This document shows positions 1 to 64,000 of a DNA stretch of 64,000 nt, one piece after another (position 1 is the stretch's first letter; every line of letters begins with the position of its first letter). The DNA is from Janthinobacterium sp. (GTDB taxonomy: Bacteria; Pseudomonadota; Gammaproteobacteria; Burkholderiales; Burkholderiaceae_D). Made by a program: the position numbers and the translations under genes. The notes beneath the pieces are model-generated. The model saw only the letters and a list, made by a program, of their open reading frames with translations. It ran no database searches and was not told the DNA's origin. Where the stretch lies: NCBI GenBank assembly GCA_003133225.1, contig PKWL01000098.1, positions 26,119-90,118 of the forward strand, given 5' to 3'.

Positions 1-262
1 CGCACACGTACTATTTTTCCCGAATTCTGTGGTCATCCCAAAGACACTGACCGACCATTGACTGACCAATCTGTCGACTGCGTAAGAACGGTGAGCCCGC
101 ACGAACTCACTACAAGCGGCTTTGCATGCCATTACGGATAGATTGTGCACGACTTGGCATCATAGCCGCGGGGCGACGTCGGGCGGAAATAAGAGAGACG
201 ACGGACGGTCCACGTGCTTTATCTCCTCTCCTCTTCTCAGATGCCCCACGCGCGACGTTTAG

Positions 263-1513
263 TCAGTGCAAGGTTTCGCGTCTGGCGAGCGGCTTGAACA
301 GGTGACTCCATGCGATGCTGACGAGGATCGTCGCGCATCCCCCGAACACGACCGAGCCGATGACGCCGAACGCCGTGGCAGTCACCCCGGATTCGAATTC
401 ACCGAGCTGATTGCTCGCGCCGATGAAGAGTGTGTTCACGGCAGCGACTCGTCCGCGCATGCGATCGGGCGTTTCCAGCTGGACAAGCGTCTGCCGCACT
501 ACCACGCTGATTGTGTCGGCACCGCCCGCGATCGCCAGCAGCACCAGTGATACCGGAAACGATCGGGAGAGCCCGAAAGCGACAATACAGATCCCGTAGA
601 CGGCGACAGCAATTAGCAGTTTCTTGCCGACGCCACTGCTGATCGCATGCCGGGACAGTATGAGGCCGACGCAAAGCGCGCCCACAGCCGGCGCGGACCG
701 CAGCATCCCCAGTCCTTGCGGCCCGACATGTAGAATCTCTTTCGCGTAGATAGGCAGCAGCGCAGTGGCGCCGCCGAACAGGACAGCGAACAGATCGAGC
801 GAGATGCCGCCGAGCAGCAGAGGGTTGCTCCAAACGAAGCGCAAGCCGGCGAGGATCGTCTCAGCCGTGACGGGCTCGCGCGGCGGCGGAACGTGATCGT
901 AACGTACGAGTGCGTACATTATCGCGCTAACGCAGAAGAGCGCGGCGCAGGTAAAGTAGTTGGCGTTGACGCCAATTGCGAACAGCAAGCCGCCCAACGC
1001 CGGCCCGGCTATCACAGACACCTGCTGGACCATCGTGCTGATCGCCATCGACCGCGCCAGAAACGTCTGTGGAACGAGCATCGGCAGCAGCGCCTGCTGC
1101 CCCGACATCTGGAAAGGCCGAATGGCGCCGAGAATGAGCGAGAGCCCGAGCAGCACGTCGCGAGTCGCGATGTGCGTAAGGGTCAATAAGGCAAGCAGCG
1201 TGGCTATGGCGGCCTGGGCCGTGAGACAGACTGCGACGATCCGGCCGCGATGCATGCGATCAGCGCAATGGCCGGCGACGAACGTCGTGGCGAGCCCGGG
1301 AATGAACTGGCAGAGTCCGACGAGGCCGAGATCCCACGCGCTGGACGTCAGGCCATATATATGCCAGCTGATCGCCAGCATTAGCATCTGCTGGGCAGTG
1401 ATGGAACCGACGCGAGCTATCAGGAAGCGCCTCAACGACGTATTGCGCAGCAAGGAGGTCATGCTGGCGCGCGTATCGAGCGACGGCGATGACGTATCGC
1501 GTACGTGCATCAT
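263..1513 (-). CDS. MFS drug/siderophore-type exporter
   Basis: About 416 residues with the profile of a 12-TM major facilitator transporter of the EntS/MFS_3 exporter type. It has a hydrophobic N-terminal block and an MFS loop motif of the form GHCADRMHRGRI after TM2. This family exports small molecules such as siderophores or drugs across the inner membrane; the substrate here is unknown. A start at 1513 (MMHVRD) overlaps the stop of the upstream fumarylacetoacetate-hydrolase remnant as ATGA, which suggests past translational coupling. An internal start at 1462 (MTSLLRN) behind AAGGAGG is equally plausible and fits the family length. It is separated from the catabolic genes to its right by an IS6 remnant, so it probably does not belong to that pathway. 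Family call is solid; role is inference. Confidence 0.8.
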   Translation of the reverse strand: MMHVRDTSSPSLDTRASMTSLLRNTSLRRFLIARVGSITAQQMLMLAISWHIYGLTSSAWDLGLVGLCQFIPGLATTFVAGHCADRMHRGRIVAVCLTAQAAIATLLALLTLTHIATRDVLLGLSLILGAIRPFQMSGQQALLPMLVPQTFLARSMAISTMVQQVSVIAGPALGGLLFAIGVNANYFTCAALFCVSAIMYALVRYDHVPPPREPVTAETILAGLRFVWSNPLLLGGISLDLFAVLFGGATALLPIYAKEILHVGPQGLGMLRSAPAVGALCVGLILSRHAISSGVGKKLLIAVAVYGICIVAFGLSRSFPVSLVLLAIAGGADTISVVVRQTLVQLETPDRMRGRVAAVNTLFIGASNQLGEFESGVTATAFGVIGSVVFGGCATILVSIAWSHLFKPLARRETLH

Positions 1514-1860
1514 GCCGGATTCCACTCTTGTGATTTGCGTGCGACGGTGGCGTCCCGCACCTCATCGGACGCCACTTCGTCGACGACCACATTGCGCAGC
1601 GTCCCGATGCGCGAAATCTCGACCTCGACGACATCACCGGGTTTCAGCCACAGAGGCGGGTGTCGGAACACGCCGACCCCGCCTGCCGTGCGTGACCGTC
1701 GACAAGCAGCGCGAGACCGAAGAACGAAGCGGTTGATACGTGCCTGAAGTCGCTTACGCGGGCGGATGCCAATGAACTTGCCGTTCAGATCGCGCGGCGA
1801 CAACTGCCCGCCTTCCGCGTTATATACGTGTTGGTGGATATCGATAATTCTCGTTAGCAT
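1510..1860 (-). pseudogene. Fumarylacetoacetate hydrolase family, C-terminal remnant
   Basis: The last ~50 codons read as the end of an FAH-family hydrolase: GVGVFR..PPLWLKPGDVVEVEI followed by GTLRN, the typical C-terminal strand pattern. The first ~65 residues do not resemble FAH, and a full protein would need about 280 residues, so only the 3' end survives. It lies directly downstream (in transcription) of an IS6-family fragment, which suggests that the 5' part was lost in an IS-mediated rearrangement. Its stop overlaps a possible start of the MFS gene. FAH enzymes act in the lower parts of aromatic catabolic pathways, so this may be a relic of an older catabolic operon. Confidence 0.6.
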
Positions 1861-1894
1861 AAAAAGCGTTCTGATGAGATTTGAAAACGGCCTC

Positions 1895-2095
1895 CCCTAT
1901 CGCGAGCGACGTATGCGTGGCTTCCGCGATCCTGAGCGCACATAGGCTTTCTTATCGAGATTCGGTCCCATCCAGCAACACTTCGCACTGAAGCGGCACT
2001 TTCTGCGCGCCTCGCTCCATCGCAAGCGTCTCGCGACTCGCTTCGTCGTCTGTAACAACTCACCGAAGTTACCGAAAATCCGTCGATTGGTTTCT
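1895..2095 (+). mobile_element. IS6-family transposase, C-terminal fragment
   Basis: Plus-strand translation gives RERRMRGFRDPERT, an in-frame stop, then FGPIQQHFALKRHFLRASLH, the typical end of a Burkholderiales IS6-type DDE transposase. The same peptide occurs in the larger IS6 remnant at 10061-10769. The catalytic core and both terminal repeats are missing. It is a degenerate scar between the MFS/FAH remnant block and the catabolic cluster. Confidence 0.7.
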
Positions 2096-2131
2096 AAACA
2101 TCGCTGGACCTACCCCCGACCCGTCATTTTT

Positions 2132-3373
2132 TCAAAAAGTTGACAGTGTCCTCTGCTGCTGTTTGTGTCCGCAGTCATTGACTTTCGGCGCCCATTTTCG
2201 CTGCAGCAATACCACTGTACTAATAGCCCCCAGGATCAGGAAAACGAAAATCGCCAGCATGGGCAGCGTGTAGCTGCCCCCTAGATGTAGCAACCAGCCC
2301 GACAAGCTTGCCGAAATTCCACCCGCCAGACTAGTCGCCACCTGCTGCAAGCCCGTGTTCAAGCCAACCGCCTGCTTTGGAATCAGGGTAAGCTTGACCA
2401 GCGCGAGGTTGTTCGCCGTTGCCAGGCCCAGCAGCGAGAGCGAAACCACATTCCAAAACAAGGCCATTTGTGGCGAGCGCGCATAAGCGCCAAGCAAAAC
2501 GGTTGTGCCTCCGATAAACCCGGCCACGATAAACGACTTGCGCACCACCACAGCATCGTGGCCGCGCGCAATCAGCCGGTCTGCCGCCAATCCGGCAAGC
2601 GCTGCCATAATAGCAACGCCTGCGAAGCTAAAGAAGGTATATAGCCCCGATTGTTCCAGCGAAAGGCCACGCTGTTCGACCAGATAAGCCGGCATCCAGG
2701 TCATGCAGTAGAACGCGAAATAGCTGTAGCAAAAATTGTTAATCAACCCGCCCCATACCACCGGGCTCGATAAAAGGTTGTTAAGCGGCACCGTGGCCGC
2801 CCGTTGCTTCGCCGCCGCAAGCTCGGTTTTGGACGGGAAATCATTTCTGAGCATCTGCAACCACGGCATCAGCCAAATTAGCCCGACCAGGCCGGTGGCA
2901 ATGAACATCACCTTCCACGAACTTGTGGCGATTAGCCAGGCCGCAATCGGAGCGCCAAGCGCCGGCCCCATCTTGCCGCCGATTGAAAAAATCCCGAGGG
3001 CCGTGCCTATCTGGGTTTCCTCGAAGTTGTTGGCAAGGTAGCGATAGGTGGCGGGAACCACCACGGCTTCGGCGGCGCCAATCAGCAGGCGCACGAGGAT
3101 CAGGGCGAAAAGCGTCGTGACCATGCCGGTTGCCGCTGCCGCCAAGCACCACAGTACAAAGCAGATCGAGTAAGGCCATTTGACGCCATAGCGATCGACG
3201 AGCCAGCCCATGGGCATCTGGAGCAGACCGTAGGACCAGAACACGGCAGAGCCAAGCCAGCCGCGGTCGACGTTCGTTAGCACAAATTCACGCACGAAAT
3301 GATGGTCCGCGAGAGCAGTGGACATGCTCGTGCGGTCGACAAAAGAGATCATCAGCCCGAGCGCAAGCAGCAC
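2132..3373 (-). CDS. MFS carrier, ACS (anion:cation symporter) family
   Basis: At least 413 residues, 12 predicted TM segments, with the ACS-type signatures SFVDRTSMSTALAD in TM1 and GWLVDRYG after TM2. ACS members import organic anions such as phthalate, hexuronates or 4-hydroxyphenylacetate by symport. As the last gene of the decarboxylase/hydratase operon it probably imports the pathway substrate. The start is odd. The frame is open upstream to a TAA at 3433-3431, and a strong GGAGG (3439-3435) is followed 7 nt later by an in-frame ATC at 3427, not ATG. The coded GTG at 3373 has no good ribosome site and would cut off a family-like N-terminus. The true product may therefore start at 3427 from a rare or mutated codon. 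Confidence 0.85.
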   Translation of the reverse strand: MLLALGLMISFVDRTSMSTALADHHFVREFVLTNVDRGWLGSAVFWSYGLLQMPMGWLVDRYGVKWPYSICFVLWCLAAAATGMVTTLFALILVRLLIGAAEAVVVPATYRYLANNFEETQIGTALGIFSIGGKMGPALGAPIAAWLIATSSWKVMFIATGLVGLIWLMPWLQMLRNDFPSKTELAAAKQRAATVPLNNLLSSPVVWGGLINNFCYSYFAFYCMTWMPAYLVEQRGLSLEQSGLYTFFSFAGVAIMAALAGLAADRLIARGHDAVVVRKSFIVAGFIGGTTVLLGAYARSPQMALFWNVVSLSLLGLATANNLALVKLTLIPKQAVGLNTGLQQVATSLAGGISASLSGWLLHLGGSYTLPMLAIFVFLILGAISTVVLLQRKWAPKVNDCGHKQQQRTLSTF

Positions 3374-3576
3374 GAGAATGCCCCAGCGATTCTCGTGCTG
3401 TGCCCCTTTCAGTCGAGTTGTCTCGATCGATTAACCTCCGATAATGTCTCTTTTTGTTTGACGGAAACTTTTCTGCTTTTCTTTTGACCTGGCGACACCC
3501 TTGCCAAGATGGCTACTGGAAGTAGTCACGAGGAGCATCAGATTCCACACCGATGCTCCTGAGAGTATGTCATCAC

Positions 3577-4473
3577 TTACCCAAGGCTGCCGGTCACATC
3601 GTCGAACAGCTCATCGACCGACAGACGATGCGGAATAATCTTCTGGTCGAATGCCCAGTCAATCGCCAACTGAAGCCCTTTGCGGTTCGCCTCCAGCCCG
3701 ATGGGCGGAAAGATGGTGGGCACGCCGCCTTCAGTCAGCGCGCGGCTGTCGACGATCATGCGGTACAGTTCGCGCACGATGTCAGGGCGCTGTCTCGACA
3801 GGTCCTGGTGCACGACGAACATATGGTTGATCGGCACCACGTTTTCGCGCGCAAACCAGTCCTTGGCTGCGTTCTGCGCATCCGGCACCAGCGTGCGCAC
3901 GCGCGGATCTTTCGGCATGTCTTCGCCCAGCAGGGCCGCCGTCAGTTCGCCGTCCAGCATCATCTGCGGAATCGACGAACCCTTGGGTAAGCGGGTGCAG
4001 TTGGGTGGATCCATGTACTCGGCCAGGTGGCCGTCGCCCAGGGTCATCCAGTTCACTTTGTCCAGATCGACTCCGTATTCGTGGCGCAAGATGCCGCGTA
4101 TCCACAGCGCCGTGGTCTGCGTATAGGTGCGCACGCCGACTTGCTTGCCTTCGATATCCTTGGGATTGATGTGGCCGAAGTCGCTGTTGAAGCCGGCGCA
4201 ATGATGCTGGAAACGGCCCGAAATCGGCGTCGGCAGCAAGACATAGGGCTTGCCATAGGCCTTAGCCTGCAGGAACGTGACGATGGCCAGCTCGCCCGCG
4301 TCGAAGGCGTTTTCACGCACCATGGCCTTGAAGCCGTTGTGCGCTGGCGTCGGGCCGCAAAAGTCCAGCTTGACGATGTCGGACGCCACACGGCCATCTC
4401 GCAACGCCTTAGTCAATGGATATTCGGACAGGTTGGTGCGCAGCACCGGCATGTCATTTACTAGGGTTGTCAT
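3577..4473 (-). CDS. 4,5-dihydroxyphthalate decarboxylase-like protein (NMT1/SBP fold)
   Basis: 298 residues, soluble, no signal peptide, ATG behind AGGAG. It belongs to the family that includes 4,5-dihydroxyphthalate decarboxylase and resembles periplasmic binding proteins. Features include FKAMVRENAFDAGELAIVTF near residues 48-68, KDIEGKQVGVRTYTQTTALW near 104-123, and a C-terminal block ending in HRLSVDELFDD. It is a divergent paralogue of the protein at 8853-9827 in the same operon. The usual role is loss of one carboxylate from a vicinal dihydroxy aromatic diacid to give protocatechuate. It could instead be a different decarboxylase or a ligand-binding protein, as the family is poorly sampled biochemically. 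It is 23 nt from the ThDP enzyme gene, consistent with one operon. Confidence 0.7.
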   Translation of the reverse strand: MTTLVNDMPVLRTNLSEYPLTKALRDGRVASDIVKLDFCGPTPAHNGFKAMVRENAFDAGELAIVTFLQAKAYGKPYVLLPTPISGRFQHHCAGFNSDFGHINPKDIEGKQVGVRTYTQTTALWIRGILRHEYGVDLDKVNWMTLGDGHLAEYMDPPNCTRLPKGSSIPQMMLDGELTAALLGEDMPKDPRVRTLVPDAQNAAKDWFARENVVPINHMFVVHQDLSRQRPDIVRELYRMIVDSRALTEGGVPTIFPPIGLEANRKGLQLAIDWAFDQKIIPHRLSVDELFDDVTGSLG

Positions 4474-4496
4474 GTTGATCTCCTTCTTGAATAAAA

Positions 4497-6041
4497 TTAC
4501 AGCCGGACCTCAATCAAGGTTGGGCCCTGCGCGCGCGTGGAATCGACCATGGCCTTGTGGAAGGCTTCGGCTGTGTCGACAGAGACCGAGGGCACGCCCA
4601 TGCTGGTGGCCATGGCCCGCCAGTCGATGCGCGGCTTGTCGATATCTATCATCGCCAGCGCCTGCGGCCCCGGCGCGCCGACGCCCATGTTGGCGTACTC
4701 GGCCTTGAGGATGGCGTAGCTGTTGTTGGCAAAGATGATCGTCGTGACATTCAGGCCCTCGCGCGCCTGCGTCCACAGCGACTGGATCGTGTACATGGCG
4801 CTGCCGTCGCCGACCATGCAGAACACGCGCCGGTCCGGGCAGGCCAGCGCCGCTCCGGTGGCCACCGGCGTGCCATAGCCGATCGAGCCGCCCATGTTGT
4901 TGATCAGGTCGTGCGGTGCGGCGCCCACGGTCAGCCCCATCGTCTCGCGGCCAGTGGTCAGCGATTCATCGACGAGGATGCAGTTTTCCGGCAGCGCGGC
5001 GGCCAGTGCCTGGGCGATGCTGGCGGGAGTCAACGCGCCGCTCGGAGCGATGGCTTCCGCGCGCTGCTGCAGCACCGGCGCGATCTTCGCCGCACCCAGC
5101 GCCTGCACCAGCATCTCCAGGCCGGCGGTGCTGTCCTCGCCAATATCGACCAGGGTGTGCACGCTGGCGCCGGGCGACTTGAGCAGGCTGGGCTTGTCGG
5201 GATAGCTGAAGAAAGCGATCGGTTCGGTCGTCTCGACAGTGATGATGTGCTTGAAACTTTTCAGATACTCGACCGCCTGGCCGACCGCGTACGGGATCCG
5301 TTCCAGCGTAAAGCGCCCTGCTCCACGTTCGATGCGCGCGCTGAAGAATTGGGTGGCGACGCGGCAGCCGGTGGCCGCCTTGATCTTGCCCGCCAGCTCG
5401 AGCGAGCGGCCGCGTGTCGCTCCGCCAGCCAGGATAATCAGCGCGGGCTCGCCGGAACGCAGCACCTGTGCAACGTGGTCGATGGCCGAGGTGTTCGGGA
5501 CCTTGGCCGTGGCCACGGTGCGCGGCAGCGCGACCGGCGCGCCGGCCTGCTGCCACGAAGCGTCGCCGGGCAAGATCAGCGTGGCGATCTGCCCCGGCCG
5601 TTCGCTGGCCTTGGCCACGGCGGTGGCCACATCCCAGGCCACGGCGCCGGCCGATTCGACGCGTCGCACCCAGTGGCTCAGCGGCCGCGCCAGTCCTTCG
5701 ATATCGGACATCAGCGGCGGATCGTATCGCAAGTGCGCCGCCGAATGTTCGCCAACGATGTTGAGCATGCCCGACGACGCGCGCTTGGCGTTGTGGATAT
5801 TAGCCAGGCCGTTCGCCAAGCCTGGCCCAAGATGCAGCAGGGTCGATGCCGGCGTGCCCTTCATGCGGTAATAGCCGTCCGCCGCGCCGGTGCAAACGCC
5901 TTCAAACAGGCACAGCACGCTGCGCATGCGCGGATTTTCCAGCGCCTTCAGGAAGTGCATCTCCGAGCTGCCGGGATTGGCGAAACAGATCTCAACGCCC
6001 TGGTCGGTCAGCGTCTGGACTAGGCTTTCGGCACCGTTCAT
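4497..6041 (-). CDS. Thiamine diphosphate-dependent enzyme, acetolactate synthase large-subunit-like
   Basis: 514 residues with three ThDP-enzyme domains in order. The N-terminal PYR domain has the catalytic-Glu region LFEGVCTGAADGY near residue 50. The central domain is Rossmann-like. The C-terminal PP domain has VGDGSAMYTIQSLW then AREGLNVTTIIFANNSYAIL, the GDG-x25-NN cofactor motif. Members decarboxylate or ligate 2-keto acids (acetolactate synthase, benzoylformate decarboxylase, oxalyl-CoA decarboxylase). The ATG chosen at 6041 gives MNGAESLVQTL, the usual N-terminus, and lies 1 nt after the aldolase stop, implying coupling. In this operon it may process the 2-oxo acid released by the aldolase. 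Exact substrate unknown. A remnant of a similar enzyme is at 14546-14790. Confidence 0.85.
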   Translation of the reverse strand: MNGAESLVQTLTDQGVEICFANPGSSEMHFLKALENPRMRSVLCLFEGVCTGAADGYYRMKGTPASTLLHLGPGLANGLANIHNAKRASSGMLNIVGEHSAAHLRYDPPLMSDIEGLARPLSHWVRRVESAGAVAWDVATAVAKASERPGQIATLILPGDASWQQAGAPVALPRTVATAKVPNTSAIDHVAQVLRSGEPALIILAGGATRGRSLELAGKIKAATGCRVATQFFSARIERGAGRFTLERIPYAVGQAVEYLKSFKHIITVETTEPIAFFSYPDKPSLLKSPGASVHTLVDIGEDSTAGLEMLVQALGAAKIAPVLQQRAEAIAPSGALTPASIAQALAAALPENCILVDESLTTGRETMGLTVGAAPHDLINNMGGSIGYGTPVATGAALACPDRRVFCMVGDGSAMYTIQSLWTQAREGLNVTTIIFANNSYAILKAEYANMGVGAPGPQALAMIDIDKPRIDWRAMATSMGVPSVSVDTAEAFHKAMVDSTRAQGPTLIEVRL

Positions 6042-6042
6042 C

Positions 6043-6900
6043 TCAGTACCCCTCCATCGCGCGCGCCATGCCGACAACCCCATAGCTGCGTGACGGAGCC
6101 GACATCAGGAAGCGGTATCCCTCTTCGAGCAGCCGCCTATGATTCTTGGCGGTGACATGCGGATTTCCGACAACAACATTATGTTTTTTACAAGTTTCGA
6201 CGATCTGGCGCATGGCATCGAGCACAACCGGGTGCTCATACTCGCGCGGATAGCCCAGTTGTTGACTGAGATCTCCTTCGCCAATCAGGATGAAACCGAT
6301 ACCGGGCACATTCGAAAGAATGTCATCGAGGTTTTCAATCGCCTCGGTGCTTTCACACATCAGCCCGACCAGAATTTCCCCCTGCGGGGCCAGCGGCCAA
6401 ACATCCGCCTTTTTGTAGTAATCGGCCATGCTCAATCCCCAGTACCGTGAGGCGTTGGCGGGGCCGTCACCACGTACGCCCTTGGGCTCATACAGAGGTG
6501 CATTTTTGGGCCGAGCATAGCGGCAGGACGCCACGGCGTTATAGGCCTGCTCCACCGTCGCCACATGCGGCCACAGCACGCCATAGGCACCGCGGTCAAG
6601 GACCTGCTTGGCGAAGGACTGGTTCATTTCCACCCCATTGGCAGGAATGCGGGCAATCGGTGTTACACGGGGCGCGACCGAGCCGGATTCGGCAATCTCC
6701 TTGCGGTTAAGCATATATTGCAACGCATCGCCCAGTGCCGATACGTCATAGGGGTTGTGCTCCATCTCGAAGACGAGGCCGTCATAGGGGGCATCGCTCA
6801 TCTCGATGGCGCTCTGCTTGTCTAACTTGGAAAACGCGGCGAAGGCGGGTTTTCCGGATTCGAAAGCGCGAATAATGCTGTTAAGGCGGGTGTCGCTCAT
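6043..6900 (-). CDS. HpcH/HpaI family class II aldolase
   Basis: 285 residues starting at ATG 6900 (MSDTRLNSIIRAFESGKPAF). The TIM-barrel HpcH/HpaI fold is shown by VFEMEHNPYD, ARIPAN and the metal-binding Glu/Asp pair in GLMCESTEAIENLDDIL and FILIGEGDLSQQLGYP. Family members cleave 4-hydroxy-2-oxo acids to pyruvate plus an aldehyde or 2-oxo acid. Beside a LigJ-like hydratase, whose product is 4-carboxy-4-hydroxy-2-oxoadipate, the plausible job is cleavage of that acid to pyruvate and oxaloacetate, replacing the unrelated LigK aldolase. That specificity is inference from context only. It is 40 nt downstream of the amidohydrolase and 1 nt upstream of the ThDP gene. Confidence 0.8.
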   Translation of the reverse strand: MSDTRLNSIIRAFESGKPAFAAFSKLDKQSAIEMSDAPYDGLVFEMEHNPYDVSALGDALQYMLNRKEIAESGSVAPRVTPIARIPANGVEMNQSFAKQVLDRGAYGVLWPHVATVEQAYNAVASCRYARPKNAPLYEPKGVRGDGPANASRYWGLSMADYYKKADVWPLAPQGEILVGLMCESTEAIENLDDILSNVPGIGFILIGEGDLSQQLGYPREYEHPVVLDAMRQIVETCKKHNVVVGNPHVTAKNHRRLLEEGYRFLMSAPSRSYGVVGMARAMEGY

Positions 6901-6940
6901 AGTATTTCTCTCTCGCTGTGTGTCAGGACCGAATCTCGTT

Positions 6941-7789
6941 TTAAAGCAGAACCGGATAAAGTTGTTTCGCCGTCTTGCCAAAAATCCATTCGCGGTCTTC
7001 ATCGCTCAGGCATGCCAAGCCTGCCTGAGCGGCCGCGACGATTTCCGGGAGCGTCCCTGGCGACGTCGGAAAATTCGAGCCCCAGGCCATGCGCTGTGCG
7101 CCGAATGCTTCGGCCACGCGCGGGAAGAACGTTGCTGCGCTCGCTTTTTCCTTTTGCACATCGTCAAAAATGCGCGGCGTCAGCTTCAGGTAAATGTTCT
7201 CCAGCGGCGCTAGGTCGAGCAGGCTTTGCGCCTTGGCATACGGCACACCATCGGCAACGATGGGACGTCCCAGGTGATCAAGGATGATCTTCACCTTGGG
7301 AAAACTCTTTGCCAGCGCCGTCACTTGCGGCAGGCCTATCGGTCCGGTCTGAATGCACATCGTCAGGCCCAGCTCCGCGCACAGCTCCCACGCCGGATAG
7401 GAACGTGGATCTTCGAGTTCGCTGGGATCGAACTCCTTTGTGCTGCCGCCCGTAAACAAGCGTAGGCCCGACAGACCTTGCTCGACCAATTCGCGTATGC
7501 GCGCCGGCGCATCCGGCTGCAACACATCGACTGAGCAGACGGCCGCGAGGCGCCCTGGATACTTCGCGCAACTTTCGACTACATAACTGTTGTCGAAACC
7601 ATAGGTTGTCGAGGAGTGGACCACGGCGGCCTTGTCAACGCCGGCGTTGTCCATCGCCGCAATCAGCGTCTCGACGGTAGTCGGACGCTCTTTGGACCAT
7701 TCCGAGCGCTTGCCGAACAACGGGGCCGGCGGATAGCGGGTCTCATCATCGGAAATGATGTGGGGGTGGATATCAACGATAGTAGTCAT
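6941..7789 (-). CDS. Amidohydrolase_2 family lactonase (LigI-like)
   Basis: 282 residues, TIM-barrel amidohydrolase of the COG3618 kind. The N-terminal strand carries HxH (VDIHPHIIS), with ILDHLGRP for the later His and MAWGSNFP at strand 8. Relatives hydrolyse lactones, for example 2-pyrone-4,6-dicarboxylate (LigI), which fits the adjacent LigJ-type hydratase. The strand-8 residue that is Asp in LigI (GxDxP) is Asn here; this variant also occurs in the paralogue at 17921-18784, so it is probably a subgroup trait and specificity may differ. No signal peptide; cytoplasmic. 21 nt after the LigJ-like gene. Confidence 0.8.
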   Translation of the reverse strand: MTTIVDIHPHIISDDETRYPPAPLFGKRSEWSKERPTTVETLIAAMDNAGVDKAAVVHSSTTYGFDNSYVVESCAKYPGRLAAVCSVDVLQPDAPARIRELVEQGLSGLRLFTGGSTKEFDPSELEDPRSYPAWELCAELGLTMCIQTGPIGLPQVTALAKSFPKVKIILDHLGRPIVADGVPYAKAQSLLDLAPLENIYLKLTPRIFDDVQKEKASAATFFPRVAEAFGAQRMAWGSNFPTSPGTLPEIVAAAQAGLACLSDEDREWIFGKTAKQLYPVLL

Positions 7790-7810
7790 GAGTGCCTCTT
7801 TCCTTTACTG

Positions 7811-8836
7811 TTATTGACCGCGCGCTTTTAGGCGCGCATCGAGGCGTGGGAAGACGCGGCGCGCATTTCCTTCGAAAATCTTCTGGCGATCCTCGTTGGT
7901 CAGCGAGGCAATGCCGTCAACGTAGCGTTTGGTGTCGTCGAAATACTGGCCGTTAGAAGGATCCTTGCCGCGCACCGCGCCGATCATTTCCGATCCAAAC
8001 AGCACATTGTCGGCCGGGATGACTTTGGTCAGCAGCTCGACGCCAGGCTGGTGATAGACGCAGGTGTCGAAGAAAATGTTGTTCAGCAGGCCTTCCAGCG
8101 GACGGTCGCGCATTTCCAACGACATGCCGCGGTAGCGGCCCCAGTGGTAGGGGACCGCACCGCCGCCGTGCGGGATGATCAGGCGCAAGGTTGGGAAATC
8201 TTTGAACAGGTCGGACTGCAGAATTTGCATGAACACCGACGTGTCGGCGTTCAGGTAGTGGGCGCCGGTGCCGTGAAAGCAGGGATTGCACGACGCCGCT
8301 ACATGGATCATCGCCGGCACGTCGAGCTCAACCAGGGCCTCATACAGCGGATACCACTCGCGGTCGGTCACCGGTGTGCCGGTCCAGTAGCCGCCCGTCG
8401 GGTCGGGGTTCAGGTTGCAGCCCACGAAGCCGAGTTCCTCGACACAGCGGCGCAGCTCGGGGACGCTGTTCCTGGGCGGCGCCAGGGGCGACTGCGGCAG
8501 CTGGCAGACCGGCGCGAAGTTGTCCGGGTACATTTGCGTCACACGGTGGACGAGGTCGTTCGAGATCTCGGCCCATTCCAGACTGGTGCGCTCGTTGCCA
8601 AGGTGGTGGCTCATCAAGCCGGCGATTGGCGAGAGCAAGGTCAGGTCGCCACCGCGCTCCTGCTGCAGCTTCAACTGGCCGTTGCCGATCCCTTCGCGAA
8701 TTTCGTCGTCGGTCACATGCGCGCTAGCGCGCGACGGCGCGTTGGCCGGGTCGTTGGCGAACTCGACCTGCTTGGCACGCCAGTTGCGGAAGGAAGTGGG
8801 TACGGTCGTGAAATGGCCGTGGCAATCGATAATCAT
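7811..8836 (-). CDS. ligJ: 4-oxalomesaconate hydratase, LigJ type
   Basis: 341 residues from ATG 8836, the same length as Sphingobium LigJ. It shares the LigJ landmarks: HxH in MIIDCHGHF, the His in PAMIHVAAS, IIPHGGGAVPYHWGR, and Glu in NVLFGSEMIGAVRG, where most amidohydrolases have Asp. In LigJ these His residues and the Glu bind zinc. The enzyme hydrates 4-oxalomesaconate (or its enol/keto form) to 4-carboxy-4-hydroxy-2-oxoadipate in protocatechuate 4,5-cleavage and gallate pathways. It has a LigI-like lactonase on one side and the decarboxylase-like gene on the other, 16 nt away, so one operon is likely. The best functional anchor for the whole cluster. Confidence 0.88.
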   Translation of the reverse strand: MIIDCHGHFTTVPTSFRNWRAKQVEFANDPANAPSRASAHVTDDEIREGIGNGQLKLQQERGGDLTLLSPIAGLMSHHLGNERTSLEWAEISNDLVHRVTQMYPDNFAPVCQLPQSPLAPPRNSVPELRRCVEELGFVGCNLNPDPTGGYWTGTPVTDREWYPLYEALVELDVPAMIHVAASCNPCFHGTGAHYLNADTSVFMQILQSDLFKDFPTLRLIIPHGGGAVPYHWGRYRGMSLEMRDRPLEGLLNNIFFDTCVYHQPGVELLTKVIPADNVLFGSEMIGAVRGKDPSNGQYFDDTKRYVDGIASLTNEDRQKIFEGNARRVFPRLDARLKARGQ

Positions 8837-8852
8837 GTTGTCTCCGTTCGAG

Positions 8853-9827
8853 TCAGCGGGCCAGTGGGTCCACAAATAGTTCGCTCATGGACATGCGCCG
8901 CGGCGTCAGGCCCTGCTTAAAGGCGGTGGCTTCGAGCGCCTCAATGGTCTTGCGGTTCTCCTCGATGCCGTAGGGCAGCGGATCGTGTCCGACAATCTTG
9001 CGCAATTCAAGGTACTTTTTGTCGCTGGAACTGATGGCCTCTCCGGCATCAAGGCGCGCCAACCATTCCTTCTTGGCCTGTGCAAATGCGTCAAAGATCG
9101 ATTTCGCGATCCACGGATACTCGGCCAGCACCGAGTCCTTGACGACGATGGTGCCGTGCATCGGGTAGATGCCGGTGCGCGCGTAACACTCGGCCTCCAG
9201 TTCGGCCGCATTCGGGAAGAGATCGGGATAGTCGGCCTCGACTTCCTTCCAGCCACCCGTCGGTGCGCCGGTACGGCCAATGCCCGCGTTGGCCGCAAAG
9301 CCTGCTGACAGTTCGCCTTTAGCCATCATGTCCGCCAGCGAGCTCTCTGCCGGAGCATGGACGACATTCGATGGCAGTTTGAGGTTGGTGACATGCTCCT
9401 CGTCATCCACGACCCAGGTCACCTTTGCTGAATCGAGCCCGAACTCGTCAATGAGGACTTGACGCAGCCACACACCGGTGGTGACCGAGTAGGCGCGCAC
9501 CCCCACCTTCTTGCCCTCCAGGTCTTTGGGGGTTTTGATCCCGGCGTCCGGGCGCACCAAGAGCCCGCCGTGATGAAAGCGCCGCACAACAAAAATCGGC
9601 AAGCCGACGAATGGCGCGCCATAGGCACGGGCGATGATGTAGGTCGTTGGCGCCAGCTCGCAAACGTCGAATTCGACATCGCGCACCATCCGGCGGAACG
9701 CGCCAATTTGCGGGTGGACTGTGATGAATTCGGCATCCACGCCTTCGATAGGAATGGAACCGTTACGGATAGCCGACGTGTGGGGATGCTCAGCAATGGC
9801 GATCTTGAGCGGGATTTTTTTGGTCAA
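8853..9827 (-). CDS. 4,5-dihydroxyphthalate decarboxylase-like protein
   Basis: 324 residues if translated from TTG at 9827, which has AAGGAG at ideal distance; no ATG has a comparable site. Typical family features are IAIAEHPHTSAIRNG near the N-terminus, VCELAPTTYIIARAYG, TPKDLEGKKVGVRAYSVTTG and a C-terminus ending RMSMSELFVDP. It is closer to classical 4,5-dihydroxyphthalate decarboxylases (Pht5/OphC type) than the shorter paralogue at 3577-4473. It probably removes a carboxylate to yield a protocatechuate-like product that feeds the LigI/LigJ steps. First gene of this operon segment, just downstream of an IS6-family remnant, so its promoter may have been altered by insertion. Confidence 0.78.
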   Translation of the reverse strand: MTKKIPLKIAIAEHPHTSAIRNGSIPIEGVDAEFITVHPQIGAFRRMVRDVEFDVCELAPTTYIIARAYGAPFVGLPIFVVRRFHHGGLLVRPDAGIKTPKDLEGKKVGVRAYSVTTGVWLRQVLIDEFGLDSAKVTWVVDDEEHVTNLKLPSNVVHAPAESSLADMMAKGELSAGFAANAGIGRTGAPTGGWKEVEADYPDLFPNAAELEAECYARTGIYPMHGTIVVKDSVLAEYPWIAKSIFDAFAQAKKEWLARLDAGEAISSSDKKYLELRKIVGHDPLPYGIEENRKTIEALEATAFKQGLTPRRMSMSELFVDPLAR

Positions 9828-9986
9828 CTTGGGTCTCCTTTTGGATAGGTACTTTGATCGACCTGCCGACCGTCGCAGCTTCATGCCGTGTACTGGCAAG
9901 TTGCATGGCAGTTCAGGTGATCTCGTGGACTACATGATCTTGCGATGCATGCCTTCCGTCTATTGAAATAAAGCGCAGTTCCGTTA

Positions 9987-9996
9987 ACCAATTGGT
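9987..9996. promoter_or_regulatory. Palindrome ACCAATTGGT, candidate operator
   Basis: Perfect 10-bp palindrome, extended as TTAACCAATTGGTAA with imperfect symmetry, 160 nt upstream of the decarboxylase-like gene start at 9827. A second inverted repeat (CGGTCAAG / CTTGACCG, 10010-10032, 7-nt loop) lies between it and the IS6 end at 10061. A regulator-binding role is only a guess; no regulator gene is nearby. Confidence 0.25.
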
Positions 9997-10060
9997 AAAT
10001 GCTTGGAGGCGGTCAAGCAGCATTCTTGACCGCAAGCGCTACGAGAAGAGCCGGTGAAAT

Positions 10061-10769
10061 GGCACTGTCGCGGATTTTGGGTGGTTTCAGTGAAGCGATG
10101 CCAAGCGGCGAAGCGTGTGGTGAGCTGTTTTCGATAGAGCGAGGCGCAAAGCAGATGTCGCTTGAGTGCGAAGTGCTGCTGGATAGGACCGAAGCTCGAT
10201 AAGAATGCCTGTGCGCTCAGGATCGCGAACCCACGCATGCGTCGCTCGTGTTCTCGCGTCGGCTGATGATTATTTTCGGCTCGGTTATTGACCCGCGCGC
10301 AGGCTTTGACGAAGACGCCTGGCGTGAACCAGTTCGGAAATTTCGGCTTTCGCCGGATAAGCTGCGCAGTTGGTCGATCACGATCTTGCGCGGCGCTTCA
10401 GCACACGTAGCAGGATATCGAGCTCGGCACCGTGCTGATCGACGGCGCGCCACAACAGGTAAGGCTCGCAGCGCAACGTCACAAATACGTCGTCAAGGCG
10501 CCATGTGGTGCCGGGCTTGCGACGGGTCGCTTTCACACGGTGTGCGAAGCGCGCACCAAACTTATCGCACCAGCGTCGGACCGTTTCGTAACTGACGATA
10601 ACCCACGTTCGAACAACAGTTCTTCGATATCACGCAGGCTGAGTTGAAACCTGAAATGCCAGCGCACCGCGCGACTGATGACCGCCGCCGAAAACGGTGA
10701 CCATGGTAAAGCGATTTTGTATTCTTCATCACGCGATCTTACTCGACCATCTCAGCAACGTGACAGTGC
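10061..10769 (-). mobile_element. IS6-family element, degenerate but with both ends
   Basis: About 709 bp bounded by GGCACTGTC at 10061 and its inverted copy GACAGTGC at 10769. Minus-strand frames give an IS6 DDE transposase in pieces: YETVRRWCDKFGARFAHRV, TTWRLDDVFVTLRCEPYLLW, RAVDQHGAELDILL, then after a gap and frameshifts RERRMRGF and FGPIQQHFALKRHLLCASLY. The region before the catalytic Glu is shortened, so the transposase is dead. It lies within 6 bp of the chemoreceptor stop codon. No 8-bp target duplication is visible, suggesting later recombination. Confidence 0.8.
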
Positions 10770-10774
10770 TCCCG

Positions 10775-12307
10775 TCAGAGCTGGAACTGGGCCACGGAAT
10801 CGACCAACTGCGCTGCCTGCTGCTTGAGGCTCTCGGCCGCCGCGGCGCTCTCCTCGACGAGCGCGGCATTCTGCTGCGTCGTCTGATCCATCTGGCCTAC
10901 AGCTTCACCCACCTGCTCGACGCCGGCGCTTTGCTCCGCACTGCCTCTGCTGATCTCGCCCACGATGACTGTCACGCGTTGGATGGAACCAACGATCTGG
11001 GTCATCGTCGTGCCCGCCTCGTCGACGAGCGTGGTACCGTGTTTGATCCGCTCGATGCTGTCGGAGATCAGCGCCTGGATCTCCCTGGCGGCCTGTGCGC
11101 TGCGATGGGCGAGGCTGCGGACTTCGGTAGCGACGACCGCGAAGCCCCGGCCCTGCTCACCCGCGCGGGCCGCTTCGACCGCCGCGTTGAGCGCGAGGAT
11201 GTTGGTCTGGGCCGCGATGCCGTCGATGATGCCGCTGATGTCGGCAATCTTGCGCGAACTTTCGTTGATGCCCTTCATGGTCTTGACGACCTGAGCCACC
11301 AAGTTTCCACCCTGCAATGCCATCGAGGACGCGCCGGTGGCCAGCTCGCTGGCTTCCCGGGCGTTTTCGGCATTCTGCCTGACGTTGGCATTGAGTTGCC
11401 CCATGGAGGCGGCGGTTTCCTGCAATGCGCTCGCCTGTTCCTCTGTTCGTTGGCTGAGGTCGGCGTTGCCGGACGCGATCTGCGCCGAGCCGGTCGCGAT
11501 GGAATCGCTGCTGTTGCGCACCTGCCCAACGATGCGGGCGAGCGAGACGGCCATCTCCTTCATGGCCGCCATCAGACTATCCGCGTCGCCCGGCTGCACG
11601 TGCAGGCCGACGTCGAGATTGCCCGTCGCTATCTGGCGCGCCGCCTCGCGTGCGTCGTCGGGCTCACCGCCGAGCTTGCGCGTAATCGAGCGCGAAAACA
11701 TGACAGCGCCGGCAATACCCGCCAGCAGGGTGAGCACCATAGCGCCGAAGCTCGCAAGCACCGCGCGCTTCTGCTTCTCCTTTGCTCGGGCGATGGCAGT
11801 GGTAGTCTGCTCGACAAGCTTGCTGCCAGATTCGCGCAGCAGGATCGCCGGTTCCCGGTTGATGCCATCCATCGCTAGGTTCCCGACGGCAATATCGAAT
11901 CCCGAGGCCTTGAACTGCTCGATCGCCTTGCGGTACGACTGCCCCATCTCCTTGTGGAGAACGTTGAATCGCTCTATCTTCGAGCGGGCGTCGCCGAGCG
12001 GCAACTCGACCGCGAGCTTCTCTGTGGCGGCCTGGGAAGCCTGCTCGTATTTCACGAAGGCGCCCCAGTACTTATCGAGTTGCTTGGGGTTCTTGCCACG
12101 CAGCACGATGTCCTTCGCGTTCTGCACCTGGTTCTTGAAAGCAACCAATGCATCGGCGACTTGGCGTGCCTGTGCACCATCCACTTCGACGAGCCGCTCG
12201 TACGTGTCTGCGGCCTCGTTCATTTGGAAAACGCCGAAGAGTCCGGCCGCGGATGCAACCAGCAACGCGACGCCCAACGCCAGGGGGAGTTGATGGACCA
12301 GTTTCAT
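10775..12307 (-). CDS. Methyl-accepting chemotaxis protein
   Basis: 510 residues. TM1 is near 8-28, a periplasmic four-helix-bundle-like sensor domain about 30-185, TM2 near 188-208, a HAMP linker, then the cytoplasmic hairpin with the conserved tip [23 protein letters not shown] 12307 is preceded by AGGGTG. It signals ligand binding to CheA/CheW; the ligand is unknown. The C-terminus ends at VDSVAQFQL with no extension or CheR-tethering pentapeptide. Its stop is 6 bp from the end of an IS6 remnant, so the original tail may have been cut. A second IS6 end lies in inverted orientation 200 bp upstream of the start, so the gene is bracketed by IS6 ends inside a catabolic gene run. It may sense a substrate of that pathway. 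Confidence 0.9.
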
Positions 12308-12505
12308 GTATCACCCTATCAAGTAGAGCCGGCGCTCGACACGCCAGCGAAAACGACACGTCGCACCAACGAGTCAGTGGCTATATTGGTACCGTGTCCT
12401 GTCTCCCTAAAATTTTCATTGGCGAGAAATTTCCGAAAATCGCAATCCAATCTCGAAGCGATTGCCAGGCTTGAAGCGACGACTCGATGTTGCGGCTTGC
12501 CAAAG

Positions 12506-12604
12506 GGCACTGTCACGTTGCTGAGATGGTCGAGTAAGATTGCGTGATGAGGAATACAAAAACGCTTTACCATGGTCACCCGCTTTCCGGCGGCGGTCAT
12601 CAGT
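12506..12604 (+). mobile_element. IS6-family right-end remnant, inverted copy
   Basis: Starts with GGCACTGTCACGTTGCTGAG, continues nearly identical to the inverted end at 10769 for about 98 bp through the transposase start (FPAAVIS), and then diverges. It faces away from the chemoreceptor gene. With the element at 10061-10769 it forms an inverted pair around that gene, like a decayed composite transposon. Confidence 0.75.
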
Positions 12605-12848
12605 CATCAAGCGATGCATCGACGCAAAACTTCTGACGCAGAAACTCAAGTCACAAGAGCGCGAAGGCGTCGTCCATCGCCAACATTATCAACCTGTGGA
12701 ATTCGTTCGGCAGACCTGTTTCCGTTAAAAATGCATAGCTGTGGCCGCTACCCGGAGAGCCTTACCCTTCCGAACAAAACCTATCCGTTCCACGTCTGAC
12801 GAGAATGCTCGGGACCTTTATGCATGGCTATCTCAATTGGTGCTCCCC

Positions 12849-14432
12849 TTATGCCCGGCCTAACTCCCCATCACGCACACGCCATAGCCCCAGCGGATTG
12901 CCATCGCGCAAGGCAGGCGGCAGCAGCGCTTGCGGGATGTCCTGGTAGCAGACCGGACGCAGGAAGCGTTCGATCGCGGCGCTGCCCACCGAAGTCGAGC
13001 GGGCATCCGAAGTGGCTGGCGGCGGCCCGCCATGCACCATCGCATGCGTCACCTCGACGCCGGTGGGAAATCCATTTGCCAGTATCCTGCCAGCCTTGCG
13101 TTCAAGCACCGGCATCAACTCACCGGCGAGCGCATGGTCTGCCTCATCGAGTTGCAGCGTTGCCGTCAGTTGGCCTTCCATGTGTTCGAGCACGTTGCGC
13201 ATCTCGCCAGCATCGCGGCACCGCACGATCACAGCAGCTGGTCCGAATACTTCGTCGGCCAGCACGGGGCGTTGCAGAAAGATCTGCGCCGATGTGCCAA
13301 ATAGCGCTGCGCAAGCCGAATAGAGCAAGTCAGGATCGCTACGCCCGCGCGCCAGCAGCGTCACGCCGTCAACCCCGCTGTGGGCCGCCACGCCTTTCTG
13401 ATAGGCGGCATGTATGCCCGGCGTGAGCATCGTTGTGGCACTGCGCTCGGTCAGCGCTAGCGCAGCCTGTACTTCAAAACGCGCCAGGCCTTCATCTTCC
13501 ATGGCAATCAGTAGACCGGGGTTGGTGCAGAACTGCCCGGCACCCAGCGTAAGCGAATCGACAAAGGCGCGCGCAATGCTTTCGGCACGATGAGCCAGAG
13601 CCGCCGGCAGCAACAGCACCGGATTGATGGCGCTCATTTCTGCATACACGGGAATCGGCTGAGGGCGCTGCTGTGCCAATGCGACCAAAGCCAGGCCGCC
13701 GTGCCGGGAACCGGTAAAGCCCACCGCCGCGATAGCGGGATGGCTGACCAATGCCGCACCCAGCTCGGTACCCGCGCCAAACAGCAACGAAAACACGCCC
13801 TCGGGCAAGCCCTGCTGAGCAACCACGCGTTGAATTATTGCACCCACCATAGCCGAGGTGCCTGGGTGAGCCGGATGCGCCTTGACTACTACTGGACATC
13901 CCGCAGCCAGCGCACTGGCGGTATCGCCACCGGCCACAGAGAAGGCCAGCGGAAAGTTGCTGGCGCCGAATACCGCCACCGGGCCCAGCGCGATCTTGCC
14001 CATACGCAGGTCCGACTTGGGCAACGGCTGACGCTGCGGCTGCGCGCTGTCCAGCGTGGCATTGATCCATGCGCCTTTGCGCGTGACATCGGCAAACAAG
14101 CGCAGTTGTGCCACGGTGCGATTGCATTCGCCTTGCAGCCGCGCAGCCGGCAGGCCGCTTTCCACCATCGCCCGCTCGATCAATACCGGCCCCAGATCGA
14201 GCAGGCCTTGCGCGATCGCTTCGAGCAATGCCGCACGCTGCTCGAGTGGGCAGCAGCGAAACTCATCGAAAGCGCGCCGCGCCAGCTCACAGGCCTGATC
14301 CACTTGCGCTGCGCCAGCGCTACTGAAAGCTGGCGGCAAAGGTTCACCGGTGACTGCCGCGAGCGCGTGAAAGACCGGGCCAGCACCCGGCACGCGATCA
14401 TGGCCAATTAGCGAAGCGCCTGATATATCCAT
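12849..14432 (-). CDS. NADP-dependent aldehyde dehydrogenase, 2,5-dioxovalerate dehydrogenase-like
   Basis: 527 residues from ATG 14432 ([14 protein letters not shown]). Aldehyde dehydrogenase fold: [20 protein letters not shown] for the cofactor site, [10 protein letters not shown], catalytic Glu in [10 protein letters not shown] and catalytic Cys in [11 protein letters not shown]. The length and the C-terminal block [27 protein letters not shown] are typical of the alpha-ketoglutaric-semialdehyde dehydrogenase group, which oxidises 2,5-dioxopentanoate to 2-oxoglutarate in sugar-acid and hydroxyproline breakdown. In this setting it could oxidise another oxo-aldehyde acid. It sits between the upstream transporter block and the IS6-bracketed chemoreceptor. 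Confidence 0.85.
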
Positions 14433-14545
14433 GGTTTTTAACTCTTCAAAGTAGCGCGGGGCCCGCCAGCCGCATGCCCCGCTTAAGGTAAACAAGAAAC
14501 AGTGGCAGCGCGGCGAGCTGACCGCCACTGCATGGAAAAACCCGC

Positions 14546-14790
14546 TCAGGCAACCGGGCGCGCCGATGGCGTGATCTGCCGCGCGTCGGTGCGCAGCTCG
14601 AGCAGCGCAGGCAAGCCCGATGCCTGGGCACGTGCGAATGCCGCGGCAAAATCGCCGCTATGTTCCACCACTTCGGCAAACGCGCCAAACGACTTGGCCA
14701 GCGCGACGAAATCCGGATTGCTAAGATCGGTGTTCGATACCCGCTCTCGGATATTCGCGCTCCTGGTGCATGCGTAAGTTCTGACATTAA
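14546..14790 (-). pseudogene. ThDP enzyme, C-terminal remnant
   Basis: The frame reads RVSNTDLSNPDFVALAKSFG, then [17 protein letters not shown], the end of an acetolactate-synthase-like PP domain. The preceding MHQEREYP is in another frame, so there is at least one frameshift, and the remaining ~450 residues are absent. It is a second copy of the enzyme type found intact at 4497-6041, evidence that two related catabolic modules existed or that one was duplicated and decayed. Confidence 0.65.
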
Positions 14791-14992
14791 CTCCGAACAA
14801 ACTCGCCGCTGAGTCCGTTCAGTCGGTTTCAGGTCGCATCGCCCGCAAACGCCACATTCATCGCGTCAGCCGTCGGGGTCATCCCAAGTGTTCACAGACT
14901 CTCAGGCCCCTTCCGCTTGTGTCCCTCGCGTCTCGATCACGCACCCGGATCCCCGCGCCACGGAATCCGGTTTCCAGGCGCGGCATGAACTA

Positions 14993-15520
14993 TCAGCCCT
15001 TGGGCTGAAGCGCGTGCAGGCTCATAGCGAGCGAAACCGAGGTGAAATAGCCTACGACGATGAGCAGTTCGGCAATCACCGCGCGGCCCAGCTCGGTCTC
15101 GTAACGGGCAAAGCGCGCGTCCTCGATCACGCCCCCTGCGAGAATGTCACAGACCGCGTCGCAGATCACACCAAGGCGTCCGCTGCCCGGTTCGGGTCGC
15201 CGCTTTTCGAGGATTGCAGTGACCACCGTCTCGGGAACGCCGGCCTTCAGCGCATGCCGATTGTGGTTGGCGATGACATAGTCCGCATTCCAAAAGACCG
15301 CCGTCGACAAGATCGCCACCTCGCTCTCCACCTCGCTCAGCACCGGCGAGTGGTCGATATGGGTGCCGATGATCTCCATCCCTTCGGCCAGATGCGGGTT
15401 GTGCAGCCAGATGTTGAACGGTGTGGGAATGCGCCCCCGCCCTTCGCCCAGCCGCGCGATGACTTTGTTCTGTTCGTCGGTGACCTTCTCCGGGTCGATA
15501 CGCTCGAGTCGAATTTCCAT
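14993..15520 (-). CDS. Carboxymuconolactone decarboxylase/AhpD-like protein
   Basis: 175 residues from ATG 15520, behind AAGGAG. The all-helical CMD/AhpD fold is suggested by FNIWLHNPHLAEGMEIIGTH, SEVESEVAILSTA and YVIANHNRHALKAGVPETVV. The Cys-x2-Cys peroxidatic motif of AhpD is absent, so it is probably not a disulfide reductase; such Cys-less relatives occur in many aromatic-acid clusters with unproven roles. It follows the TctAB gene by 151 nt on the same strand. Confidence 0.75.
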   Translation of the reverse strand: MEIRLERIDPEKVTDEQNKVIARLGEGRGRIPTPFNIWLHNPHLAEGMEIIGTHIDHSPVLSEVESEVAILSTAVFWNADYVIANHNRHALKAGVPETVVTAILEKRRPEPGSGRLGVICDAVCDILAGGVIEDARFARYETELGRAVIAELLIVVGYFTSVSLAMSLHALQPKG

Positions 15521-15671
15521 CTTTCTATCTCCTTCCAGTGAAACGATGCCAAAGCAGGATTCCGCATCGGCACTCCCGTACCAATCGGACTCCTGCCCCG
15601 AGGAATACAACTTTATGCTTCCTTGACGCGCGGAACGCGCTGCGCCCTGCCCGGTAAGCGAGAGGAGCCGG

Positions 15672-17693
15672 TCATGCGCCCGTCGCCGCCAGCGCCGGGA
15701 ACCACTGACCGATGAAATTGCTCGGCCAGGGGACATGAATGATCTGGTCGAATACCCCATAGACGAACGCCGTCACGCAGACCGCGAGGATAAGGCTGAG
15801 CCGCCAAGACTCGCGCCCCTCGATGCGCATGAAGGCTACAATCATCAGCGGCACCGTCGGAATGATGCCGATCAACGCCATGCAGGCGAGAAATGCTAGG
15901 AACCAGCCAAAGAACCTCGCTGCCCGCGTCAATACCAACTTGATTGGCAGTGCGTTGTTGGGGTCGATCGTCGCATCCATGTGGACGCCGCCCCCGGTAT
16001 TTGCGAAGAAGACCTTGTATGCGAGACTGATCGTGCCGGCGATGACGACGATGCTTGCGACCACCGTCGGCCCTATTTTGGCCAAAAAGAGCCACCCCTG
16101 TGCAGTCACCAGCATGTAGAGCGCTATGCCGATAAAGAATACGTAGGTGAGGTCTTCGAGCTTGAGTCTGACATCCCCGCTCGGCCGCAGCCGCGCAAAT
16201 CCGCCCCTGCGCACCAGCTTGAACAGCGGGTTGAGTAAGATCATCGCCGCGAGCAAAAGAATGACCAGGACGATCGGCCGCATCATCCAATCCGTGCCAT
16301 AGCGCATGAAGGAAATCGTCATGTAACGTTCTATTAGCTTGCCGAGCACCAAACCGAGGATCAGCGGTGGACGCGCCCATTTCAGGCGCTTCATGGTCCA
16401 GCCGATTAGGCCGGCAATCAGCAGAACGAACATGTCGCCCCAGCTGTTCGAGCCTTCAAAAGCGCCGATAAAGATGATGGGAATGATGACCGGAAGGATG
16501 AGCGTGTAGCGCAGCGTCGAGATCTTGGCGAATTGCCCGCTGAGCAGAAAACACAGACCAGCACCGAAGATATTGGCGAGAGCGATAGACCAAACCATGG
16601 AATAGGTCACATCGAGATGCTTGGTCAGCATGTCGGGCCCTGGGATAAACCCATGCACCATCATCGCGCCGAGCAGGATAGCTTGCATCGCGCCGCCGGG
16701 TACACCAAAAGCCAATAATGGCACCAGGCTGCCGCCCTCCCTCGCGTTATTTGCCGCTTCCGGGGCGATCACGCCGCGCACATCCCCCTTGGTAAAGGAT
16801 TCCCTGGCGCCCTTCGAGGTATGCAGCGCATGGCCATAGGCAATCCAGTCCGTCACCGCCCCGGTAATCCCCGGGATCGCCCCGAGGAGCGCGCCCAGCG
16901 CGCTGCAACGAAGGACCAGGAACCAGTTTCGCAGAGTGTCAGTGACGCCCTGCCGCATCCCTTGGCGCGAACTGAACTTTATATTATCGGCTATCGCCGT
17001 GCGTTGGATAGCGAGGTCACACAGCTCGGGCAGCGCGAAGATGCCAAGTATTATCGGCACTATTGGGATACCGTCTTGCAGATAGAGGAGATTGCCTGTC
17101 CAGCGCATTTGCCCAGTCGCCGCATTGGTGCCAATCATGCCTACCAGAATGCCGAAACAGGCTACGGCGACCCCCTTCATTGGCGCGGTGCCAGATAGGG
17201 ACGAAACCATCGAGATTCCGAAAATGGTCAGCCCTAGCATTTCAGGTGTGGCAATAGAGAGGACAAAAGGCCGCACCAAAGGCAATGAGACTGCAAGGAT
17301 GAGCGCGCCGATCAACCCCCCAAGCAACGAGGACGTGTAGCACGCGCTCAGCGCGCGCGACGCCTCGCCACGTTTGGTCATCGGCAGACCGTCGAGCACC
17401 GTCGCCTGCGAAGCCGCGTGCCCTGGTACACCAAAGAGCACCGCCGGGATCACGTCCGAAGTCGTAATGACCGAAGCCATGCCGAGCAACATCGCAAAGG
17501 CCGCGTAGGGATCCATCGTGTAGGTGAATGGCACCAGTAGCGCGAAACCGGTGAGCCCACCGATCCCGGGCAACAACCCAATAGCCAGCCCAATCAGGAC
17601 ACCGAACCAAAGAAAGATAAGGCGATCAAATTGCAAAATCATCGACAGCGCATGGCCAGCTGCCAACAGAGTTGGGTCGTTAAAGAAATGCAT
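15672..17693 (-). CDS. Tripartite tricarboxylate transporter, fused TctA-TctB membrane protein
   Basis: 673 residues. Residues 1 to about 500 are TctA, with the signatures GLLPGIGGLTGFALLVPFTY and VLFGVPGHAASQ near the N-terminus and AIPGITGAVTDWIAYGHA in the second half; roughly 10-11 TM segments. Residues about 515-673 match TctB (four TM segments). Normally tctA and tctB are separate; a natural fusion keeps the stoichiometry fixed. Together with the Bug protein at 18813-19853 it makes a secondary transporter for di- or tricarboxylates, suitable for aromatic polycarboxylates. Start at 17693 has AGGA 7 nt upstream. Confidence 0.9.
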   Translation of the reverse strand: MHFFNDPTLLAAGHALSMILQFDRLIFLWFGVLIGLAIGLLPGIGGLTGFALLVPFTYTMDPYAAFAMLLGMASVITTSDVIPAVLFGVPGHAASQATVLDGLPMTKRGEASRALSACYTSSLLGGLIGALILAVSLPLVRPFVLSIATPEMLGLTIFGISMVSSLSGTAPMKGVAVACFGILVGMIGTNAATGQMRWTGNLLYLQDGIPIVPIILGIFALPELCDLAIQRTAIADNIKFSSRQGMRQGVTDTLRNWFLVLRCSALGALLGAIPGITGAVTDWIAYGHALHTSKGARESFTKGDVRGVIAPEAANNAREGGSLVPLLAFGVPGGAMQAILLGAMMVHGFIPGPDMLTKHLDVTYSMVWSIALANIFGAGLCFLLSGQFAKISTLRYTLILPVIIPIIFIGAFEGSNSWGDMFVLLIAGLIGWTMKRLKWARPPLILGLVLGKLIERYMTISFMRYGTDWMMRPIVLVILLLAAMILLNPLFKLVRRGGFARLRPSGDVRLKLEDLTYVFFIGIALYMLVTAQGWLFLAKIGPTVVASIVVIAGTISLAYKVFFANTGGGVHMDATIDPNNALPIKLVLTRAARFFGWFLAFLACMALIGIIPTVPLMIVAFMRIEGRESWRLSLILAVCVTAFVYGVFDQIIHVPWPSNFIGQWFPALAATGA

Positions 17694-17705
17694 GAGTCGT
17701 CCTAA

Positions 17706-17921
17706 TTAGGGGTCAAGCTTAGCTGGCTCACGCAGTGAGCCAGTGAAGGTCGAAGGCGAGCGCACCGGATCGAGAGATGCGCCATCCCGAAAAACCGGCT
17801 TCAGTTCCAGAAGGGATTGCCGTTGCCGCAGTTTCTGGAGCAGTACGGAACCGAGGAGCGGCGTGAGCGGGCGGTGATTACCGCCTGCTGATCCGGCGCC
17901 CCAACGCCTTCTCTTCGACAT
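17706..17921 (-). CDS. Small hypothetical ORF coupled to amidohydrolase gene
   Basis: 71 residues, basic N-terminus (MSKRRRWGAG), no recognised domain. Its ATG overlaps the amidohydrolase stop as TGATG, typical of translational coupling, and it ends 12 nt before the TctAB start. Near its 3' end is a perfect 9-bp hairpin with a 3-nt loop (CTGGCTCAC / GTGAGCCAG, 17723-17743), which could tune expression of the downstream transporter. Composition is not typical of a folded protein; it may be only a leader or a non-coding spacer. Confidence 0.3.
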   Translation of the reverse strand: MSKRRRWGAGSAGGNHRPLTPLLGSVLLQKLRQRQSLLELKPVFRDGASLDPVRSPSTFTGSLREPAKLDP

Positions 17922-18784
17922 CAAGATTCCCCATCGGCAAGAGCAGGATAAAGGATTTGCGCCGTACGGCCCCAAACCCAAGCGCGCTCCTCTTCGCTTA
18001 GACTTGTGAAGCAGGCGTGCCCTTGATCTATCAGCTTCTTCAAAGGCCCCCCCGAGGCCGGATAGTTCGATCCAAAGGCCAGATGATCTGCCCCGAATAC
18101 CTGCACGAGATGCGGAAAAAACGCCTGTGCTCCTCCGGGCGCCGCTTGTGCAAGATCAAATGTCCGCGGCGTAATCTTCAAGTAGACGTTGCGATACTTC
18201 GCTAGTTCGAACAGCTCCGCACAGGCCGCATAGGGCGCTCCACCATCAAGAACGGGCCTTGTACAGTGATCGAGCGCGATCCTTACTGTAGGGAAACGTT
18301 CGGCCAGTTCGGTCACCATCGACAAACCGGCCTGCGTCGTCTGGACCACCATGGTCATGCCGATCTCTGCACAACGCTCCCAGATCGGGAAGGTCGCCGG
18401 ATTGACCAACCAGCGCCCGTCATTCTGATGTGTCGCCCCGCCCGTGAAAAGGCGAATCCCGCCCATGCCATGGGATAGCCAGTAATCGAAGGTCTTCAGC
18501 GCATCGGGTGCCAGCAAATCGAAGGAATAGACACCGGTGAATCGCTTCGGCTGCTTCGCCACGCTGTCAGCCACATAAGCGTTATTGTGGCCGTAGGTAG
18601 TCGAGGAATGCACGATCGCAGCCTTGGCAACCCCGGCTTCATCCATCTCCTCGACCATCTGTTCGAATGTAACCGGACGCGTGGAAGACCAGTCTGAGCG
18701 ATGTCCATGCTGGGGAGCGATGGGGTAGCGGGCAGTGTCCGTCGAAATGATATGGGGGTGAATGTCGATTATTTCTGGTTTCAT
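17921..18784 (-). CDS. Amidohydrolase_2 family lactonase, paralogue of 6941-7789
   Basis: 287 residues from ATG 18784. Same build as the LigI-like gene at 6941-7789: IDIHPHIIS at the N-terminus, VHSSTTYGHNNAYVADS, IRLFTGGAT, IALDHCTRPV and FGSNYPASGG at strand 8 with Asn in place of the usual Asp. Probably a cytoplasmic hydrolase of a lactone or pyrone carboxylate. It lies between the Bug protein gene (28 nt) and the TctAB gene, so uptake and first hydrolysis appear to be co-expressed. The pair of paralogues in one region suggests different but related substrates. Confidence 0.8.
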   Translation of the reverse strand: MKPEIIDIHPHIISTDTARYPIAPQHGHRSDWSSTRPVTFEQMVEEMDEAGVAKAAIVHSSTTYGHNNAYVADSVAKQPKRFTGVYSFDLLAPDALKTFDYWLSHGMGGIRLFTGGATHQNDGRWLVNPATFPIWERCAEIGMTMVVQTTQAGLSMVTELAERFPTVRIALDHCTRPVLDGGAPYAACAELFELAKYRNVYLKITPRTFDLAQAAPGGAQAFFPHLVQVFGADHLAFGSNYPASGGPLKKLIDQGHACFTSLSEEERAWVWGRTAQILYPALADGES

Positions 18785-18812
18785 GTTGATTGGACCTTTT
18801 GGAAATTTGGCG

Positions 18813-19853
18813 TTATTCAGGACTATAGATAAGTTTGCGTGCGCTCGCGAGCTGTGCCTCGGGCGTGGCGTACAACGTGTTGACAATCCGTTCCACCGCG
18901 TCCCCGTCGATTGGATTGATCGGATAGCCCTGACTTTTCATCGCTGCGATGAACTCGGGATCCGCGATCATCTTTGAGAAGGCTGCGCGCAGCGCATCGA
19001 GACGATCTTGAGGCACATCCTTCGGCACCGCGATGGGCCGTCCGGCCTGGAACGGCAATAGGAACAAGTTGAACAAAGCCTTGACCTCTGGTTTGGTGAC
19101 ATAGGCGCTCAGGTTCGGAACATTAGGGAGGGCCGGTGAGCGGTTCCACCCCAGTTCCAGTAGCACCTTCATCTTGCCCTCGGCGAGCATCCGCACCGGT
19201 TCGCCCTGCTGCAGCCCGTCAGTGGTCGAGGCCCAGCCATCGACTTCGCCGCGCTGCATCGCCAGATAAACCTCGCCGCGACCCGTATAGCCCGGAACAA
19301 TGCTCATCTTGGTACCGAGATACTCGTTGAGCAACGCGGGCAGCGTCCGATCCTCGTTAGAGTAACCAGTCGCACCCATAAACAGTTTTTTTCGGAAGAG
19401 ATCATCCGCCGTGGTCACACCAGAACGGGTCATCGCGACCAGGCAGTAGTCAACCGTATTGAGACTGCCAAGCCACTTTACTTCCCGCGGATCGAATCTG
19501 TTCTGCCGCGGATCAAGCAAAGGAATATAGAGGTTGTTGCGCTGCAGGAAGCCAATGACGGTGCCGTCATTAGGCTGTTTAGACTGGAGCGAGGCTGCTG
19601 CAACCATCCCGCCCGCCCCAATTATGTTCATCACCACCGCTTTGGGCTGGCCTGGCATGTACTTTACGAAGAACCGCGCGAACTGGCGCGCAATAACGTC
19701 GGTCGGAGTGCCTGCGTCGGCACTGACAACAAGTGTGATGGTCTTGCCGCGATAGAATTTTTCGGCCGACTGACCAGAAACTGGTCCAGCAACAGCCGTC
19801 GCGGCAATACTCATCAGCGCCGCGCAAACGCATATTGCGGTCCTGAAGTTCAT
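18813..19853 (-). CDS. Bug/TctC-family periplasmic binding protein
   Basis: 346 residues with a Sec signal peptide (MNFRTAICVCAALMSIAATAVAG). Mature part begins EKFYRGKTITLVVSADAGTP, the Bug-family start, with IIGAGGMVAAASL in the ligand loop. It binds a carboxylate in the periplasm and delivers it to the TctAB membrane part encoded downstream. Start at 19853 was preferred over the ATG two codons earlier because AGGA lies 6 nt upstream. First gene of the minus-strand run; its promoter must be in 19854-20400. Confidence 0.88.
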   Translation of the reverse strand: MNFRTAICVCAALMSIAATAVAGPVSGQSAEKFYRGKTITLVVSADAGTPTDVIARQFARFFVKYMPGQPKAVVMNIIGAGGMVAAASLQSKQPNDGTVIGFLQRNNLYIPLLDPRQNRFDPREVKWLGSLNTVDYCLVAMTRSGVTTADDLFRKKLFMGATGYSNEDRTLPALLNEYLGTKMSIVPGYTGRGEVYLAMQRGEVDGWASTTDGLQQGEPVRMLAEGKMKVLLELGWNRSPALPNVPNLSAYVTKPEVKALFNLFLLPFQAGRPIAVPKDVPQDRLDALRAAFSKMIADPEFIAAMKSQGYPINPIDGDAVERIVNTLYATPEAQLASARKLIYSPE

Positions 19854-20380
19854 AGTCATTCCTATCTTTTTATAGTGATTCGCGATCCGCCATCTCGGCA
19901 AAGCCAGAGACGGTCGCCGTCTCGATGGTGGATCACGTTGTCTCCGTTAACGCATCTAGGTTGCGCCAATGCGTCGTAGCAGGTCAATTGAAAAAAACGA
20001 TTTTTGGATTGAGTAAATGGTTAAGCCTCGAGTCGCGGATGGGTATCAAGACCTGACCAGTCCGCGAGAATCAGCCCCAAGGCGTAAAAAAGCCGGCGGG
20101 CTTGCGTGGAAGGATGCTCGATTACGTACTTCGGGCACAAGGACAAGATATCACCCGGGGGAAAGACAGGCCTTCGTTGTTCGTGTAATTGGTGTGGAAC
20201 ACGGTAAGCCGGTATTTCTGACTTGCGGCAAGCGAACCCAAAGGGACGCTGTTGGAGGTGCGGGTACAGGGCAATCGAACAGAGGGCAGCCCGACCTGAA
20301 CATCGTCTATAATTTAAGACAGCCAGGGAATGCAAACTGCAAGCCGAGCTAAAGTTTTCTACGCCGGTTAATCAATCTGG
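19854..20380. other. Intergenic region, divergent promoters expected
   Basis: About 530 bp between the Bug gene and the c-di-GMP gene. It must hold the promoter for the minus-strand catabolic genes and part of the promoter for the plus-strand gene. An open frame of about 104 codons on the minus strand (20021-20335) has no recognised domain and unusual composition; I do not call it. Confidence 0.4.
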
Positions 20381-20396
20381 TCTGAATCGATTCAGA
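20381..20396. promoter_or_regulatory. Perfect 16-bp palindrome ahead of the c-di-GMP gene
   Basis: TCTGAATCGATTCAGA is perfectly symmetrical, lies 5 bp before the start codon at 20402 and replaces a recognisable Shine-Dalgarno. It could be an operator or a stem that hides the start region. Confidence 0.45.
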
Positions 20397-20401
20397 TATT
20401 T

Positions 20402-23305
20402 ATGCATATGGATGACCATGGCGCAACGCTTCGTCGCGCCCGCCACCCCGAACAAACCGGCCTAATCCGTGGGGCCGTATCTAGAAGTGCGCTTGTCGCG
20501 ATGGCCGCCGGAACGGTCTTGAGCGCGTTGTTATTTGCCGGAGTTTATCGTCTGGAAACGGAACAAGACAATAGCGAATTTGCAAGGCGTGCCGAGCAGC
20601 GGGTCCGAATATTTAATCAAAGTATCGATGAAGCAATAGCTGGAGTGAGGAGCATCAACCAGCTATTTGCGATAAGCAGCACGCCAATTAGCCGCGAGCA
20701 GTTTCGCGAGATTACTCTGCCGCTGCTGGCGCAACATCCCTATATCCGCACCTTTGTATTCCATCGTTTTGTCACGTCCCCGCAGCGGCAGGCGTACGAA
20801 GCGGCGAAGCGTGAAATCTACCCTGGCTTCACCATTAAACAGGTTCAGGCAGGAAAGCTCGTTGCGGCAACCGGCGCGGGTCCCTGGCTGGTCATCGAAT
20901 ATATCGAGCCGCTTGAGCAAAACAGAGTGGCATTGGGCTACGACGTGCTGCCCGATCCTGTGCTGTCGCTTGCCGTGCGGCGCGCGATGGACACGGGATT
21001 GATTTCAGCAAGCGGACTGAGACCGAACCGACCGCAGGGTACCGCTGGAGAGGGATTTACGATTCGCCTCCCTGTATATAGGCGTGGCGCCCCCCTGCAA
21101 GACGTGGCTGAGCGACGGCGGGCATTTATTGGCACTACCGGGGCGGCATTCGACGCGTATCGGTTCGCACGGCAGGTTTTTGAGCGCGCCGGCTTGCTCG
21201 ATACGCCCGGCATCCACATCAACGTTTACGCCGCGGCATCTGCCGATGAGGCGGCGCTGGTATTCCGGCACGGGGGGGCGCCGCCGCTGGCAGTAAACCC
21301 CGGTCGACTTTTTGCGCGGGTGCTTGGCCCGGCAGTGGCCACCCTTTCCTACACCGTCGATATCGCAGGCAGGCCGTGGCACCTCGTCGTCTCGCGTGAT
21401 CCATCAGGCATCGATACGCATCCGAGCGCGATGCTGGTACTGGCTGCCGGTGTCCTTCTGACTTTGCTCAGCGCGGCCTATCTCAACGCCGAAGCTATCC
21501 GCTCGCGAATCATCGAACAGACCGTTGAAAAACGCACGGAAGAGTTACAGGCGAGGACGAGTGAACTTCAGCAGACCACATGTGAACTTCAGCAGCGGAC
21601 GAGTGAACTTCAGCTGCGCAATCGTGCGATTGAGGCCAGTGCCAATGCGATTTTCATCACTAGTGCGCACGGCCCCGACTATCCAGTTGAGTATGTCAAT
21701 CCTGCCTTCGAACGCATCACCGGCTACCCGTTTTCGGAAATCGTTGGCCGGTCGTTCCGGCTGTTGGCGGGCAACGGCGAGGAGCAGCCGGCGTTGATCG
21801 AACTGATGGCGGCAATGGCCGACCGCAGGGAGGCGCATGCGACCGTGCGCAGCTACCGCAAGGACGGGACGATGTACTGGAATGAAATCCATGTTGCTCC
21901 GGTACGCGAGGAACAGGGTGAGGTGCACCATTTTGTCCACGTCCATTATGATGTGACGGAAACGAGGCGCTATCAGGAACAACTCGAATATCGGGCCAAC
22001 TTCGACCCGCTCACTGGGCTGGCAAACCGCAATCTGCTGAAAGACCGCTTGCAGCAAGCCATTTCGTTTGCCTCCTGCTTCCAAAGGTCGGTATGGGTCG
22101 CCTTTATCGACCTGGATCGCTTCAAGTTCGTCAATGACAGCGCTGGGCACAATTTCGGCGACATGCTGCTTCAAGTGGTGGCCGAGCGCCTGAAAGCCGG
22201 GGTACGCGCCGCCGATACGGTCGGGCGCATGGGCAGCGATGAGTTTGTGCTCGTGCTACCGCAATACCAGACCGGCCCCATGACAGCCGAAACCATCGAG
22301 AACGTCATGGCACACGTCGCTCAACCCATTCCGATTAGAGGAAAGGAATTTTTCGTGAGCTGCAGCATCGGTATTGCTGTCTTTCCCGACGACGGCATCA
22401 GTGAAGAGACTTTGCTGGTCCATGCCGACATCGCCATGTATAGGGCCAAGGAGATGGGACGCAATAATTATCAGTTTTTCGAACCGGCCCTGAACAGCAG
22501 GACGCAGGCGCGGCTGCGGATCGAAGGGGCGCTGCGCAATGCCCTGGCGCGTGGCGAGTTCCTGCTCAACTACCAACCGCAAGTAGACCTGAAGAGCGGC
22601 CGGATTGTGGGGGTGGAGGCGCTCGTCCGTTGGCAGCATCCCGAGTTAGGATTGGTCTTGCCCGCCGATTTTATTGCGCTGACGGAAGAGACCGGACTCA
22701 TTATTCCCATCGGCGAGTGGGTATTGCGTACCGCCTGCGCGCAAAACCAGGCCTGGCAGGCCGCCGGTGTTGGCAAGTTGCGCGTTGCCGTCAACCTCTC
22801 CGGCATTCAGTTCGCTCAGGCTGATATCGTGCAGGTGGTCGCTGCAGTGTTGGACGACACTGGCCTCGATCCATCCTGCCTGGAAATCGAGCTGACGGAA
22901 AGTGTCGTCATGCACGATGTGGAAAGTACCATCACGACGTTGCATCAGCTCAAGGCCCTCGGCGTACAGCTCTCGGTCGACGACTTCGGCACCGGCTATT
23001 CGAGCCTTGCCTATTTGAAGCGTTTTCCGATTGATGTACTGAAGATCGATCAGTCATTTTTGCGCGATATCGCCACCAACTCGGACGATGCGTCGATCGT
23101 CGTCTGCATTATCGCACTGGCCCATAATTTGCGGCTGCACGTGATAGCCGAAGGGGTCGAGACGCCGGAACAGCTATTCTACCTGCGCTATCATGAATGC
23201 GATGAGATCCAGGGTTACTACTTTAGCCGGCCGATGGCGGCAGCCGAGATCGAGCGTGCTCTTGTCGAGGGGAAACATCTACGCCCGGCGCCAAGACCGG
23301 CTTGA
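20402..23305 (+). CDS. CHASE-PAS-GGDEF-EAL c-di-GMP enzyme
   Basis: 967 residues. TM1 about 30-52, an extracytoplasmic CHASE domain about 60-290, TM2 about 341-360, a coiled-coil signal helix about 370-412, PAS about 408-520 with a PAC tail (VREEQGEVHHFVHVHYDVTE), GGDEF about 535-700 and EAL about 715-960. The GGDEF signature is GSDEF (VGRMGSDEFVLVL), usually still active. The EAL domain has EALVRW, the ELTES block, DDFGTGYSS and KIDQSF, so phosphodiesterase activity is expected. The linker has three tandem heptads (RTSELQQ, TTCELQQ, RTSELQL) encoded by three 21-bp repeats. It probably senses a small periplasmic ligand and sets c-di-GMP level. No clear Shine-Dalgarno; a 16-bp palindrome abuts the start. 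Confidence 0.92.
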   Translation: MHMDDHGATLRRARHPEQTGLIRGAVSRSALVAMAAGTVLSALLFAGVYRLETEQDNSEFARRAEQRVRIFNQSIDEAIAGVRSINQLFAISSTPISREQFREITLPLLAQHPYIRTFVFHRFVTSPQRQAYEAAKREIYPGFTIKQVQAGKLVAATGAGPWLVIEYIEPLEQNRVALGYDVLPDPVLSLAVRRAMDTGLISASGLRPNRPQGTAGEGFTIRLPVYRRGAPLQDVAERRRAFIGTTGAAFDAYRFARQVFERAGLLDTPGIHINVYAAASADEAALVFRHGGAPPLAVNPGRLFARVLGPAVATLSYTVDIAGRPWHLVVSRDPSGIDTHPSAMLVLAAGVLLTLLSAAYLNAEAIRSRIIEQTVEKRTEELQARTSELQQTTCELQQRTSELQLRNRAIEASANAIFITSAHGPDYPVEYVNPAFERITGYPFSEIVGRSFRLLAGNGEEQPALIELMAAMADRREAHATVRSYRKDGTMYWNEIHVAPVREEQGEVHHFVHVHYDVTETRRYQEQLEYRANFDPLTGLANRNLLKDRLQQAISFASCFQRSVWVAFIDLDRFKFVNDSAGHNFGDMLLQVVAERLKAGVRAADTVGRMGSDEFVLVLPQYQTGPMTAETIENVMAHVAQPIPIRGKEFFVSCSIGIAVFPDDGISEETLLVHADIAMYRAKEMGRNNYQFFEPALNSRTQARLRIEGALRNALARGEFLLNYQPQVDLKSGRIVGVEALVRWQHPELGLVLPADFIALTEETGLIIPIGEWVLRTACAQNQAWQAAGVGKLRVAVNLSGIQFAQADIVQVVAAVLDDTGLDPSCLEIELTESVVMHDVESTITTLHQLKALGVQLSVDDFGTGYSSLAYLKRFPIDVLKIDQSFLRDIATNSDDASIVVCIIALAHNLRLHVIAEGVETPEQLFYLRYHECDEIQGYYFSRPMAAAEIERALVEGKHLRPAPRPA

Positions 23306-23485
23306 AGCGGGCATATAGATTTTGTACACCTTTATTGTGTTCGTGCTACGAAGGAGATTTTTCTTCCAGCACGAATGGACTCCAATCAAGGACTGAAGCC
23401 CATTTTGGAGCAATTTGACCACCCTTAGCAACTCTTTATCGGAACGGCTAGCTCGTGTGAATGGGCGTTTCGTAAGGGATATCCT

Positions 23486-23532
23486 TGGTGGCCCGCGGCG
23501 GAATCGAACCACCGACACAAGGATTTTCAATC
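23486..23532 (-). other. tRNA-Phe 3'-half, probable attachment site
   Basis: The minus strand reads GATTGAAAATCC (GAA anticodon loop), then GTGTCGG, the T-arm GGTTCGATTCC and the acceptor end GCGGGCCACCA. No D-arm or 5' acceptor strand precedes it, so it is not a whole tRNA gene. A 47-bp copy of a tRNA 3' end is the usual trace of an integrative element using tRNA-Phe as attachment site. A small HTH gene lies 100 bp away and a two-recombinase module 2 kb away. Confidence 0.7.
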
Positions 23533-23631
23533 ACCGGCTCGCGCACTGTTTCGATAACGGTCTGTGCCGGCCCGCGTCTTGATCCTTCAGGTCATCGTCG
23601 TGCGCGCTCTTGGCGAGGGCCCAGGATTTCT

Positions 23632-24012
23632 CTATTTTGATCGTGACCGTTTGGACAAGCACATCAATTGACGAATCTCTTCAACCGACCAGGCAAGATG
23701 CCTGTTAATGCGAATTGGACGCAGCGGCCCATTTTCAAGACATGCCCATTGGCGCAACGTTTGTGGTTTGCGGTTCAGCCAGTGAGCGGCACAAGCGGTA
23801 TCAACATGACTGCGTTGTTCCTCGTTGATAGAGGGAAAACGACTATCGACCTCATCAGCTACACTTTGTCGGCAGTCGTGCTCGGGCCGCGCCATGCCAG
23901 TAGCCCGCACCATCTCCAACTCGGAGATACGCGCTTCCAACTCTTTAACATTGGTCTCCATTATTGCCGCCCATTTGGCCAAGCTTTCAAATACGTTTGC
24001 CACAGTTCTCAT
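23632..24012 (-). CDS. Small HTH/excisionase-like DNA-binding protein
   Basis: 126 residues from ATG 24012 with AAGG upstream. The N-terminal half is helical (VKELEARISELEMV, possibly a short coiled coil). The C-terminal 50 residues (AAHWLNRKPQTLRQWACLEN, then RINRHLAWSVEEIRQLM) look like a MerR/Xis-type winged helix used by excisionases and phage regulators. Next to a tRNA-Phe 3' fragment it could be the directionality factor of an integrated element. The frame continues open for 87 codons upstream without typical composition, so the shorter start is preferred. Confidence 0.6.
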   Translation of the reverse strand: MRTVANVFESLAKWAAIMETNVKELEARISELEMVRATGMARPEHDCRQSVADEVDSRFPSINEEQRSHVDTACAAHWLNRKPQTLRQWACLENGPLRPIRINRHLAWSVEEIRQLMCLSKRSRSK

Positions 24013-24881
24013 TATGGTGCCCTTGTTGTTTCGTCGGCCAAAACTTTGGCGCTCAGAATTACTGACCCACTTTTGCTCATCTGAGATTGACCCACCGGAT
24101 GCGCAGATTTCCGGTTTTACGCTCGAGGTGTCGTCCAGGGCGATTTGAGTCTGACCGAATGGTGACATGCCGGAGCGTTTTGCGGGGCCGTCCTCCGTAG
24201 CTATACCGTGAACGGCCAAGCGGAGAGCTGTCAAGGCACCGTGGAATATTCTTCCACCACAATTTGAATACATAGTTTGTAAAACTGAACCTGTTTTTCC
24301 ATAAAATCACGCCAATTTTAAGTTTTTTCTGTCTCTAGAAATTTGATATTCCCCCTTATTCATACATGCGATGTAGTTTCAGTCAGAACTATGTATGTAT
24401 CACTGCGAGGTGAAGAGGAGCTTCAGAGGCCGAGGCCGAGACTGAATCTGAATCCTGATCTGGCGTCCAATTGTGGGTATGGTTCGGTTTTTTGCTTTAC
24501 TTTCCAACATCCTTTCCGGAAGCGGAAGTTGGGTGTTACGGGTGGAGCAGCGGAACCCGTGCCCTCAAAGATTTGGTTTTTTACTTGAATCTGAAGGACG
24601 CCATTTATCATGGATTTACGCCTGACTGTCGGGGCAAAGCGGACAGATCCTGCCGGATCAGCGGAGGCGCTATGCGGTGCAAGGCAGGTTAATAAGGGTG
24701 GCGGCGCAAGGCCAAATGCGGTAAACATGATGGTGCCGAATAAAGCAGGCACGACACCGATTCAAACCGCCAAGTTCACCCGATGTCGTGCCCCACAACG
24801 TGCCGTGCACGTGTGCAGGAAGATTATTTCACAAAAATACCGCTTCCTGTCGATATTTTGTCGGCGTGACCTTTGCCGCCG
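24013..24881. other. Region without a recognised gene
   Basis: About 870 bp between the HTH gene and the Cys-rich gene. Overlapping open frames occur on both strands (about 24610-25104 plus, 24423-24752 minus), neither with a recognised domain or ribosome site. AT-rich stretch at 24260-24380. It may hold the promoter of the plus-strand recombinase module. Confidence 0.4.
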
Positions 24882-25379
24882 ATGGAACCATCAGCCCGAC
24901 TATTCCCATGTGCGCGTTGCCGCATCCAGGTTATTGTCTGCAGCCGCTGCGATCGCGGCCAGACCTATTGTTCGGCCGAGTGCGCCGGACAAGCCCGATC
25001 CTCCTCGATGCGTGAAGCGGGCAGGCGCTACCAGGCGAGCCGGAAGGGACGGCTCAAACACGCCGAACGTGCGCGCCGCTACCGCGCACTCAAGAAGATC
25101 GTGACGCATCACGCTACCCCACCCATGCCGCCCGATGTTCTACTGCCAGTGAACCCGACGGCGCCGGTAAAATCCTCATTCCAGGCGCGCTGTGCCTCGC
25201 CTGTCGTCCCTTGCTGCCATTTTTGTGGTCGCACGCAGCCGGTGTCTGTCCGAACCGGGCCGCTTCGCTGTCGGGTTCGTCGAATTTCATGCCAACCCGA
25301 GCAAAGAGGAAGAAATCATGGCCACTCCCCCAAAACTGTACCTTCGGAAAGACGCGCAGGAACGCGCCAGGCTGAATGA
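24882..25379 (+). CDS. Cys-rich, zinc-finger-like hypothetical protein
   Basis: Up to 165 residues. Paired cysteines C10-x2-C13, C20-x2-C23 and C30-x3-C34 (PCARCRIQVIVCSRC, then YCSAEC) suggest a zinc-binding domain. A strongly basic helix follows (RRYQASRKGRLKHAERARRY), and then a second CxxC (CCHFCGR) near residue 120. It looks like a nucleic-acid-binding accessory protein of a mobile element. No good ribosome site is visible and the 3' end overlaps the next ORF by 62 bp in another frame, so the exact ends are uncertain. Function unknown. Confidence 0.5.
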   Translation: MEPSARLFPCARCRIQVIVCSRCDRGQTYCSAECAGQARSSSMREAGRRYQASRKGRLKHAERARRYRALKKIVTHHATPPMPPDVLLPVNPTAPVKSSFQARCASPVVPCCHFCGRTQPVSVRTGPLRCRVRRISCQPEQRGRNHGHSPKTVPSERRAGTRQAE

Positions 25380-25641
25380 CCAGCGTGAGCGGCAATCGCC
25401 GCAAGCCCAGCAAATAAAGCACCTGCACCTGCCATCCGGCCTGCAACGGGGCATTCCGTTTCTTATTTCGGCCGACTGGTCGGCGGAGGATGCGCTGGCC
25501 GCTTTTGAAATCTTTAATGATTTGTGCGAGGCGATCTGGAACCACTACCAGTTCCCAATCCAGGATTTGCTCCGGGAGCAGCGGCGCCCCGTCGGACGGT
25601 CGCCCGATTCTTCCATCAGCGGTATCGACGACCCATTTTGA
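25318..25641 (+). CDS. Small protein ahead of recombinase genes
   Basis: 107 residues from ATG 25318, preceded by GAGGAAG. No known domain; the C-terminal half is helical (AEDALAAFEIFNDLCEAIWN, YQFPIQDLLREQ). It is the first of three consecutive plus-strand genes followed by two tyrosine-recombinase-like genes, 85 nt before the next start. It may be the small partner of a three-gene integration module, but I do not recognise the family. Confidence 0.6.
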   Translation: MATPPKLYLRKDAQERARLNDQRERQSPQAQQIKHLHLPSGLQRGIPFLISADWSAEDALAAFEIFNDLCEAIWNHYQFPIQDLLREQRRPVGRSPDSSISGIDDPF

Positions 25642-25726
25642 TCTTCCTCGACTTGCTTATTTTGACACCGCCGTGGGTGCCTTCCATATAAGTGTCGCGC
25701 GCGAACCTGCCTCAAGAAGGATGCTG

Positions 25727-27166
25727 ATGTTCGTTCCAGTTAAAGCCCGTGTTTTTACCGATGCGACCGGTGTATTTACAGAGATTCCCGCCCTGCTCAC
25801 GCCAGCCGGCGTGCTGGAGCCATTGCTCGACTACTGCCTGTCCCGCGCACACGACCGCAGCCTCACCTGGATGACCAAGGTGAACCGCTCGGCACGGATG
25901 TTTTTGGAGTATCTCCAGTGCAATCCAGCCGAGCGCGATACCTACCGCCTGTTCCAGAACTTCGCCCAGAGGCTCTATACCGGGACCTTTGACCGGAAGA
26001 CCGGCCTGGATCCTAGCAGCCTGTGCTGGCAGCCACGTTCCGCGCAGGACGCCGGAAATATCATCAGCCATCTCACTGATTTCTTCGACTGGCTCGTCGA
26101 AATGCGGCCGACGACGGCGCAGCAGGTGAATCCGCTTTATGCGGGAGGCCTCTATGACCACATGGCCGACGAGACTGCGTATCAATTTCGGCGGAACAAA
26201 GCGTTCCTTGGTCATACGTGGGCGGCCAATGCCAGCCCGGAGGCGACGGGACATCGGGTACGTTCCCAACGCTTGCCAAAGTTCGAAACTGGGGACCCTC
26301 CCTCATTTCCGGATGAACGCTTCACGGATTTACTCATGACGGGATTCAAGGTTGGCGGCCGCCACGACTACCGCAACATGCTCATCACGCTGCTGCTGCA
26401 TGGTGCGGGTTTCCGCGCATCCGAACCATTCCACCTGTACGTCGGGGACGTGTTCCCAGACCCGTCCAATAACAGCAGCGCCATAGTGCTGATTCACCAT
26501 CCTGCCCATGGGACGGCGCCGGCGGATTGGCGGGATGCACAGGGCAAACCGAGGAAAGGCAACCGGGCCGCCTACCTCGCCGAGAAATTCGGCCTGGCTC
26601 CCCGCACGGAGTTGATGGACAGCCGCGGCACCGGTTGGAAAGGGGGAATGCATGACGCGCCATATTACAAGCAGGCTTACTGGTTCTTGCCCGGCTACGG
26701 CGAGCTCTTTCTGCAATTATGGAACTTCTACATGGAAGAGGTGGCCTGCGTCGACCGTCACCATCCATTCGCCTTTATCAATCTGAGGCGCTCGCCCCTC
26801 GGCGGGATGTACTGCCTGAATCAATACAACAAAGCCCATGCGGCAGCCTGCAAGCGCATCGGCCTGCCTGTATCCAAGGCCCTTGGCACCACGCCGCACG
26901 GGCACCGTCACGCCTATGGTCGGCGCCTGAAGAGCGCGGGTATCGACCAGGCGTTGATACGTCGTTTCATGCACCACGCCTCACTTGAAAGCCAGGAAAT
27001 CTATACCCGTGCGAGCACGAAGGAAGCCATCGCGGCTTTGGTAGCCGGTGCGCAGCGGCTGCGGGCATCCCTCAGCGGCCGGGATGTGCAAACAGATCAT
27101 CCGCCTGGCAGCTTCAATTTCAAAAATGAGGAAATAATCTATTGTGGTAATAAAATCATCAGTTAA
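25727..27166 (+). CDS. Tyrosine recombinase, GmtY-like
   Basis: 479 residues from ATG 25727 (MFVPVKARVFTD), which has AAGAAGG 6 nt upstream. It has the catalytic residues of the family: Arg in GAGFRASEPFHLYVGDVF, the HxxR box in PHGHRHAYGRRL, and the late His and nucleophile Tyr in MHHASLESQEIYTRA. An extra ~110-residue insertion lies between the first Arg and the HxxR box. Length and pairing with a second, larger recombinase resemble the gamma-mobile-trio recombinase GmtY; that match is from memory of the family, not a search. It overlaps the next gene by 23 nt, so the two are probably coupled. Likely role: site-specific DNA integration or excision. Confidence 0.75.
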   Translation: MFVPVKARVFTDATGVFTEIPALLTPAGVLEPLLDYCLSRAHDRSLTWMTKVNRSARMFLEYLQCNPAERDTYRLFQNFAQRLYTGTFDRKTGLDPSSLCWQPRSAQDAGNIISHLTDFFDWLVEMRPTTAQQVNPLYAGGLYDHMADETAYQFRRNKAFLGHTWAANASPEATGHRVRSQRLPKFETGDPPSFPDERFTDLLMTGFKVGGRHDYRNMLITLLLHGAGFRASEPFHLYVGDVFPDPSNNSSAIVLIHHPAHGTAPADWRDAQGKPRKGNRAAYLAEKFGLAPRTELMDSRGTGWKGGMHDAPYYKQAYWFLPGYGELFLQLWNFYMEEVACVDRHHPFAFINLRRSPLGGMYCLNQYNKAHAAACKRIGLPVSKALGTTPHGHRHAYGRRLKSAGIDQALIRRFMHHASLESQEIYTRASTKEAIAALVAGAQRLRASLSGRDVQTDHPPGSFNFKNEEIIYCGNKIIS

Positions 27167-29468
27167 AACGCCCCGCATGATCCCATTCAATCAGCCCTCC
27201 GTCCTATCGGGAAAGGTTAGGGGAGTCAAAAAAGAAAATGACATTTCGCTTGGATGGGTCGCGACCAGCTACCCCCAGCTTACCGCGTGGCGTGTGTTGG
27301 CTGTGGAGTGGATGAAAGGCGAAACCCAAGGCGTTCAGTATAGGCTCCAGGCTCTCTCCACATTTTTGGAGAGGTACGTCGTGCAACGTAGCCTTCCATT
27401 AGACCCGGCGGTGTTCCTGGCACGTGGCACGGTCCTGCCGGATTTCTACGGGACCGCCTGCCCGAATTCGGCGGCGGGCATCAACTACAACAACGCCATC
27501 CACGCCTTTCTGAACTTTGTGTTACTGCGAAACTTCAGTGTCGCCCACGACCATGGCCATCCCGTGGTCTCTTTGCCCTACCATAATCCCGTGGCGCACC
27601 GCTCGCGAGCTGGACTGCCAATGCTCGATGAAAGCGTTTATTCTCCACTTCCTTACGGCTACATTGACGAGCTGCGCCAGATGTTGGCAGCCGGACCGCA
27701 TTTCCGTGAATGGCACTGGGCGCAAAGCGCACTTGGAGCCGACATAGGGCAGCCCACCGGGACAATGGCGCCTGACTGGTTTCAGGTAACTGATGCCGAA
27801 ATTGACAAGGCCGATCCGGACTGCGTCTTTCGGTTGCGTCTACGGACTAAAAACGCAGGTGGACCGGTGCTGGAGATGTGGAGCCCGGTGCGCTGGGTGG
27901 CATTGCTAGCAAAGCTACTGGTGCCGCTGCGCACTTTCCAGGTGCGCATGCTCGACTCCGGGGAGGCGGACACATGGTGCTATGACGCGGGTTCTTGGAC
28001 ACTGAACACTCACCGGCTGGCCGAAGGCAGCGAACGCCAGCCCTTGCAGCAGGGAGTGTTCCGTCGAACTAATTCGCTCATTGATGGCGAACCGGTGTGG
28101 ACGGTTCTTTACATCAACACCAACAAGACCCGGGACATCACCAGATCCGGTTCGGACAAAGGCTACGTGCTGCCCTGGCCGCATCCGGAGCTGCTCTACT
28201 GGCTGGAAAAATTGCGCAACTGGCAGAAGAAATACAACCCCACCAGCAGCCGCACAGCTTGGACTAAGCTTGACGGCCGCCATATATCGGCCAAGAGCGA
28301 GGTCCAACTAGCAGGGTATCCGGATGCCTGCTTCCTCTTCCGGATGCGGGAGGCGCGACCAGGTGAGCGGCACTTGCCACTCACCGACATGCAAATGCAA
28401 ATTCCATGGTTTGACCTGCTGGAAGCCCTTGAGTTAAGGCTGGGCGCTGCGGGCGAAGCCCACAGCAATGGAGCACCGATCCGGTTTCTGCCGCCGCCTG
28501 AGCAGCAGCGTAGCCGTAGCAATACGAAAACAACCTTGTTCCCTTTGCACAGTCTGCGCGTTGCGCTTGTGACTGCTCTGGCTCTTGAAGGTCAAGTCCC
28601 TTTCCCCGTGCTGCAGAAACTGGTCGGCCATAGCCGCCTGTTAATGACGTTGTATTACACCAAGCCGGGCGCCACACATATGCGCGACGTGCTCGCTGAC
28701 GCGGCGGAACGGCTCAATGCCAACAAAGAAGCCAGCATCCAGAATTTCCTGCTCGACACCGAACACGACGAGTTGCTTCGGCAGGCGATTTGCAACAGCG
28801 CGCATAGCCTCTCTGCGGCGATACCGCAGCTCCAGGCCGCGCGTAACCCCGCCGGTTGGATGCCGATGCATCATGGGCTGTGCCTTGTCGGGGGCAACAC
28901 CAATGGAGTGGAAGGAAATTCCACCATCGGCGGATGCTACAACGGAGGGCTAAATGTCGGCTCCACAGCAAATACAAAACAAGGTCCAGTGCCAGGTGGC
29001 GCCCGTAATTGCGTGCGTTGCCGCTGGTTCGTGACCGAACCTCACCACTTGCCGGCCTTGGCCGCACACTTTAACACCATCGCCTATCACTTCGACGAGG
29101 CGCGAAACGCCTGTCTCGTCAATGAAAAATCTTTACAAGAGCTGAAGAAACTGAGGGCCGACGCGGAAGAAAGCAATCAACCGTTCGCCCGGCTGGACGT
29201 CTATCGCCAGGCCGAGCGGGTGTGGGAAACAGCCATGAAGCGCTTCAGCGATTTAGCAGAGGATCTTGTTGCCTGCTACCGATTAATGGCACGTTGCCAA
29301 AAGGCGGTGGAAGGCACCCAGGGCGACGGAACGCAGCTGATTGCCGCAGGCGGCGTGGCAGATGTGCACTTTGCCTTTGAGGAAACGGAGTCCGAACTGC
29401 TGCAGTTGAACGGTATGTGCCAACGATCACTTCAGCAGTCTTGTGTAAATTGGCTGACGGATGATTAA
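27144..29468 (+). CDS. Large tyrosine-recombinase-like integrase, GmtZ-like
   Basis: 774 residues from GTG 27144, overlapping the upstream gene. Around residues 470-520 it has a recombinase C-terminal box: HSLRVALVTALALEG (HxxR), then LVGHSRLLMTLYYTK with late His and Tyr. The N-terminal ~250 residues resemble a core-binding region. After the catalytic box there are ~250 extra residues with a possible zinc site (GGCYNGG, NCVRCRWF, PHHLPALAAH) and a helical tail. This size and order match the integrase called GmtZ in gamma-mobile-trio islands (also annotated VPA1269 family), as far as I can tell without a search. Two unequal tyrosine recombinases in tandem suggest a heteromeric integration machine. 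Confidence 0.72.
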   Translation: MVIKSSVKTPRMIPFNQPSVLSGKVRGVKKENDISLGWVATSYPQLTAWRVLAVEWMKGETQGVQYRLQALSTFLERYVVQRSLPLDPAVFLARGTVLPDFYGTACPNSAAGINYNNAIHAFLNFVLLRNFSVAHDHGHPVVSLPYHNPVAHRSRAGLPMLDESVYSPLPYGYIDELRQMLAAGPHFREWHWAQSALGADIGQPTGTMAPDWFQVTDAEIDKADPDCVFRLRLRTKNAGGPVLEMWSPVRWVALLAKLLVPLRTFQVRMLDSGEADTWCYDAGSWTLNTHRLAEGSERQPLQQGVFRRTNSLIDGEPVWTVLYINTNKTRDITRSGSDKGYVLPWPHPELLYWLEKLRNWQKKYNPTSSRTAWTKLDGRHISAKSEVQLAGYPDACFLFRMREARPGERHLPLTDMQMQIPWFDLLEALELRLGAAGEAHSNGAPIRFLPPPEQQRSRSNTKTTLFPLHSLRVALVTALALEGQVPFPVLQKLVGHSRLLMTLYYTKPGATHMRDVLADAAERLNANKEASIQNFLLDTEHDELLRQAICNSAHSLSAAIPQLQAARNPAGWMPMHHGLCLVGGNTNGVEGNSTIGGCYNGGLNVGSTANTKQGPVPGGARNCVRCRWFVTEPHHLPALAAHFNTIAYHFDEARNACLVNEKSLQELKKLRADAEESNQPFARLDVYRQAERVWETAMKRFSDLAEDLVACYRLMARCQKAVEGTQGDGTQLIAAGGVADVHFAFEETESELLQLNGMCQRSLQQSCVNWLTDD

Positions 29469-29529
29469 CTATAACTCGATCCGAAGCATGATCGGGCAGG
29501 GCAGATTATGAACGGTAGCCGAAAATTTT

Positions 29530-30062
29530 CATCGACCTGCGGGCAGAGTTGTCAGCTTACGCCAGGTGCGACGCGACTTCGCGCCATGCTTTGTTTCCAG
29601 CCATTTCCCCGCGCCAAAGACTCCAGACCTCTACTGTCAATCAACACATGCATCGGCCCCTTTGGCGCCAATTTCGATTTCGCAACCGTTAGTCCCATCG
29701 CTCGCCGACTCACCGTCGTGTGATCCGGAACCGAGAGCGCCAGGCTCATCAACGTCAGCACCGAATCCATCAAACCTTCGGTTTGCCGTAGCGCCATTTT
29801 GAACGCTGCGCAGCATTAGACAAGTCTCGATGGCGATAACCCGATACCGGGCCTGCCCATTTGGCCCAATGCTTTGCCACTTATCCAGCGCATCCTCTTC
29901 TATCCATAACGCCAAACTGCCGTGCCGACGGAGCCCGGCTTCATATTCTGGCCAATTCTGCACCTTGAAAAACATCTTCGGTATATGATGACGATCTGCG
30001 TTGTGCTTGTTTGGCATTGCGTGCGTTCGGTAAATCCGGAGCCGCATCGTACTATCAACCAC
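29530..30062 (-). mobile_element. IS5-family transposase, frameshifted N-terminal part
   Basis: The minus strand encodes HHIPKMFFKVQNWPEYEAGL and GSLALWIEEDALDKWQ, then in another frame MALRQTEGLMDSVLTLM and HVLIDSRGLESLARG. These are the N-terminal and first-Asp regions of an IS5/IS1182-like DDE transposase. At least two frameshifts, and the 3' half is missing. It closes the recombinase module on its right. Confidence 0.75.
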
Positions 30063-30245
30063 TTCTCAAGTCCGAAGTGCACCGAAGAATACAAATATGA
30101 CGCTGGATTGAAATTAAAACCGGCTGAATCGCGGAAATATTTTTCCCGACAATTTGGTAAGCCACAGAAACTTATTTTTAGAAGTCCCCATATGTCCAAG
30201 TTCGATAGCAGTTCTGGTTTTGATAGCCACTTTTGGAAACCTGAT

Positions 30246-30415
30246 TATGTTCTTTCGTCAGCCTTTCTTAGCCCCAATATAATGCGCTTGGGACATGGCT
30301 TTGTCTGGGCGGCGGCGACCGCCATTCGCGGCACCATCGCTGCCATGTCCGCACGCCGATTAAATCGGTATTGCACCTCGGCGAGATAGCGACGGGCGTA
30401 CTTGGAGCAGTTTAT
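30246..30415 (-). mobile_element. IS1595-like transposase, C-terminal fragment
   Basis: The minus strand reads YARRYLAEVQYRFNRRADMA, then AMVPRMAVAAAQTKP. The FNRRxDxAxMxxRL pattern is the end of IS1595/ISXO2-type transposases. It is fused in overlapping frames to the 3' end of a GGDEF-coding gene, which it appears to truncate. Confidence 0.6.
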
Positions 30416-31229
30416 CGCCTGAGCTGTAGCCCAAAACTTTGTTGATTTCATGAAATTGGCCAACTTGAAGATGTAAAAGCGCCAGCGCCCGGTGTTGCTG
30501 CTTCGCCGTTTCAATTTTCCCTTGCAGCCCTTCCAACAATTGGGTGCGATTGGGCAAATCGGTCAACGGATCGTAGTACGCGAGGCGTTCAAGGGCGGCT
30601 TGCGCCTCGCGATGCTGCACCCGCGTGCGCAAATTGGCAATACCATAAGCCAGATCGTCCGCCAGCTGGCTGAGCAGGTTGACTTCGCCCGCACCGAAGG
30701 CATCAAGTTCGGCCGCGGCAATGGCTAGGGCGCCGAGCACCTCCCCATCGACACGTAGGGGAAAGGCGGTAACGGAGGCATAGCCCTTTTGGATCGCATC
30801 CTCGCGAAAGCGATCGTAAGTTGGGCCAGCTAAGCCAAGATCGGTGAGGTTCCTTCCCACGACAGGCTCACCGGTGCGGATAGCGGTGCCAATAGCGGTG
30901 CCGCCTGATTCCATATCTTCGGCCCAATTAAAATGGAACGCTTTGGACCGTTCTTTATCCATACCAACGCCCGCCATCCAACGGATACTCTTTAGTTCAT
31001 TATGCTCCAGATAAGCGACCCACGCGAAGCGGTAGCCCCCCGTTTCCACAATGACCCGGCACATATCGTGCAGCAACTCCTGCTCGTCCGACGCCCGCAG
31101 CAAAGTCCTGTTGCCATCGCTCAAGGTCTTGAGGGTGAGGCTGACACGCGAGAACTCTTTCGCTGCTTGCCCGTCCGTCAATGCAGGACTGGCATCGCCT
31201 GCGGTCGGGTCATCAGAAGGGTATGCCAT
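30360..31229 (-). pseudogene. GAF-GGDEF diguanylate cyclase, 3'-truncated
   Basis: 289 residues from ATG 31229. A GAF domain (about 45-190) has TLLRASDEQELLHDMCRVIV and GYASVTAFPLRVDGEVLGAL. A GGDEF domain begins at LAYYDPLTDLPNRTQLLEGL and runs to GYSSGDKLLQ, where the frame passes into foreign sequence before the GGDEF motif itself. The active-site half is thus missing and cyclase activity is impossible. The break coincides with the IS1595-like fragment. It may still make a truncated GAF protein. GAF-GGDEF proteins are usually cytoplasmic sensors of small ligands that make c-di-GMP. Confidence 0.75.
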
Positions 31230-31381
31230 TAGTACCACCCCAACGTTTTGTTCATTTGATTATACGCTGCGCCCCCGGCGCACATTTGCCAGCGACGCAA
31301 ACATAAGCGGTAACCATCTGGCGACGGACACGAGCCGATCACCCTCCAGGAGGGTAAGAAACGAGGCGGCCAAACTCGTTC

Positions 31382-32509
31382 CTACCCTGCTGAGCTTTCA
31401 CGGTAACCCCTGCTGACAAAGAGAATCACTCCGAGGAGGAATAACCCGGTCACAACGCCTAACAATCGTTCGACTGGAGCATGATAGTTTTCCAGTAGGT
31501 TGGGGTCGTGAACGAACGCCGTCAGATAACCCAGGCAGAATTGCGCCCCGAAGTAGCCGAGCCCCTCTTTGCCGATTTGGACATGCCGGCCTATCCAAAC
31601 TCCAGTAGGCAAAGCTAGCCACCAGAGTGGTAGGAAGTGGCCCGTGACGAATAACATCAGGATCCCCACAATTCCACCACATAGACAACCGACGGCACGA
31701 TGGATTGTTTTCCGGATGACCGCACCGCGCCGATCTTTAGAAAAATCCGTAAATGGCATCACCATCACCGCGAAAATCGAGATTGACGCCTGGGCAAAGG
31801 AATCAATCTTGAAGTAATAGCCGAGCGAAGTCACAAGCGCCACAGCCAACGCGCCTTCAAAGGCGTGTCGCAACAGAAGCAATCGCGCCTCTCGCTGAGT
31901 TACCACGGTAATTCCCGGGATTGGCACATCGGCCAGACCGCGCACCGCCCCGAAAAAAACGTTGGGTTGTGATGGCCATACCAATTCAAACAGCACGGAA
32001 ACGGCGATACACGCCACCGCCCCCACCGCGACGTTCGCAATGCGCATGATGACAAGGTGAGAAATGTCGGCGCATGTCGTTATGGCAAACGCCAAGACAA
32101 CGACATGGGTACAACCGCCAAATAGCCATGCATAGCCAAAACGCGATACCAATGCCTGATAAATCGTCAACAATGAAATCAGAAATATCCACAGGATTAT
32201 GATGACGGCGCTTCCGGCAAATGTTGCTGCAACGTAAATCGCGAGCACCGCGCCGATTGCTGTTCCACCAATACGAAAGACGCCGCGCCTGAGTGATTCT
32301 TCGAAACGTGCGTGAATCACCATGTAGCCACTGAAGGCAGCCCACCAGATGTCATCCAACCCCAAGGTCAGAGCGAGCAGAATAGCCAACATGATCGACA
32401 GCGATGCCTTGAGGGGCTCGCGCGCTCCAGTCCCTCGCAGCGACAGCAATGCCAGTTCCCTCATCAGCGCCGAAGGAATGCTGCTGGCAGTTGTGTACCA
32501 TTTTTTCAT
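31382..32509 (-). CDS. FUSC-family (AaeB-like) aromatic acid exporter
   Basis: 375 residues, about 10 TM segments in two blocks (residues about 30-160 and 215-365), with YMVIHARFEESLRRGVFRIGGTAIGA in the first, the pattern of fusaric-acid-resistance / p-hydroxybenzoate efflux proteins. Such proteins export aromatic acids with an HlyD-type partner; none is intact here. It is shorter than full AaeB (about 650), lacking the cytoplasmic half. Its ATG overlaps the stop of a 39-codon membrane ORF as TGATG. Probably relief from toxic aromatic acids; substrate unknown. Confidence 0.8.
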   Translation of the reverse strand: MKKWYTTASSIPSALMRELALLSLRGTGAREPLKASLSIMLAILLALTLGLDDIWWAAFSGYMVIHARFEESLRRGVFRIGGTAIGAVLAIYVAATFAGSAVIIILWIFLISLLTIYQALVSRFGYAWLFGGCTHVVVLAFAITTCADISHLVIMRIANVAVGAVACIAVSVLFELVWPSQPNVFFGAVRGLADVPIPGITVVTQREARLLLLRHAFEGALAVALVTSLGYYFKIDSFAQASISIFAVMVMPFTDFSKDRRGAVIRKTIHRAVGCLCGGIVGILMLFVTGHFLPLWWLALPTGVWIGRHVQIGKEGLGYFGAQFCLGYLTAFVHDPNLLENYHAPVERLLGVVTGLFLLGVILFVSRGYRESSAG

Positions 32510-32628
32510 CAGACCATTCGCGTACTATGACGAACAGGTTGACTTGTGTCGATCTGACCACGCCCGTACGTCGCAAAACCGACTACAACAATAGCAACGC
32601 CTGCCACAATTACGCGCTTGGGGTTCAT
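32509..32628 (-). CDS. 39-residue single-TM ORF coupled to FUSC gene
   Basis: Starts MNPKRVIVAGVAIVVVGFAT, a positively charged start plus one TM segment, then a short polar tail. Its TGA overlaps the FUSC start (TGATG). The N-terminus looks like the membrane anchor of an HlyD/AaeA-type membrane-fusion protein, so it could be the stub left when most of that gene was deleted. It could also be a real small membrane partner like AaeX. The ribosome site is weak. Confidence 0.45.
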   Translation of the reverse strand: MNPKRVIVAGVAIVVVGFATYGRGQIDTSQPVRHSTRMV

Positions 32629-33023
32629 GATCCATTGCATCTTTCAATACTTTCTACCTGAGTTGAATCTCTGGTTATCGCCGTTTATTTTGGTTCGCAA
32701 ATTTTTGATGGGGCGAGCAAGAGCTCTGGATTTAGAACTCCCTTATGCAACCAAAGCATAAAACTGGAGCAGGCGTAAGATCACTGCCGTCTTGCAATTG
32801 ACCATTGCGGCCCGTTCGGCATCGGTGCCCTTGCTGCGATAAAGCTCTAGAACTGAGATTAGTTTGTCCTCAGGTTATCTGCTGATTGTTGATTTTTTTG
32901 CTCGAATTGCCGACGCCGGGCGAATTCATCCTCCCGCAAAACGCCCGGCAGCTCAGCCTAAATATAAGAATATCGCACCCCAAGCGATTGAATGCCGCCC
33001 AAGAATTGGCGACATAAACAGAC
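32629..33023. other. Intergenic region with possible gene remnant
   Basis: About 395 bp. A closed minus-strand frame near 32755-32875 reads LISVLELYRSKGTDAERAAM, which looks protein-like but has no start codon before it and no family I recognise; probably a gene remnant. No other feature seen. Confidence 0.3.
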
Positions 33024-34826
33024 TTAAAATTGGTCTTCAGTGAGCGCCAGGACACCGGCGCTGCCCTCGATGATGGCGATGCGCAAGCTTGACGCTTGCG
33101 ACAACAGATGGTCGGCAAAGAAGCGCGCGGTGCCGATTTTCGCTTCAAAAAATGCGCGCTCGCCGTCGCCGGCGGCCAGCTTGTTGTGCGCGATGATGGC
33201 CGCGCGCGCCATCTGCCAGCCGCCCAACACAATGCCGGCCAGTTTCAGGTAGGGCACGCTGCCGGCGAAGACGGCCAAGATGTCCGACTTCATGGTGCCA
33301 GCCACGTAAGTGACCACCACTTCCAGGTCCGAACTGGCGCCCGAGAGGCGGTTCAAGATCGCCTTGAAGTTGGCGCCATGATCACCGTCCGTCAGGCGCG
33401 CCAGTTGCGCTTCGGTCGCGCGCACCTGGGCGATGATGCTGTGGGCCACCGCGCCGCCGTCGCGCACGGTCTTGCGCCCGACCAGGTCGTTGGCCTGGAT
33501 CGCCGTCGTGCCTTCGTAAATCGTCAAGATCTTGGAATCGCGGTAATGCTGGGCGGCGCCCGTTTCTTCTATGAATCCCATGCCGCCGTGCACTTGCACC
33601 CCGTCGCGCGTGACGTCTTGCGACATTTCCGTCGACCAGCCCTTGATGACCGGAACCAGGTAGTCATAAACGGCCAGGTTGGCGGCGCGGGTGGCCGCAT
33701 CCGGATGGTGGTGCGCCGTGTCGCCGATGGCCGCGCCGACATAGGCCAGAGCGCGCGCCGCTTCCGTTTGCGCGCGCATCGACATCAGCATGCGGCGCAC
33801 GTCCGGATGGTGAATGATCGACACCGGCCCGGGCGAGCCGGCCAGGCCGCGCGATTGCACGCGCTCCTTGGCGAACGCCACCGCTTTCTGATAGGCGCGC
33901 TCGGCTAAGCCGATGCCTTGCATGCCGACCCCGAAACGGGCCGCGTTCATCATGATGAACATGTATTCCAGGCCGCGGTTCTCCTCGCCCACCAAAGTGC
34001 CGATCGCGCCGCCATGGTCGCCAAATTGCAGCACCGCGGTCGGGCTGGCCTTGATGCCCAGCTTGTGCTCGATCGACACGCAATGGACATCGTTGCGCTC
34101 TCCCAGCGAACCGTCGGCATTGACCAGGAACTTCGGCACGACGAAGAGGGAAATGCCCTTGACGCCGGCGGGGGCGTCGGGCGTGCGCGCCAGCACCAGG
34201 TGGATGATGTTTTCAGCCAGGTCGTGCTCGCCGTAGGTGATGAAGATCTTGGTGCCGAACACCTTGAAGGTGGCGTCGCCCTGCGGCACGGCGCGCGTGC
34301 GCACCGCCGGCAGATCGGAGCCGGCTTGCGGCTCGGTCAGGTTCATGGTGCCGGTCCAGCGCCCGCCGATGAGCGGCTCCAGATAGGTGGCCTTTTGCGC
34401 GGCGCTGCCGGCCGTCAGCAAGGCTTCGATCGCGCCGTCCGACAACATGGCCACCAGTGCGAACGAGATGCTGGCCGAATTGAGCATTTCGATGCAAGGC
34501 GTCGCCAGCAGCTTGGGCAAGCCTTGGCCGCCGAACTCTGGCGGATGCTGAACACCCTGCCAGCCGGCCTCGGCAAACGCCTTGAAAGCTTCCTTGAAGC
34601 CTTTGGAGGTCGTCACCTGGCCGTCGTGCCAGTAGCTCGGCTCCCTGTCGCTGGCGGCGTTTAACGGCGCCACCACCGCGGCGCAAAATTTCGCGTTCTC
34701 TTCCAGTACGGCCTCGGCCGTGTCCAAGGTCGCGTCAAGGCAGCCCGGCAAGGCATTGACTTCGGCCAGGCCGGCCACTTCGTTCAGGACGAACAGCATA
34801 TCTTTAAGGGGGGCTTTGTAATTCAT
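33024..34826 (-). CDS. Acyl-CoA dehydrogenase (large, DmdC/FadE-like)
   Basis: 600 residues from ATG 34826 behind GGAG. Long-type acyl-CoA dehydrogenase: N-terminal helical extension, TGTMNLTEPQAGSDL in the FAD-binding strand region, NAARFGVGMQGIGLAERAYQ, catalytic Glu in ILTIYEGTTAIQANDLVGRK and an added C-terminal domain. It oxidises an acyl-CoA to the enoyl-CoA with electrons to ETF. It is a paralogue of the gene at 39376-41238. It lies downstream of the beta-oxidation genes but is separated from them by IS fragments, so it may have lost the operon promoter. Confidence 0.9.
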   Translation of the reverse strand: MNYKAPLKDMLFVLNEVAGLAEVNALPGCLDATLDTAEAVLEENAKFCAAVVAPLNAASDREPSYWHDGQVTTSKGFKEAFKAFAEAGWQGVQHPPEFGGQGLPKLLATPCIEMLNSASISFALVAMLSDGAIEALLTAGSAAQKATYLEPLIGGRWTGTMNLTEPQAGSDLPAVRTRAVPQGDATFKVFGTKIFITYGEHDLAENIIHLVLARTPDAPAGVKGISLFVVPKFLVNADGSLGERNDVHCVSIEHKLGIKASPTAVLQFGDHGGAIGTLVGEENRGLEYMFIMMNAARFGVGMQGIGLAERAYQKAVAFAKERVQSRGLAGSPGPVSIIHHPDVRRMLMSMRAQTEAARALAYVGAAIGDTAHHHPDAATRAANLAVYDYLVPVIKGWSTEMSQDVTRDGVQVHGGMGFIEETGAAQHYRDSKILTIYEGTTAIQANDLVGRKTVRDGGAVAHSIIAQVRATEAQLARLTDGDHGANFKAILNRLSGASSDLEVVVTYVAGTMKSDILAVFAGSVPYLKLAGIVLGGWQMARAAIIAHNKLAAGDGERAFFEAKIGTARFFADHLLSQASSLRIAIIEGSAGVLALTEDQF

Positions 34827-34999
34827 CTCATTTCTCCAAAAGTGATCGCCACCCAATGCCTGCGGGACCGGTGGCTTGCAAAGTTCAATTCAAAGTGATC
34901 GGCAGATTAATGCCGAGTTGACCAGCTACAAAACGATTTCAAGCAGTTCGCCGGGCGTCTTTTCCAAAACGAGCGACACGGGCCGCACCAGCATGCCTT

Positions 35000-35204
35000 G
35001 TCATGACCGCGCACCAGCCCGGCCAATTCGACACATCACGGCAGTAAACTCGCAAAATTCGAGCAGGTGCTCATGGATAAAGGCCTCATCAATAATCATC
35101 CAGCGCGCCTTGCCTTGGTGGGTAACGCTGGCGATTATTGGCAACTTCTTCTGCCGGGGGAACGACCCACCGCGATCGTCACTGGCGTTTTCTCGCCGAA
35201 ACAA
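35000..35204 (-). mobile_element. IS630-like transposase fragment
   Basis: The minus strand reads IASVTHQGKARWMIIDEAF, then LLEF, resembling the middle of an IS630-family DDE transposase (S-x-V-T-x-Q-G-K-x-RW). The rest is absent. It directly adjoins an IS5-like fragment. The remaining intergenic sequence to the acyl-CoA dehydrogenase gene (34827-35000) shows nothing recognisable. Confidence 0.5.
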
Positions 35205-35208
35205 AGCC

Positions 35209-35802
35209 TCAGATCTTGGCGATTCCGCGCCGTAAAAAAATTAAGCTACCACCGCCAGAGCCGTGGGGTTTATCGTTGAGGCGCCTAGAAGGCGCTGGTA
35301 ATCCGTTAGCCACTGAATACGGCCATCGGGCACGCACTCCGTTCGAAATCGACGCCAGGTTCATCGCCCAACGACTCAACGTACCGTGGTCGGGAACGTT
35401 AAGCGAGACTTCTAACAACGCGAAAACCGAGGCCATCAGCCCTTCGGTCTGGCGCAGCGGCAGATGAAATGCCAGCCGTAGCATCAGGCCCGTCTCGATC
35501 GCCAGATTCCAATAGCAGCGCCGCCCGCCCGGAGTAAGCCGGGACGTTGTCCACCAAGCGGCCATGGCCTCGTCAGTCACCCACAATCTCAAGCTGGTTC
35601 GCCGCCGAAGACCGGCGTCGTACTCTGCCCAGTTGCTCACCTTTACATGTCGTTTTTGAAATATGGTGACGCCGTTTGGCGTTTTATTTGTTCGGTACGG
35701 TTCGGGATGATTTATCAGAATCCGAGCGACCTGATTGCTCTTGCACATATGCAACAATGTCATAGGGAGCGCTCGCTCCAAATAAGGCTCCGTGCCGTTC
35801 AC
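35209..35802 (-). mobile_element. IS5-family transposase, N-terminal part
   Basis: 197 codons open. The part KRHVKVSNWAEYDAGLRRRT, LRLWVTDEAMAAWW and LRQTEGLMASVFALL matches the N-terminal half of IS5-type DDE transposases; it is related to, but distinct from, the copy at 29530-30062. After about residue 150 the similarity is lost, before the catalytic core is complete. The insertion separates the thiolase gene from the last acyl-CoA dehydrogenase gene. Confidence 0.75.
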
Positions 35803-35871
35803 CGCCCAACCGAGAAATGACGCGGCGGCTGCCCGCCCCTTAGATTGGTGTGTGAAGCCCAGTATCCACCA

Positions 35872-37056
35872 TCACGCCACCTCGAACAATCCTGCGGCGC
35901 CCATGCCACCGCCGACGCACATTGTCACCACCACATATTTCACGCCGCGCCGCTTTCCTTCGATGAGCGCATGGCCGACTAGTCGCGCGCCCGTCATCCC
36001 GTACGGATGCCCGATCGAGATGCCGCCGCCGTTGACGTTATAAATATCAGGGTCAATTCCGAGCTTGTCGCGGCAATACAGCGCCTGGCAAGCGAACGCT
36101 TCGTTCAATTCCCACAAGCCGATATCCTGGATTCTTAATCCATGCTGCTTGAGCAGCTTCGGCACCGCATAGATCGGGCCAAAGCCCATCTCCTCCGGCG
36201 CATTGCCGGCCACCGCGATGCCGCGGTAAATTCCCAACGCCCGCAAGCCGCGCCGCTCGGCCAGCCGCGCCTCCATGACCACGCACGCCGAGGCGCCGTC
36301 GGATAACTGACTGGCATTGGCGGCCGTGATCACGCCGCCCTCGAGTATCGGCTTAAGGGCCGCCAAGCTTTCCAGCGTGGTGTCGGGCCGGTTGCCCTCA
36401 TCCTTGGATAGCGTCACTTCATGGTACGACACAGTGTTGGTCGCTCTGTCGATGACTTTCATGGTCGCCGTGATCGGCACGATTTCATCGTCGAGTTTGC
36501 CCGCCGCCTGGGCTGCAGCGGTACGCTGCTGCGACAGAAGCGCATACTGGTCTTGCTGTTCGCGGGTAATCGCAAAGCGCTTGGACACGAACTCCGCGGT
36601 GTCCAGCATCGGCATGTACGCATGTTCGACGGCAGCCGTCACCTTCGGATCCTGTTCCCGGTTGACCCATTCGAAATAAAGCGAGTTCAGTGCCGATATG
36701 TTTTCTTGGCCACCCGCCACCACCACCCCCATTCCGTCCACGATCACCTGCTTGGCAGCCGTCGCGATCGCCATTAGTCCCGACGCGCATTGGCGATCGA
36801 TGGTCTGGCCCGCCACCCCAATACCCAGACCCGCGGCCAGCCCGGCCAGCCGCCCCAGGTTCATGCCGGCGGTGCCGGCGCTTAGCACGGTCCCGACCAC
36901 GACATCGTCGATTTCTGCCGGCTCGACACCCGCGCGCTGTACTGCATGATGGATCGCATGCCCCAGCAAGGTGGGCGACTTGATGTTATTCAAAGCTCCG
37001 CGAAATGCTCTCCCAATGGGGGTGCGCGCGGTGGCGACGATGACTGCTTCTTTCAA
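35872..37056 (-). CDS. Acetyl-CoA acyltransferase (thiolase)
   Basis: 394 residues. Thiolase signatures are complete: nucleophile Cys in [18 protein letters not shown], His in [17 protein letters not shown] and the second Cys in [15 protein letters not shown]. It cleaves 3-ketoacyl-CoA to acetyl-CoA and a shortened acyl-CoA. It follows the FadB-like gene on the same strand with a 170-nt gap, so it completes a beta-oxidation set. Chain-length preference unknown. Confidence 0.93.
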
Positions 37057-37226
37057 AATGATGCTCCTGGTTGATGGCGCCAGTGGCGCCGGTAATGATA
37101 TGGATTTGCTTTATTCGCTGACCGCCTTGGACAACCTGTCCCAACCGACCTCGCCAGCCGTTCCTTTCACGCCGTGGACCCCCGGCTGCCGCATATGCAT
37201 TCGGAGGCGTCCAGGCATTACTGCCG

Positions 37227-39308
37227 CTAAGCTATTCCCCATCCCTCGGCACAATGCCAATAGCCATGCGGATCGCCGCCCTGCCGTTTCCCGTAGAATT
37301 CCAAACGGCGTCGCACGCACTCTTCTCCCCATTGCGCAGCAAGATGCATCGGCCCGCCTTTGAAGGCCGGAAAGCCGTAGCCGTGGACCCATACCACGTC
37401 GATATCGCCGGCACGGTAGGCGATCCCTTCATCGAGGATCTTTTTACCTTCGTTCATTAGCGGATACATGCAGCGCTCCACAATTTCCTCGTCCGTAATG
37501 ACGGTGCGCCGGGGGATCCGGTGCTGGACGGCCAGCTCGCGTGCGATTTGTGTGACGCGCTCGTCCGGGACGGGCGTGCGGCCTTCATAGCGGTAGTACC
37601 CGACCCCGTTTTTTTGGCCGTGCCGGCTCATCTCGTACAATTTGCGCACGACCGCGCGGTATGACGCATCGTCGGCATAAAAGCCCTCTTTCTGCCGTTC
37701 AAGCACCACTTTGGCTGCCACATCGACGCCCGCCATGTCGATCATGCGGCACGGCCCCATCGCGAATCCGATTGCCTCGATTGCGGCGTCGATCTGCGCC
37801 GGTTCCGCTCCTTCCATCAACAGCTGCTCGGTCTCACGCAAATAGCCTTCCAACATGCGGTTGCCGATGAAGCCGTAGCAAACTCCCGACACCACGGCCA
37901 CCTTGCCGATTTGTTTCGCCAGCGCCATGACGGTTGCCAACACTTGAGGATCGGTGCGTGTCCCGCGCACCACTTCGAGCAGTTTCATCACGTTGGCAGG
38001 ACTGAAGAAATGCATGCCAAGCACATCGCCCGGCCGCCCTGTCGCCTCGGCCAATGCATTCACATCGAGCGTCGAGGTGTTGCTGGCGATGATTGCGCCG
38101 GGCTTGCAAATGACACCCAAACGAGTGCAAATGGCTTTCTTGATCTCCAGGCTTTCAAACGCCGCTTCGATCACCAGATCGCATGAAGTGACGTCCTCAT
38201 CTCGCAGCGTCCCCTTGATCAGCCCCATGTTTTTTTCGACGCGATCGACCGGGATGCGGCCTTTGGCGGCGGAAGCAGCGTAATTCTTGCGAATAATCTC
38301 AAGCCCATGATCGAGCGCTTGCTGCGACACCTCCACTAGCGTCACCGGGATGCCGACATTAACAAAATTCATCGCGATGCCGCCACCCATCGTACCGGCA
38401 CCAATAATCCCCACGTGACGGATCGGCCGCAATGCGCTGCCGGACGGCAAACCGGGAATGCGCGCCGCGGCGCGTTCCGCGAAGAACACATGGCGCAGCG
38501 CCCGGGATTCGTCGGAATCCTTACAGCATTTGAACGCCATGCGCTCCAGCTGTAGGCCGTCAGCAAATGAAAGCGTGGCCGCCGCTTCCACGCGATCAAC
38601 GATCTTGCGCGCTGCCCGTCCACCTTTTTCATCTGCGGGCAGCTTGCGCCGGTAATCGTCGAATACTCCGGGTGGCATACTGGCCGTGTCTAGCGGCAAT
38701 CGGCAGATGATGCGCAGCGACGACCGCTCACGGCGCACAAGCTGTTCCGCCAGCGCGAGCGCTCGCGGCAACAGAGCCTCTTGCACCACCTGATCCAGTA
38801 ATCCGGATTGCAGCGCCGCGGCGGCGTCGACCGGTGAACCTGAGGTCATCATCTCCAGTGCCTTGACCACACCCACTAGCCGCGGCATACGCTGCGTTCC
38901 GCCGGAGCCCGGCAGCAGGCCCAGCCTGACTTCAGGCAGGCCGAGTGTGGTACCCGCCAACGCAATTCGATAGTGACAAGCCAGCGCCAGTTCGAGCCCA
39001 CCGCCGAGTACGGCTCCGTGCAGGGCAGCAATCACCGGCCGATCAAACGCTTCGATGGCTTCGTGCACTTGGTTCGGATCCGGTGCCGGCAAGTTCTCCA
39101 AATCGAACTCGGCAATATCGGAGCCCGCCATGAAGTTATTTCCCGCGCCATACAGGATGACCGCGCCGATCGTGCGATTCGCCGCCACCGTTGCGAAGCA
39201 TTGGACCAAGCCGGCGCGCACCGCCTGCGATGACGCGTTGACCGGCGGGTGATCGATGCAAATCATCGCAATCGAACCGGACTGAGTCAGGGATACTGGT
39301 GAATTCAT
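37227..39308 (-). CDS. Enoyl-CoA hydratase / 3-hydroxyacyl-CoA dehydrogenase, FadB/FadJ-like
   Basis: 693 residues from ATG 39308 ([11 protein letters not shown]). The N-terminal crotonase domain (about 1-190) has [10 protein letters not shown] and [20 protein letters not shown]. The NAD-binding domain begins at [18 protein letters not shown] (about 300). The C-terminal dehydrogenase domains include [14 protein letters not shown] and [17 protein letters not shown]. It hydrates enoyl-CoA and oxidises the 3-hydroxyacyl-CoA. Between an acyl-CoA dehydrogenase gene and a thiolase gene, so the spiral is complete. The weak ribosome site leaves the start open by 12 codons. Confidence 0.92.
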
Positions 39309-39375
39309 GTACATGTCCATTAAAAAGCGCACCGTACGGTGCATGAAGCGGTTTCAGGTATTGCATCGGTGCCTC

Positions 39376-41238
39376 TTACAGCCAAGCGTCCTGCATTTCC
39401 GCGCAAGTCATGTCGCGCGCGGCGACGACCGCCAGCCAAGCGCCGGTTTTCGGTACTTCATATCGGAAGAAATAGCGTGCCGCCTGCAGCAATCCACGAT
39501 GGAACGATTCGTCGTGTCTGCCTTCGTCTGCAAGACGCCGTGCTGCCGTATGCGCCACCTCCAGCCAGATCCACGCCAACACAATGTGCCCAAACGCTTG
39601 CAGGTAAAGCGATGCATTCGCCAACGCGGGTTCGCCTTCGCCGCCCGATGTCGCCGCCTCGGTCGTTTGTAGTAGCGCGGCCAGCGCCACCTCTAGCGCC
39701 GCCGCATATTCGCCGAGTAGCGCATCGGCGCCGACTTGCGCAATGGTGGCTTGCACGCGCGCGGTCCACAGCTTCAGCGCACGGCCTTGGCTTGCGCGCA
39801 CCTTGCGGCCGAGCAGATCCAGTCCCTGGATACCATGCGTGCCCTCATGGATCATGTTCAATCGGTTGTCGCGCCAGAATTGTTCCACCGAGAAGTCGCG
39901 CGTATACCCGTAACCGCCGTGCACCTGGATTGCAAGATGATTCGCTTCGAGGCACCATTCGCTGGGCCAGCTTTTGGCAACAGGGGTTAGCAAATCGAGC
40001 AGAAGCGCCGCTTCCTGCGCCGACTCGGGCGCGCCGGTGCGCTTATCATCGACCAGACGCGCGCAATACAAGCAGAGCGCGGCCGCGCCTTCGCAATATG
40101 CCTTTTGCGCCAGCAGCATTCGGCGCACATCGGCATGGTCAACGATGGGAACCTGTGGCGCGCCGACATCCTTTCCATTCGACCCCGCCAAGCGTCCTTG
40201 CGGCCGACTGCGCGCATAACCCACCGAAGCCTCGTATCCGGCCAAGCCGAGCATCGCCGCGCCCATGCCGACATTGATGCGGGCTTCATTCATCATGTGA
40301 AACATCAGCTGCAAGCCTTGCCCCGGCTCGCCCATCAGGTAACCGATGGCGCCGGCGCCACGTCCGTCCAGCCCGCCCGGGCACCGCACTGGGAATTTGC
40401 CCTCGCCGAAGTTGAGCAAGGTATTGATGGTGGCGCGATAACCAAGCTTATGGTTCAGCCCTGCCAACGCCACGTCGTTGCGCTCGCCAGTGATGCGTCC
40501 CCTGGCGTTGACCAGATAGCGCGGCACCACGAACAGCGAAATGCCGCGCACCCCAGGCTCTGTCTTGCCATCGCCGCCAGCGATCTTGGCGAGCACGAGG
40601 TGGACGATGTTCTCGCTCAACTCGTGTTCGCCCCCGGAAATCCACATCTTGTTGCCCCGTAGACGAAAACGCGACCCCAGCTCATCGCGCGCAGACTCAT
40701 CGCCGTCGCAGATCGCTTTGGTCAAAATGTCGCCCAGGCTGGAACCGGCCTGCGGCTCGCTCAGGCACATCGTGCCCATGAAGCGCCCCTGCAATTGCGG
40801 CATCGCAAATGCTTCCCGCTGCGCCGCGGTGCCATGCGCCATCAACAAATTTGCGTTTGCGTATGTCAACATCGCGTAGGCACTCAAGCCGATGCTTGCC
40901 TTGGCAAAGAAGCTGTTTGCCGCCATGTCGACCACGTACGGCAATTGCATTCCGCCAACCTCATAATCATGGCCCGCGGCCAACAAGCCAGATTGAGCGT
41001 AAGCACTAGTCGCTTGCGCCGTGGCCGCCGGTAATTTGACGGTCTTGCCGTCGAACCGCGGCTCGTCGATGTCGACCAAGCGATTGAACGGAGCGAACCG
41101 TTCGGTGGCAATGCGCTCGCTGGTATCGAGCACGGCATCGAAGGTTTGGCGCGAATGGTCGGTGAAGCGTTCGCGGCAGACCAGCGAATCGATGTTTAGC
41201 CAGTCGTACATCAGAAAGTCGAGAAGTGCGCGCATCAT
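39376..41238 (-). CDS. Acyl-CoA dehydrogenase
   Basis: 620 residues. Long acyl-CoA dehydrogenase with GTMCLSEPQAGSSLGDIL, WISGGEHELSENIVHLVLA, a Met-rich helix QLMFHMMNEARINVGMGAAM, and catalytic Glu in LNMIHEGTHGIQGLDLLGRK. Paralogous to 33024-34826 but with clear differences, so the two probably differ in chain or ring substrate. It starts 84 bp after the SDR stop; that short spacer contains a 7-bp tandem repeat that might vary in length. Confidence 0.9.
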   Translation of the reverse strand: MMRALLDFLMYDWLNIDSLVCRERFTDHSRQTFDAVLDTSERIATERFAPFNRLVDIDEPRFDGKTVKLPAATAQATSAYAQSGLLAAGHDYEVGGMQLPYVVDMAANSFFAKASIGLSAYAMLTYANANLLMAHGTAAQREAFAMPQLQGRFMGTMCLSEPQAGSSLGDILTKAICDGDESARDELGSRFRLRGNKMWISGGEHELSENIVHLVLAKIAGGDGKTEPGVRGISLFVVPRYLVNARGRITGERNDVALAGLNHKLGYRATINTLLNFGEGKFPVRCPGGLDGRGAGAIGYLMGEPGQGLQLMFHMMNEARINVGMGAAMLGLAGYEASVGYARSRPQGRLAGSNGKDVGAPQVPIVDHADVRRMLLAQKAYCEGAAALCLYCARLVDDKRTGAPESAQEAALLLDLLTPVAKSWPSEWCLEANHLAIQVHGGYGYTRDFSVEQFWRDNRLNMIHEGTHGIQGLDLLGRKVRASQGRALKLWTARVQATIAQVGADALLGEYAAALEVALAALLQTTEAATSGGEGEPALANASLYLQAFGHIVLAWIWLEVAHTAARRLADEGRHDESFHRGLLQAARYFFRYEVPKTGAWLAVVAARDMTCAEMQDAWL

Positions 41239-41258
41239 TTTGATTTGACCTGCGAAAT

Positions 41259-41294
41259 GGAAAATTGGAAATTGGAAATTGGAAATTGGAAAAA
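41259..41294. repeat. 7-bp tandem repeat (GGAAATT)n
   Basis: About four and a half units of GGAAATT (GGAAAATT then GGAAATT copies) fill the gap between the SDR stop and the acyl-CoA dehydrogenase start. Repeats this short can change copy number by slippage; the unit is not a multiple of 3 but lies outside the coding frames. Confidence 0.85.
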
Positions 41295-41322
41295 CCCCTC
41301 TGCGCGATGCCGATCCACCGGT

Positions 41323-42123
41323 TCAGAGGGAGTTGACGAGTTGGCCGCCGTCGACCGCCAGAACCGCACCAGTGATATAGCGTCCAGCATCCGACGCCAG
41401 CAGCAACGCCGCGCCGTCCAAGTCGTCGGGCTGGCCGAAGCGTCGCTGCGGAATACGCTTGACAAGTGCTTCGCTAAAGCCGCGTTCAACGAAGCTTTGG
41501 TGCATGTCGGTCTCGATATTGCCAGGGCAAAGTGCGTTGACGCGGATGCCATGGCCCGCCAGTTCGAATGCCATCACTTTGGTCAGATGTATCAATCCGG
41601 CCTTGGACGCGCCGTAGCTTGACAAATACCCGCCGGGGCGCAGCCCGGCGGTGGAAGCGACATTGATAATCGAGCCGCCGCCAATTTTTTGCATGCCGCG
41701 CGCTGCGCGCTGCGCAACAAAAAATGCGCCGCGCAGGTTTGTGTCGAAAACGCTCGCAACCTCTTCATATGTCTGCTGCAAGAACGGCTTGGTGAGGATG
41801 ATCCCGGCACAATTGATCAAGATGTCAGGCGCCGCACCAAGTGAACGCTCCACAGCGTCGAACGCAGGGTCAATGGTCGCGAGATCGGCAACGTCAAGGG
41901 CCACTCCAACCGCTTGATGCCCGGCTTCCCGCAACGCCAAAGCGTCCGCAGCAATCTTGTCTTTGCGCCGAGCCGCAAGTGCAACCGCCGCACCCGCATG
42001 GGCCAACACACGGGCCAGACGCAGTCCAATCCCGCTGGAGGCGCCCGTGACCATCGCGATTCGCCCGCGGAGCGAAAACGCCGCAGTTAAGCTATCGGTG
42101 GCGCCGGTATTTCGATCATCCAT
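41323..42123 (-). CDS. Short-chain dehydrogenase/reductase
   Basis: 266 residues. Classical SDR: cofactor motif MVTGASSGIGLRLARV near residue 20, NCAGIILTKPF, and catalytic Ser/Tyr/Lys in ASTAGLRPGGYLSSYGASKAG. It oxidises or reduces a hydroxyl/keto group with NAD(P)H, in this operon possibly a 3-hydroxyacyl-CoA or a side-chain alcohol. First gene of the beta-oxidation operon; promoter expected at 42124-42337, where no clear motif was seen. Confidence 0.9.
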   Translation of the reverse strand: MDDRNTGATDSLTAAFSLRGRIAMVTGASSGIGLRLARVLAHAGAAVALAARRKDKIAADALALREAGHQAVGVALDVADLATIDPAFDAVERSLGAAPDILINCAGIILTKPFLQQTYEEVASVFDTNLRGAFFVAQRAARGMQKIGGGSIINVASTAGLRPGGYLSSYGASKAGLIHLTKVMAFELAGHGIRVNALCPGNIETDMHQSFVERGFSEALVKRIPQRRFGQPDDLDGAALLLASDAGRYITGAVLAVDGGQLVNSL

Positions 42124-42337
42124 TCAACCCCCCTTCATCTGTCGAATCTTTATTTTCGCGAAAACCTGCATGAGCGGCGCACCGCCTTGACCTATTAAGG
42201 GATCGCATCGGCAAGGGGCGCATCGCTTCGAAGCCCGACGGCAAAATGCCTTGCTTAACCGACGCAATTTCATATTTAAAGACCGAGCACTCGCTCTGTT
42301 TTGTGATATTACTGTGGCCTAGATGCAAGGAATCTGG

Positions 42338-42583
42338 TCACGATAGCCCGGAATCAGAGGTCATGATGGTCTGGAATACCCAGTCACGGTGGATCCGGGA
42401 TACCCATCCTGATTGACCAAAGGACGCAGTAAGCCGACGTTCTTTTGCCATGTGGCACTTTTGCGCGGCAATGACGCCCTCGTGGTGTGTTGGGTCCAGT
42501 TCGTGCAATTGAAATCCAATGAACCCTCCGTCAAACGCAACGGCTGTACAGTTTGGCACAACAAATTTATTTGATTTTCCCAT
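42338..42583 (-). CDS. Small hypothetical protein
   Basis: 81 residues from ATG 42583 (MGKSNKFVVPNCTAVAFDGG), with AAAGGGA about 11 nt upstream. No recognised domain. It is isolated between the SDR gene and the CBS gene; composition is plausible for a protein but not decisive. Confidence 0.35.
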   Translation of the reverse strand: MGKSNKFVVPNCTAVAFDGGFIGFQLHELDPTHHEGVIAAQKCHMAKERRLTASFGQSGWVSRIHRDWVFQTIMTSDSGLS

Positions 42584-42959
42584 AATAATGAGTCCCTTTA
42601 ACTTGTCGAAAGATGATTGAATGCTCGTGCGGTCTGGATTGCACCGCTACCGCGGCGTATCGGCGACAGTTTCGGCTACATTAGGGCTCTTGCCCTACCA
42701 TGCGATCCCCCATCAACCTACATGTAAAATCTGGTGACCACGCTCGTATTGCACCAGGCTATTTGGGCGCTGCGGCAGGGTCTTCGCGTAACCTTATTTT
42801 GCCAGTGCCAAGCCGTTAGCGATTGCAACTTTTTAAAATAGCCTCGCGCCCGATCTTATTTGCGGGTATTTTTGTTTCGGGGATATTCCATCGACCTAGC
42901 CGGCTGTCGGGCTTACATCGCTAGCTCAAAACAGGCTCTAGCCGATAACCGTTCCAGTT
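42584..42959. other. Intergenic region, nothing recognised
   Basis: About 375 bp between the small ORF and the 3' end of the CBS gene. No gene, repeat or RNA structure that I can support. Confidence 0.4.
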
Positions 42960-43532
42960 TCAGCAAAAGTTGTGTTCGATTTCTGGTTGACTGGACGCAA
43001 CATTGAGTTGACGCGCGATCTGTGTTGCAGAAAAGATTCCCCGCACTACATGCTTCCCACCAGTCGCCTGACTGACCACCAATGCATGTTGACGGCGAGA
43101 ATGCTTCAATGTCTCCAGTACGTCGCCCACTCTGGCATTCAACACTGCTTGAAGGTCAATGACTTCCAGCCGATTCGCTGGAGTCATGACATCGTGCACG
43201 AGGATCTCGACATGGTGAATGCGCCGCTCGTGCGTAATCTGCATAGGTTTCTCTCCCAGTATATCGGTGGATGTGACGATACCAATAACATGACGATCGT
43301 CATCGACGACAATCAATGTGCGCACACCGTGGGAGATCATTTGCTGATTGGCATCATCGATAAGGGCATCGAAAGCAATAGTTACTGCTGCAATACGGTG
43401 CAAGTCAGTCATGACTTCAACGGCCGGTGAGTTGGCACTGACAAGTGGCGCAATGGTCAGATTTGGCAAATAGTAAGCATCCTCTGATTTAAGCCTCAAC
43501 TGCGGCATAGCTCGGTAGAATTGGCTTTCCAT
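42960..43532 (-). CDS. CBS-domain protein
   Basis: 190 residues from ATG 43532, with AAGGAA upstream. Two CBS motifs: residues about 45-95 (ALIDDANQQMISHGVRTLIV then HVIGIVTSTDILGEKP) and about 110-180 (VHDVMTPANRLEVID, then GDVLETLKHSRRQHALVV). CBS pairs bind adenosyl nucleotides and regulate other proteins. It has no fused effector domain, so it acts alone or by partner binding. Upstream lie chemoreceptor and IS5 fragments and one copy of the repeated promoter module, about 670 bp away, which could transcribe it. Confidence 0.85.
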   Translation of the reverse strand: MESQFYRAMPQLRLKSEDAYYLPNLTIAPLVSANSPAVEVMTDLHRIAAVTIAFDALIDDANQQMISHGVRTLIVVDDDRHVIGIVTSTDILGEKPMQITHERRIHHVEILVHDVMTPANRLEVIDLQAVLNARVGDVLETLKHSRRQHALVVSQATGGKHVVRGIFSATQIARQLNVASSQPEIEHNFC

Positions 43533-43709
43533 AGATTCCTTAATAAAAAGTAAAAAGTTTTGTTGTAGTCACCAATTCAATGCGAACGGTACTTACTTGC
43601 GCAGCCAACAGGATGCACGACGGTATGCGGTAATAACCATGACTTCAATTACCATCCATCGCAAAAGTCCATTGACATTAATTTGGTTAACTTTTCGGTC
43701 CTATTGCCA

Positions 43710-43850
43710 TCAAATTACAGAGCGACCTGCGGTGGCGGCCGTCGCGGAATCCACTTTATCGAGCTTGAATACGTTAACTATTTGCGACAAATATCCGGCT
43801 TGCTCTTGTAGAGATTGCGATGCGGCAGCCGCCTCTTCGACCAACGACCG
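43710..43850 (-). pseudogene. Chemoreceptor C-terminal remnant
   Basis: The minus strand reads SLVEEAAAASQSLQEQAGYL and SQIVNVFKLDKVDS, then a stop: the last helix and tail of a methyl-accepting chemotaxis protein. The sensor, membrane and signalling-tip parts are missing. It lies between the CBS gene and an IS5 fragment. Confidence 0.7.
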
Positions 43851-43854
43851 TCAT

Positions 43855-44045
43855 GTCAAACGCCGGTGACAGCCAACGAGACTGGCATATTCAAACCAGC
43901 GTGCAACAGAGGCGCATCGCATGGCAGCGGATCACGGGATACAACCTGCGCAACTATGTTGAAATTGCCACGCAGCGTTACGAGCGCATTTTCGGGCAAC
44001 ACGATGAAAGCGCGCGCTGCCACAGCAAAAAACAAAGGCATGGAT
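43855..44045 (+). mobile_element. IS5-family transposase, C-terminal fragment
   Basis: The plus strand reads RRIAWQRITGYNLRNYVEIA and TQRYERIFGQH, matching the end of IS5-type transposases (W-x(2)-x-T-G-Y-x-R-R-x-LVE-x-A). It abuts the chemoreceptor remnant, which it probably truncated. Confidence 0.6.
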
Positions 44046-44050
44046 CAGAA

Positions 44051-44395
44051 CGGAGGTTGGTCTGCTCATTTCTATCGTCAAACAGATGAGTTTGTGACGC
44101 TTCAACATTAGGCCGCCACTGCTTTGCTTCCTCATTGGAATTCATGCTTCACACCCCACCATACAAATTCCATTCAACGGAATACAATTCCATTTGTTCT
44201 TTATTATATAGGTCTTCATAATTACGGCAAGGTAAATTTGTGCTGCGCCCCAGCAGTGACGTTATTGAGGCTGCCAACTCAGCGGCAATACAATGCAGTA
44301 GCGCCAACAGCGTGGGTTCAAAAGGGGCTTTTTGGGGTGACACGGACGAAGACCTCGGCAAATTCATTTACAGTTTTTTTGGCCACTCGCATAGG
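44051..44395. repeat. Long direct repeat, copy 1
   Basis: About 345 bp closely similar (estimated 85% by eye) and in the same orientation as 63402-63745. Both copies include GTCAAACAGATGAGTTTGTG, the promoter-operator module, and a tail ending in TTTTTTGGCCACTC. The pair brackets the 44.4-63.4 kb segment. The repeat carries no intact gene. Confidence 0.85.
44165..44230 (-). promoter_or_regulatory. Promoter-operator module, copy 1
   Basis: Minus-strand -35 TTGCCG (44230-44225), 16-nt spacer, -10 TATAAT (44208-44203), then TGGAAT, ATTCCG and TGGAAT half-sites between 44196 and 44165 around the expected start of transcription. Same design as 57690-57753 and 63514-63578. It points toward the CBS gene across IS and chemoreceptor debris. 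Confidence 0.65.
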
Positions 44396-44429
44396 TAACG
44401 GTAGCGTAATGCGTGAGGCCTTTTTCGAT

Positions 44430-45610
44430 GCGGTCTTCTCCCTTGATCATCATGTGGCGAGTTTGCGTGCAAGTGTCTGGTGGTGATTAATCCGCCGCGG
44501 CGTGCAGCCATCCGCCGGTAGAAGCCGCCTAGGGCGATTTTTTGCTTCGCACGAGGCTTTTGCGCCAGCATGCGAAAAGTCGTCCTGATTGGTTGCACCT
44601 GCGCTTGACGCGTCCCTTGTGTCGTTGTTGCCAGGCGCGAGATCCATCCGATGCGCCAATATGACCGGTCACGATCGGCCGAAATACCCACATCCAGGCG
44701 GTGAAGTGTTTGTCGCATGGCCAGATGCCTAGATTGGTGCCCACTTCGCCGATTAATTGCAGTACGTCATAATGCGTCAGTGTTGGTCGCTGCGTCAGAT
44801 CCTGTCCGCCGGACATTTGCGCCAGGATCTCGCGCAGTTTGGCGATATCCGGTGCGTTGACGCCGCCGCGCTTGGTGGTTTTAGATAGTGGCGGCCGCGT
44901 TTCGTCATACGGTGGTGGGACAGCGGCGATGCGCTTGTCGCGATTGGCGATAAGTTTCTGATGGTGGTCCCAAGATTGTAATGCCTGATTTAGGGCGAAG
45001 ACATGTTCGTTGGACCAGGAGCCACATGATGCCTCGATCGCGGCCAGCTTTTTCCTGCTCCGGATTTGCACGTCGCATAGCTCCAGCAAGGTTTGTCAGC
45101 GAGGAAAATGACATCATGTAGTTTGATGTCCGTGCACTCCAAAGCTTTTTGCATTAATTGCACGCAGCCGGCCGCCGTGGCCACGTGATCGGCAGTAGGC
45201 CGTGAATGTGCAGCGTGGCGCCCCACGGGCAGTCGGCCATGTCGGTCTTCCTGCCCGGCAGGTTGCGAGTTTGTCGCCCATTGACCATGCGTACTTCTAG
45301 ATGTGCTGCTTCCAGCACGCCGTCTAAGGGCAGCCAGTAGATGCCGGTTGCCTCCATGGCCACTAAATGGACGCGTTGTTCGAGTAGCCAGTCTCGCACC
45401 GTGGCAATTGTGAGGTGACGGTGCCGAATACTTCGGCGCGTCACGTCCGACCGATACATGCATGTGCTCGCAACCCTCGTCCACGAACGCGACAATGTGT
45501 CGAGTACCAGTAATTTTCTTGAAATAATGAACCTCTGCATTGGGTTATTGCAATGCGCGTTCACGGCGGGCCCCGGCCCAGTCACGTTCCAAGAACTATA
45601 AATCTCCCCA
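44430..45610 (-). mobile_element. IS110-family element, frameshifted transposase
   Basis: Upstream part: VAMEATGIYWLPLDGVLEAA, then VRMVNGRQTRNLPGRKTDMA. Downstream part in another frame: FALNQALQSWDHHQKLIAN, TKRGGVNAPDIAKLREIL, HYDVLQLIGEVGTNLGIW and HFTAWMWV. Final part after more shifts: GGFYRRMAARRGGLI. These are the DEDD and Tnp_20 regions of an IS110-type transposase with several frameshifts, so inactive. It sits beside the left copy of the long repeat. Confidence 0.8.
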
Positions 45611-45762
45611 GCGGGAAGCAAAGCTGACCAAAATAATGTGCGAATAATCGTGACCAGAACCAGTGTTCGCTATCCCTTGAGGAATGATAATCAAGAATTC
45701 AGCCCTCGATTTCGTCCGCTCTCTTAACAGAATTACTTCGGGTGAGTGCCGTCCGCGTCAAG

Positions 45763-47406
45763 TCAGGAAATGTGCGCATAACGCGTATCCGTGTTTAATG
45801 CCTGTCGCATCGGCGTAATATTTATTTCCCGATGAGCTACGACACTGTCTACCGGGCTGGATCGTTGTGCCGCGCCCAAAACGAAGACGCTTACTGCCTC
45901 CCTCAGCTTGATTGCCTGACCTTCAAGCGACTGGGCCTCGGCAGCCGCTTCTTCAACCAATGCTGCGTTCTGCTGCGTCACCTCGTCCATCTGGCTGATA
46001 GCATGATTAATATGCTCGATCCCGTGTCTCTGCTCCTCGGATGCCGAGGCGATTTCGCCGATGATGTCTGCCACACGACGCACGGCCTGGCATGCGTCAG
46101 CTGTGGTGCGCCCCACCTCTACCGCCTGGTTTGAACCTTCCTGTATGGTGTGCACCGATTTTTCGATCAGGATCTTGATTTCCTTCGCTGCAGCCGATGA
46201 GCGTTGCGCAAGATTACGCACCTCGGAAGCCACTACTGCAAAACCGCGCCCTTGCTCTCCCGCGCGCGCAGCTTCGACAGCCGCGTTCAAGGCGAGGATA
46301 TTGGTCTGAAAAGCAATGCCTTCGATCAACGCGGTGATCTCCGCTATTTTGCCGGAGCTGACGGCAATCTCGCCCATGGTCTGGACCATGCGGCCCACTA
46401 CCTGCGTCCCTTTATCCGAGACATCCGAAGCGTTCAGCGCCAGCATACTAGCCTGTCGCGCACTATCGGCATTCTGCCTAACCGTGGCAGTCAGCGTCTT
46501 CATGCTGGCGGCAGTTTCTTCGAGCGACGCCGCTTGCTGCTCGGTACGCGAGGAGAGATCCATATTGCCGGCCGCAATCTCTCTGGTCGCCGTCCCGATC
46601 GCCTCGGTACTGGTACGCACGTCCGTAACGATGCTGGATAAATTGTCATTCATGCGCTTCAAAGCACGTAGCAACTGGCTGGTCTCGTCACGCCCATTGG
46701 CCTCGATAGTAGAACTCAAATCGCCGGCGGAAACCGTTCCGGCAACCTTGATCGCGGCGGCAAGTGGTCGTGTGATCGAGCGTATCAAGGTCCAGCAAAT
46801 AACCGTCGCCATGCACACCAACAGCGTGCTCCAGAACATCACCCTTGTCACAATGCGTTCATAGATCGCGTGGCTTCTGTTGTACTCTGCCTGGGCCACA
46901 TCCATCTGCAATTGAACCAGCTGGTCAAGCGCCATCGAGACCGGTTCAAGTGCCGGGAACATATCGTGCGCGACGAAAGCCTGCAAACCTTGCATATCGT
47001 TTTTTTGCAGCAATTTAAGCAACTGACTGATCGCCGCATCGGCACGCTTCATCAGTGGCTCCTCTTGGGCCACGAGTTCCTTTTCACGATCGACCAAAAC
47101 GGTCGCCCGATAGACCCCCCACTCGTTGCCGATGCGCGTTCGCGCACCAGCAATTGACTGGATCGCTTCGGTGGGTGTCATCGTGCTGTCGCGCGCCTTG
47201 TACGCCGCATCCACTATGCTCACCGCGTAGCTAGCCGCCACAGCCTTGAGCTGGCCCAGACAAACGACGCGATCGTTGTAGATGGTTTCGATCGTCGCAT
47301 TGGCCACCTTCAGACGCAACAAGCCAAGGCCTGCAACGACTACGACCAATGTAAGTAGAACCGAGACCAACAGGGTCAGACGAATCTTGATACTGAATTT
47401 ATTCAA
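45763..47406 (-). CDS. Methyl-accepting chemotaxis protein
   Basis: 547 residues. Translation probably starts at TTG 47406 (GGAG 7 nt upstream). TM1 about 9-31, a periplasmic four-helix-bundle domain with MCP-type [14 protein letters not shown] near the start, TM2 about 187-207, HAMP, then the conserved tip [20 protein letters not shown] and a tail without a CheR-docking pentapeptide. It senses a periplasmic ligand and controls CheA. It precedes a porin gene (different unit) and a catabolic island, so its ligand may be an aromatic acid; this is inference. Confidence 0.92.
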
Positions 47407-47760
47407 TGCAAACTCCGGTAAGACATCGACTTACGCCAAGCTGAATCACATTCGTTCGCAGGCCGGGGACGGCCGCAACGTCATATAGATGCATCGTTAA
47501 TTTGTAGGCCTCGCATGGCACTGCCAGCCGGTTGGACTCCAGCTCCGCATCGGGTGTAACGCACCCGTTGTTTTCCTCTGCCATGTCATGGATATTTCAG
47601 AACCACGCGGGTGTCCGGAGTGGTCGCAATGACAACATTAGTGCCATCGCATTCGGTACACGAAATCATTGCCCAGCACACTGCATGCCTTGCCACCCTC
47701 ACGCGCGATATGTCTGGTGGTGGCAAGGCAGCCAACAACAACTGCCTTGCTTCGTTAACG
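47407..47760. other. Intergenic region with hairpin after porin gene
   Basis: About 350 bp. Just past the porin stop is a 9-bp inverted repeat, GCAAGGCAG / CTGCCTTGC (47723-47750, 10-nt loop). It has no U-run, so it is at best a weak terminator or an mRNA 3'-stabilising stem. Nothing else recognised. Confidence 0.45.
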
Positions 47761-48885
47761 TTAGAACTGCTTGCGAATACCAAGCATCATCGCTGTCGTA
47801 TTCAGACCCGGCGCAACCGGTTGCGCATATTCAAGCGACTGATTCATGGCGCCCTTGTTTTCGACGTAGCCGACTTCCGCGTAGAGCGTCGTTTTCTTCG
47901 CAAGATTGTAATTCGCGCCGACGACAAACTCGGTTGACTTGTTCGCCGAATGGTTGTTGTCTTTCTCGTAGTAGACGCCGCTCGTCACTTCGAACATTGG
48001 AGAGAAACGATAGCCAAGGCCAGCCGAAATCATGTCGAAATTGGTAGTATTCGGATGCGCGGGACTCCAGCCATTACCAAAGGACGCGCTGACCGAAAAG
48101 CCATTGATTGCATACAACGCGCCGACATAGTCGAAACGATTGTTGTCCAAGCCGGAAGGCACGCTCGTTGGGGTGGGATTGGTGTCATGTCCGTTGTAAT
48201 ATGTAGCAGCGAGCTTCAGGCCATAGTTACTATATTCCAACACGGCAGACTCACGCGTGCCGGCCACCGCGTCGCCCGCTACGCCACCAGGCGAATATTC
48301 CAGGCTGGCAGTCACACCGCCGAAGTTCGGTGACGTATAGACGATCGCATTGTCGTCGAACACCGCCCCCAACTGCGCATTCGTGCTGGTTCCCGGCCAG
48401 CCTGCAGCGGCATTGATGCTCACGTAGCTAGTGAAGACGCTGCCGAAGTACTCCCCTTGGCGCACATCGGTGTGCATCATCGCATACATCATCGGAGTAA
48501 TCTGCCGGCCGACGTTAAGCGAGCCATACGGGCCGGACAAGCCGACGTCCGCGACCATATTGAACAGGTCAACTACGCCAGCTGTGCCGCCCAATGCGAA
48601 TTTGCCAGTGGCGGTATCAAACGCACCTTGTAATTTGAAATTGGTGTTCCAGCCGTCTCCCAAATCTTCAATTCCCTTGAAGCCCAGGAAGCTGGTATAG
48701 ACACCGCCGTCTTTCAGGCGAAGCACGCTCCCTTTATCCGTCGAGGTCGGATTGTACGACGCGGCAGATGTGCTCTGATACAGCACGCCGGCATCCACCT
48801 CCCCATACACCGTCACCGACGATTGTGCGTGAACAGTACTGGCAAGGGCTGTCAATGTGGCCATAACTATAAATTTTATTTTCAT
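47761..48885 (-). CDS. Gram-negative porin (Burkholderiales type)
   Basis: 374 residues. Signal peptide MKIKFIVMATLTALASTVHA, then QSSVTVYGEVDAGVLYQS, the standard start of betaproteobacterial trimeric porins. Repeated amphipathic strands and a C-terminal Phe (LGIRKQF) for BAM recognition. It forms an outer-membrane channel for small anions and sits between a chemoreceptor gene and the catabolic island, so it may admit the pathway substrate. ATG 48885 is preceded by AGGAG. Confidence 0.92.
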   Translation of the reverse strand: MKIKFIVMATLTALASTVHAQSSVTVYGEVDAGVLYQSTSAASYNPTSTDKGSVLRLKDGGVYTSFLGFKGIEDLGDGWNTNFKLQGAFDTATGKFALGGTAGVVDLFNMVADVGLSGPYGSLNVGRQITPMMYAMMHTDVRQGEYFGSVFTSYVSINAAAGWPGTSTNAQLGAVFDDNAIVYTSPNFGGVTASLEYSPGGVAGDAVAGTRESAVLEYSNYGLKLAATYYNGHDTNPTPTSVPSGLDNNRFDYVGALYAINGFSVSASFGNGWSPAHPNTTNFDMISAGLGYRFSPMFEVTSGVYYEKDNNHSANKSTEFVVGANYNLAKKTTLYAEVGYVENKGAMNQSLEYAQPVAPGLNTTAMMLGIRKQF

Positions 48886-48964
48886 TTTGTCTCCTGAATT
48901 AGCTGATCCGATGTCCCCCTGGAAACCGGAAATTCCTGTGCTGTATTACTTTGCCGTACCAATC

Positions 48965-49095
48965 CATCTGCGCGACTTTTGGTCAGCAGATAATCGTCGA
49001 ACCGCTCACGTAAGCGGTTCTTCAACATCTAACCGGTAGCACCGAGTGGCATCTCGTCGATAAACAGCACCACGTCCGGCACCTACCATTTGTAT
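48965..49095 (-). pseudogene. Acyl-CoA synthetase, C-terminal remnant
   Basis: In one minus frame: VPDVVLFIDEMPLGATG, stop, MLKNRLRERFDDYLLTK. This is the last ~45 residues of an AMP-forming acyl-CoA ligase (the lysine-loop region PLGATGK..K..LR), with two in-frame stops, one at the catalytic Lys. The rest of the gene is gone. A CoA ligase would have fitted the neighbouring CoA-dependent pathway, which now has a CoA-transferase. Confidence 0.7.
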
Positions 49096-49281
49096 TGGGG
49101 GCGCACGAGGCGACACCCATTTTCTTTAATATGAGCTATGATGACTGTTGCTTCAGCTTTGGATTTTCAGGTCAAGCTGCTCTGGTTCCGTCTCAATGTA
49201 CGTCCAGGTTCATCACCTCGTCCGCTGGGCGGCCCTCGCTAAGCAGTCGGGCCATCATGTTCATAGCAGGCGTGATATTCC

Positions 49282-49320
49282 AAGCCGAGTCAGAAAGGTT
49301 CATCCTTTCTGACTCGGCTT
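49282..49320. repeat. Perfect 17-bp inverted repeat, 5-nt loop
   Basis: AAGCCGAGTCAGAAAGG, loop TTCAT, CCTTTCTGACTCGGCTT. No U-run follows on either strand, so not a standard terminator. It lies between the molybdenum-hydroxylase genes and the synthetase remnant. It may be an mRNA-end stem or the footprint of a mobile element. Confidence 0.85.
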
Positions 49321-49632
49321 AAATGATGGCGGATTATTCTCCCGCTTTTATATGATCGATCAGGTCAATCCATGCTGTGTTTTTTTTCAAAATCTCTTTC
49401 AGTACACTTCAGTTTCCTTGCTTACTCGACGCATTTTTATCACGCGATGCGCTGGCACCATAAAGGTAGCGCTGGTATCGTCATCACACCGAAGATAATT
49501 ATTGGGGTTGTGGCGTACTAGGCTGGCCCTTCATTTCTCAGATCGAGCGGGCCCGACACGCAATTTCCGCCACCAGCATGTTGGCGTTGATCCCACGCGA
49601 TGACGCCGGCTTTGACCGCGCCAAGATTAGCG
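49321..49632. other. Intergenic region, nothing recognised
   Basis: About 310 bp downstream of the hydroxylase large-subunit gene. No gene or motif that I can support. Confidence 0.4.
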
Positions 49633-52017
49633 TTATTGCCCTGAGCTGAAGGCCCCTGCATCGCGAAGTAGTTCGAATAGCCGTGGCGGCGGCATTGGCG
49701 CTTCGGTCAGGAAAATCCCCGTCTCGGATAATGCATCCTCTATCGCTGATATGATTGCGGCAGCTGCCGGAATCGTGCCGCCTTCCCCAGCGCCCTTGAC
49801 GCCAAGCGGATTCAATGGCGATGGTGATTCAAGGTGAATGATGTCCACGTTCGGAACGTCGCCCGCCATCGGCAATAAATACTCACCAAAATTTGTCGTA
49901 ATGGGTTGCGCCTGGTCGTCATAACGCATCCATTCCAGCGTCGCATTTCCGATACCGTGAGCTACCGCTCCCTGGATCTGGCCATCCACAATTAGCGGAT
50001 TGATTAAATTGCCGCAGTCATGCGCCATTACATAATGCAATATCTTGGTCTGCCCCGTTTCCCTATCTACTTCAAGCTCCACTACGGCCGTACCGTTGCA
50101 ATAAGTTGACTGGGATGGTAAAAAATACTGTGTATCTTCCAGCCCGTTGGTGATGCCTTTAGGAAAGGAGAAACCAGGCATGCCAAGCGAAATGCGGGCA
50201 AGTTCAGCGAAGGATCTTCTACGTTCTGGTTGACCGTCGACGAATGCGTAGCCGTCTTCCAGAACGATCTGCCCCGCATCACATTCAAGCAGAGACGCCG
50301 CGAGACGTTGAATTTTATCGCGCACGCCCTTCGCCGCAAGGTATACCGAATTGCCGGCGGTCACAGTGATGCGACTTGCAAACGTACCAATCCCCATCGA
50401 CACGGCGTTGGTATCCGCAGCAATCACATCGATATGATCCAGAGTCACACCTAGCTGATCTGCGCAAATCTGCATGAACGTGGTCTTATGGCCTTGGCCT
50501 TGCGACGATGCTCCAGTCAAAATGCTGATCCTGCCGTCCTGCTGAACACGCACTATGGCACCTTCGAATGGCCCGAGACCGGTCCCCTCGACGTAATTGG
50601 CCATGCCAATTCCAATGAAGCGACCAGCAAGCCGCGCAGCGGTTTTACGGGCCGGAAACCCGTTATATTCGGCTTTCGCCAACGCAGCCGCCTGGCAACG
50701 CGGATAATCACCGCTGTCGTAAATCATCGGCTTACCGTCGCGATAAATGAATCCAACTGAATAGGGCATTTGCTCTGCACGTACCAGATTGCGCCGGCGG
50801 ATCTCTGCCCTGTCCAAGCCTAAAGTGCGGGCCGCCTTATCGAGTATTCGTTCCATCGCAAACACTGCCTGTGGCCGCCCCGCCCCGCGCACTGGCGCGG
50901 TAGGTCCCTTGTTTGTAAACACTACTTTCAAATCAACGTCCATCGCAGGAACAATGTACGGTCCAGGGGTTGTGGTGACAGCGATGTAGGGCATGATGAT
51001 TCCCCACGGCAAATAGGCACCGTTATCATGCGTCATCTCAAGTTTAATGCCTAGAATACGGCCGTCTTCCGTTAGTGCAACTGCAATATCCCACCACTGG
51101 TCACGTTCCTGTGCCGCGGTAAGGAAATGCTCGCGCCGGTCCTCGATCCATTTGACGGGTTTGCCAATTTCCCAAGCCGCTATAGCTACCAATGCCTCTT
51201 CAGGATAAAAAATCCCTTTAGGACCAAACCCGCCACCGACATCATTCGTGATGACACGCAAGCGCTCCGGATGCCATTCCAATATATCGACCAAAATCTT
51301 TTTATCCAGATGTGGCGCCTGGCCGGAGGCCCATACTGTAAGTTGACCGGTGACTGCATGATATTCGGCAGCATAACCCCGTGTCTCCATCGGATGCGCG
51401 GAACCGCGATTCTGCCAAAAGGTTTCGCGCACAATGTGCGCTGCCGATGCAAACGCCGTACTGGTTTCACCGAACCCCATCTTGACATGCGCTGCAAGAT
51501 TATCCGAAATCGATGAATGCATCGGATGAGCTCCCGGCTTCAGGGCCGATGCGCAATCGGCCACTATCGGCATATCCTCATATTCGATCTCGACTAGGGT
51601 GCAGGCGTCTTCCGCGATGTAGCGGTTGTCAGCGACAATAAATGCGACCGGATCGCCGACGCAACAAACTTCGGTAGAAGCAAGCACTTCTTGCGTCATT
51701 ACATTTCGGATTGCCGGGTTAGGCACCAGCATGGGCATACGCCTGCGCGCTGAAGCGGGCAGGTCAGCGTGCAAGTATACGGCATGGACTCCAGGTAGCG
51801 CGCGCGCCGCGGACGCGTCGATCGAGACAATGCGCGCATGCGCATGTGGGCTCCGTAGCACCGCAGAATGTAGAACGTCTTTCAGACTCAAATCATCGAC
51901 GAACTGGCCTTGCCCGCGCAGCAGCTTTTCGTCCTCGGTACGTTGTATGCGGGAACCAATGTATTGGCCGGGCTTTTTAGCCGATATTGGAACTATCGTA
52001 TCCATAATGTCTTTCAT
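49633..52017 (-). CDS. Molybdenum hydroxylase large subunit (xanthine dehydrogenase family)
   Basis: 794 residues. Molybdopterin-cytosine-dinucleotide subunit of the XDH/CoxL superfamily: VGGGFGPKG (Moco site), APVRGAGRPQAVFAMER, GQGHKTTFMQICADQLGV and the C-terminal active-site Glu in LGVKGAGEGGTIPAAAA. The form I CO-dehydrogenase motif (AYxCSFR) is absent, so it is not a CO oxidiser; it most likely hydroxylates a heteroaromatic or aromatic carbon with water as oxygen source. Its ATG overlaps the small-subunit stop (ATGA). Last gene of the unit. Confidence 0.92.
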   Translation of the reverse strand: MKDIMDTIVPISAKKPGQYIGSRIQRTEDEKLLRGQGQFVDDLSLKDVLHSAVLRSPHAHARIVSIDASAARALPGVHAVYLHADLPASARRRMPMLVPNPAIRNVMTQEVLASTEVCCVGDPVAFIVADNRYIAEDACTLVEIEYEDMPIVADCASALKPGAHPMHSSISDNLAAHVKMGFGETSTAFASAAHIVRETFWQNRGSAHPMETRGYAAEYHAVTGQLTVWASGQAPHLDKKILVDILEWHPERLRVITNDVGGGFGPKGIFYPEEALVAIAAWEIGKPVKWIEDRREHFLTAAQERDQWWDIAVALTEDGRILGIKLEMTHDNGAYLPWGIIMPYIAVTTTPGPYIVPAMDVDLKVVFTNKGPTAPVRGAGRPQAVFAMERILDKAARTLGLDRAEIRRRNLVRAEQMPYSVGFIYRDGKPMIYDSGDYPRCQAAALAKAEYNGFPARKTAARLAGRFIGIGMANYVEGTGLGPFEGAIVRVQQDGRISILTGASSQGQGHKTTFMQICADQLGVTLDHIDVIAADTNAVSMGIGTFASRITVTAGNSVYLAAKGVRDKIQRLAASLLECDAGQIVLEDGYAFVDGQPERRRSFAELARISLGMPGFSFPKGITNGLEDTQYFLPSQSTYCNGTAVVELEVDRETGQTKILHYVMAHDCGNLINPLIVDGQIQGAVAHGIGNATLEWMRYDDQAQPITTNFGEYLLPMAGDVPNVDIIHLESPSPLNPLGVKGAGEGGTIPAAAAIISAIEDALSETGIFLTEAPMPPPRLFELLRDAGAFSSGQ

Positions 52018-52532
52018 GTATTCACCTCTTGGGCAATTACAACAACGCTGCTTTTTCCTCGCATTCTGCTCGCAGCAAGGAGAGCCGCGTCAACGATTGA
52101 CTTATATCCGGTGCAGCGGCAAATATTGCCGCTAATTGCCTCGCGCACTTCCGCCTCGGTAGGATCCAGATTTTCGCTCAGCAGCTCGGTCAACGTAGTT
52201 AACATGCCGGGCGTACAAAAGCCGCATTGCAAACCGTGACATTCGCGGAAGGCTTGTTGCAGCTCGGAGAGGACTCCGTCAGCGGCCGCCAGTCCTTCGA
52301 TTGTGGTGACATGGCATCCATCAGCCTGAACTGCCAGCATCAGGCAGGAACGCGCGGTATTTCCATTCAATAAAATGGTGCATGCGCCGCACACTCCGTG
52401 TTCGCAACCGTAATGTGTCCCGGTCAACCCTAGATCGTGACGCAAAAAATCGCCAAGTGTCCGGCGGGTATCGACCTCGCGCTGATAAGGCTGATTGTTT
52501 ACTATGACGTTAATTATTCGCTTATCCATCAT
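52014..52532 (-). CDS. Molybdenum hydroxylase 2Fe-2S subunit
   Basis: 172 residues. The N-terminal plant-type ferredoxin cluster is CEHGVCGACTILLNGNTARSC and the C-terminal cluster is CGFCTPGM with NICRCTGYKSIVDA. It passes electrons from molybdenum to FAD. It overlaps both neighbours (stop/start ATGA type) as expected for a tight stoichiometric complex. Confidence 0.95.
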   Translation of the reverse strand: MMDKRIINVIVNNQPYQREVDTRRTLGDFLRHDLGLTGTHYGCEHGVCGACTILLNGNTARSCLMLAVQADGCHVTTIEGLAAADGVLSELQQAFRECHGLQCGFCTPGMLTTLTELLSENLDPTEAEVREAISGNICRCTGYKSIVDAALLAASRMRGKSSVVVIAQEVNT

Positions 52533-53404
52533 TTGTTCCCTAAACGTGCTCGTTGGAATGCAACGCGCATCGCGCGCGCGGTAAGAACCTTAACTAGGTG
52601 ACGCCGGTAATCAGCGGAATTGTGCGCATCTTCCATGACATCGTCGAGCGATTCTGCAATACTCATTGCTCGAACGACCGCTCCCTCATCCGCTTCCATC
52701 CCGACCAGCTCAAGTTCTGCAGTAGTCAGCCTAACCGGCCCAGCGCTGATGCCGCATATGGAGATTACCAACCGGGTAATACGGCAACTCGCGTCGACAG
52801 TGGCCAAAACCGCGACGGCGACAATCGCGTAGTCTCCGTGGCGCCTCGAATATTCGAAAAAGGCCGAGCCGTGGCCTTTCGGCCATATGGCGAGGTGGGC
52901 GCCAGTCATTAACTCGTCTTCAGCCAATGCAGGCGTCATGTACATCGAGGTCCATTCGGCCATGGGTATCTGCCGCGTGCCGTTACGGCTTGCCACCTCA
53001 ATCACACCATCTAGAGCAGCTGTAAAGCAAGGCTGTTCGGAAGATGGATCGAGATGACACAGGCTGCCGCCGTAGGTGCCGCGATTGCGGATTTGACGAT
53101 GAGACACATGCGAATATGCTTCCACAATTAGCGGGGCAAACTCTCTGGCCAGCGGCGACGTTTCCAACGCACGCTGCCGTGTCATTGCACCGACGAAAAG
53201 GCAGTTTTCGCGTCGTTCGATTGAAGCCATCTCCTTAATCTGGTTTAAGTCGATAAGATGGTCCGGCATAACGAAACGAAAGTTCATCATCGGCATTAAC
53301 GATTGCCCGCCGGCGAGCACCTTGGCGTTATCCAAGGTGGCAACAAGTTCCAGCGCCTCGTGCAATGTCGTGGGTGAATAATATTTAAATGGTGCAGGTT
53401 TCAT
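52529..53404 (-). CDS. Molybdenum hydroxylase FAD subunit
   Basis: 291 residues. CoxM/XDH-B type: LAGGQSLMPMMNFR for FAD binding, HRQIRNRGTYGGSL for the second FAD contact and ISICGISAGPVRLT in the C-terminal domain. Transfers electrons from the iron-sulfur subunit to an acceptor. It overlaps the small-subunit gene by 4 nt; a 130-nt gap separates it from the CoA-transferase gene. Confidence 0.93.
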   Translation of the reverse strand: MKPAPFKYYSPTTLHEALELVATLDNAKVLAGGQSLMPMMNFRFVMPDHLIDLNQIKEMASIERRENCLFVGAMTRQRALETSPLAREFAPLIVEAYSHVSHRQIRNRGTYGGSLCHLDPSSEQPCFTAALDGVIEVASRNGTRQIPMAEWTSMYMTPALAEDELMTGAHLAIWPKGHGSAFFEYSRRHGDYAIVAVAVLATVDASCRITRLVISICGISAGPVRLTTAELELVGMEADEGAVVRAMSIAESLDDVMEDAHNSADYRRHLVKVLTARAMRVAFQRARLGNK

Positions 53405-53533
53405 GGCTTAGTCCGTTATGCGTTCAATAGAGAATGCCGCGTTGTTATTTGCGCCAAAAAAATTCGGAAATAGTTCCGTCGCCAGATGGCAAAAAGCGAC
53501 TCTAACGAGCGCGGAGCACTTAGCACGTCCATG

Positions 53534-54844
53534 TCAGTTTTCCACGGGAATTCTCGGATGGTCTAAAAAAGTATCGTTTGCCAAGTCGCTATTGGCCGCT
53601 CGCTTACCTGGATTCTGAAATATCGCTTTCGCCTCTAGTAGACTTTCAATCTCAGTAGGTGACAAACCCAGCATCGTGTCGAGTACATGCGCTGTGTCTT
53701 GTCCCAGGCGCGGCGGATATTTATGCGGTGTTATATCTTCACCATCAAATTTAATTGGATTTCCGGCTACCCTAATCAAATTGCCATGCTCATCTTTGAG
53801 ATTGAGCACCATGTCGCGCTGTTGAACTTGTGGGCTTTTCAGAGCGCGATCAATGGGATTGACGACGCCGACAGGGATTCCAGCGGAAAGGAACTGATCC
53901 ATCCAAATTTCAGCCGTGTTCAAAAGAAATGCCTGTTCGAGGATTGGCGCAAGCGCTTCCTGATTGGCCAATCGTTCACGATTGGTTTTAAAGCGGGGGT
54001 CGTTGATCAAATGCGCGACACCAAGCAGTTGCGCCATTTCCCGCCACATTTTTTCGGTATTGGCCGTCACAACGACACTGAGTCCGTCGGATGCCTTGAA
54101 CGTGCGGTATGTAGGGATCGAATTATGCGCACTGCCCTGGCGTCCCGGGACTACACCGGAATGTAGATAATACGCAGCTTGATATGACAACATTGCCACC
54201 TGACAGTCAAACATGGCAACATCGACCAACCGACCCTTACCGCTTGCATGGCGTTCCTGTAATGCCGCCAGAATTCCGATAACGCCAAACATACCGGCCG
54301 ACAGATCCGCCAGCGGTATTCCAGAACGAACTGACTCACCATCGGGTTCACCAGTAAGGCTCATTCCACCGGACAGCGCTTGCACCACCATATCGTATGC
54401 GGGCCAGTCGCGCCAAGGGCCATCCTGTCCAAATCCACTGATACTGCACCAAATTAGCGAGGGCTTCAGCTTTGACAATTCGGCGTAATCGATACCCAGA
54501 CGCGCAAGTACACCCGGCCTAAAATTTTCGACAACGATGTCACACTTCAAAGCGAGGTCTCGCACAACGCGAACGCCTTCCGGCAATTTTAGATCTGCCA
54601 CGACATTCATTTTGTTACGGTTCACACTAAGGTAGTAGACGCTTTCGTCACATACGAAATGCGGTGGAATAGTGCGGGACAACTCGCCACTTGGCGGCTC
54701 AACTTTGATGACTTCCGCGCCAAGATCTGCCAACACCATGGTTCCGAATGGTCCGGATAAAAATTGAGTGAGATCCAAGACCCTCAGTCCTGCCAAGGGG
54801 CCGGATTTCTTATTTGACTGAACTGAATTGTTCACGCCGTTCAT
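53534..54844 (-). CDS. Family III CoA-transferase (CaiB/BaiF)
   Basis: 436 residues from ATG 54844, whose first bases overlap the IclR gene stop as ATGA. Signatures: LAGLRVLDLTQFLSGPFGTM at the N-terminus, VVENFRPGVLARLGIDY, and catalytic Asp in PAYDMVVQALSGGMSLTGEP. It moves CoA from a donor thioester to a carboxylic acid without ATP, thus activating the pathway acid or an intermediate. Coupling to the regulator gene suggests that the two are made together. Confidence 0.92.
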   Translation of the reverse strand: MNGVNNSVQSNKKSGPLAGLRVLDLTQFLSGPFGTMVLADLGAEVIKVEPPSGELSRTIPPHFVCDESVYYLSVNRNKMNVVADLKLPEGVRVVRDLALKCDIVVENFRPGVLARLGIDYAELSKLKPSLIWCSISGFGQDGPWRDWPAYDMVVQALSGGMSLTGEPDGESVRSGIPLADLSAGMFGVIGILAALQERHASGKGRLVDVAMFDCQVAMLSYQAAYYLHSGVVPGRQGSAHNSIPTYRTFKASDGLSVVVTANTEKMWREMAQLLGVAHLINDPRFKTNRERLANQEALAPILEQAFLLNTAEIWMDQFLSAGIPVGVVNPIDRALKSPQVQQRDMVLNLKDEHGNLIRVAGNPIKFDGEDITPHKYPPRLGQDTAHVLDTMLGLSPTEIESLLEAKAIFQNPGKRAANSDLANDTFLDHPRIPVEN

Positions 54845-55710
54845 TTTTTTAACTCCTGATTTGCGAAAGTTCCGCCTGGGGTTGGAATTTGGAGGCATCC
54901 AAGCGCCTTCGAAAGTGCATTGGCATGTCGCATGACAGCATCGGAAAGTTTTGGCAGCAACGATTGCTGATAGCGGACATCGGGAATGGTATAGCCAAGG
55001 GAACCGATAACGGACGCGCGAGCATTGAAGACTGGAGCACAGATTCCAACTGCTCCTTTGATCCTCTGTCCAAATGTCAGTGCAAATCCGTTCTCTCTGA
55101 CCTCCGCCAACTCTTTAAATAGGTCGGCACGCGCCGGTGAGGCAACTTGATCGGCCTCGCGCCTATGTATGCGATCAATCTCCTCTTCCTTCATCCAGGC
55201 TAGAATCGACAAGCCAGAAGCCCCCGTAACCAAAGACTGCAGTTGATTGAGCGTGATCCTGTAAGAAAGCAATGCTTGGGATTCCGCGGTCGCCGCAAAT
55301 ATCAACTTCCCTTGCTGCGAATCAAGTAGTGCTAAGTATGCACTTTCGTTATTTTCGTGCGCAGCATCCTGCAGAAAAGGCAATGCGATCGATCGCACCG
55401 GCATGCGGGTGTAGACCGACGCGGCAATACGGTAAAATTCAAGACCAGGTCGATACATTCGCAAAACATCGTCGTGTTCAACCACGCCTTCCCCTGCCAG
55501 TAAATCCAACAAGCGGTGCACTGTGCTGGGCGGGAGCGCAAGACGTTGCGCCAAATTGCTGATACTGACATCGCCATCTGCATCGGCAAGTGCGCGCATC
55601 ACGCGCACTGCTCTAGCCACGGTTCCAGTACCGCGGTCCGCATCCACCTCATCATCGGCGGACGCGGCACTACGCTTGTTGGAGGGATTTATATTTTTTT
55701 GCTTCGACAT
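54841..55710 (-). CDS. IclR-family transcriptional regulator
   Basis: 289 residues. Winged helix at about 30-85 (VRVMRALADADGDVSISNLA then PPSTVHRLLDLLAGEGVV) and a C-terminal effector-binding domain with ASGLSILAWM and GICAPVFNARASVIGSLGYT. IclR regulators such as PcaR, PcaU and PobR control beta-ketoadipate genes. It is the only regulator gene in the island and the best candidate to bind the GGAAT/ATTCC operators at 57.7 and 63.5 kb. Translationally coupled to the CoA-transferase gene; a 173-nt gap separates it from the thiolase gene. Confidence 0.92.
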   Translation of the reverse strand: MSKQKNINPSNKRSAASADDEVDADRGTGTVARAVRVMRALADADGDVSISNLAQRLALPPSTVHRLLDLLAGEGVVEHDDVLRMYRPGLEFYRIAASVYTRMPVRSIALPFLQDAAHENNESAYLALLDSQQGKLIFAATAESQALLSYRITLNQLQSLVTGASGLSILAWMKEEEIDRIHRREADQVASPARADLFKELAEVRENGFALTFGQRIKGAVGICAPVFNARASVIGSLGYTIPDVRYQQSLLPKLSDAVMRHANALSKALGCLQIPTPGGTFANQELKK

Positions 55711-55883
55711 TTGAGTCTTTCATATTTGCAGGGGTCGGTATGGGCTATGAGACGCCTTAGTTTTTAATCCGACCTGCCGCTTGGAACTCTTCTAAAATAA
55801 TAGTAGTAACGTATTCCGATCGCGATCCACGCAAGCTCATCGAATAACGAAATATCATGGCACAGCCTCACTGTCTCATTCTG

Positions 55884-57038
55884 TCAGATACCGAATGCGT
55901 GAATACAGCAAGCCCCATGATCAAAGCCTGCAGTGCCACCACCGGTGATGTGGGTAAGGCCGATTTTAGCGTTCGTCACTTGGCGCTGGTCGCAACGTTG
56001 CTGTAACTGTCGAACAATTTCAACGATTTGTGCAACTCCACTAGCGCCTACTGGATGGCCTTTCGATAAAAGTCCGCCGCTAGGATTAACAACCGTTCGG
56101 CCACCAAGAGAAGTTACTCCATCTCGCAGCAACTTGACAGCCTCACCAGGACCGCATAAACCGAGTGCTTCGTAATACAAAAGTTCCGCAATCGAAAAAG
56201 CGTCGTGGCACTCCAGCACGTTAATATCTTCCGGCCCTAATCCGATTTCTTCATATAATTCAACCACGCAACGCATGGTGATTTCCGGAGTTTTCAAATC
56301 GCGGAATCCGCTTACATACTTGCCCGAAGTTAAATGGGAGCCCAGCACACGAACTGGCTGCCTAGAGAACCGTTCGGCGAGGCCGGTGGGTCCAATAATG
56401 ATAGCGGCGGCACCGTCGCCGGTCGGACAACACTGCAATAGGGTAAGCGGATCGGCAATTTGGCGCGACGCGAGGACCTCCTCAACCGTGGTCGCGGTCC
56501 GGAACTGGGCATACGGTGTAAGCATGCCGTGCTTGCGCGATTTGACCGATACTAAAGCCAAATCTTTTGCTTCATAGCCGTAATCGTACATATAACGACG
56601 CGCTCGCATCGCGTACAAGCCCGGCATGACCATGCCATTGACCACTTCGACATCCTCGTTATCGAGAGGTAATGTGCCGCCACCCAATCGGCTCAGTTTT
56701 TCGACGCCGACTACCATCGCAAAATCGATTAAGCCGCTTGCCACTGCAATCCATGCTTCGCGAAAAGCAGTTGCACCCGATGAGCATGCATTTTCAGTGT
56801 TAACAATGGTTATCCCGCTCAGTCCGGTCTCGCGGGCTATCCGTTGTCCGACCATGTTGCCCGACAACGCCGAACCACAATAGATCGATTCAATTGACTC
56901 GCGAGGAAGCCCAGAATCACGCAATGCTTCCAGCACCGCAGGTCGCGCCAGCAGCGGAACAGAAAGCTCCGGAAATTTTCCAAACGGGACGATCCCGCTG
57001 CCATATACCGATACGCTTCTAAAATTAGGATGGCTCAT
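55884..57038 (-). CDS. Thiolase-like protein (SCP-x/lipid-transfer type)
   Basis: 384 residues. Thiolase fold with Cys in VNTENACSSGATAFREAW, HD box in VLECHDAFSIAELLYY, and GGLLSKGHPVGASGVAQIVE. The second Cys of classical thiolases is replaced in HITGGGTAGFDHGAC. This set is typical of SCP-x-like thiolases that work with a DUF35/OB-fold partner, here encoded 21 nt upstream. Thiolytic or retro-Claisen cleavage of a branched or cyclic acyl-CoA is likely; in related pairs a retro-aldol reaction is catalysed. Confidence 0.88.
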   Translation of the reverse strand: MSHPNFRSVSVYGSGIVPFGKFPELSVPLLARPAVLEALRDSGLPRESIESIYCGSALSGNMVGQRIARETGLSGITIVNTENACSSGATAFREAWIAVASGLIDFAMVVGVEKLSRLGGGTLPLDNEDVEVVNGMVMPGLYAMRARRYMYDYGYEAKDLALVSVKSRKHGMLTPYAQFRTATTVEEVLASRQIADPLTLLQCCPTGDGAAAIIIGPTGLAERFSRQPVRVLGSHLTSGKYVSGFRDLKTPEITMRCVVELYEEIGLGPEDINVLECHDAFSIAELLYYEALGLCGPGEAVKLLRDGVTSLGGRTVVNPSGGLLSKGHPVGASGVAQIVEIVRQLQQRCDQRQVTNAKIGLTHITGGGTAGFDHGACCIHAFGI

Positions 57039-57059
57039 AAATATCTTTAATCTTTAACC

Positions 57060-57491
57060 TTACGCTGCGTCCAAATAATAGTGGAACAAAGGCGATGTTT
57101 CATCGCTCGATGCTAACTGCTCAACAACTAGCTTGACAGGTTGATCCGGTGTCCATCGTTTTACGTCGCTGTTAGCCAACTTGGCAAACACGCGCACGCC
57201 ATCGGCCAGGTCGACATACCCGATGGCATATGGCACCTCCCATACCTTCGGCGCTACATGGATCACAGTAAAACTATAAAGGCCGCCTGTAGCCGATAAC
57301 GGGAAGTTCGATACCGCTTCGGATAAGCAGAACGGGCAAAGATCATCGCGCGGAAAAAAACGAGCTGAGCAGCTTTCACAACAAGTCCCGACCAGTCGAA
57401 GCTGTTCATCTACTTTGACTACTTCAGTGCTGTCGATCAACCGTCCCATCCTTGGCACATATGGAACATTGTGTGTAGTTTGGTAATTCAA
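57060..57491 (-). CDS. DUF35/OB-fold acyl-CoA-associated protein
   Basis: 143 residues. Rubredoxin-like zinc ribbon (GTCCESCSARFFPRDDLCPFC) followed by an OB fold (SFTVIHVAPKVWEVPYAIGY). Such proteins form complexes with SCP-x-like thiolases; the thiolase gene follows directly. First gene after the promoter-operator at 57690-57753, giving a leader of about 230 nt. Confidence 0.88.
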   Translation of the reverse strand: MNYQTTHNVPYVPRMGRLIDSTEVVKVDEQLRLVGTCCESCSARFFPRDDLCPFCLSEAVSNFPLSATGGLYSFTVIHVAPKVWEVPYAIGYVDLADGVRVFAKLANSDVKRWTPDQPVKLVVEQLASSDETSPLFHYYLDAA

Positions 57492-57689
57492 GGGTTATCT
57501 CCATTTAAAGATTTTTGAAAATTTTTTCGTACTCAAACCAGAACAATGCTGCAGAGCAACGATTCGGCGCTTGCTACATCCATACCAATTCCGGCGACAA
57601 GAAATGGTTTGGTGGCATTAATACCGCCAAAGGGGCGAATTGCCGTCGATCCCAGCGATTGAGCAGCCTTCTTGGCAACTCACTTTAAG

Positions 57690-57753
57690 AATTCCGGTAA
57701 CCGGAATTACATTCCATTAGTGTATATTATAGAGAACTCTACTATTAAGGCAA
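57690..57753 (-). promoter_or_regulatory. Promoter-operator module, copy 2
   Basis: Minus strand -35 TTGCCT (57753-57748), 16-nt spacer, -10 TATAAT (57731-57726), then TGGAAT (57717-57712 region) and the perfect 19-bp palindrome AATTCCGGTAACCGGAATT (57690-57708). The operator lies at about +1 to +30, a repressor position. It drives the DUF35 and thiolase genes, perhaps on to the regulator. The rest of the 57492-57792 gap has no gene. Confidence 0.75.
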
Positions 57754-57792
57754 GGTAAACTCATGCTGCGTTGCAGAAATTCTGGCTTCCGG

Positions 57793-58536
57793 CTAGCGCG
57801 GCGGAACCTGATCGCGCATGGAGGTCATCGCGGTCGATACCGCCGACCCAGCCAGTTCGCTGGCAAGGGAGAAATCAGGTATCACCACCTCTCGGAAATA
57901 GGTTTTGATCGCCGCCAAAGCAAGGCGATCGCGCGAGCCGATCCATTCAGCAATCGCATTACCACGCTGTTCTAGTCCTTCGAAAGGAATTACTTCGGCT
58001 ATGAATCCCCATTCACGCGCGGTCTTGGCATCAATGCTTGATGCTAGATAGACCATATGAGCGGCCGCCTTTGGCGGTACCTTGTAGCGTAATACTGACA
58101 ATACAAGCGTAGGTGGCACATTCTTCTCAATTTCCGGAAGGCTGAAATTTGCAGATTCGGAGGCTATCGCAAGGTCACAAGCTGCAACTAATGCGCAGCC
58201 CAGTCCGTTTGCATCGCCCTGAACTTCGGCCATCACCGGAATTTCACTTTCATGCATCGCCCGGTAAACTTCGAGAATGGGATCAGCCATTGTCCGGCGG
58301 ATTTCAGCCGTATTCAGTGACTTAGCTGGCGGCTTACCCGATGCTCGCCCACCACAGAAACTAGCTCCGCTTGACCGAATGCGGATGAGCTTGAATGATA
58401 TGTCGCGTCCGGCCTCGCGTATTACCCCAGCAAGTTCGCGAATGGCCTCGAGGCTCAATGTATTATCCAATTCGGGCTGCGCTAACGTGATGCGGCATTC
58501 GAAACCGTGCTGCGATACTGTGAATTCAGTTGTCAT
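57793..58536 (-). CDS. Enoyl-CoA hydratase/isomerase family protein
   Basis: 247 residues. Crotonase fold: SGASFCGGRASGKPP for the first oxyanion strand and VQGDANGLGCALVAACDLAI for the second. The usual catalytic Glu in the GG-x-E position near residue 125 is not obvious; LPEIEKNVPPTLVLSV follows. Could be a hydratase, isomerase or ring-opening hydrolase acting on a CoA thioester. Last gene of the transcription unit from 63.5 kb, just before the second promoter. Confidence 0.85.
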   Translation of the reverse strand: MTTEFTVSQHGFECRITLAQPELDNTLSLEAIRELAGVIREAGRDISFKLIRIRSSGASFCGGRASGKPPAKSLNTAEIRRTMADPILEVYRAMHESEIPVMAEVQGDANGLGCALVAACDLAIASESANFSLPEIEKNVPPTLVLSVLRYKVPPKAAAHMVYLASSIDAKTAREWGFIAEVIPFEGLEQRGNAIAEWIGSRDRLALAAIKTYFREVVIPDFSLASELAGSAVSTAMTSMRDQVPPR

Positions 58537-58780
58537 GGTAGATAGAATTGAATGTAATGGTGCGGTGGTTCAAATGGCGGAACACGCAGATGTGCCCACC
58601 TCCGTCAGTAATTGGCCCTTAGATGGCTCCTTTATCCGAGAATGCCCTAACAAGGAAAAAAACTTCGTCAACCATCTTCGTGGACTGGTATACGGACTGT
58701 TCTGGTGCGGTTTCGATTCCGCCCCTGCATAAGCAGTACTTGCAATATAGGCAGCGAAGTCGATGGATTGGCACACTTGG

Positions 58781-59398
58781 TTATTGGCGATTTCCCGTGC
58801 CATGGAACCGGGCGAAGAATCGCCGGATCGAATGCCACAGCACGTTGCGCATCAGAGCCCATGCATCAAGCGGTACGATCGGAAACGGCGCAGCAGGCGG
58901 AGTTGCATTTTCTACATCAAGGCGAATCGATGGTTGATCGGCAGCGATGCGAGCGGAAAGATTTTTCGAAAACTGATTTAGAAGCTGCCGCGACAACGCC
59001 TCGATCATGCCTATCCCGCGGCCAAATTGTGCGACTGAACCGAAAAGGTTGGCTTCGCATACGACAGCGACTTTGCTTTTGGCGTCGGCATCTTCAACCA
59101 CGCCGACCCGGATATTGGCATCAACTCCGCCGCGACCTTTGGTATCTGTTCCGGTCGCCGTAATCAGGACTATCCGTTCAGCATCATTCTGTTCGGTAAT
59201 GTTAAACTTTCCTGCGAAGTTAAAAGTCAAGGGCCCAAGTTTGACGGTGAAGGCCGCCTTATAACTTCCATCGGGCTGTTTCTCTTTCAGTTGCACGCCT
59301 GGAAAACACGGCGCGGCGCGTTCAATGTCAGTCAACCATCGCCACGCCGTATCTGGCGATGCATCTAGATTGAATGATGATGGAATTGTAATTGCCAT
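58781..59398 (-). CDS. CoxG-like SRPBCC protein
   Basis: 205 residues. N-terminal ~145 residues match CoxG/polyketide-cyclase-like SRPBCC proteins (SSFNLDASPDTAWRWLTDIE, then PCFPGVQL). CoxG is needed to anchor or assemble CO-dehydrogenase-type molybdenum hydroxylases at the membrane. Its presence with an XdhC-like gene supports dedicated assembly of the hydroxylase at 49.6-53.4 kb, although it is in the other transcription unit. Gap 58537-58780 contains nothing recognised. Confidence 0.85.
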   Translation of the reverse strand: MAITIPSSFNLDASPDTAWRWLTDIERAAPCFPGVQLKEKQPDGSYKAAFTVKLGPLTFNFAGKFNITEQNDAERIVLITATGTDTKGRGGVDANIRVGVVEDADAKSKVAVVCEANLFGSVAQFGRGIGMIEALSRQLLNQFSKNLSARIAADQPSIRLDVENATPPAAPFPIVPLDAWALMRNVLWHSIRRFFARFHGTGNRQ

Positions 59399-59494
59399 GA
59401 TGTCTCCTGCGGCCCAAATTGGTTACATTTAGCGTGGGCCAGATTGTTGTATGATTCGTTGCGGGAAGGTCGGTATTCAAAACTCGGCTTTCCG

Positions 59495-60295
59495 TTAACG
59501 TCCTGCCTGCTCTAAAAATGTGTCGAACGCTGGAAGAAACGCCGATGGCGTTTCGAACGCACCAAAATGGGACGCTGCAGGTACTATGACAAGCTTTGCC
59601 TTTGGTATCGCATTTGCAAGTTGCCTTGAAATTGCTGGAGGAGCAGCAATGTCAGCGCCTCCCGTGATCACCAAGGCGGGAGCTTGCGTGGTCTGAAGCT
59701 TTTCGAGGTTGTCCATTGCTGCAATCGCCTCCCAATTTGCGCTCCAGCTAAACCAGTCTCCCTTCAACAAATCTGCGCGGCAGCGTTCCAGCAAATCTGG
59801 ACGAGGTGAATCAGGTAAGAACCAACGGGCTAGCGATTCTTCCACCACTTCGCTCATTTCGCCATCCCGGCTAACGTTGCCGCGGGAACGGATGCTTTCG
59901 CGGATGTGGTCGGGGAATGAGCCGGCCGTGGCGCAAAGGATCATCGCCTTGACCTTATTAGGGGCTTCGATGGCTAGTCGCTGCGCAACCATACCTCCCA
60001 TTGAAACCCCAATAATCGTCGCCGCCTCAATTCCCTCTTGATCCAGCACACCCGCGACATCAGTTGCATGCGCCGAAAGTGTAATGGGTTCTCTCACTCG
60101 ACTAGAATCGCCATGGCCACGCAAGTCTATCGTCAACACCTGATAGTTCTTTTGCCAAACTAGAACATAGGGGTCCCACCAAGTCCGATCGATGCCGATG
60201 GGATGCAACAAAACGAGTTTTGGGCCGTCCCCTCTTTTTGTGTACGCGATGCGGCCGGAAGGAATGTCGCTAAAGAAATTTTGGGACATTTTCAT
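59495..60295 (-). CDS. Alpha/beta hydrolase, PcaD-like
   Basis: 266 residues. Oxyanion region LLHPIGIDRTWWD, nucleophile Ser in GVSMGGMVAQRLA, acid in VITGGADIAAPP, His in PAASHFGAF. The closest familiar type is 3-oxoadipate enol-lactonase (PcaD/CatD), which often sits next to a PcaC-like gene, as here: its start overlaps the CMD gene stop (ATGA). In this setting it may hydrolyse a ring-opening lactone or enol lactone formed after hydroxylation. Confidence 0.87.
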   Translation of the reverse strand: MKMSQNFFSDIPSGRIAYTKRGDGPKLVLLHPIGIDRTWWDPYVLVWQKNYQVLTIDLRGHGDSSRVREPITLSAHATDVAGVLDQEGIEAATIIGVSMGGMVAQRLAIEAPNKVKAMILCATAGSFPDHIRESIRSRGNVSRDGEMSEVVEESLARWFLPDSPRPDLLERCRADLLKGDWFSWSANWEAIAAMDNLEKLQTTQAPALVITGGADIAAPPAISRQLANAIPKAKLVIVPAASHFGAFETPSAFLPAFDTFLEQAGR

Positions 60296-60729
60296 ACCCC
60301 GACAGGCAAGTGCGAATTGGTTGTCGCCCCACTTTGGTTCGCCGGCCGATATTTCGCAATAACGTCTTTCGCACGACGCAAGCCTTCCGCTGCAATTGGA
60401 ACACCCGCGTACACGCCAGCTTGCAACAATACTTCCGCAATTTCCGCGTCGCTTACGCCATTGTTAATCGCGCCCAAGGCATGCACTTCAAACTCATGCC
60501 ATCGCCCCATGACGGCCAGCATTGCGAGATTAAGCATACTTCTAAGCGGACGTGAGAGCTGCTCGCGATTCCAGACGTTCCCCCAACAAAAATCTTCAGT
60601 GAACTCGAGAAACATTTCGTCGAACAAAGTGGGGGGTGCATCCCCAACCTTAACGTAGGTGTCGCCAAGCACTTCGCGGCGAATTTTTGCCCCGATAGCG
60701 CGGCGCGAGATAGGATCGAGTTCTTGCAT
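60292..60729 (-). CDS. Carboxymuconolactone decarboxylase family protein, PcaC-like
   Basis: 145 residues. PcaC-type helical fold: DEMFLEFTEDFCWGNVWNRE, SMLNLAMLAVMGRWHEFEVH and LLQAGVYAGVPIAAEGLRRA, all close to 4-carboxymuconolactone decarboxylases. PcaC removes CO2 from 4-carboxymuconolactone. With the PcaD-like hydrolase it forms a coupled pair, but no PcaB or PcaGH is present, so the true substrate may be another lactone or carboxylate. Confidence 0.87.
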   Translation of the reverse strand: MQELDPISRRAIGAKIRREVLGDTYVKVGDAPPTLFDEMFLEFTEDFCWGNVWNREQLSRPLRSMLNLAMLAVMGRWHEFEVHALGAINNGVSDAEIAEVLLQAGVYAGVPIAAEGLRRAKDVIAKYRPANQSGATTNSHLPVGV

Positions 60730-60866
60730 ATTGTTACCTCACATTGGACAAGCCGAGCCTGGCTTGTTGGATTGTTTAATGGCACGATTGCTAACCAAAT
60801 ATTAAATTCTCACGCCGCATTAATCGTGCATATATGGCAGGTGAAGACCTGAGTAGTATGAAAGCA

Positions 60867-61886
60867 TCAGGCATATTGCCTCGATGTGTTTCTGTTCCTC
60901 TGTGCAGCGTCCTTTGCCGCATCAACGCGGACTTCATCGGGTAAGGTCACGTCATTTTTTGCGGCGGTCAATTCCGCCAGGATAGAGATCGCAATTTCGG
61001 CTGGTGTTTTGCTTCCGATATAAAGACCAATCGGGCCGTGCAGATTAGCCAGTTGCACGTCGGTCAGGTCGAACTCTCTCAGACGTTCACGGCGCTTGGC
61101 ATTGTTCAACCTTGATCCGATTGCGCCGACGTAGAACGCGTCGGATTTCAGAGCTTCCATCAACGCCAAATCATCCAACTTAGGATCGTGCGTCAGTGCG
61201 ACTACTGCACTGCGGCGATCAAGGTTCATTTTGAGCACTTGATCATCTGGCATCTCGCGAGTCACTTCCATGCCGGCCACCGACCATCCCTCACGATATT
61301 CTTCGCGAGGATCGCAAACAGTCACGTGATAATCCATGCCCAGCGCGATCTGTGCAAGAAAGCGTGATAACTGTCCGGCGCCGATAATCAACAGTCGCCA
61401 ACGTGGCCCATGGATCGTCGTCAGCATTTTTTTCGAAATCTGCAAGCCTTGGCCGGCGCCTGCAGTCGCAAGCGTCACTTCTCCGGATAACAGGTTCAGT
61501 CGGCGCGCCACCAGTTCATGGTTGGATAGGCGCTGCAACAATTCAGCGATTTGACTGCGCTTTGATAACGGCTCAAGTACAAGCTGAATCGTCCCACCAC
61601 ATGGCAGCCCGAACCGATGTGCTTCGTCCGATGTAATTCCATAAGTGACAATTTCAGGCTGCTTCAACTCAATCCCTTCAGAGCGCACCCGGGCAATCAA
61701 ATCATCTTCGATGCAACCACCTGAGACTGATCCGACTACTTGCCCGTTTTCGCAAATGGCCAAGGTCGCTCCTTCTGGCCGTGGACTGGAGCCCCAAGTC
61801 TTAATGACGGTAACAAGTTCACAGCAGCGACCATCGCGGATCCACTCATTGCAGGTTTTTAGAACTTCAAGGTCAACGCTGTCCAT
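60867..61886 (-). CDS. XdhC/CoxI-family maturation factor
   Basis: 339 residues. N-terminal XdhC_CoxI domain (VIKTWGSSPRPEGATLAI, GSVSGGCIEDD) and C-terminal Rossmann domain (LLIIGAGQLSRFLAQIALG, TVCDPREEY, VGAIGSRLNNAKRRERL). XdhC proteins bind molybdenum cofactor, help sulfurate it and insert it into XDH-type enzymes. It surely serves the molybdenum hydroxylase of this island. Confidence 0.92.
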   Translation of the reverse strand: MDSVDLEVLKTCNEWIRDGRCCELVTVIKTWGSSPRPEGATLAICENGQVVGSVSGGCIEDDLIARVRSEGIELKQPEIVTYGITSDEAHRFGLPCGGTIQLVLEPLSKRSQIAELLQRLSNHELVARRLNLLSGEVTLATAGAGQGLQISKKMLTTIHGPRWRLLIIGAGQLSRFLAQIALGMDYHVTVCDPREEYREGWSVAGMEVTREMPDDQVLKMNLDRRSAVVALTHDPKLDDLALMEALKSDAFYVGAIGSRLNNAKRRERLREFDLTDVQLANLHGPIGLYIGSKTPAEIAISILAELTAAKNDVTLPDEVRVDAAKDAAQRNRNTSRQYA

Positions 61887-61965
61887 AATTGTTCCTTTAC
61901 ACCCTATTTGGTAAGTTCCGACCCAGCGGCTTGCTCAAGAAAAATAATTATTGCGGCTCTGGTAC

Positions 61966-63261
61966 TCAATCGGGCAGCTGCATACCTTTTGTTTCTGGTC
62001 CAAACCAAATCGCCACCAGCCCCACGACCATGAAAAGTGAAACGGCGGCGGCTGCATTTGGGAATGACCCAAACTGATGCAGCATGACACCGATCGAAAG
62101 GGGGCCAAACCCCGTGAAAATGCGGGCCATGTTCCAGCAAAAGCCTTGCCCTGTGGCACGCACTCTGGTTGGAAACAATTCGGGCAGATAAGCTGCGAAA
62201 GTACCGAAACCGCCGATCACAAAATAGCCATACACCGGAGCGAACCACAATATGGCGCTAATCTCTCGCACATATAAAAACAGGTACAGCGACGATACGA
62301 GGGCGCCACTGTAGAATATGAAATAGCACCACCTCCGTCCAAGCACATCGGCGAAATACATTAACGTGAGATAACCTACAGTCGCACCAACCATCATCAA
62401 CATAAACGCATAGCTAACAACATCATTAACGTTCACGCTAGCCACGTTGCCAGAAAGCTGATGGATCCATGAGGGCAACAGCGTCAGCCCGCCCCAACTG
62501 CCAATCATGGCTGCCGAAGCAACAAGGACACCAACAACGGTGCGTCTGAGCAAACCATTCTTAAATATTGCAAGAAATGTACTGGCCCCCGACTCAGACG
62601 CTCCATCTTTTTCCGCGGCCTCTTTGATACGTGTCCACGGCTCAGGCTCTTTGATGAAGCGCCTCACCAACACGGTCAGAATGGCTGGCGTAGCGCCTGC
62701 GGCAAGCACCCATCGCCAGCCCATGGATCCAAGTAGCAGATTGTCTAGTCCAGCTGCGAAGAACCCGAGAGCGAAAGCAATTTGCATGAACTGGATAGCC
62801 TTCGCGCGGGACTTGGTAGGCCAGGACTCAGCGACGAGAGCCGCCCCTGCGGCCCATTCACCTCCAATGCCGAATCCCGCGATGGCTTGGAAAAAAGCCA
62901 GTTGCTCCCAATTCTGAGCGAATGCACTTAAGCCAGTAAATACCGAGTAAACGAGGATCGTAATCGCCATGATGCGCGCACGGCCATATCGATCTGCCGC
63001 CACACCGAAAAGTATTCCGCCAAAGCCCCATGCAAAAAGCTTAATTGCTATGATTAATCCACCCACCTTCGCAATTTCCATTGGATCGTGGCTACCGATC
63101 AGTTGAGATACGCATGGAACCAGAATCAACGTGAACAGATTCAGGTCCATCGAATCGAACATCCATCCTAGAAACGCTGAACCCAGCGTCAATATTTGGT
63201 ATCGCGTAACACGCGTTTTGCTGCGGGCGCCAATGGCGGCCACCGTTCCAATGTTGTTCAA
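61966..63261 (-). CDS. MFS carrier, aromatic acid:H+ symporter (AAHS)-like
   Basis: 431 residues, 12 TM. N-terminal FLGWMFDSMDLNLFTLILVP carries the conserved Asp pattern of AAHS carriers such as PcaK, and GVAADRYGRARIMAI is the MFS loop motif; GIGGEWAAGAALVAESWP in TM5. It imports an aromatic or heteroaromatic acid with protons. First gene of the transcription unit from the promoter at 63514-63578, with a leader of about 280 nt. Confidence 0.9.
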   Translation of the reverse strand: MNNIGTVAAIGARSKTRVTRYQILTLGSAFLGWMFDSMDLNLFTLILVPCVSQLIGSHDPMEIAKVGGLIIAIKLFAWGFGGILFGVAADRYGRARIMAITILVYSVFTGLSAFAQNWEQLAFFQAIAGFGIGGEWAAGAALVAESWPTKSRAKAIQFMQIAFALGFFAAGLDNLLLGSMGWRWVLAAGATPAILTVLVRRFIKEPEPWTRIKEAAEKDGASESGASTFLAIFKNGLLRRTVVGVLVASAAMIGSWGGLTLLPSWIHQLSGNVASVNVNDVVSYAFMLMMVGATVGYLTLMYFADVLGRRWCYFIFYSGALVSSLYLFLYVREISAILWFAPVYGYFVIGGFGTFAAYLPELFPTRVRATGQGFCWNMARIFTGFGPLSIGVMLHQFGSFPNAAAAVSLFMVVGLVAIWFGPETKGMQLPD

Positions 63262-63401
63262 CTCAGTCTCCTAATTTTTATATATCTATGCTTCATGAAC
63301 CTGCCAAACATGTCCTTCGACCATCTAAAATCGGCCGCGGACCTACTTTCATCTCACATTGCTGTGAGCGGTCGCGCTCCAAGGCCGTTACCAAAAAATG
63401 G

Positions 63402-63745
63402 AGGCCGGTCTACTCATTTCCATCGTCAAACAGATGAGTTTGTGACGCTCCAACAGTAGGTCGCCATGGCTTGGCTTTCTCATTAAAATTCACGCTTCAC
63501 ACCCCACCCTTTAAATTCCGTTCAGCGGAATAAAATTCCATTTGTGCTTTATTATATAGGTCTGCATAATTACGGCAAGGTAAATTTGTGCTGCGCCGCA
63601 GCAGTAACGTTATTGAGCTGCCAACTCAGCGGCAATACAATGCGTGGCTGGCGAGGTTTAAAATGGGGCCTTTTGGGGGGGGACACGGGCGTAGACCTTG
63701 GCAAATTCATCTACAGTTTTTTGGCCACTCTCATAAATTTACCGA
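63402..63745. repeat. Long direct repeat, copy 2
   Basis: Matches 44051-44395 in the same orientation with scattered mismatches and small indels. It contains a run of eight G at 63675-63682 where copy 1 has four. No intact gene inside. Confidence 0.85.
63514..63578 (-). promoter_or_regulatory. Promoter-operator module, copy 3
   Basis: Minus-strand -35 TTGCCG (63578-63573), 16-nt spacer, -10 TATAAT (63556-63551), then TGGAAT, ATTCCG and CGGAAT half-sites (63541-63514). It points to the MFS/XdhC/PcaC/PcaD/CoxG/hydratase genes. Confidence 0.75.
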
Positions 63746-64000
63746 CACAATAGAAAAAGGAAATTTGTCTACACGAAGCACAGGCAAGTAAAGATGTCTG
63801 TTCTCTGCTTAGGCAGGGGGGACAAGTTGGCGTAAATTGTTGAAATCATGAATGAAACACGCTTCTAATCCGCTGGTTCGAGGACCAGGCCACAGGCGTA
63901 CGCGTCATTTAGGCCTATAGTCCGAAGCTCGAGAGGCGCCTGCAGTGTTTTGGTGAACAGGCTTTCGGCCATTGGATTTGCGTGGGGGCGGATTCAACGA
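63746..64000. other. Window end, nothing recognised
   Basis: About 255 bp after the repeat. A short closed frame on the minus strand (63865-64000) has no recognised family. Possibly the edge of another mobile element. Confidence 0.3.

Follow-up and report, generated by a model that had tools for sequence, protein, structure and literature searches.

A promoter-operator module shared by two gene groups of a Janthinobacterium molybdenum-hydroxylase island, and its predicted IclR-family reader

Two gene groups of a molybdenum-hydroxylase (Mo-hydroxylase) island in Janthinobacterium sp. are each headed by what is very likely a sigma-70-type promoter carrying the predicted operator of the IclR-family regulator that the island itself encodes. 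These modules lie near 57.7 and 63.5 kb of the 64,000-nucleotide stretch analysed here (the window), and a third copy near 44.2 kb is probably a duplicated leftover that drives nothing useful. Judged from patterns and gene neighbourhoods, the three-part site most likely belongs to the island's IclR protein, and a small dedicated regulon read by that protein is well supported, because in three lineages the operator accompanies the IclR gene and the genes around it, and exact copies occur nowhere else in the genome.

Results

The module reads TTGCC[G/T]-N16-TATAAT followed, after 9-10 nt, by TGGAAT-N3-ATTCCG-N5-[C/T]GGAAT. The first-pass annotation had placed it three times in the window, always on the minus strand, and this was borne out by the joint pattern TTGCCK-N16-TATAAT-N9/10-TGGAAT-N3-ATTCCG, which matched at 44178-44230, 57702-57753 and 63526-63578 on that strand and had 0 matches in 100 shuffles. 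The promoter part alone (TTGCCK-N16-TATAAT, ≤1 mismatch) gave four window matches against a shuffle mean of 0.33, the fourth being a one-mismatch match at 50009; the operator part (GGAAT-N3-ATTCCG-N5-YGGAAT, ≤3 mismatches) gave three, each exact, against a shuffle mean of 0.24. The spacing, said earlier to be conserved, is so to within one base, the distance from TATAAT to TGGAAT being 10 nt in two copies and 9 in the third.

A scan of the whole genome (5,743,645 bases) with GGAAT-N3-ATTCCG-N6-GGAAT (≤2 mismatches) returned five places, namely the three exact window copies and two with 2 mismatches, and the reversed control returned 0; no exact three-box operator was found in those bases outside the window copies. 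The shorter element ATTCCG-N5-YGGAA was unspecific (nine distinct genome places, three of them the window copies; control 4), and specificity thus resides in the three boxes together.

As had been proposed, the 57.7 and 63.5 copies each point into one of the island's two gene groups (Table 1). Behind the 63.5 promoter come genes for an MFS transporter, XdhC, PcaC-like, PcaD-like and CoxG proteins and an enoyl-CoA hydratase; behind the 57.7 promoter come those for an OB-fold protein (OB), a thiolase, the IclR regulator, a family III CoA-transferase and three Mo-hydroxylase subunits. Gene order and strand suggest that each set forms one transcript. The island encodes a single IclR protein, again as first described.

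Table 1. Coordinates of the modules, island genes and duplicated blocks in the window
Feature	Position	Strand	Basis
Promoter TTGCCG-N16-TATAAT, faces transporter group	63551..63578	-	pattern match
Predicted three-box operator GGAAT-N3-ATTCCG-N5-CGGAAT, 63.5 copy	63515..63539	-	exact pattern match
Promoter TTGCCT-N16-TATAAT, faces OB-thiolase-IclR group	57726..57753	-	pattern match
Predicted three-box operator, 57.7 copy	57691..57715	-	exact pattern match
Promoter sequence, duplicate 44.2 copy; no intact gene close behind	44203..44230	-	pattern match
Predicted three-box operator, duplicate 44.2 copy	44167..44191	-	exact pattern match
MFS transporter, first gene behind 63.5 promoter	61966..63261	-	profile search
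XdhC-type maturation factor	60867..61886	-	profile search
Carboxymuconolactone decarboxylase family, PcaC-like but below NCBIfam cut-off	60292..60729	-	profile search
Alpha/beta hydrolase, PcaD-like but below NCBIfam cut-off	59495..60295	-	profile search
CoxG family protein	58781..59398	-	profile search
Enoyl-CoA hydratase family protein	57793..58536	-	profile search
OB-fold (ChsH2/BbsA-like) protein, first gene behind 57.7 promoter	57060..57491	-	profile search
Thiolase	55884..57038	-	profile search
IclR-family regulator, proposed operator reader	54841..55710	-	profile search
Family III CoA-transferase	53534..54898	-	profile search
Mo-hydroxylase FAD subunit	52529..53404	-	profile search
Mo-hydroxylase [2Fe-2S] subunit	52014..52532	-	profile search
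Mo-hydroxylase large subunit	49633..52017	-	profile search
Copy A of ~340-bp duplication	63397..63735	-	sequence alignment
Copy B of ~340-bp duplication, 86% identical	44049..44393	-	sequence alignment

The island was probably acquired, since its G+C content is about 0.53, whereas the first 42 kb of the window are at 0.58-0.60, and the IclR protein (E ≤ 1e-20) was absent from all 36 other genomes of the genus. A near match to the island DNA (49633-57900) was not found among plasmids.

The 44.2 and 63.5 modules sit within a direct repeat of ~340 bp whose copies lie about 19.35 kb apart and which was matched in one of 149 genomes, the Janthinobacterium genome itself. Between these two modules the core (66/72 bases identical) is little more conserved than the upstream flank (131/151 aligned bases, with 10 gap columns) or the downstream flank (96/113), so that they represent one old duplication and are not independent evidence of selection. 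That the copies are alike merely through recent common descent with the island DNA, with neither selection nor a regulator involved, therefore describes this pair well; as an account of the module as a whole it is highly improbable, because the 57.7 and 63.5 copies share only their core (54/71 identical) within flanks that are about 45-49% identical (64/142 and 43/88), and because the site recurs in other genera. The earlier statement that the flanking bases differ accordingly stands for the 57.7 and 63.5 copies, the only comparison in which a conserved core lies in unlike flanks, and falls for the 44.2 and 63.5 copies.

We count two live uses of the module rather than the three once proposed, because the 44.2 copy duplicates the 63.5 copy and is not closely followed by any intact gene. 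Upstream of it lies a degraded IS110-type transposase (one Pfam match just above the cut-off), and the debris downstream contains 29 residues that match the chemoreceptor encoded at 45763-47406 at 58.6% identity and, by eye, an apparent transposase end; the next Pfam-matching reading frame downstream, at 42960-43532, encodes a CBS-domain protein. A 27-codon frame that follows the operator in both duplicates was considered as a lost gene start and dropped, a 35-residue query having found no plasmid match.

The IclR protein and the operator were then traced through 399 genomes of the order. At 1e-35 the IclR protein was found in 13 of these: the Janthinobacterium genome, ten genomes of genus g12, which belongs to another family, and two further genomes (G133 and G243). 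The g12 proteins are 44-50% identical to the island IclR, and the only one of the 11 g12 genomes in which none was detected (G180) is 84% complete. The block OB-thiolase-IclR-CoA-transferase recurs in g12, with all four genes in one stretch in eight of the ten IclR-bearing genomes, although in G366 the OB gene runs to the contig end; in the two exceptions the CoA-transferase gene is cut by a contig end (G140) or the thiolase gene is split over two contigs (G337). Matches to OB, thiolase and CoA-transferase were all absent from the stretches examined in G133 and G243, and no Mo-hydroxylase match was found in the g12 stretches examined.

The operator pattern was present in 12 of the 399 genomes: the Janthinobacterium genome (three sites), all ten IclR-bearing g12 genomes (one each) and G071 (one, inside a 901-aa reading frame and chance-like); the reversed control gave 0, and the pattern was absent from G180, G133 and G243. 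As the pattern had been written from the Janthinobacterium genome and seven g12 genomes, the informative cases are those it had not seen: the remaining g12 genomes (G337, G366 and G393) matched in 3/3 cases, and among unseen IclR carriers (1e-35) three of five matched, those that did not being G133 and G243, against 4 among 391 (hypergeometric 4e-6, relatedness ignored). The ten g12 genomes represent one genus and not ten independent events. The operator precedes OB in eight of them (G047, G096, G140, G217, G248, G278, G308 and G337). In G366 it precedes a TctC-type receptor gene on a contig other than that of the block. In G393 about 7 kb separate it from OB further downstream, and it heads a set of same-strand frames, among them NAD-binding, aconitase-type and DinB-type genes (six frames scanned at the site, two of them without a Pfam match). 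The search of genome and relatives that the first-pass annotation had suggested thus found the exact operator only at the window copies and its recurrence with the IclR block in relatives.

A third lineage is provided by Variovorax paradoxus VAI-C (CP063167.1), in which one gene row includes, by annotation, SRPBCC, OB-fold, thiolase, three Mo-hydroxylase subunit and IclR genes and continues after IclR with CoA transferase, GMC, enoyl-CoA hydratase and hydrolase genes. The two proteins compared with the window are 69.8% (large Mo subunit) and 44% (IclR) identical. The row opens with an aldehyde dehydrogenase gene, and the gap preceding it holds a three-box site and a second palindrome. Nowhere else in 38 kb does a place come within 2 mismatches of ATTCCG-N5-CGGAAT, and these two account for two of the three matches to ATTCCG-N5-YGGAA in the 2.48-Mb record. 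The same gene kinds and the same operator thus occur in VAI-C, g12 and the window, with the promoter register kept in g12, whereas the VAI-C row differs in starting with aldehyde dehydrogenase and ABC transporter genes and in having its Mo genes between thiolase and IclR. By eye, the site centre lies about 30 nt from the gene start in Variovorax and about 31, 49, 64 and 96 nt from it in G308, G047, G096 and G217, respectively.

Plasmid L062 of Mycobacterium branderi carries OB, thiolase, IclR and CoA transferase genes in the window's order, and no good palindrome was found before its OB gene. Within 20.7 kb of L062, TTCCG-N5-CGGAA (≤1 mismatch) matched at three places, one in a gene and two in gaps (2542 and 4863), where about 0.6 would be expected at equal base frequencies by our own arithmetic; the gap places may offer a weak lead, and ATTCCG-N5-YGGAA had 0 matches in the whole L062 record. 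Two further candidate relatives were set aside: a Salipiger record (L063) has one match (≤1 mismatch) inside a P450 gene among different neighbours, and an unannotated Neorhizobium record (L064) has no such match and only one narrow pair.

The g12 sites were compared by eye for register. In 10/10, TTGC occupies one position, 17 nt from the -10, and the -10 overlaps the first box of two palindromes, the left ATTCC-like and the right ATTCCG-N5-CGGAAx, with centres 20 bp apart. The 57.7 copy keeps the g12 distance from -10 to operator, with TTGC one base nearer, and the 63.5 and 44.2 copies keep the g12 distance for TTGC, with the -10 one base farther. In each of the three window copies the upstream palindrome has an eroded left box and keeps its right one. 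Mean information across the ten g12 sites was 1.53 bits per column over the 16 nt adjoining the pattern on its left and 0.97 in the -35/-10 zone, whereas the outer flanks gave 0.49 and 0.59; the columns left of the operator and those of the -35/-10 zone lie outside the search pattern. The 25-nt operator itself carries 1.45 bits per column in 14 sites, a value that is partly circular because 13 of the 14 were picked by the pattern; more weight is therefore given to the columns beyond it.

It is improbable that the inverted boxes work instead as a hairpin in the RNA 5' leader, or that another DNA-binding protein reads them. ATTCCG and CGGAAT do lie in the leader and could pair in RNA, but no joint changes are seen within the inner pairs of 15 compared sites, 13 of which were selected with a pattern that already sets most of the letters: four of the six pairs do not vary, a fifth is G-C in 14 sites and G-T in one, and the outermost is unpaired in 10 (8 A-C, 1 A-G and 1 C-T). 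A DNA site therefore suits the data better, and IclR is the sole regulator gene in the block common to the three lineages.

The island protein scores 54.7 bits against PF09339 (IclR helix-turn-helix; cut-off 22) and 66.6 bits against PF01614 (IclR C-terminal domain; cut-off 24), which places it in the IclR family, and it falls below the cut-offs of TIGR02431 (PcaR/PcaU/PobR; 73.4 bits against 284.75) and of BhcR NF045644 (105.5 bits against 350). Its recognition helix is LPPSTVHRLLDLL and that of the Variovorax protein LPISTMHRLLELL; in g12 it is LPASTVHRLLDLL in eight of ten proteins and LPASTVHRLLELL and LPASTVHRLLERL in the other two, and in the non-carriers of the operator it is LPRSTVHRLLATL (G133) and LPRSSVHRLLATL (G243). 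This comparison agrees with a shared operator and is only suggestive. At E ≤ 1e-20 the IclR protein was found in three of 61 genomes, namely the Janthinobacterium genome, G047 and G041 (two distant IclR, 28-29%), and a scan of genome contigs gave two distant IclR matches (27 and 21% identity). In a phylum sample (1e-35) it was found in one of 398 genomes, the Janthinobacterium genome, with no further IclR; the breadth of the system is therefore small.

Discussion

The predicted operator would combine one full palindrome, ATTCCG-N5-CGGAAT, with a single box three bases upstream of it; this box is the right half of a second palindrome, which in relatives is almost whole. TATAAT ends 10-11 nt before the first GGAAT box, which would put the transcription start just before the operator, and IclR bound as a pair of dimers would cover a stretch from about +5 to +30, immediately past the -10. 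With the boxes in that position, start-blocking repression is the likeliest mode: IclR on the boxes would block transcription of both gene groups, a pathway acid or its CoA thioester may release it, and, because iclR lies in the 57.7 group, the protein would limit its own supply. Operon boundaries, binding, repression and inducer are all predictions from sequence. The regulon half of the earlier claim of selection and a small dedicated regulon thus gains from the co-occurrence with IclR, and its selection half loses the 44.2 and 63.5 pair as independent evidence.

The same protein could instead read the sites as an activator, the island being off without inducer-bound IclR. PcaU and PobR act as activators, activators occur among IclR regulators with three-box sites, and the island protein does score against the PcaR/PcaU/PobR model, though below its cut-off. 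We nevertheless consider activation unlikely, as in both the window and g12 the complete palindrome follows the -10, where a bound protein would obstruct polymerase and not recruit it, and the window -10 is already a perfect TATAAT.

The predicted repressor site fits a known design. According to an IclR survey (PMC8222616), three-box sites occur in 32 orthologous groups and tandem sites 18-22 nt apart in 94, a range that includes the 20-nt spacing of the g12 palindrome centres. The group-1 pair variant published there, WTTYCRYW3RYGRAAW, is fitted by eye at 16/17 positions in the 63.5 and 44.2 copies and 15/17 in the 57.7 copy, with all outer box letters fitting; against the group-2 pair consensus, TGRAACA-N1-2-TGTTYCA, the TGGAAT-N3-ATTCCG pair agrees in direction and length but not in the inner C/G and the last A (PMC8222616). 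For most sites the survey puts the centre between about -20 and -80 relative to the gene start (PMC8222616), and the window operators, at about 210 and 260 nt, lie farther out than usual.

Among known systems, the three-box operators of PcaU, PobR and HmgR share with the window's their alternating boxes and one wide (group 1) pair, next to which the window has a pair that partly resembles the narrow (group 2) type, whereas the window boxes are ATTCCG/CGGAAT and those of PcaU are of the GTTCG type, and the window regulator is far below the PcaR/PcaU/PobR cut-off. GenR of Corynebacterium glutamicum has nearly the window's half-sites and spacing, ATTCC-N7(5)-GGAAT, in the survey (PMC8222616), but controls 3-hydroxybenzoate/gentisate use in an actinobacterium and is listed there with one palindrome; the comparison is one of sites. 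For the island OB protein and thiolase the best NCBIfam models are those of the BbsAB benzoylsuccinyl-CoA thiolase, whose cut-offs both miss by far (70.7 of 250 bits and 358.2 of 750 bits). A literature search, narrow in its keywords, for IclR, CoA transferase, thiolase and OB-fold in one operon found no paper.

A broader reading, which we hold to be roughly even in probability, is that an uncharacterised IclR group tied to the OB-thiolase-IclR-CoA-transferase block reads its own ATTCCG three-box operator, and that a copy of the operator-promoter brought a second gene group into the regulon. The carriers of the block would be the window, g12, V. paradoxus (with Mo genes inserted) and M. branderi; that second group would comprise the transporter, XdhC and PcaC/PcaD-like genes, the regulon having grown by switch duplication.

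The analysis offers a testable, predicted regulator-operator pair for an uncharacterised Mo-hydroxylase/CoA-thioester pathway, and V. paradoxus VAI-C is a named isolate in which the substrate could be sought through the compound that releases IclR. The module may also exemplify how a promoter-operator comes to serve a second gene group.

Direct repeats around the catabolic island

Two ~340-bp direct repeats, each containing one promoter-operator copy, are located ~19.35 kb apart in the window with the catabolic island between them, and recombination between these repeats could delete or amplify the island. G+C content is 0.52-0.53 at 42000-63261, compared to about 0.58-0.60 across the first 42 kb of the window. 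A similar 27-codon reading frame lies 3' of the operator in both duplicates; it looks like the start of a lost gene, and no match to it was obtained in a plasmid search.

Positions of the direct repeats and of the segments in them that contain the reading frames
Feature	Position	Remark
Direct repeat, 44.2 copy	44049-44393	adjoins transposase remnant
Segment with reading frame, 44.2 copy	44049-44150
Direct repeat, 63.5 copy	63397-63735
Segment with reading frame, 63.5 copy	63397-63505

Related gene groups in other genomes

Variovorax paradoxus VAI-C, which carries a homologous island on CP063167.1, has a second Mo-hydroxylase gene group on CP063168.1, with a large subunit 48% identical to that of the window, IS elements close by, and TetR and LysR genes in the vicinity; no IclR gene was seen around this group in the stretch examined. 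By annotation, a Mycobacterium branderi plasmid (8302-11946) encodes an OB-fold protein, thiolase, IclR and CoA transferase in the same order as the window. Because this order also occurs in an actinobacterium, the block is either old or widely exchanged.
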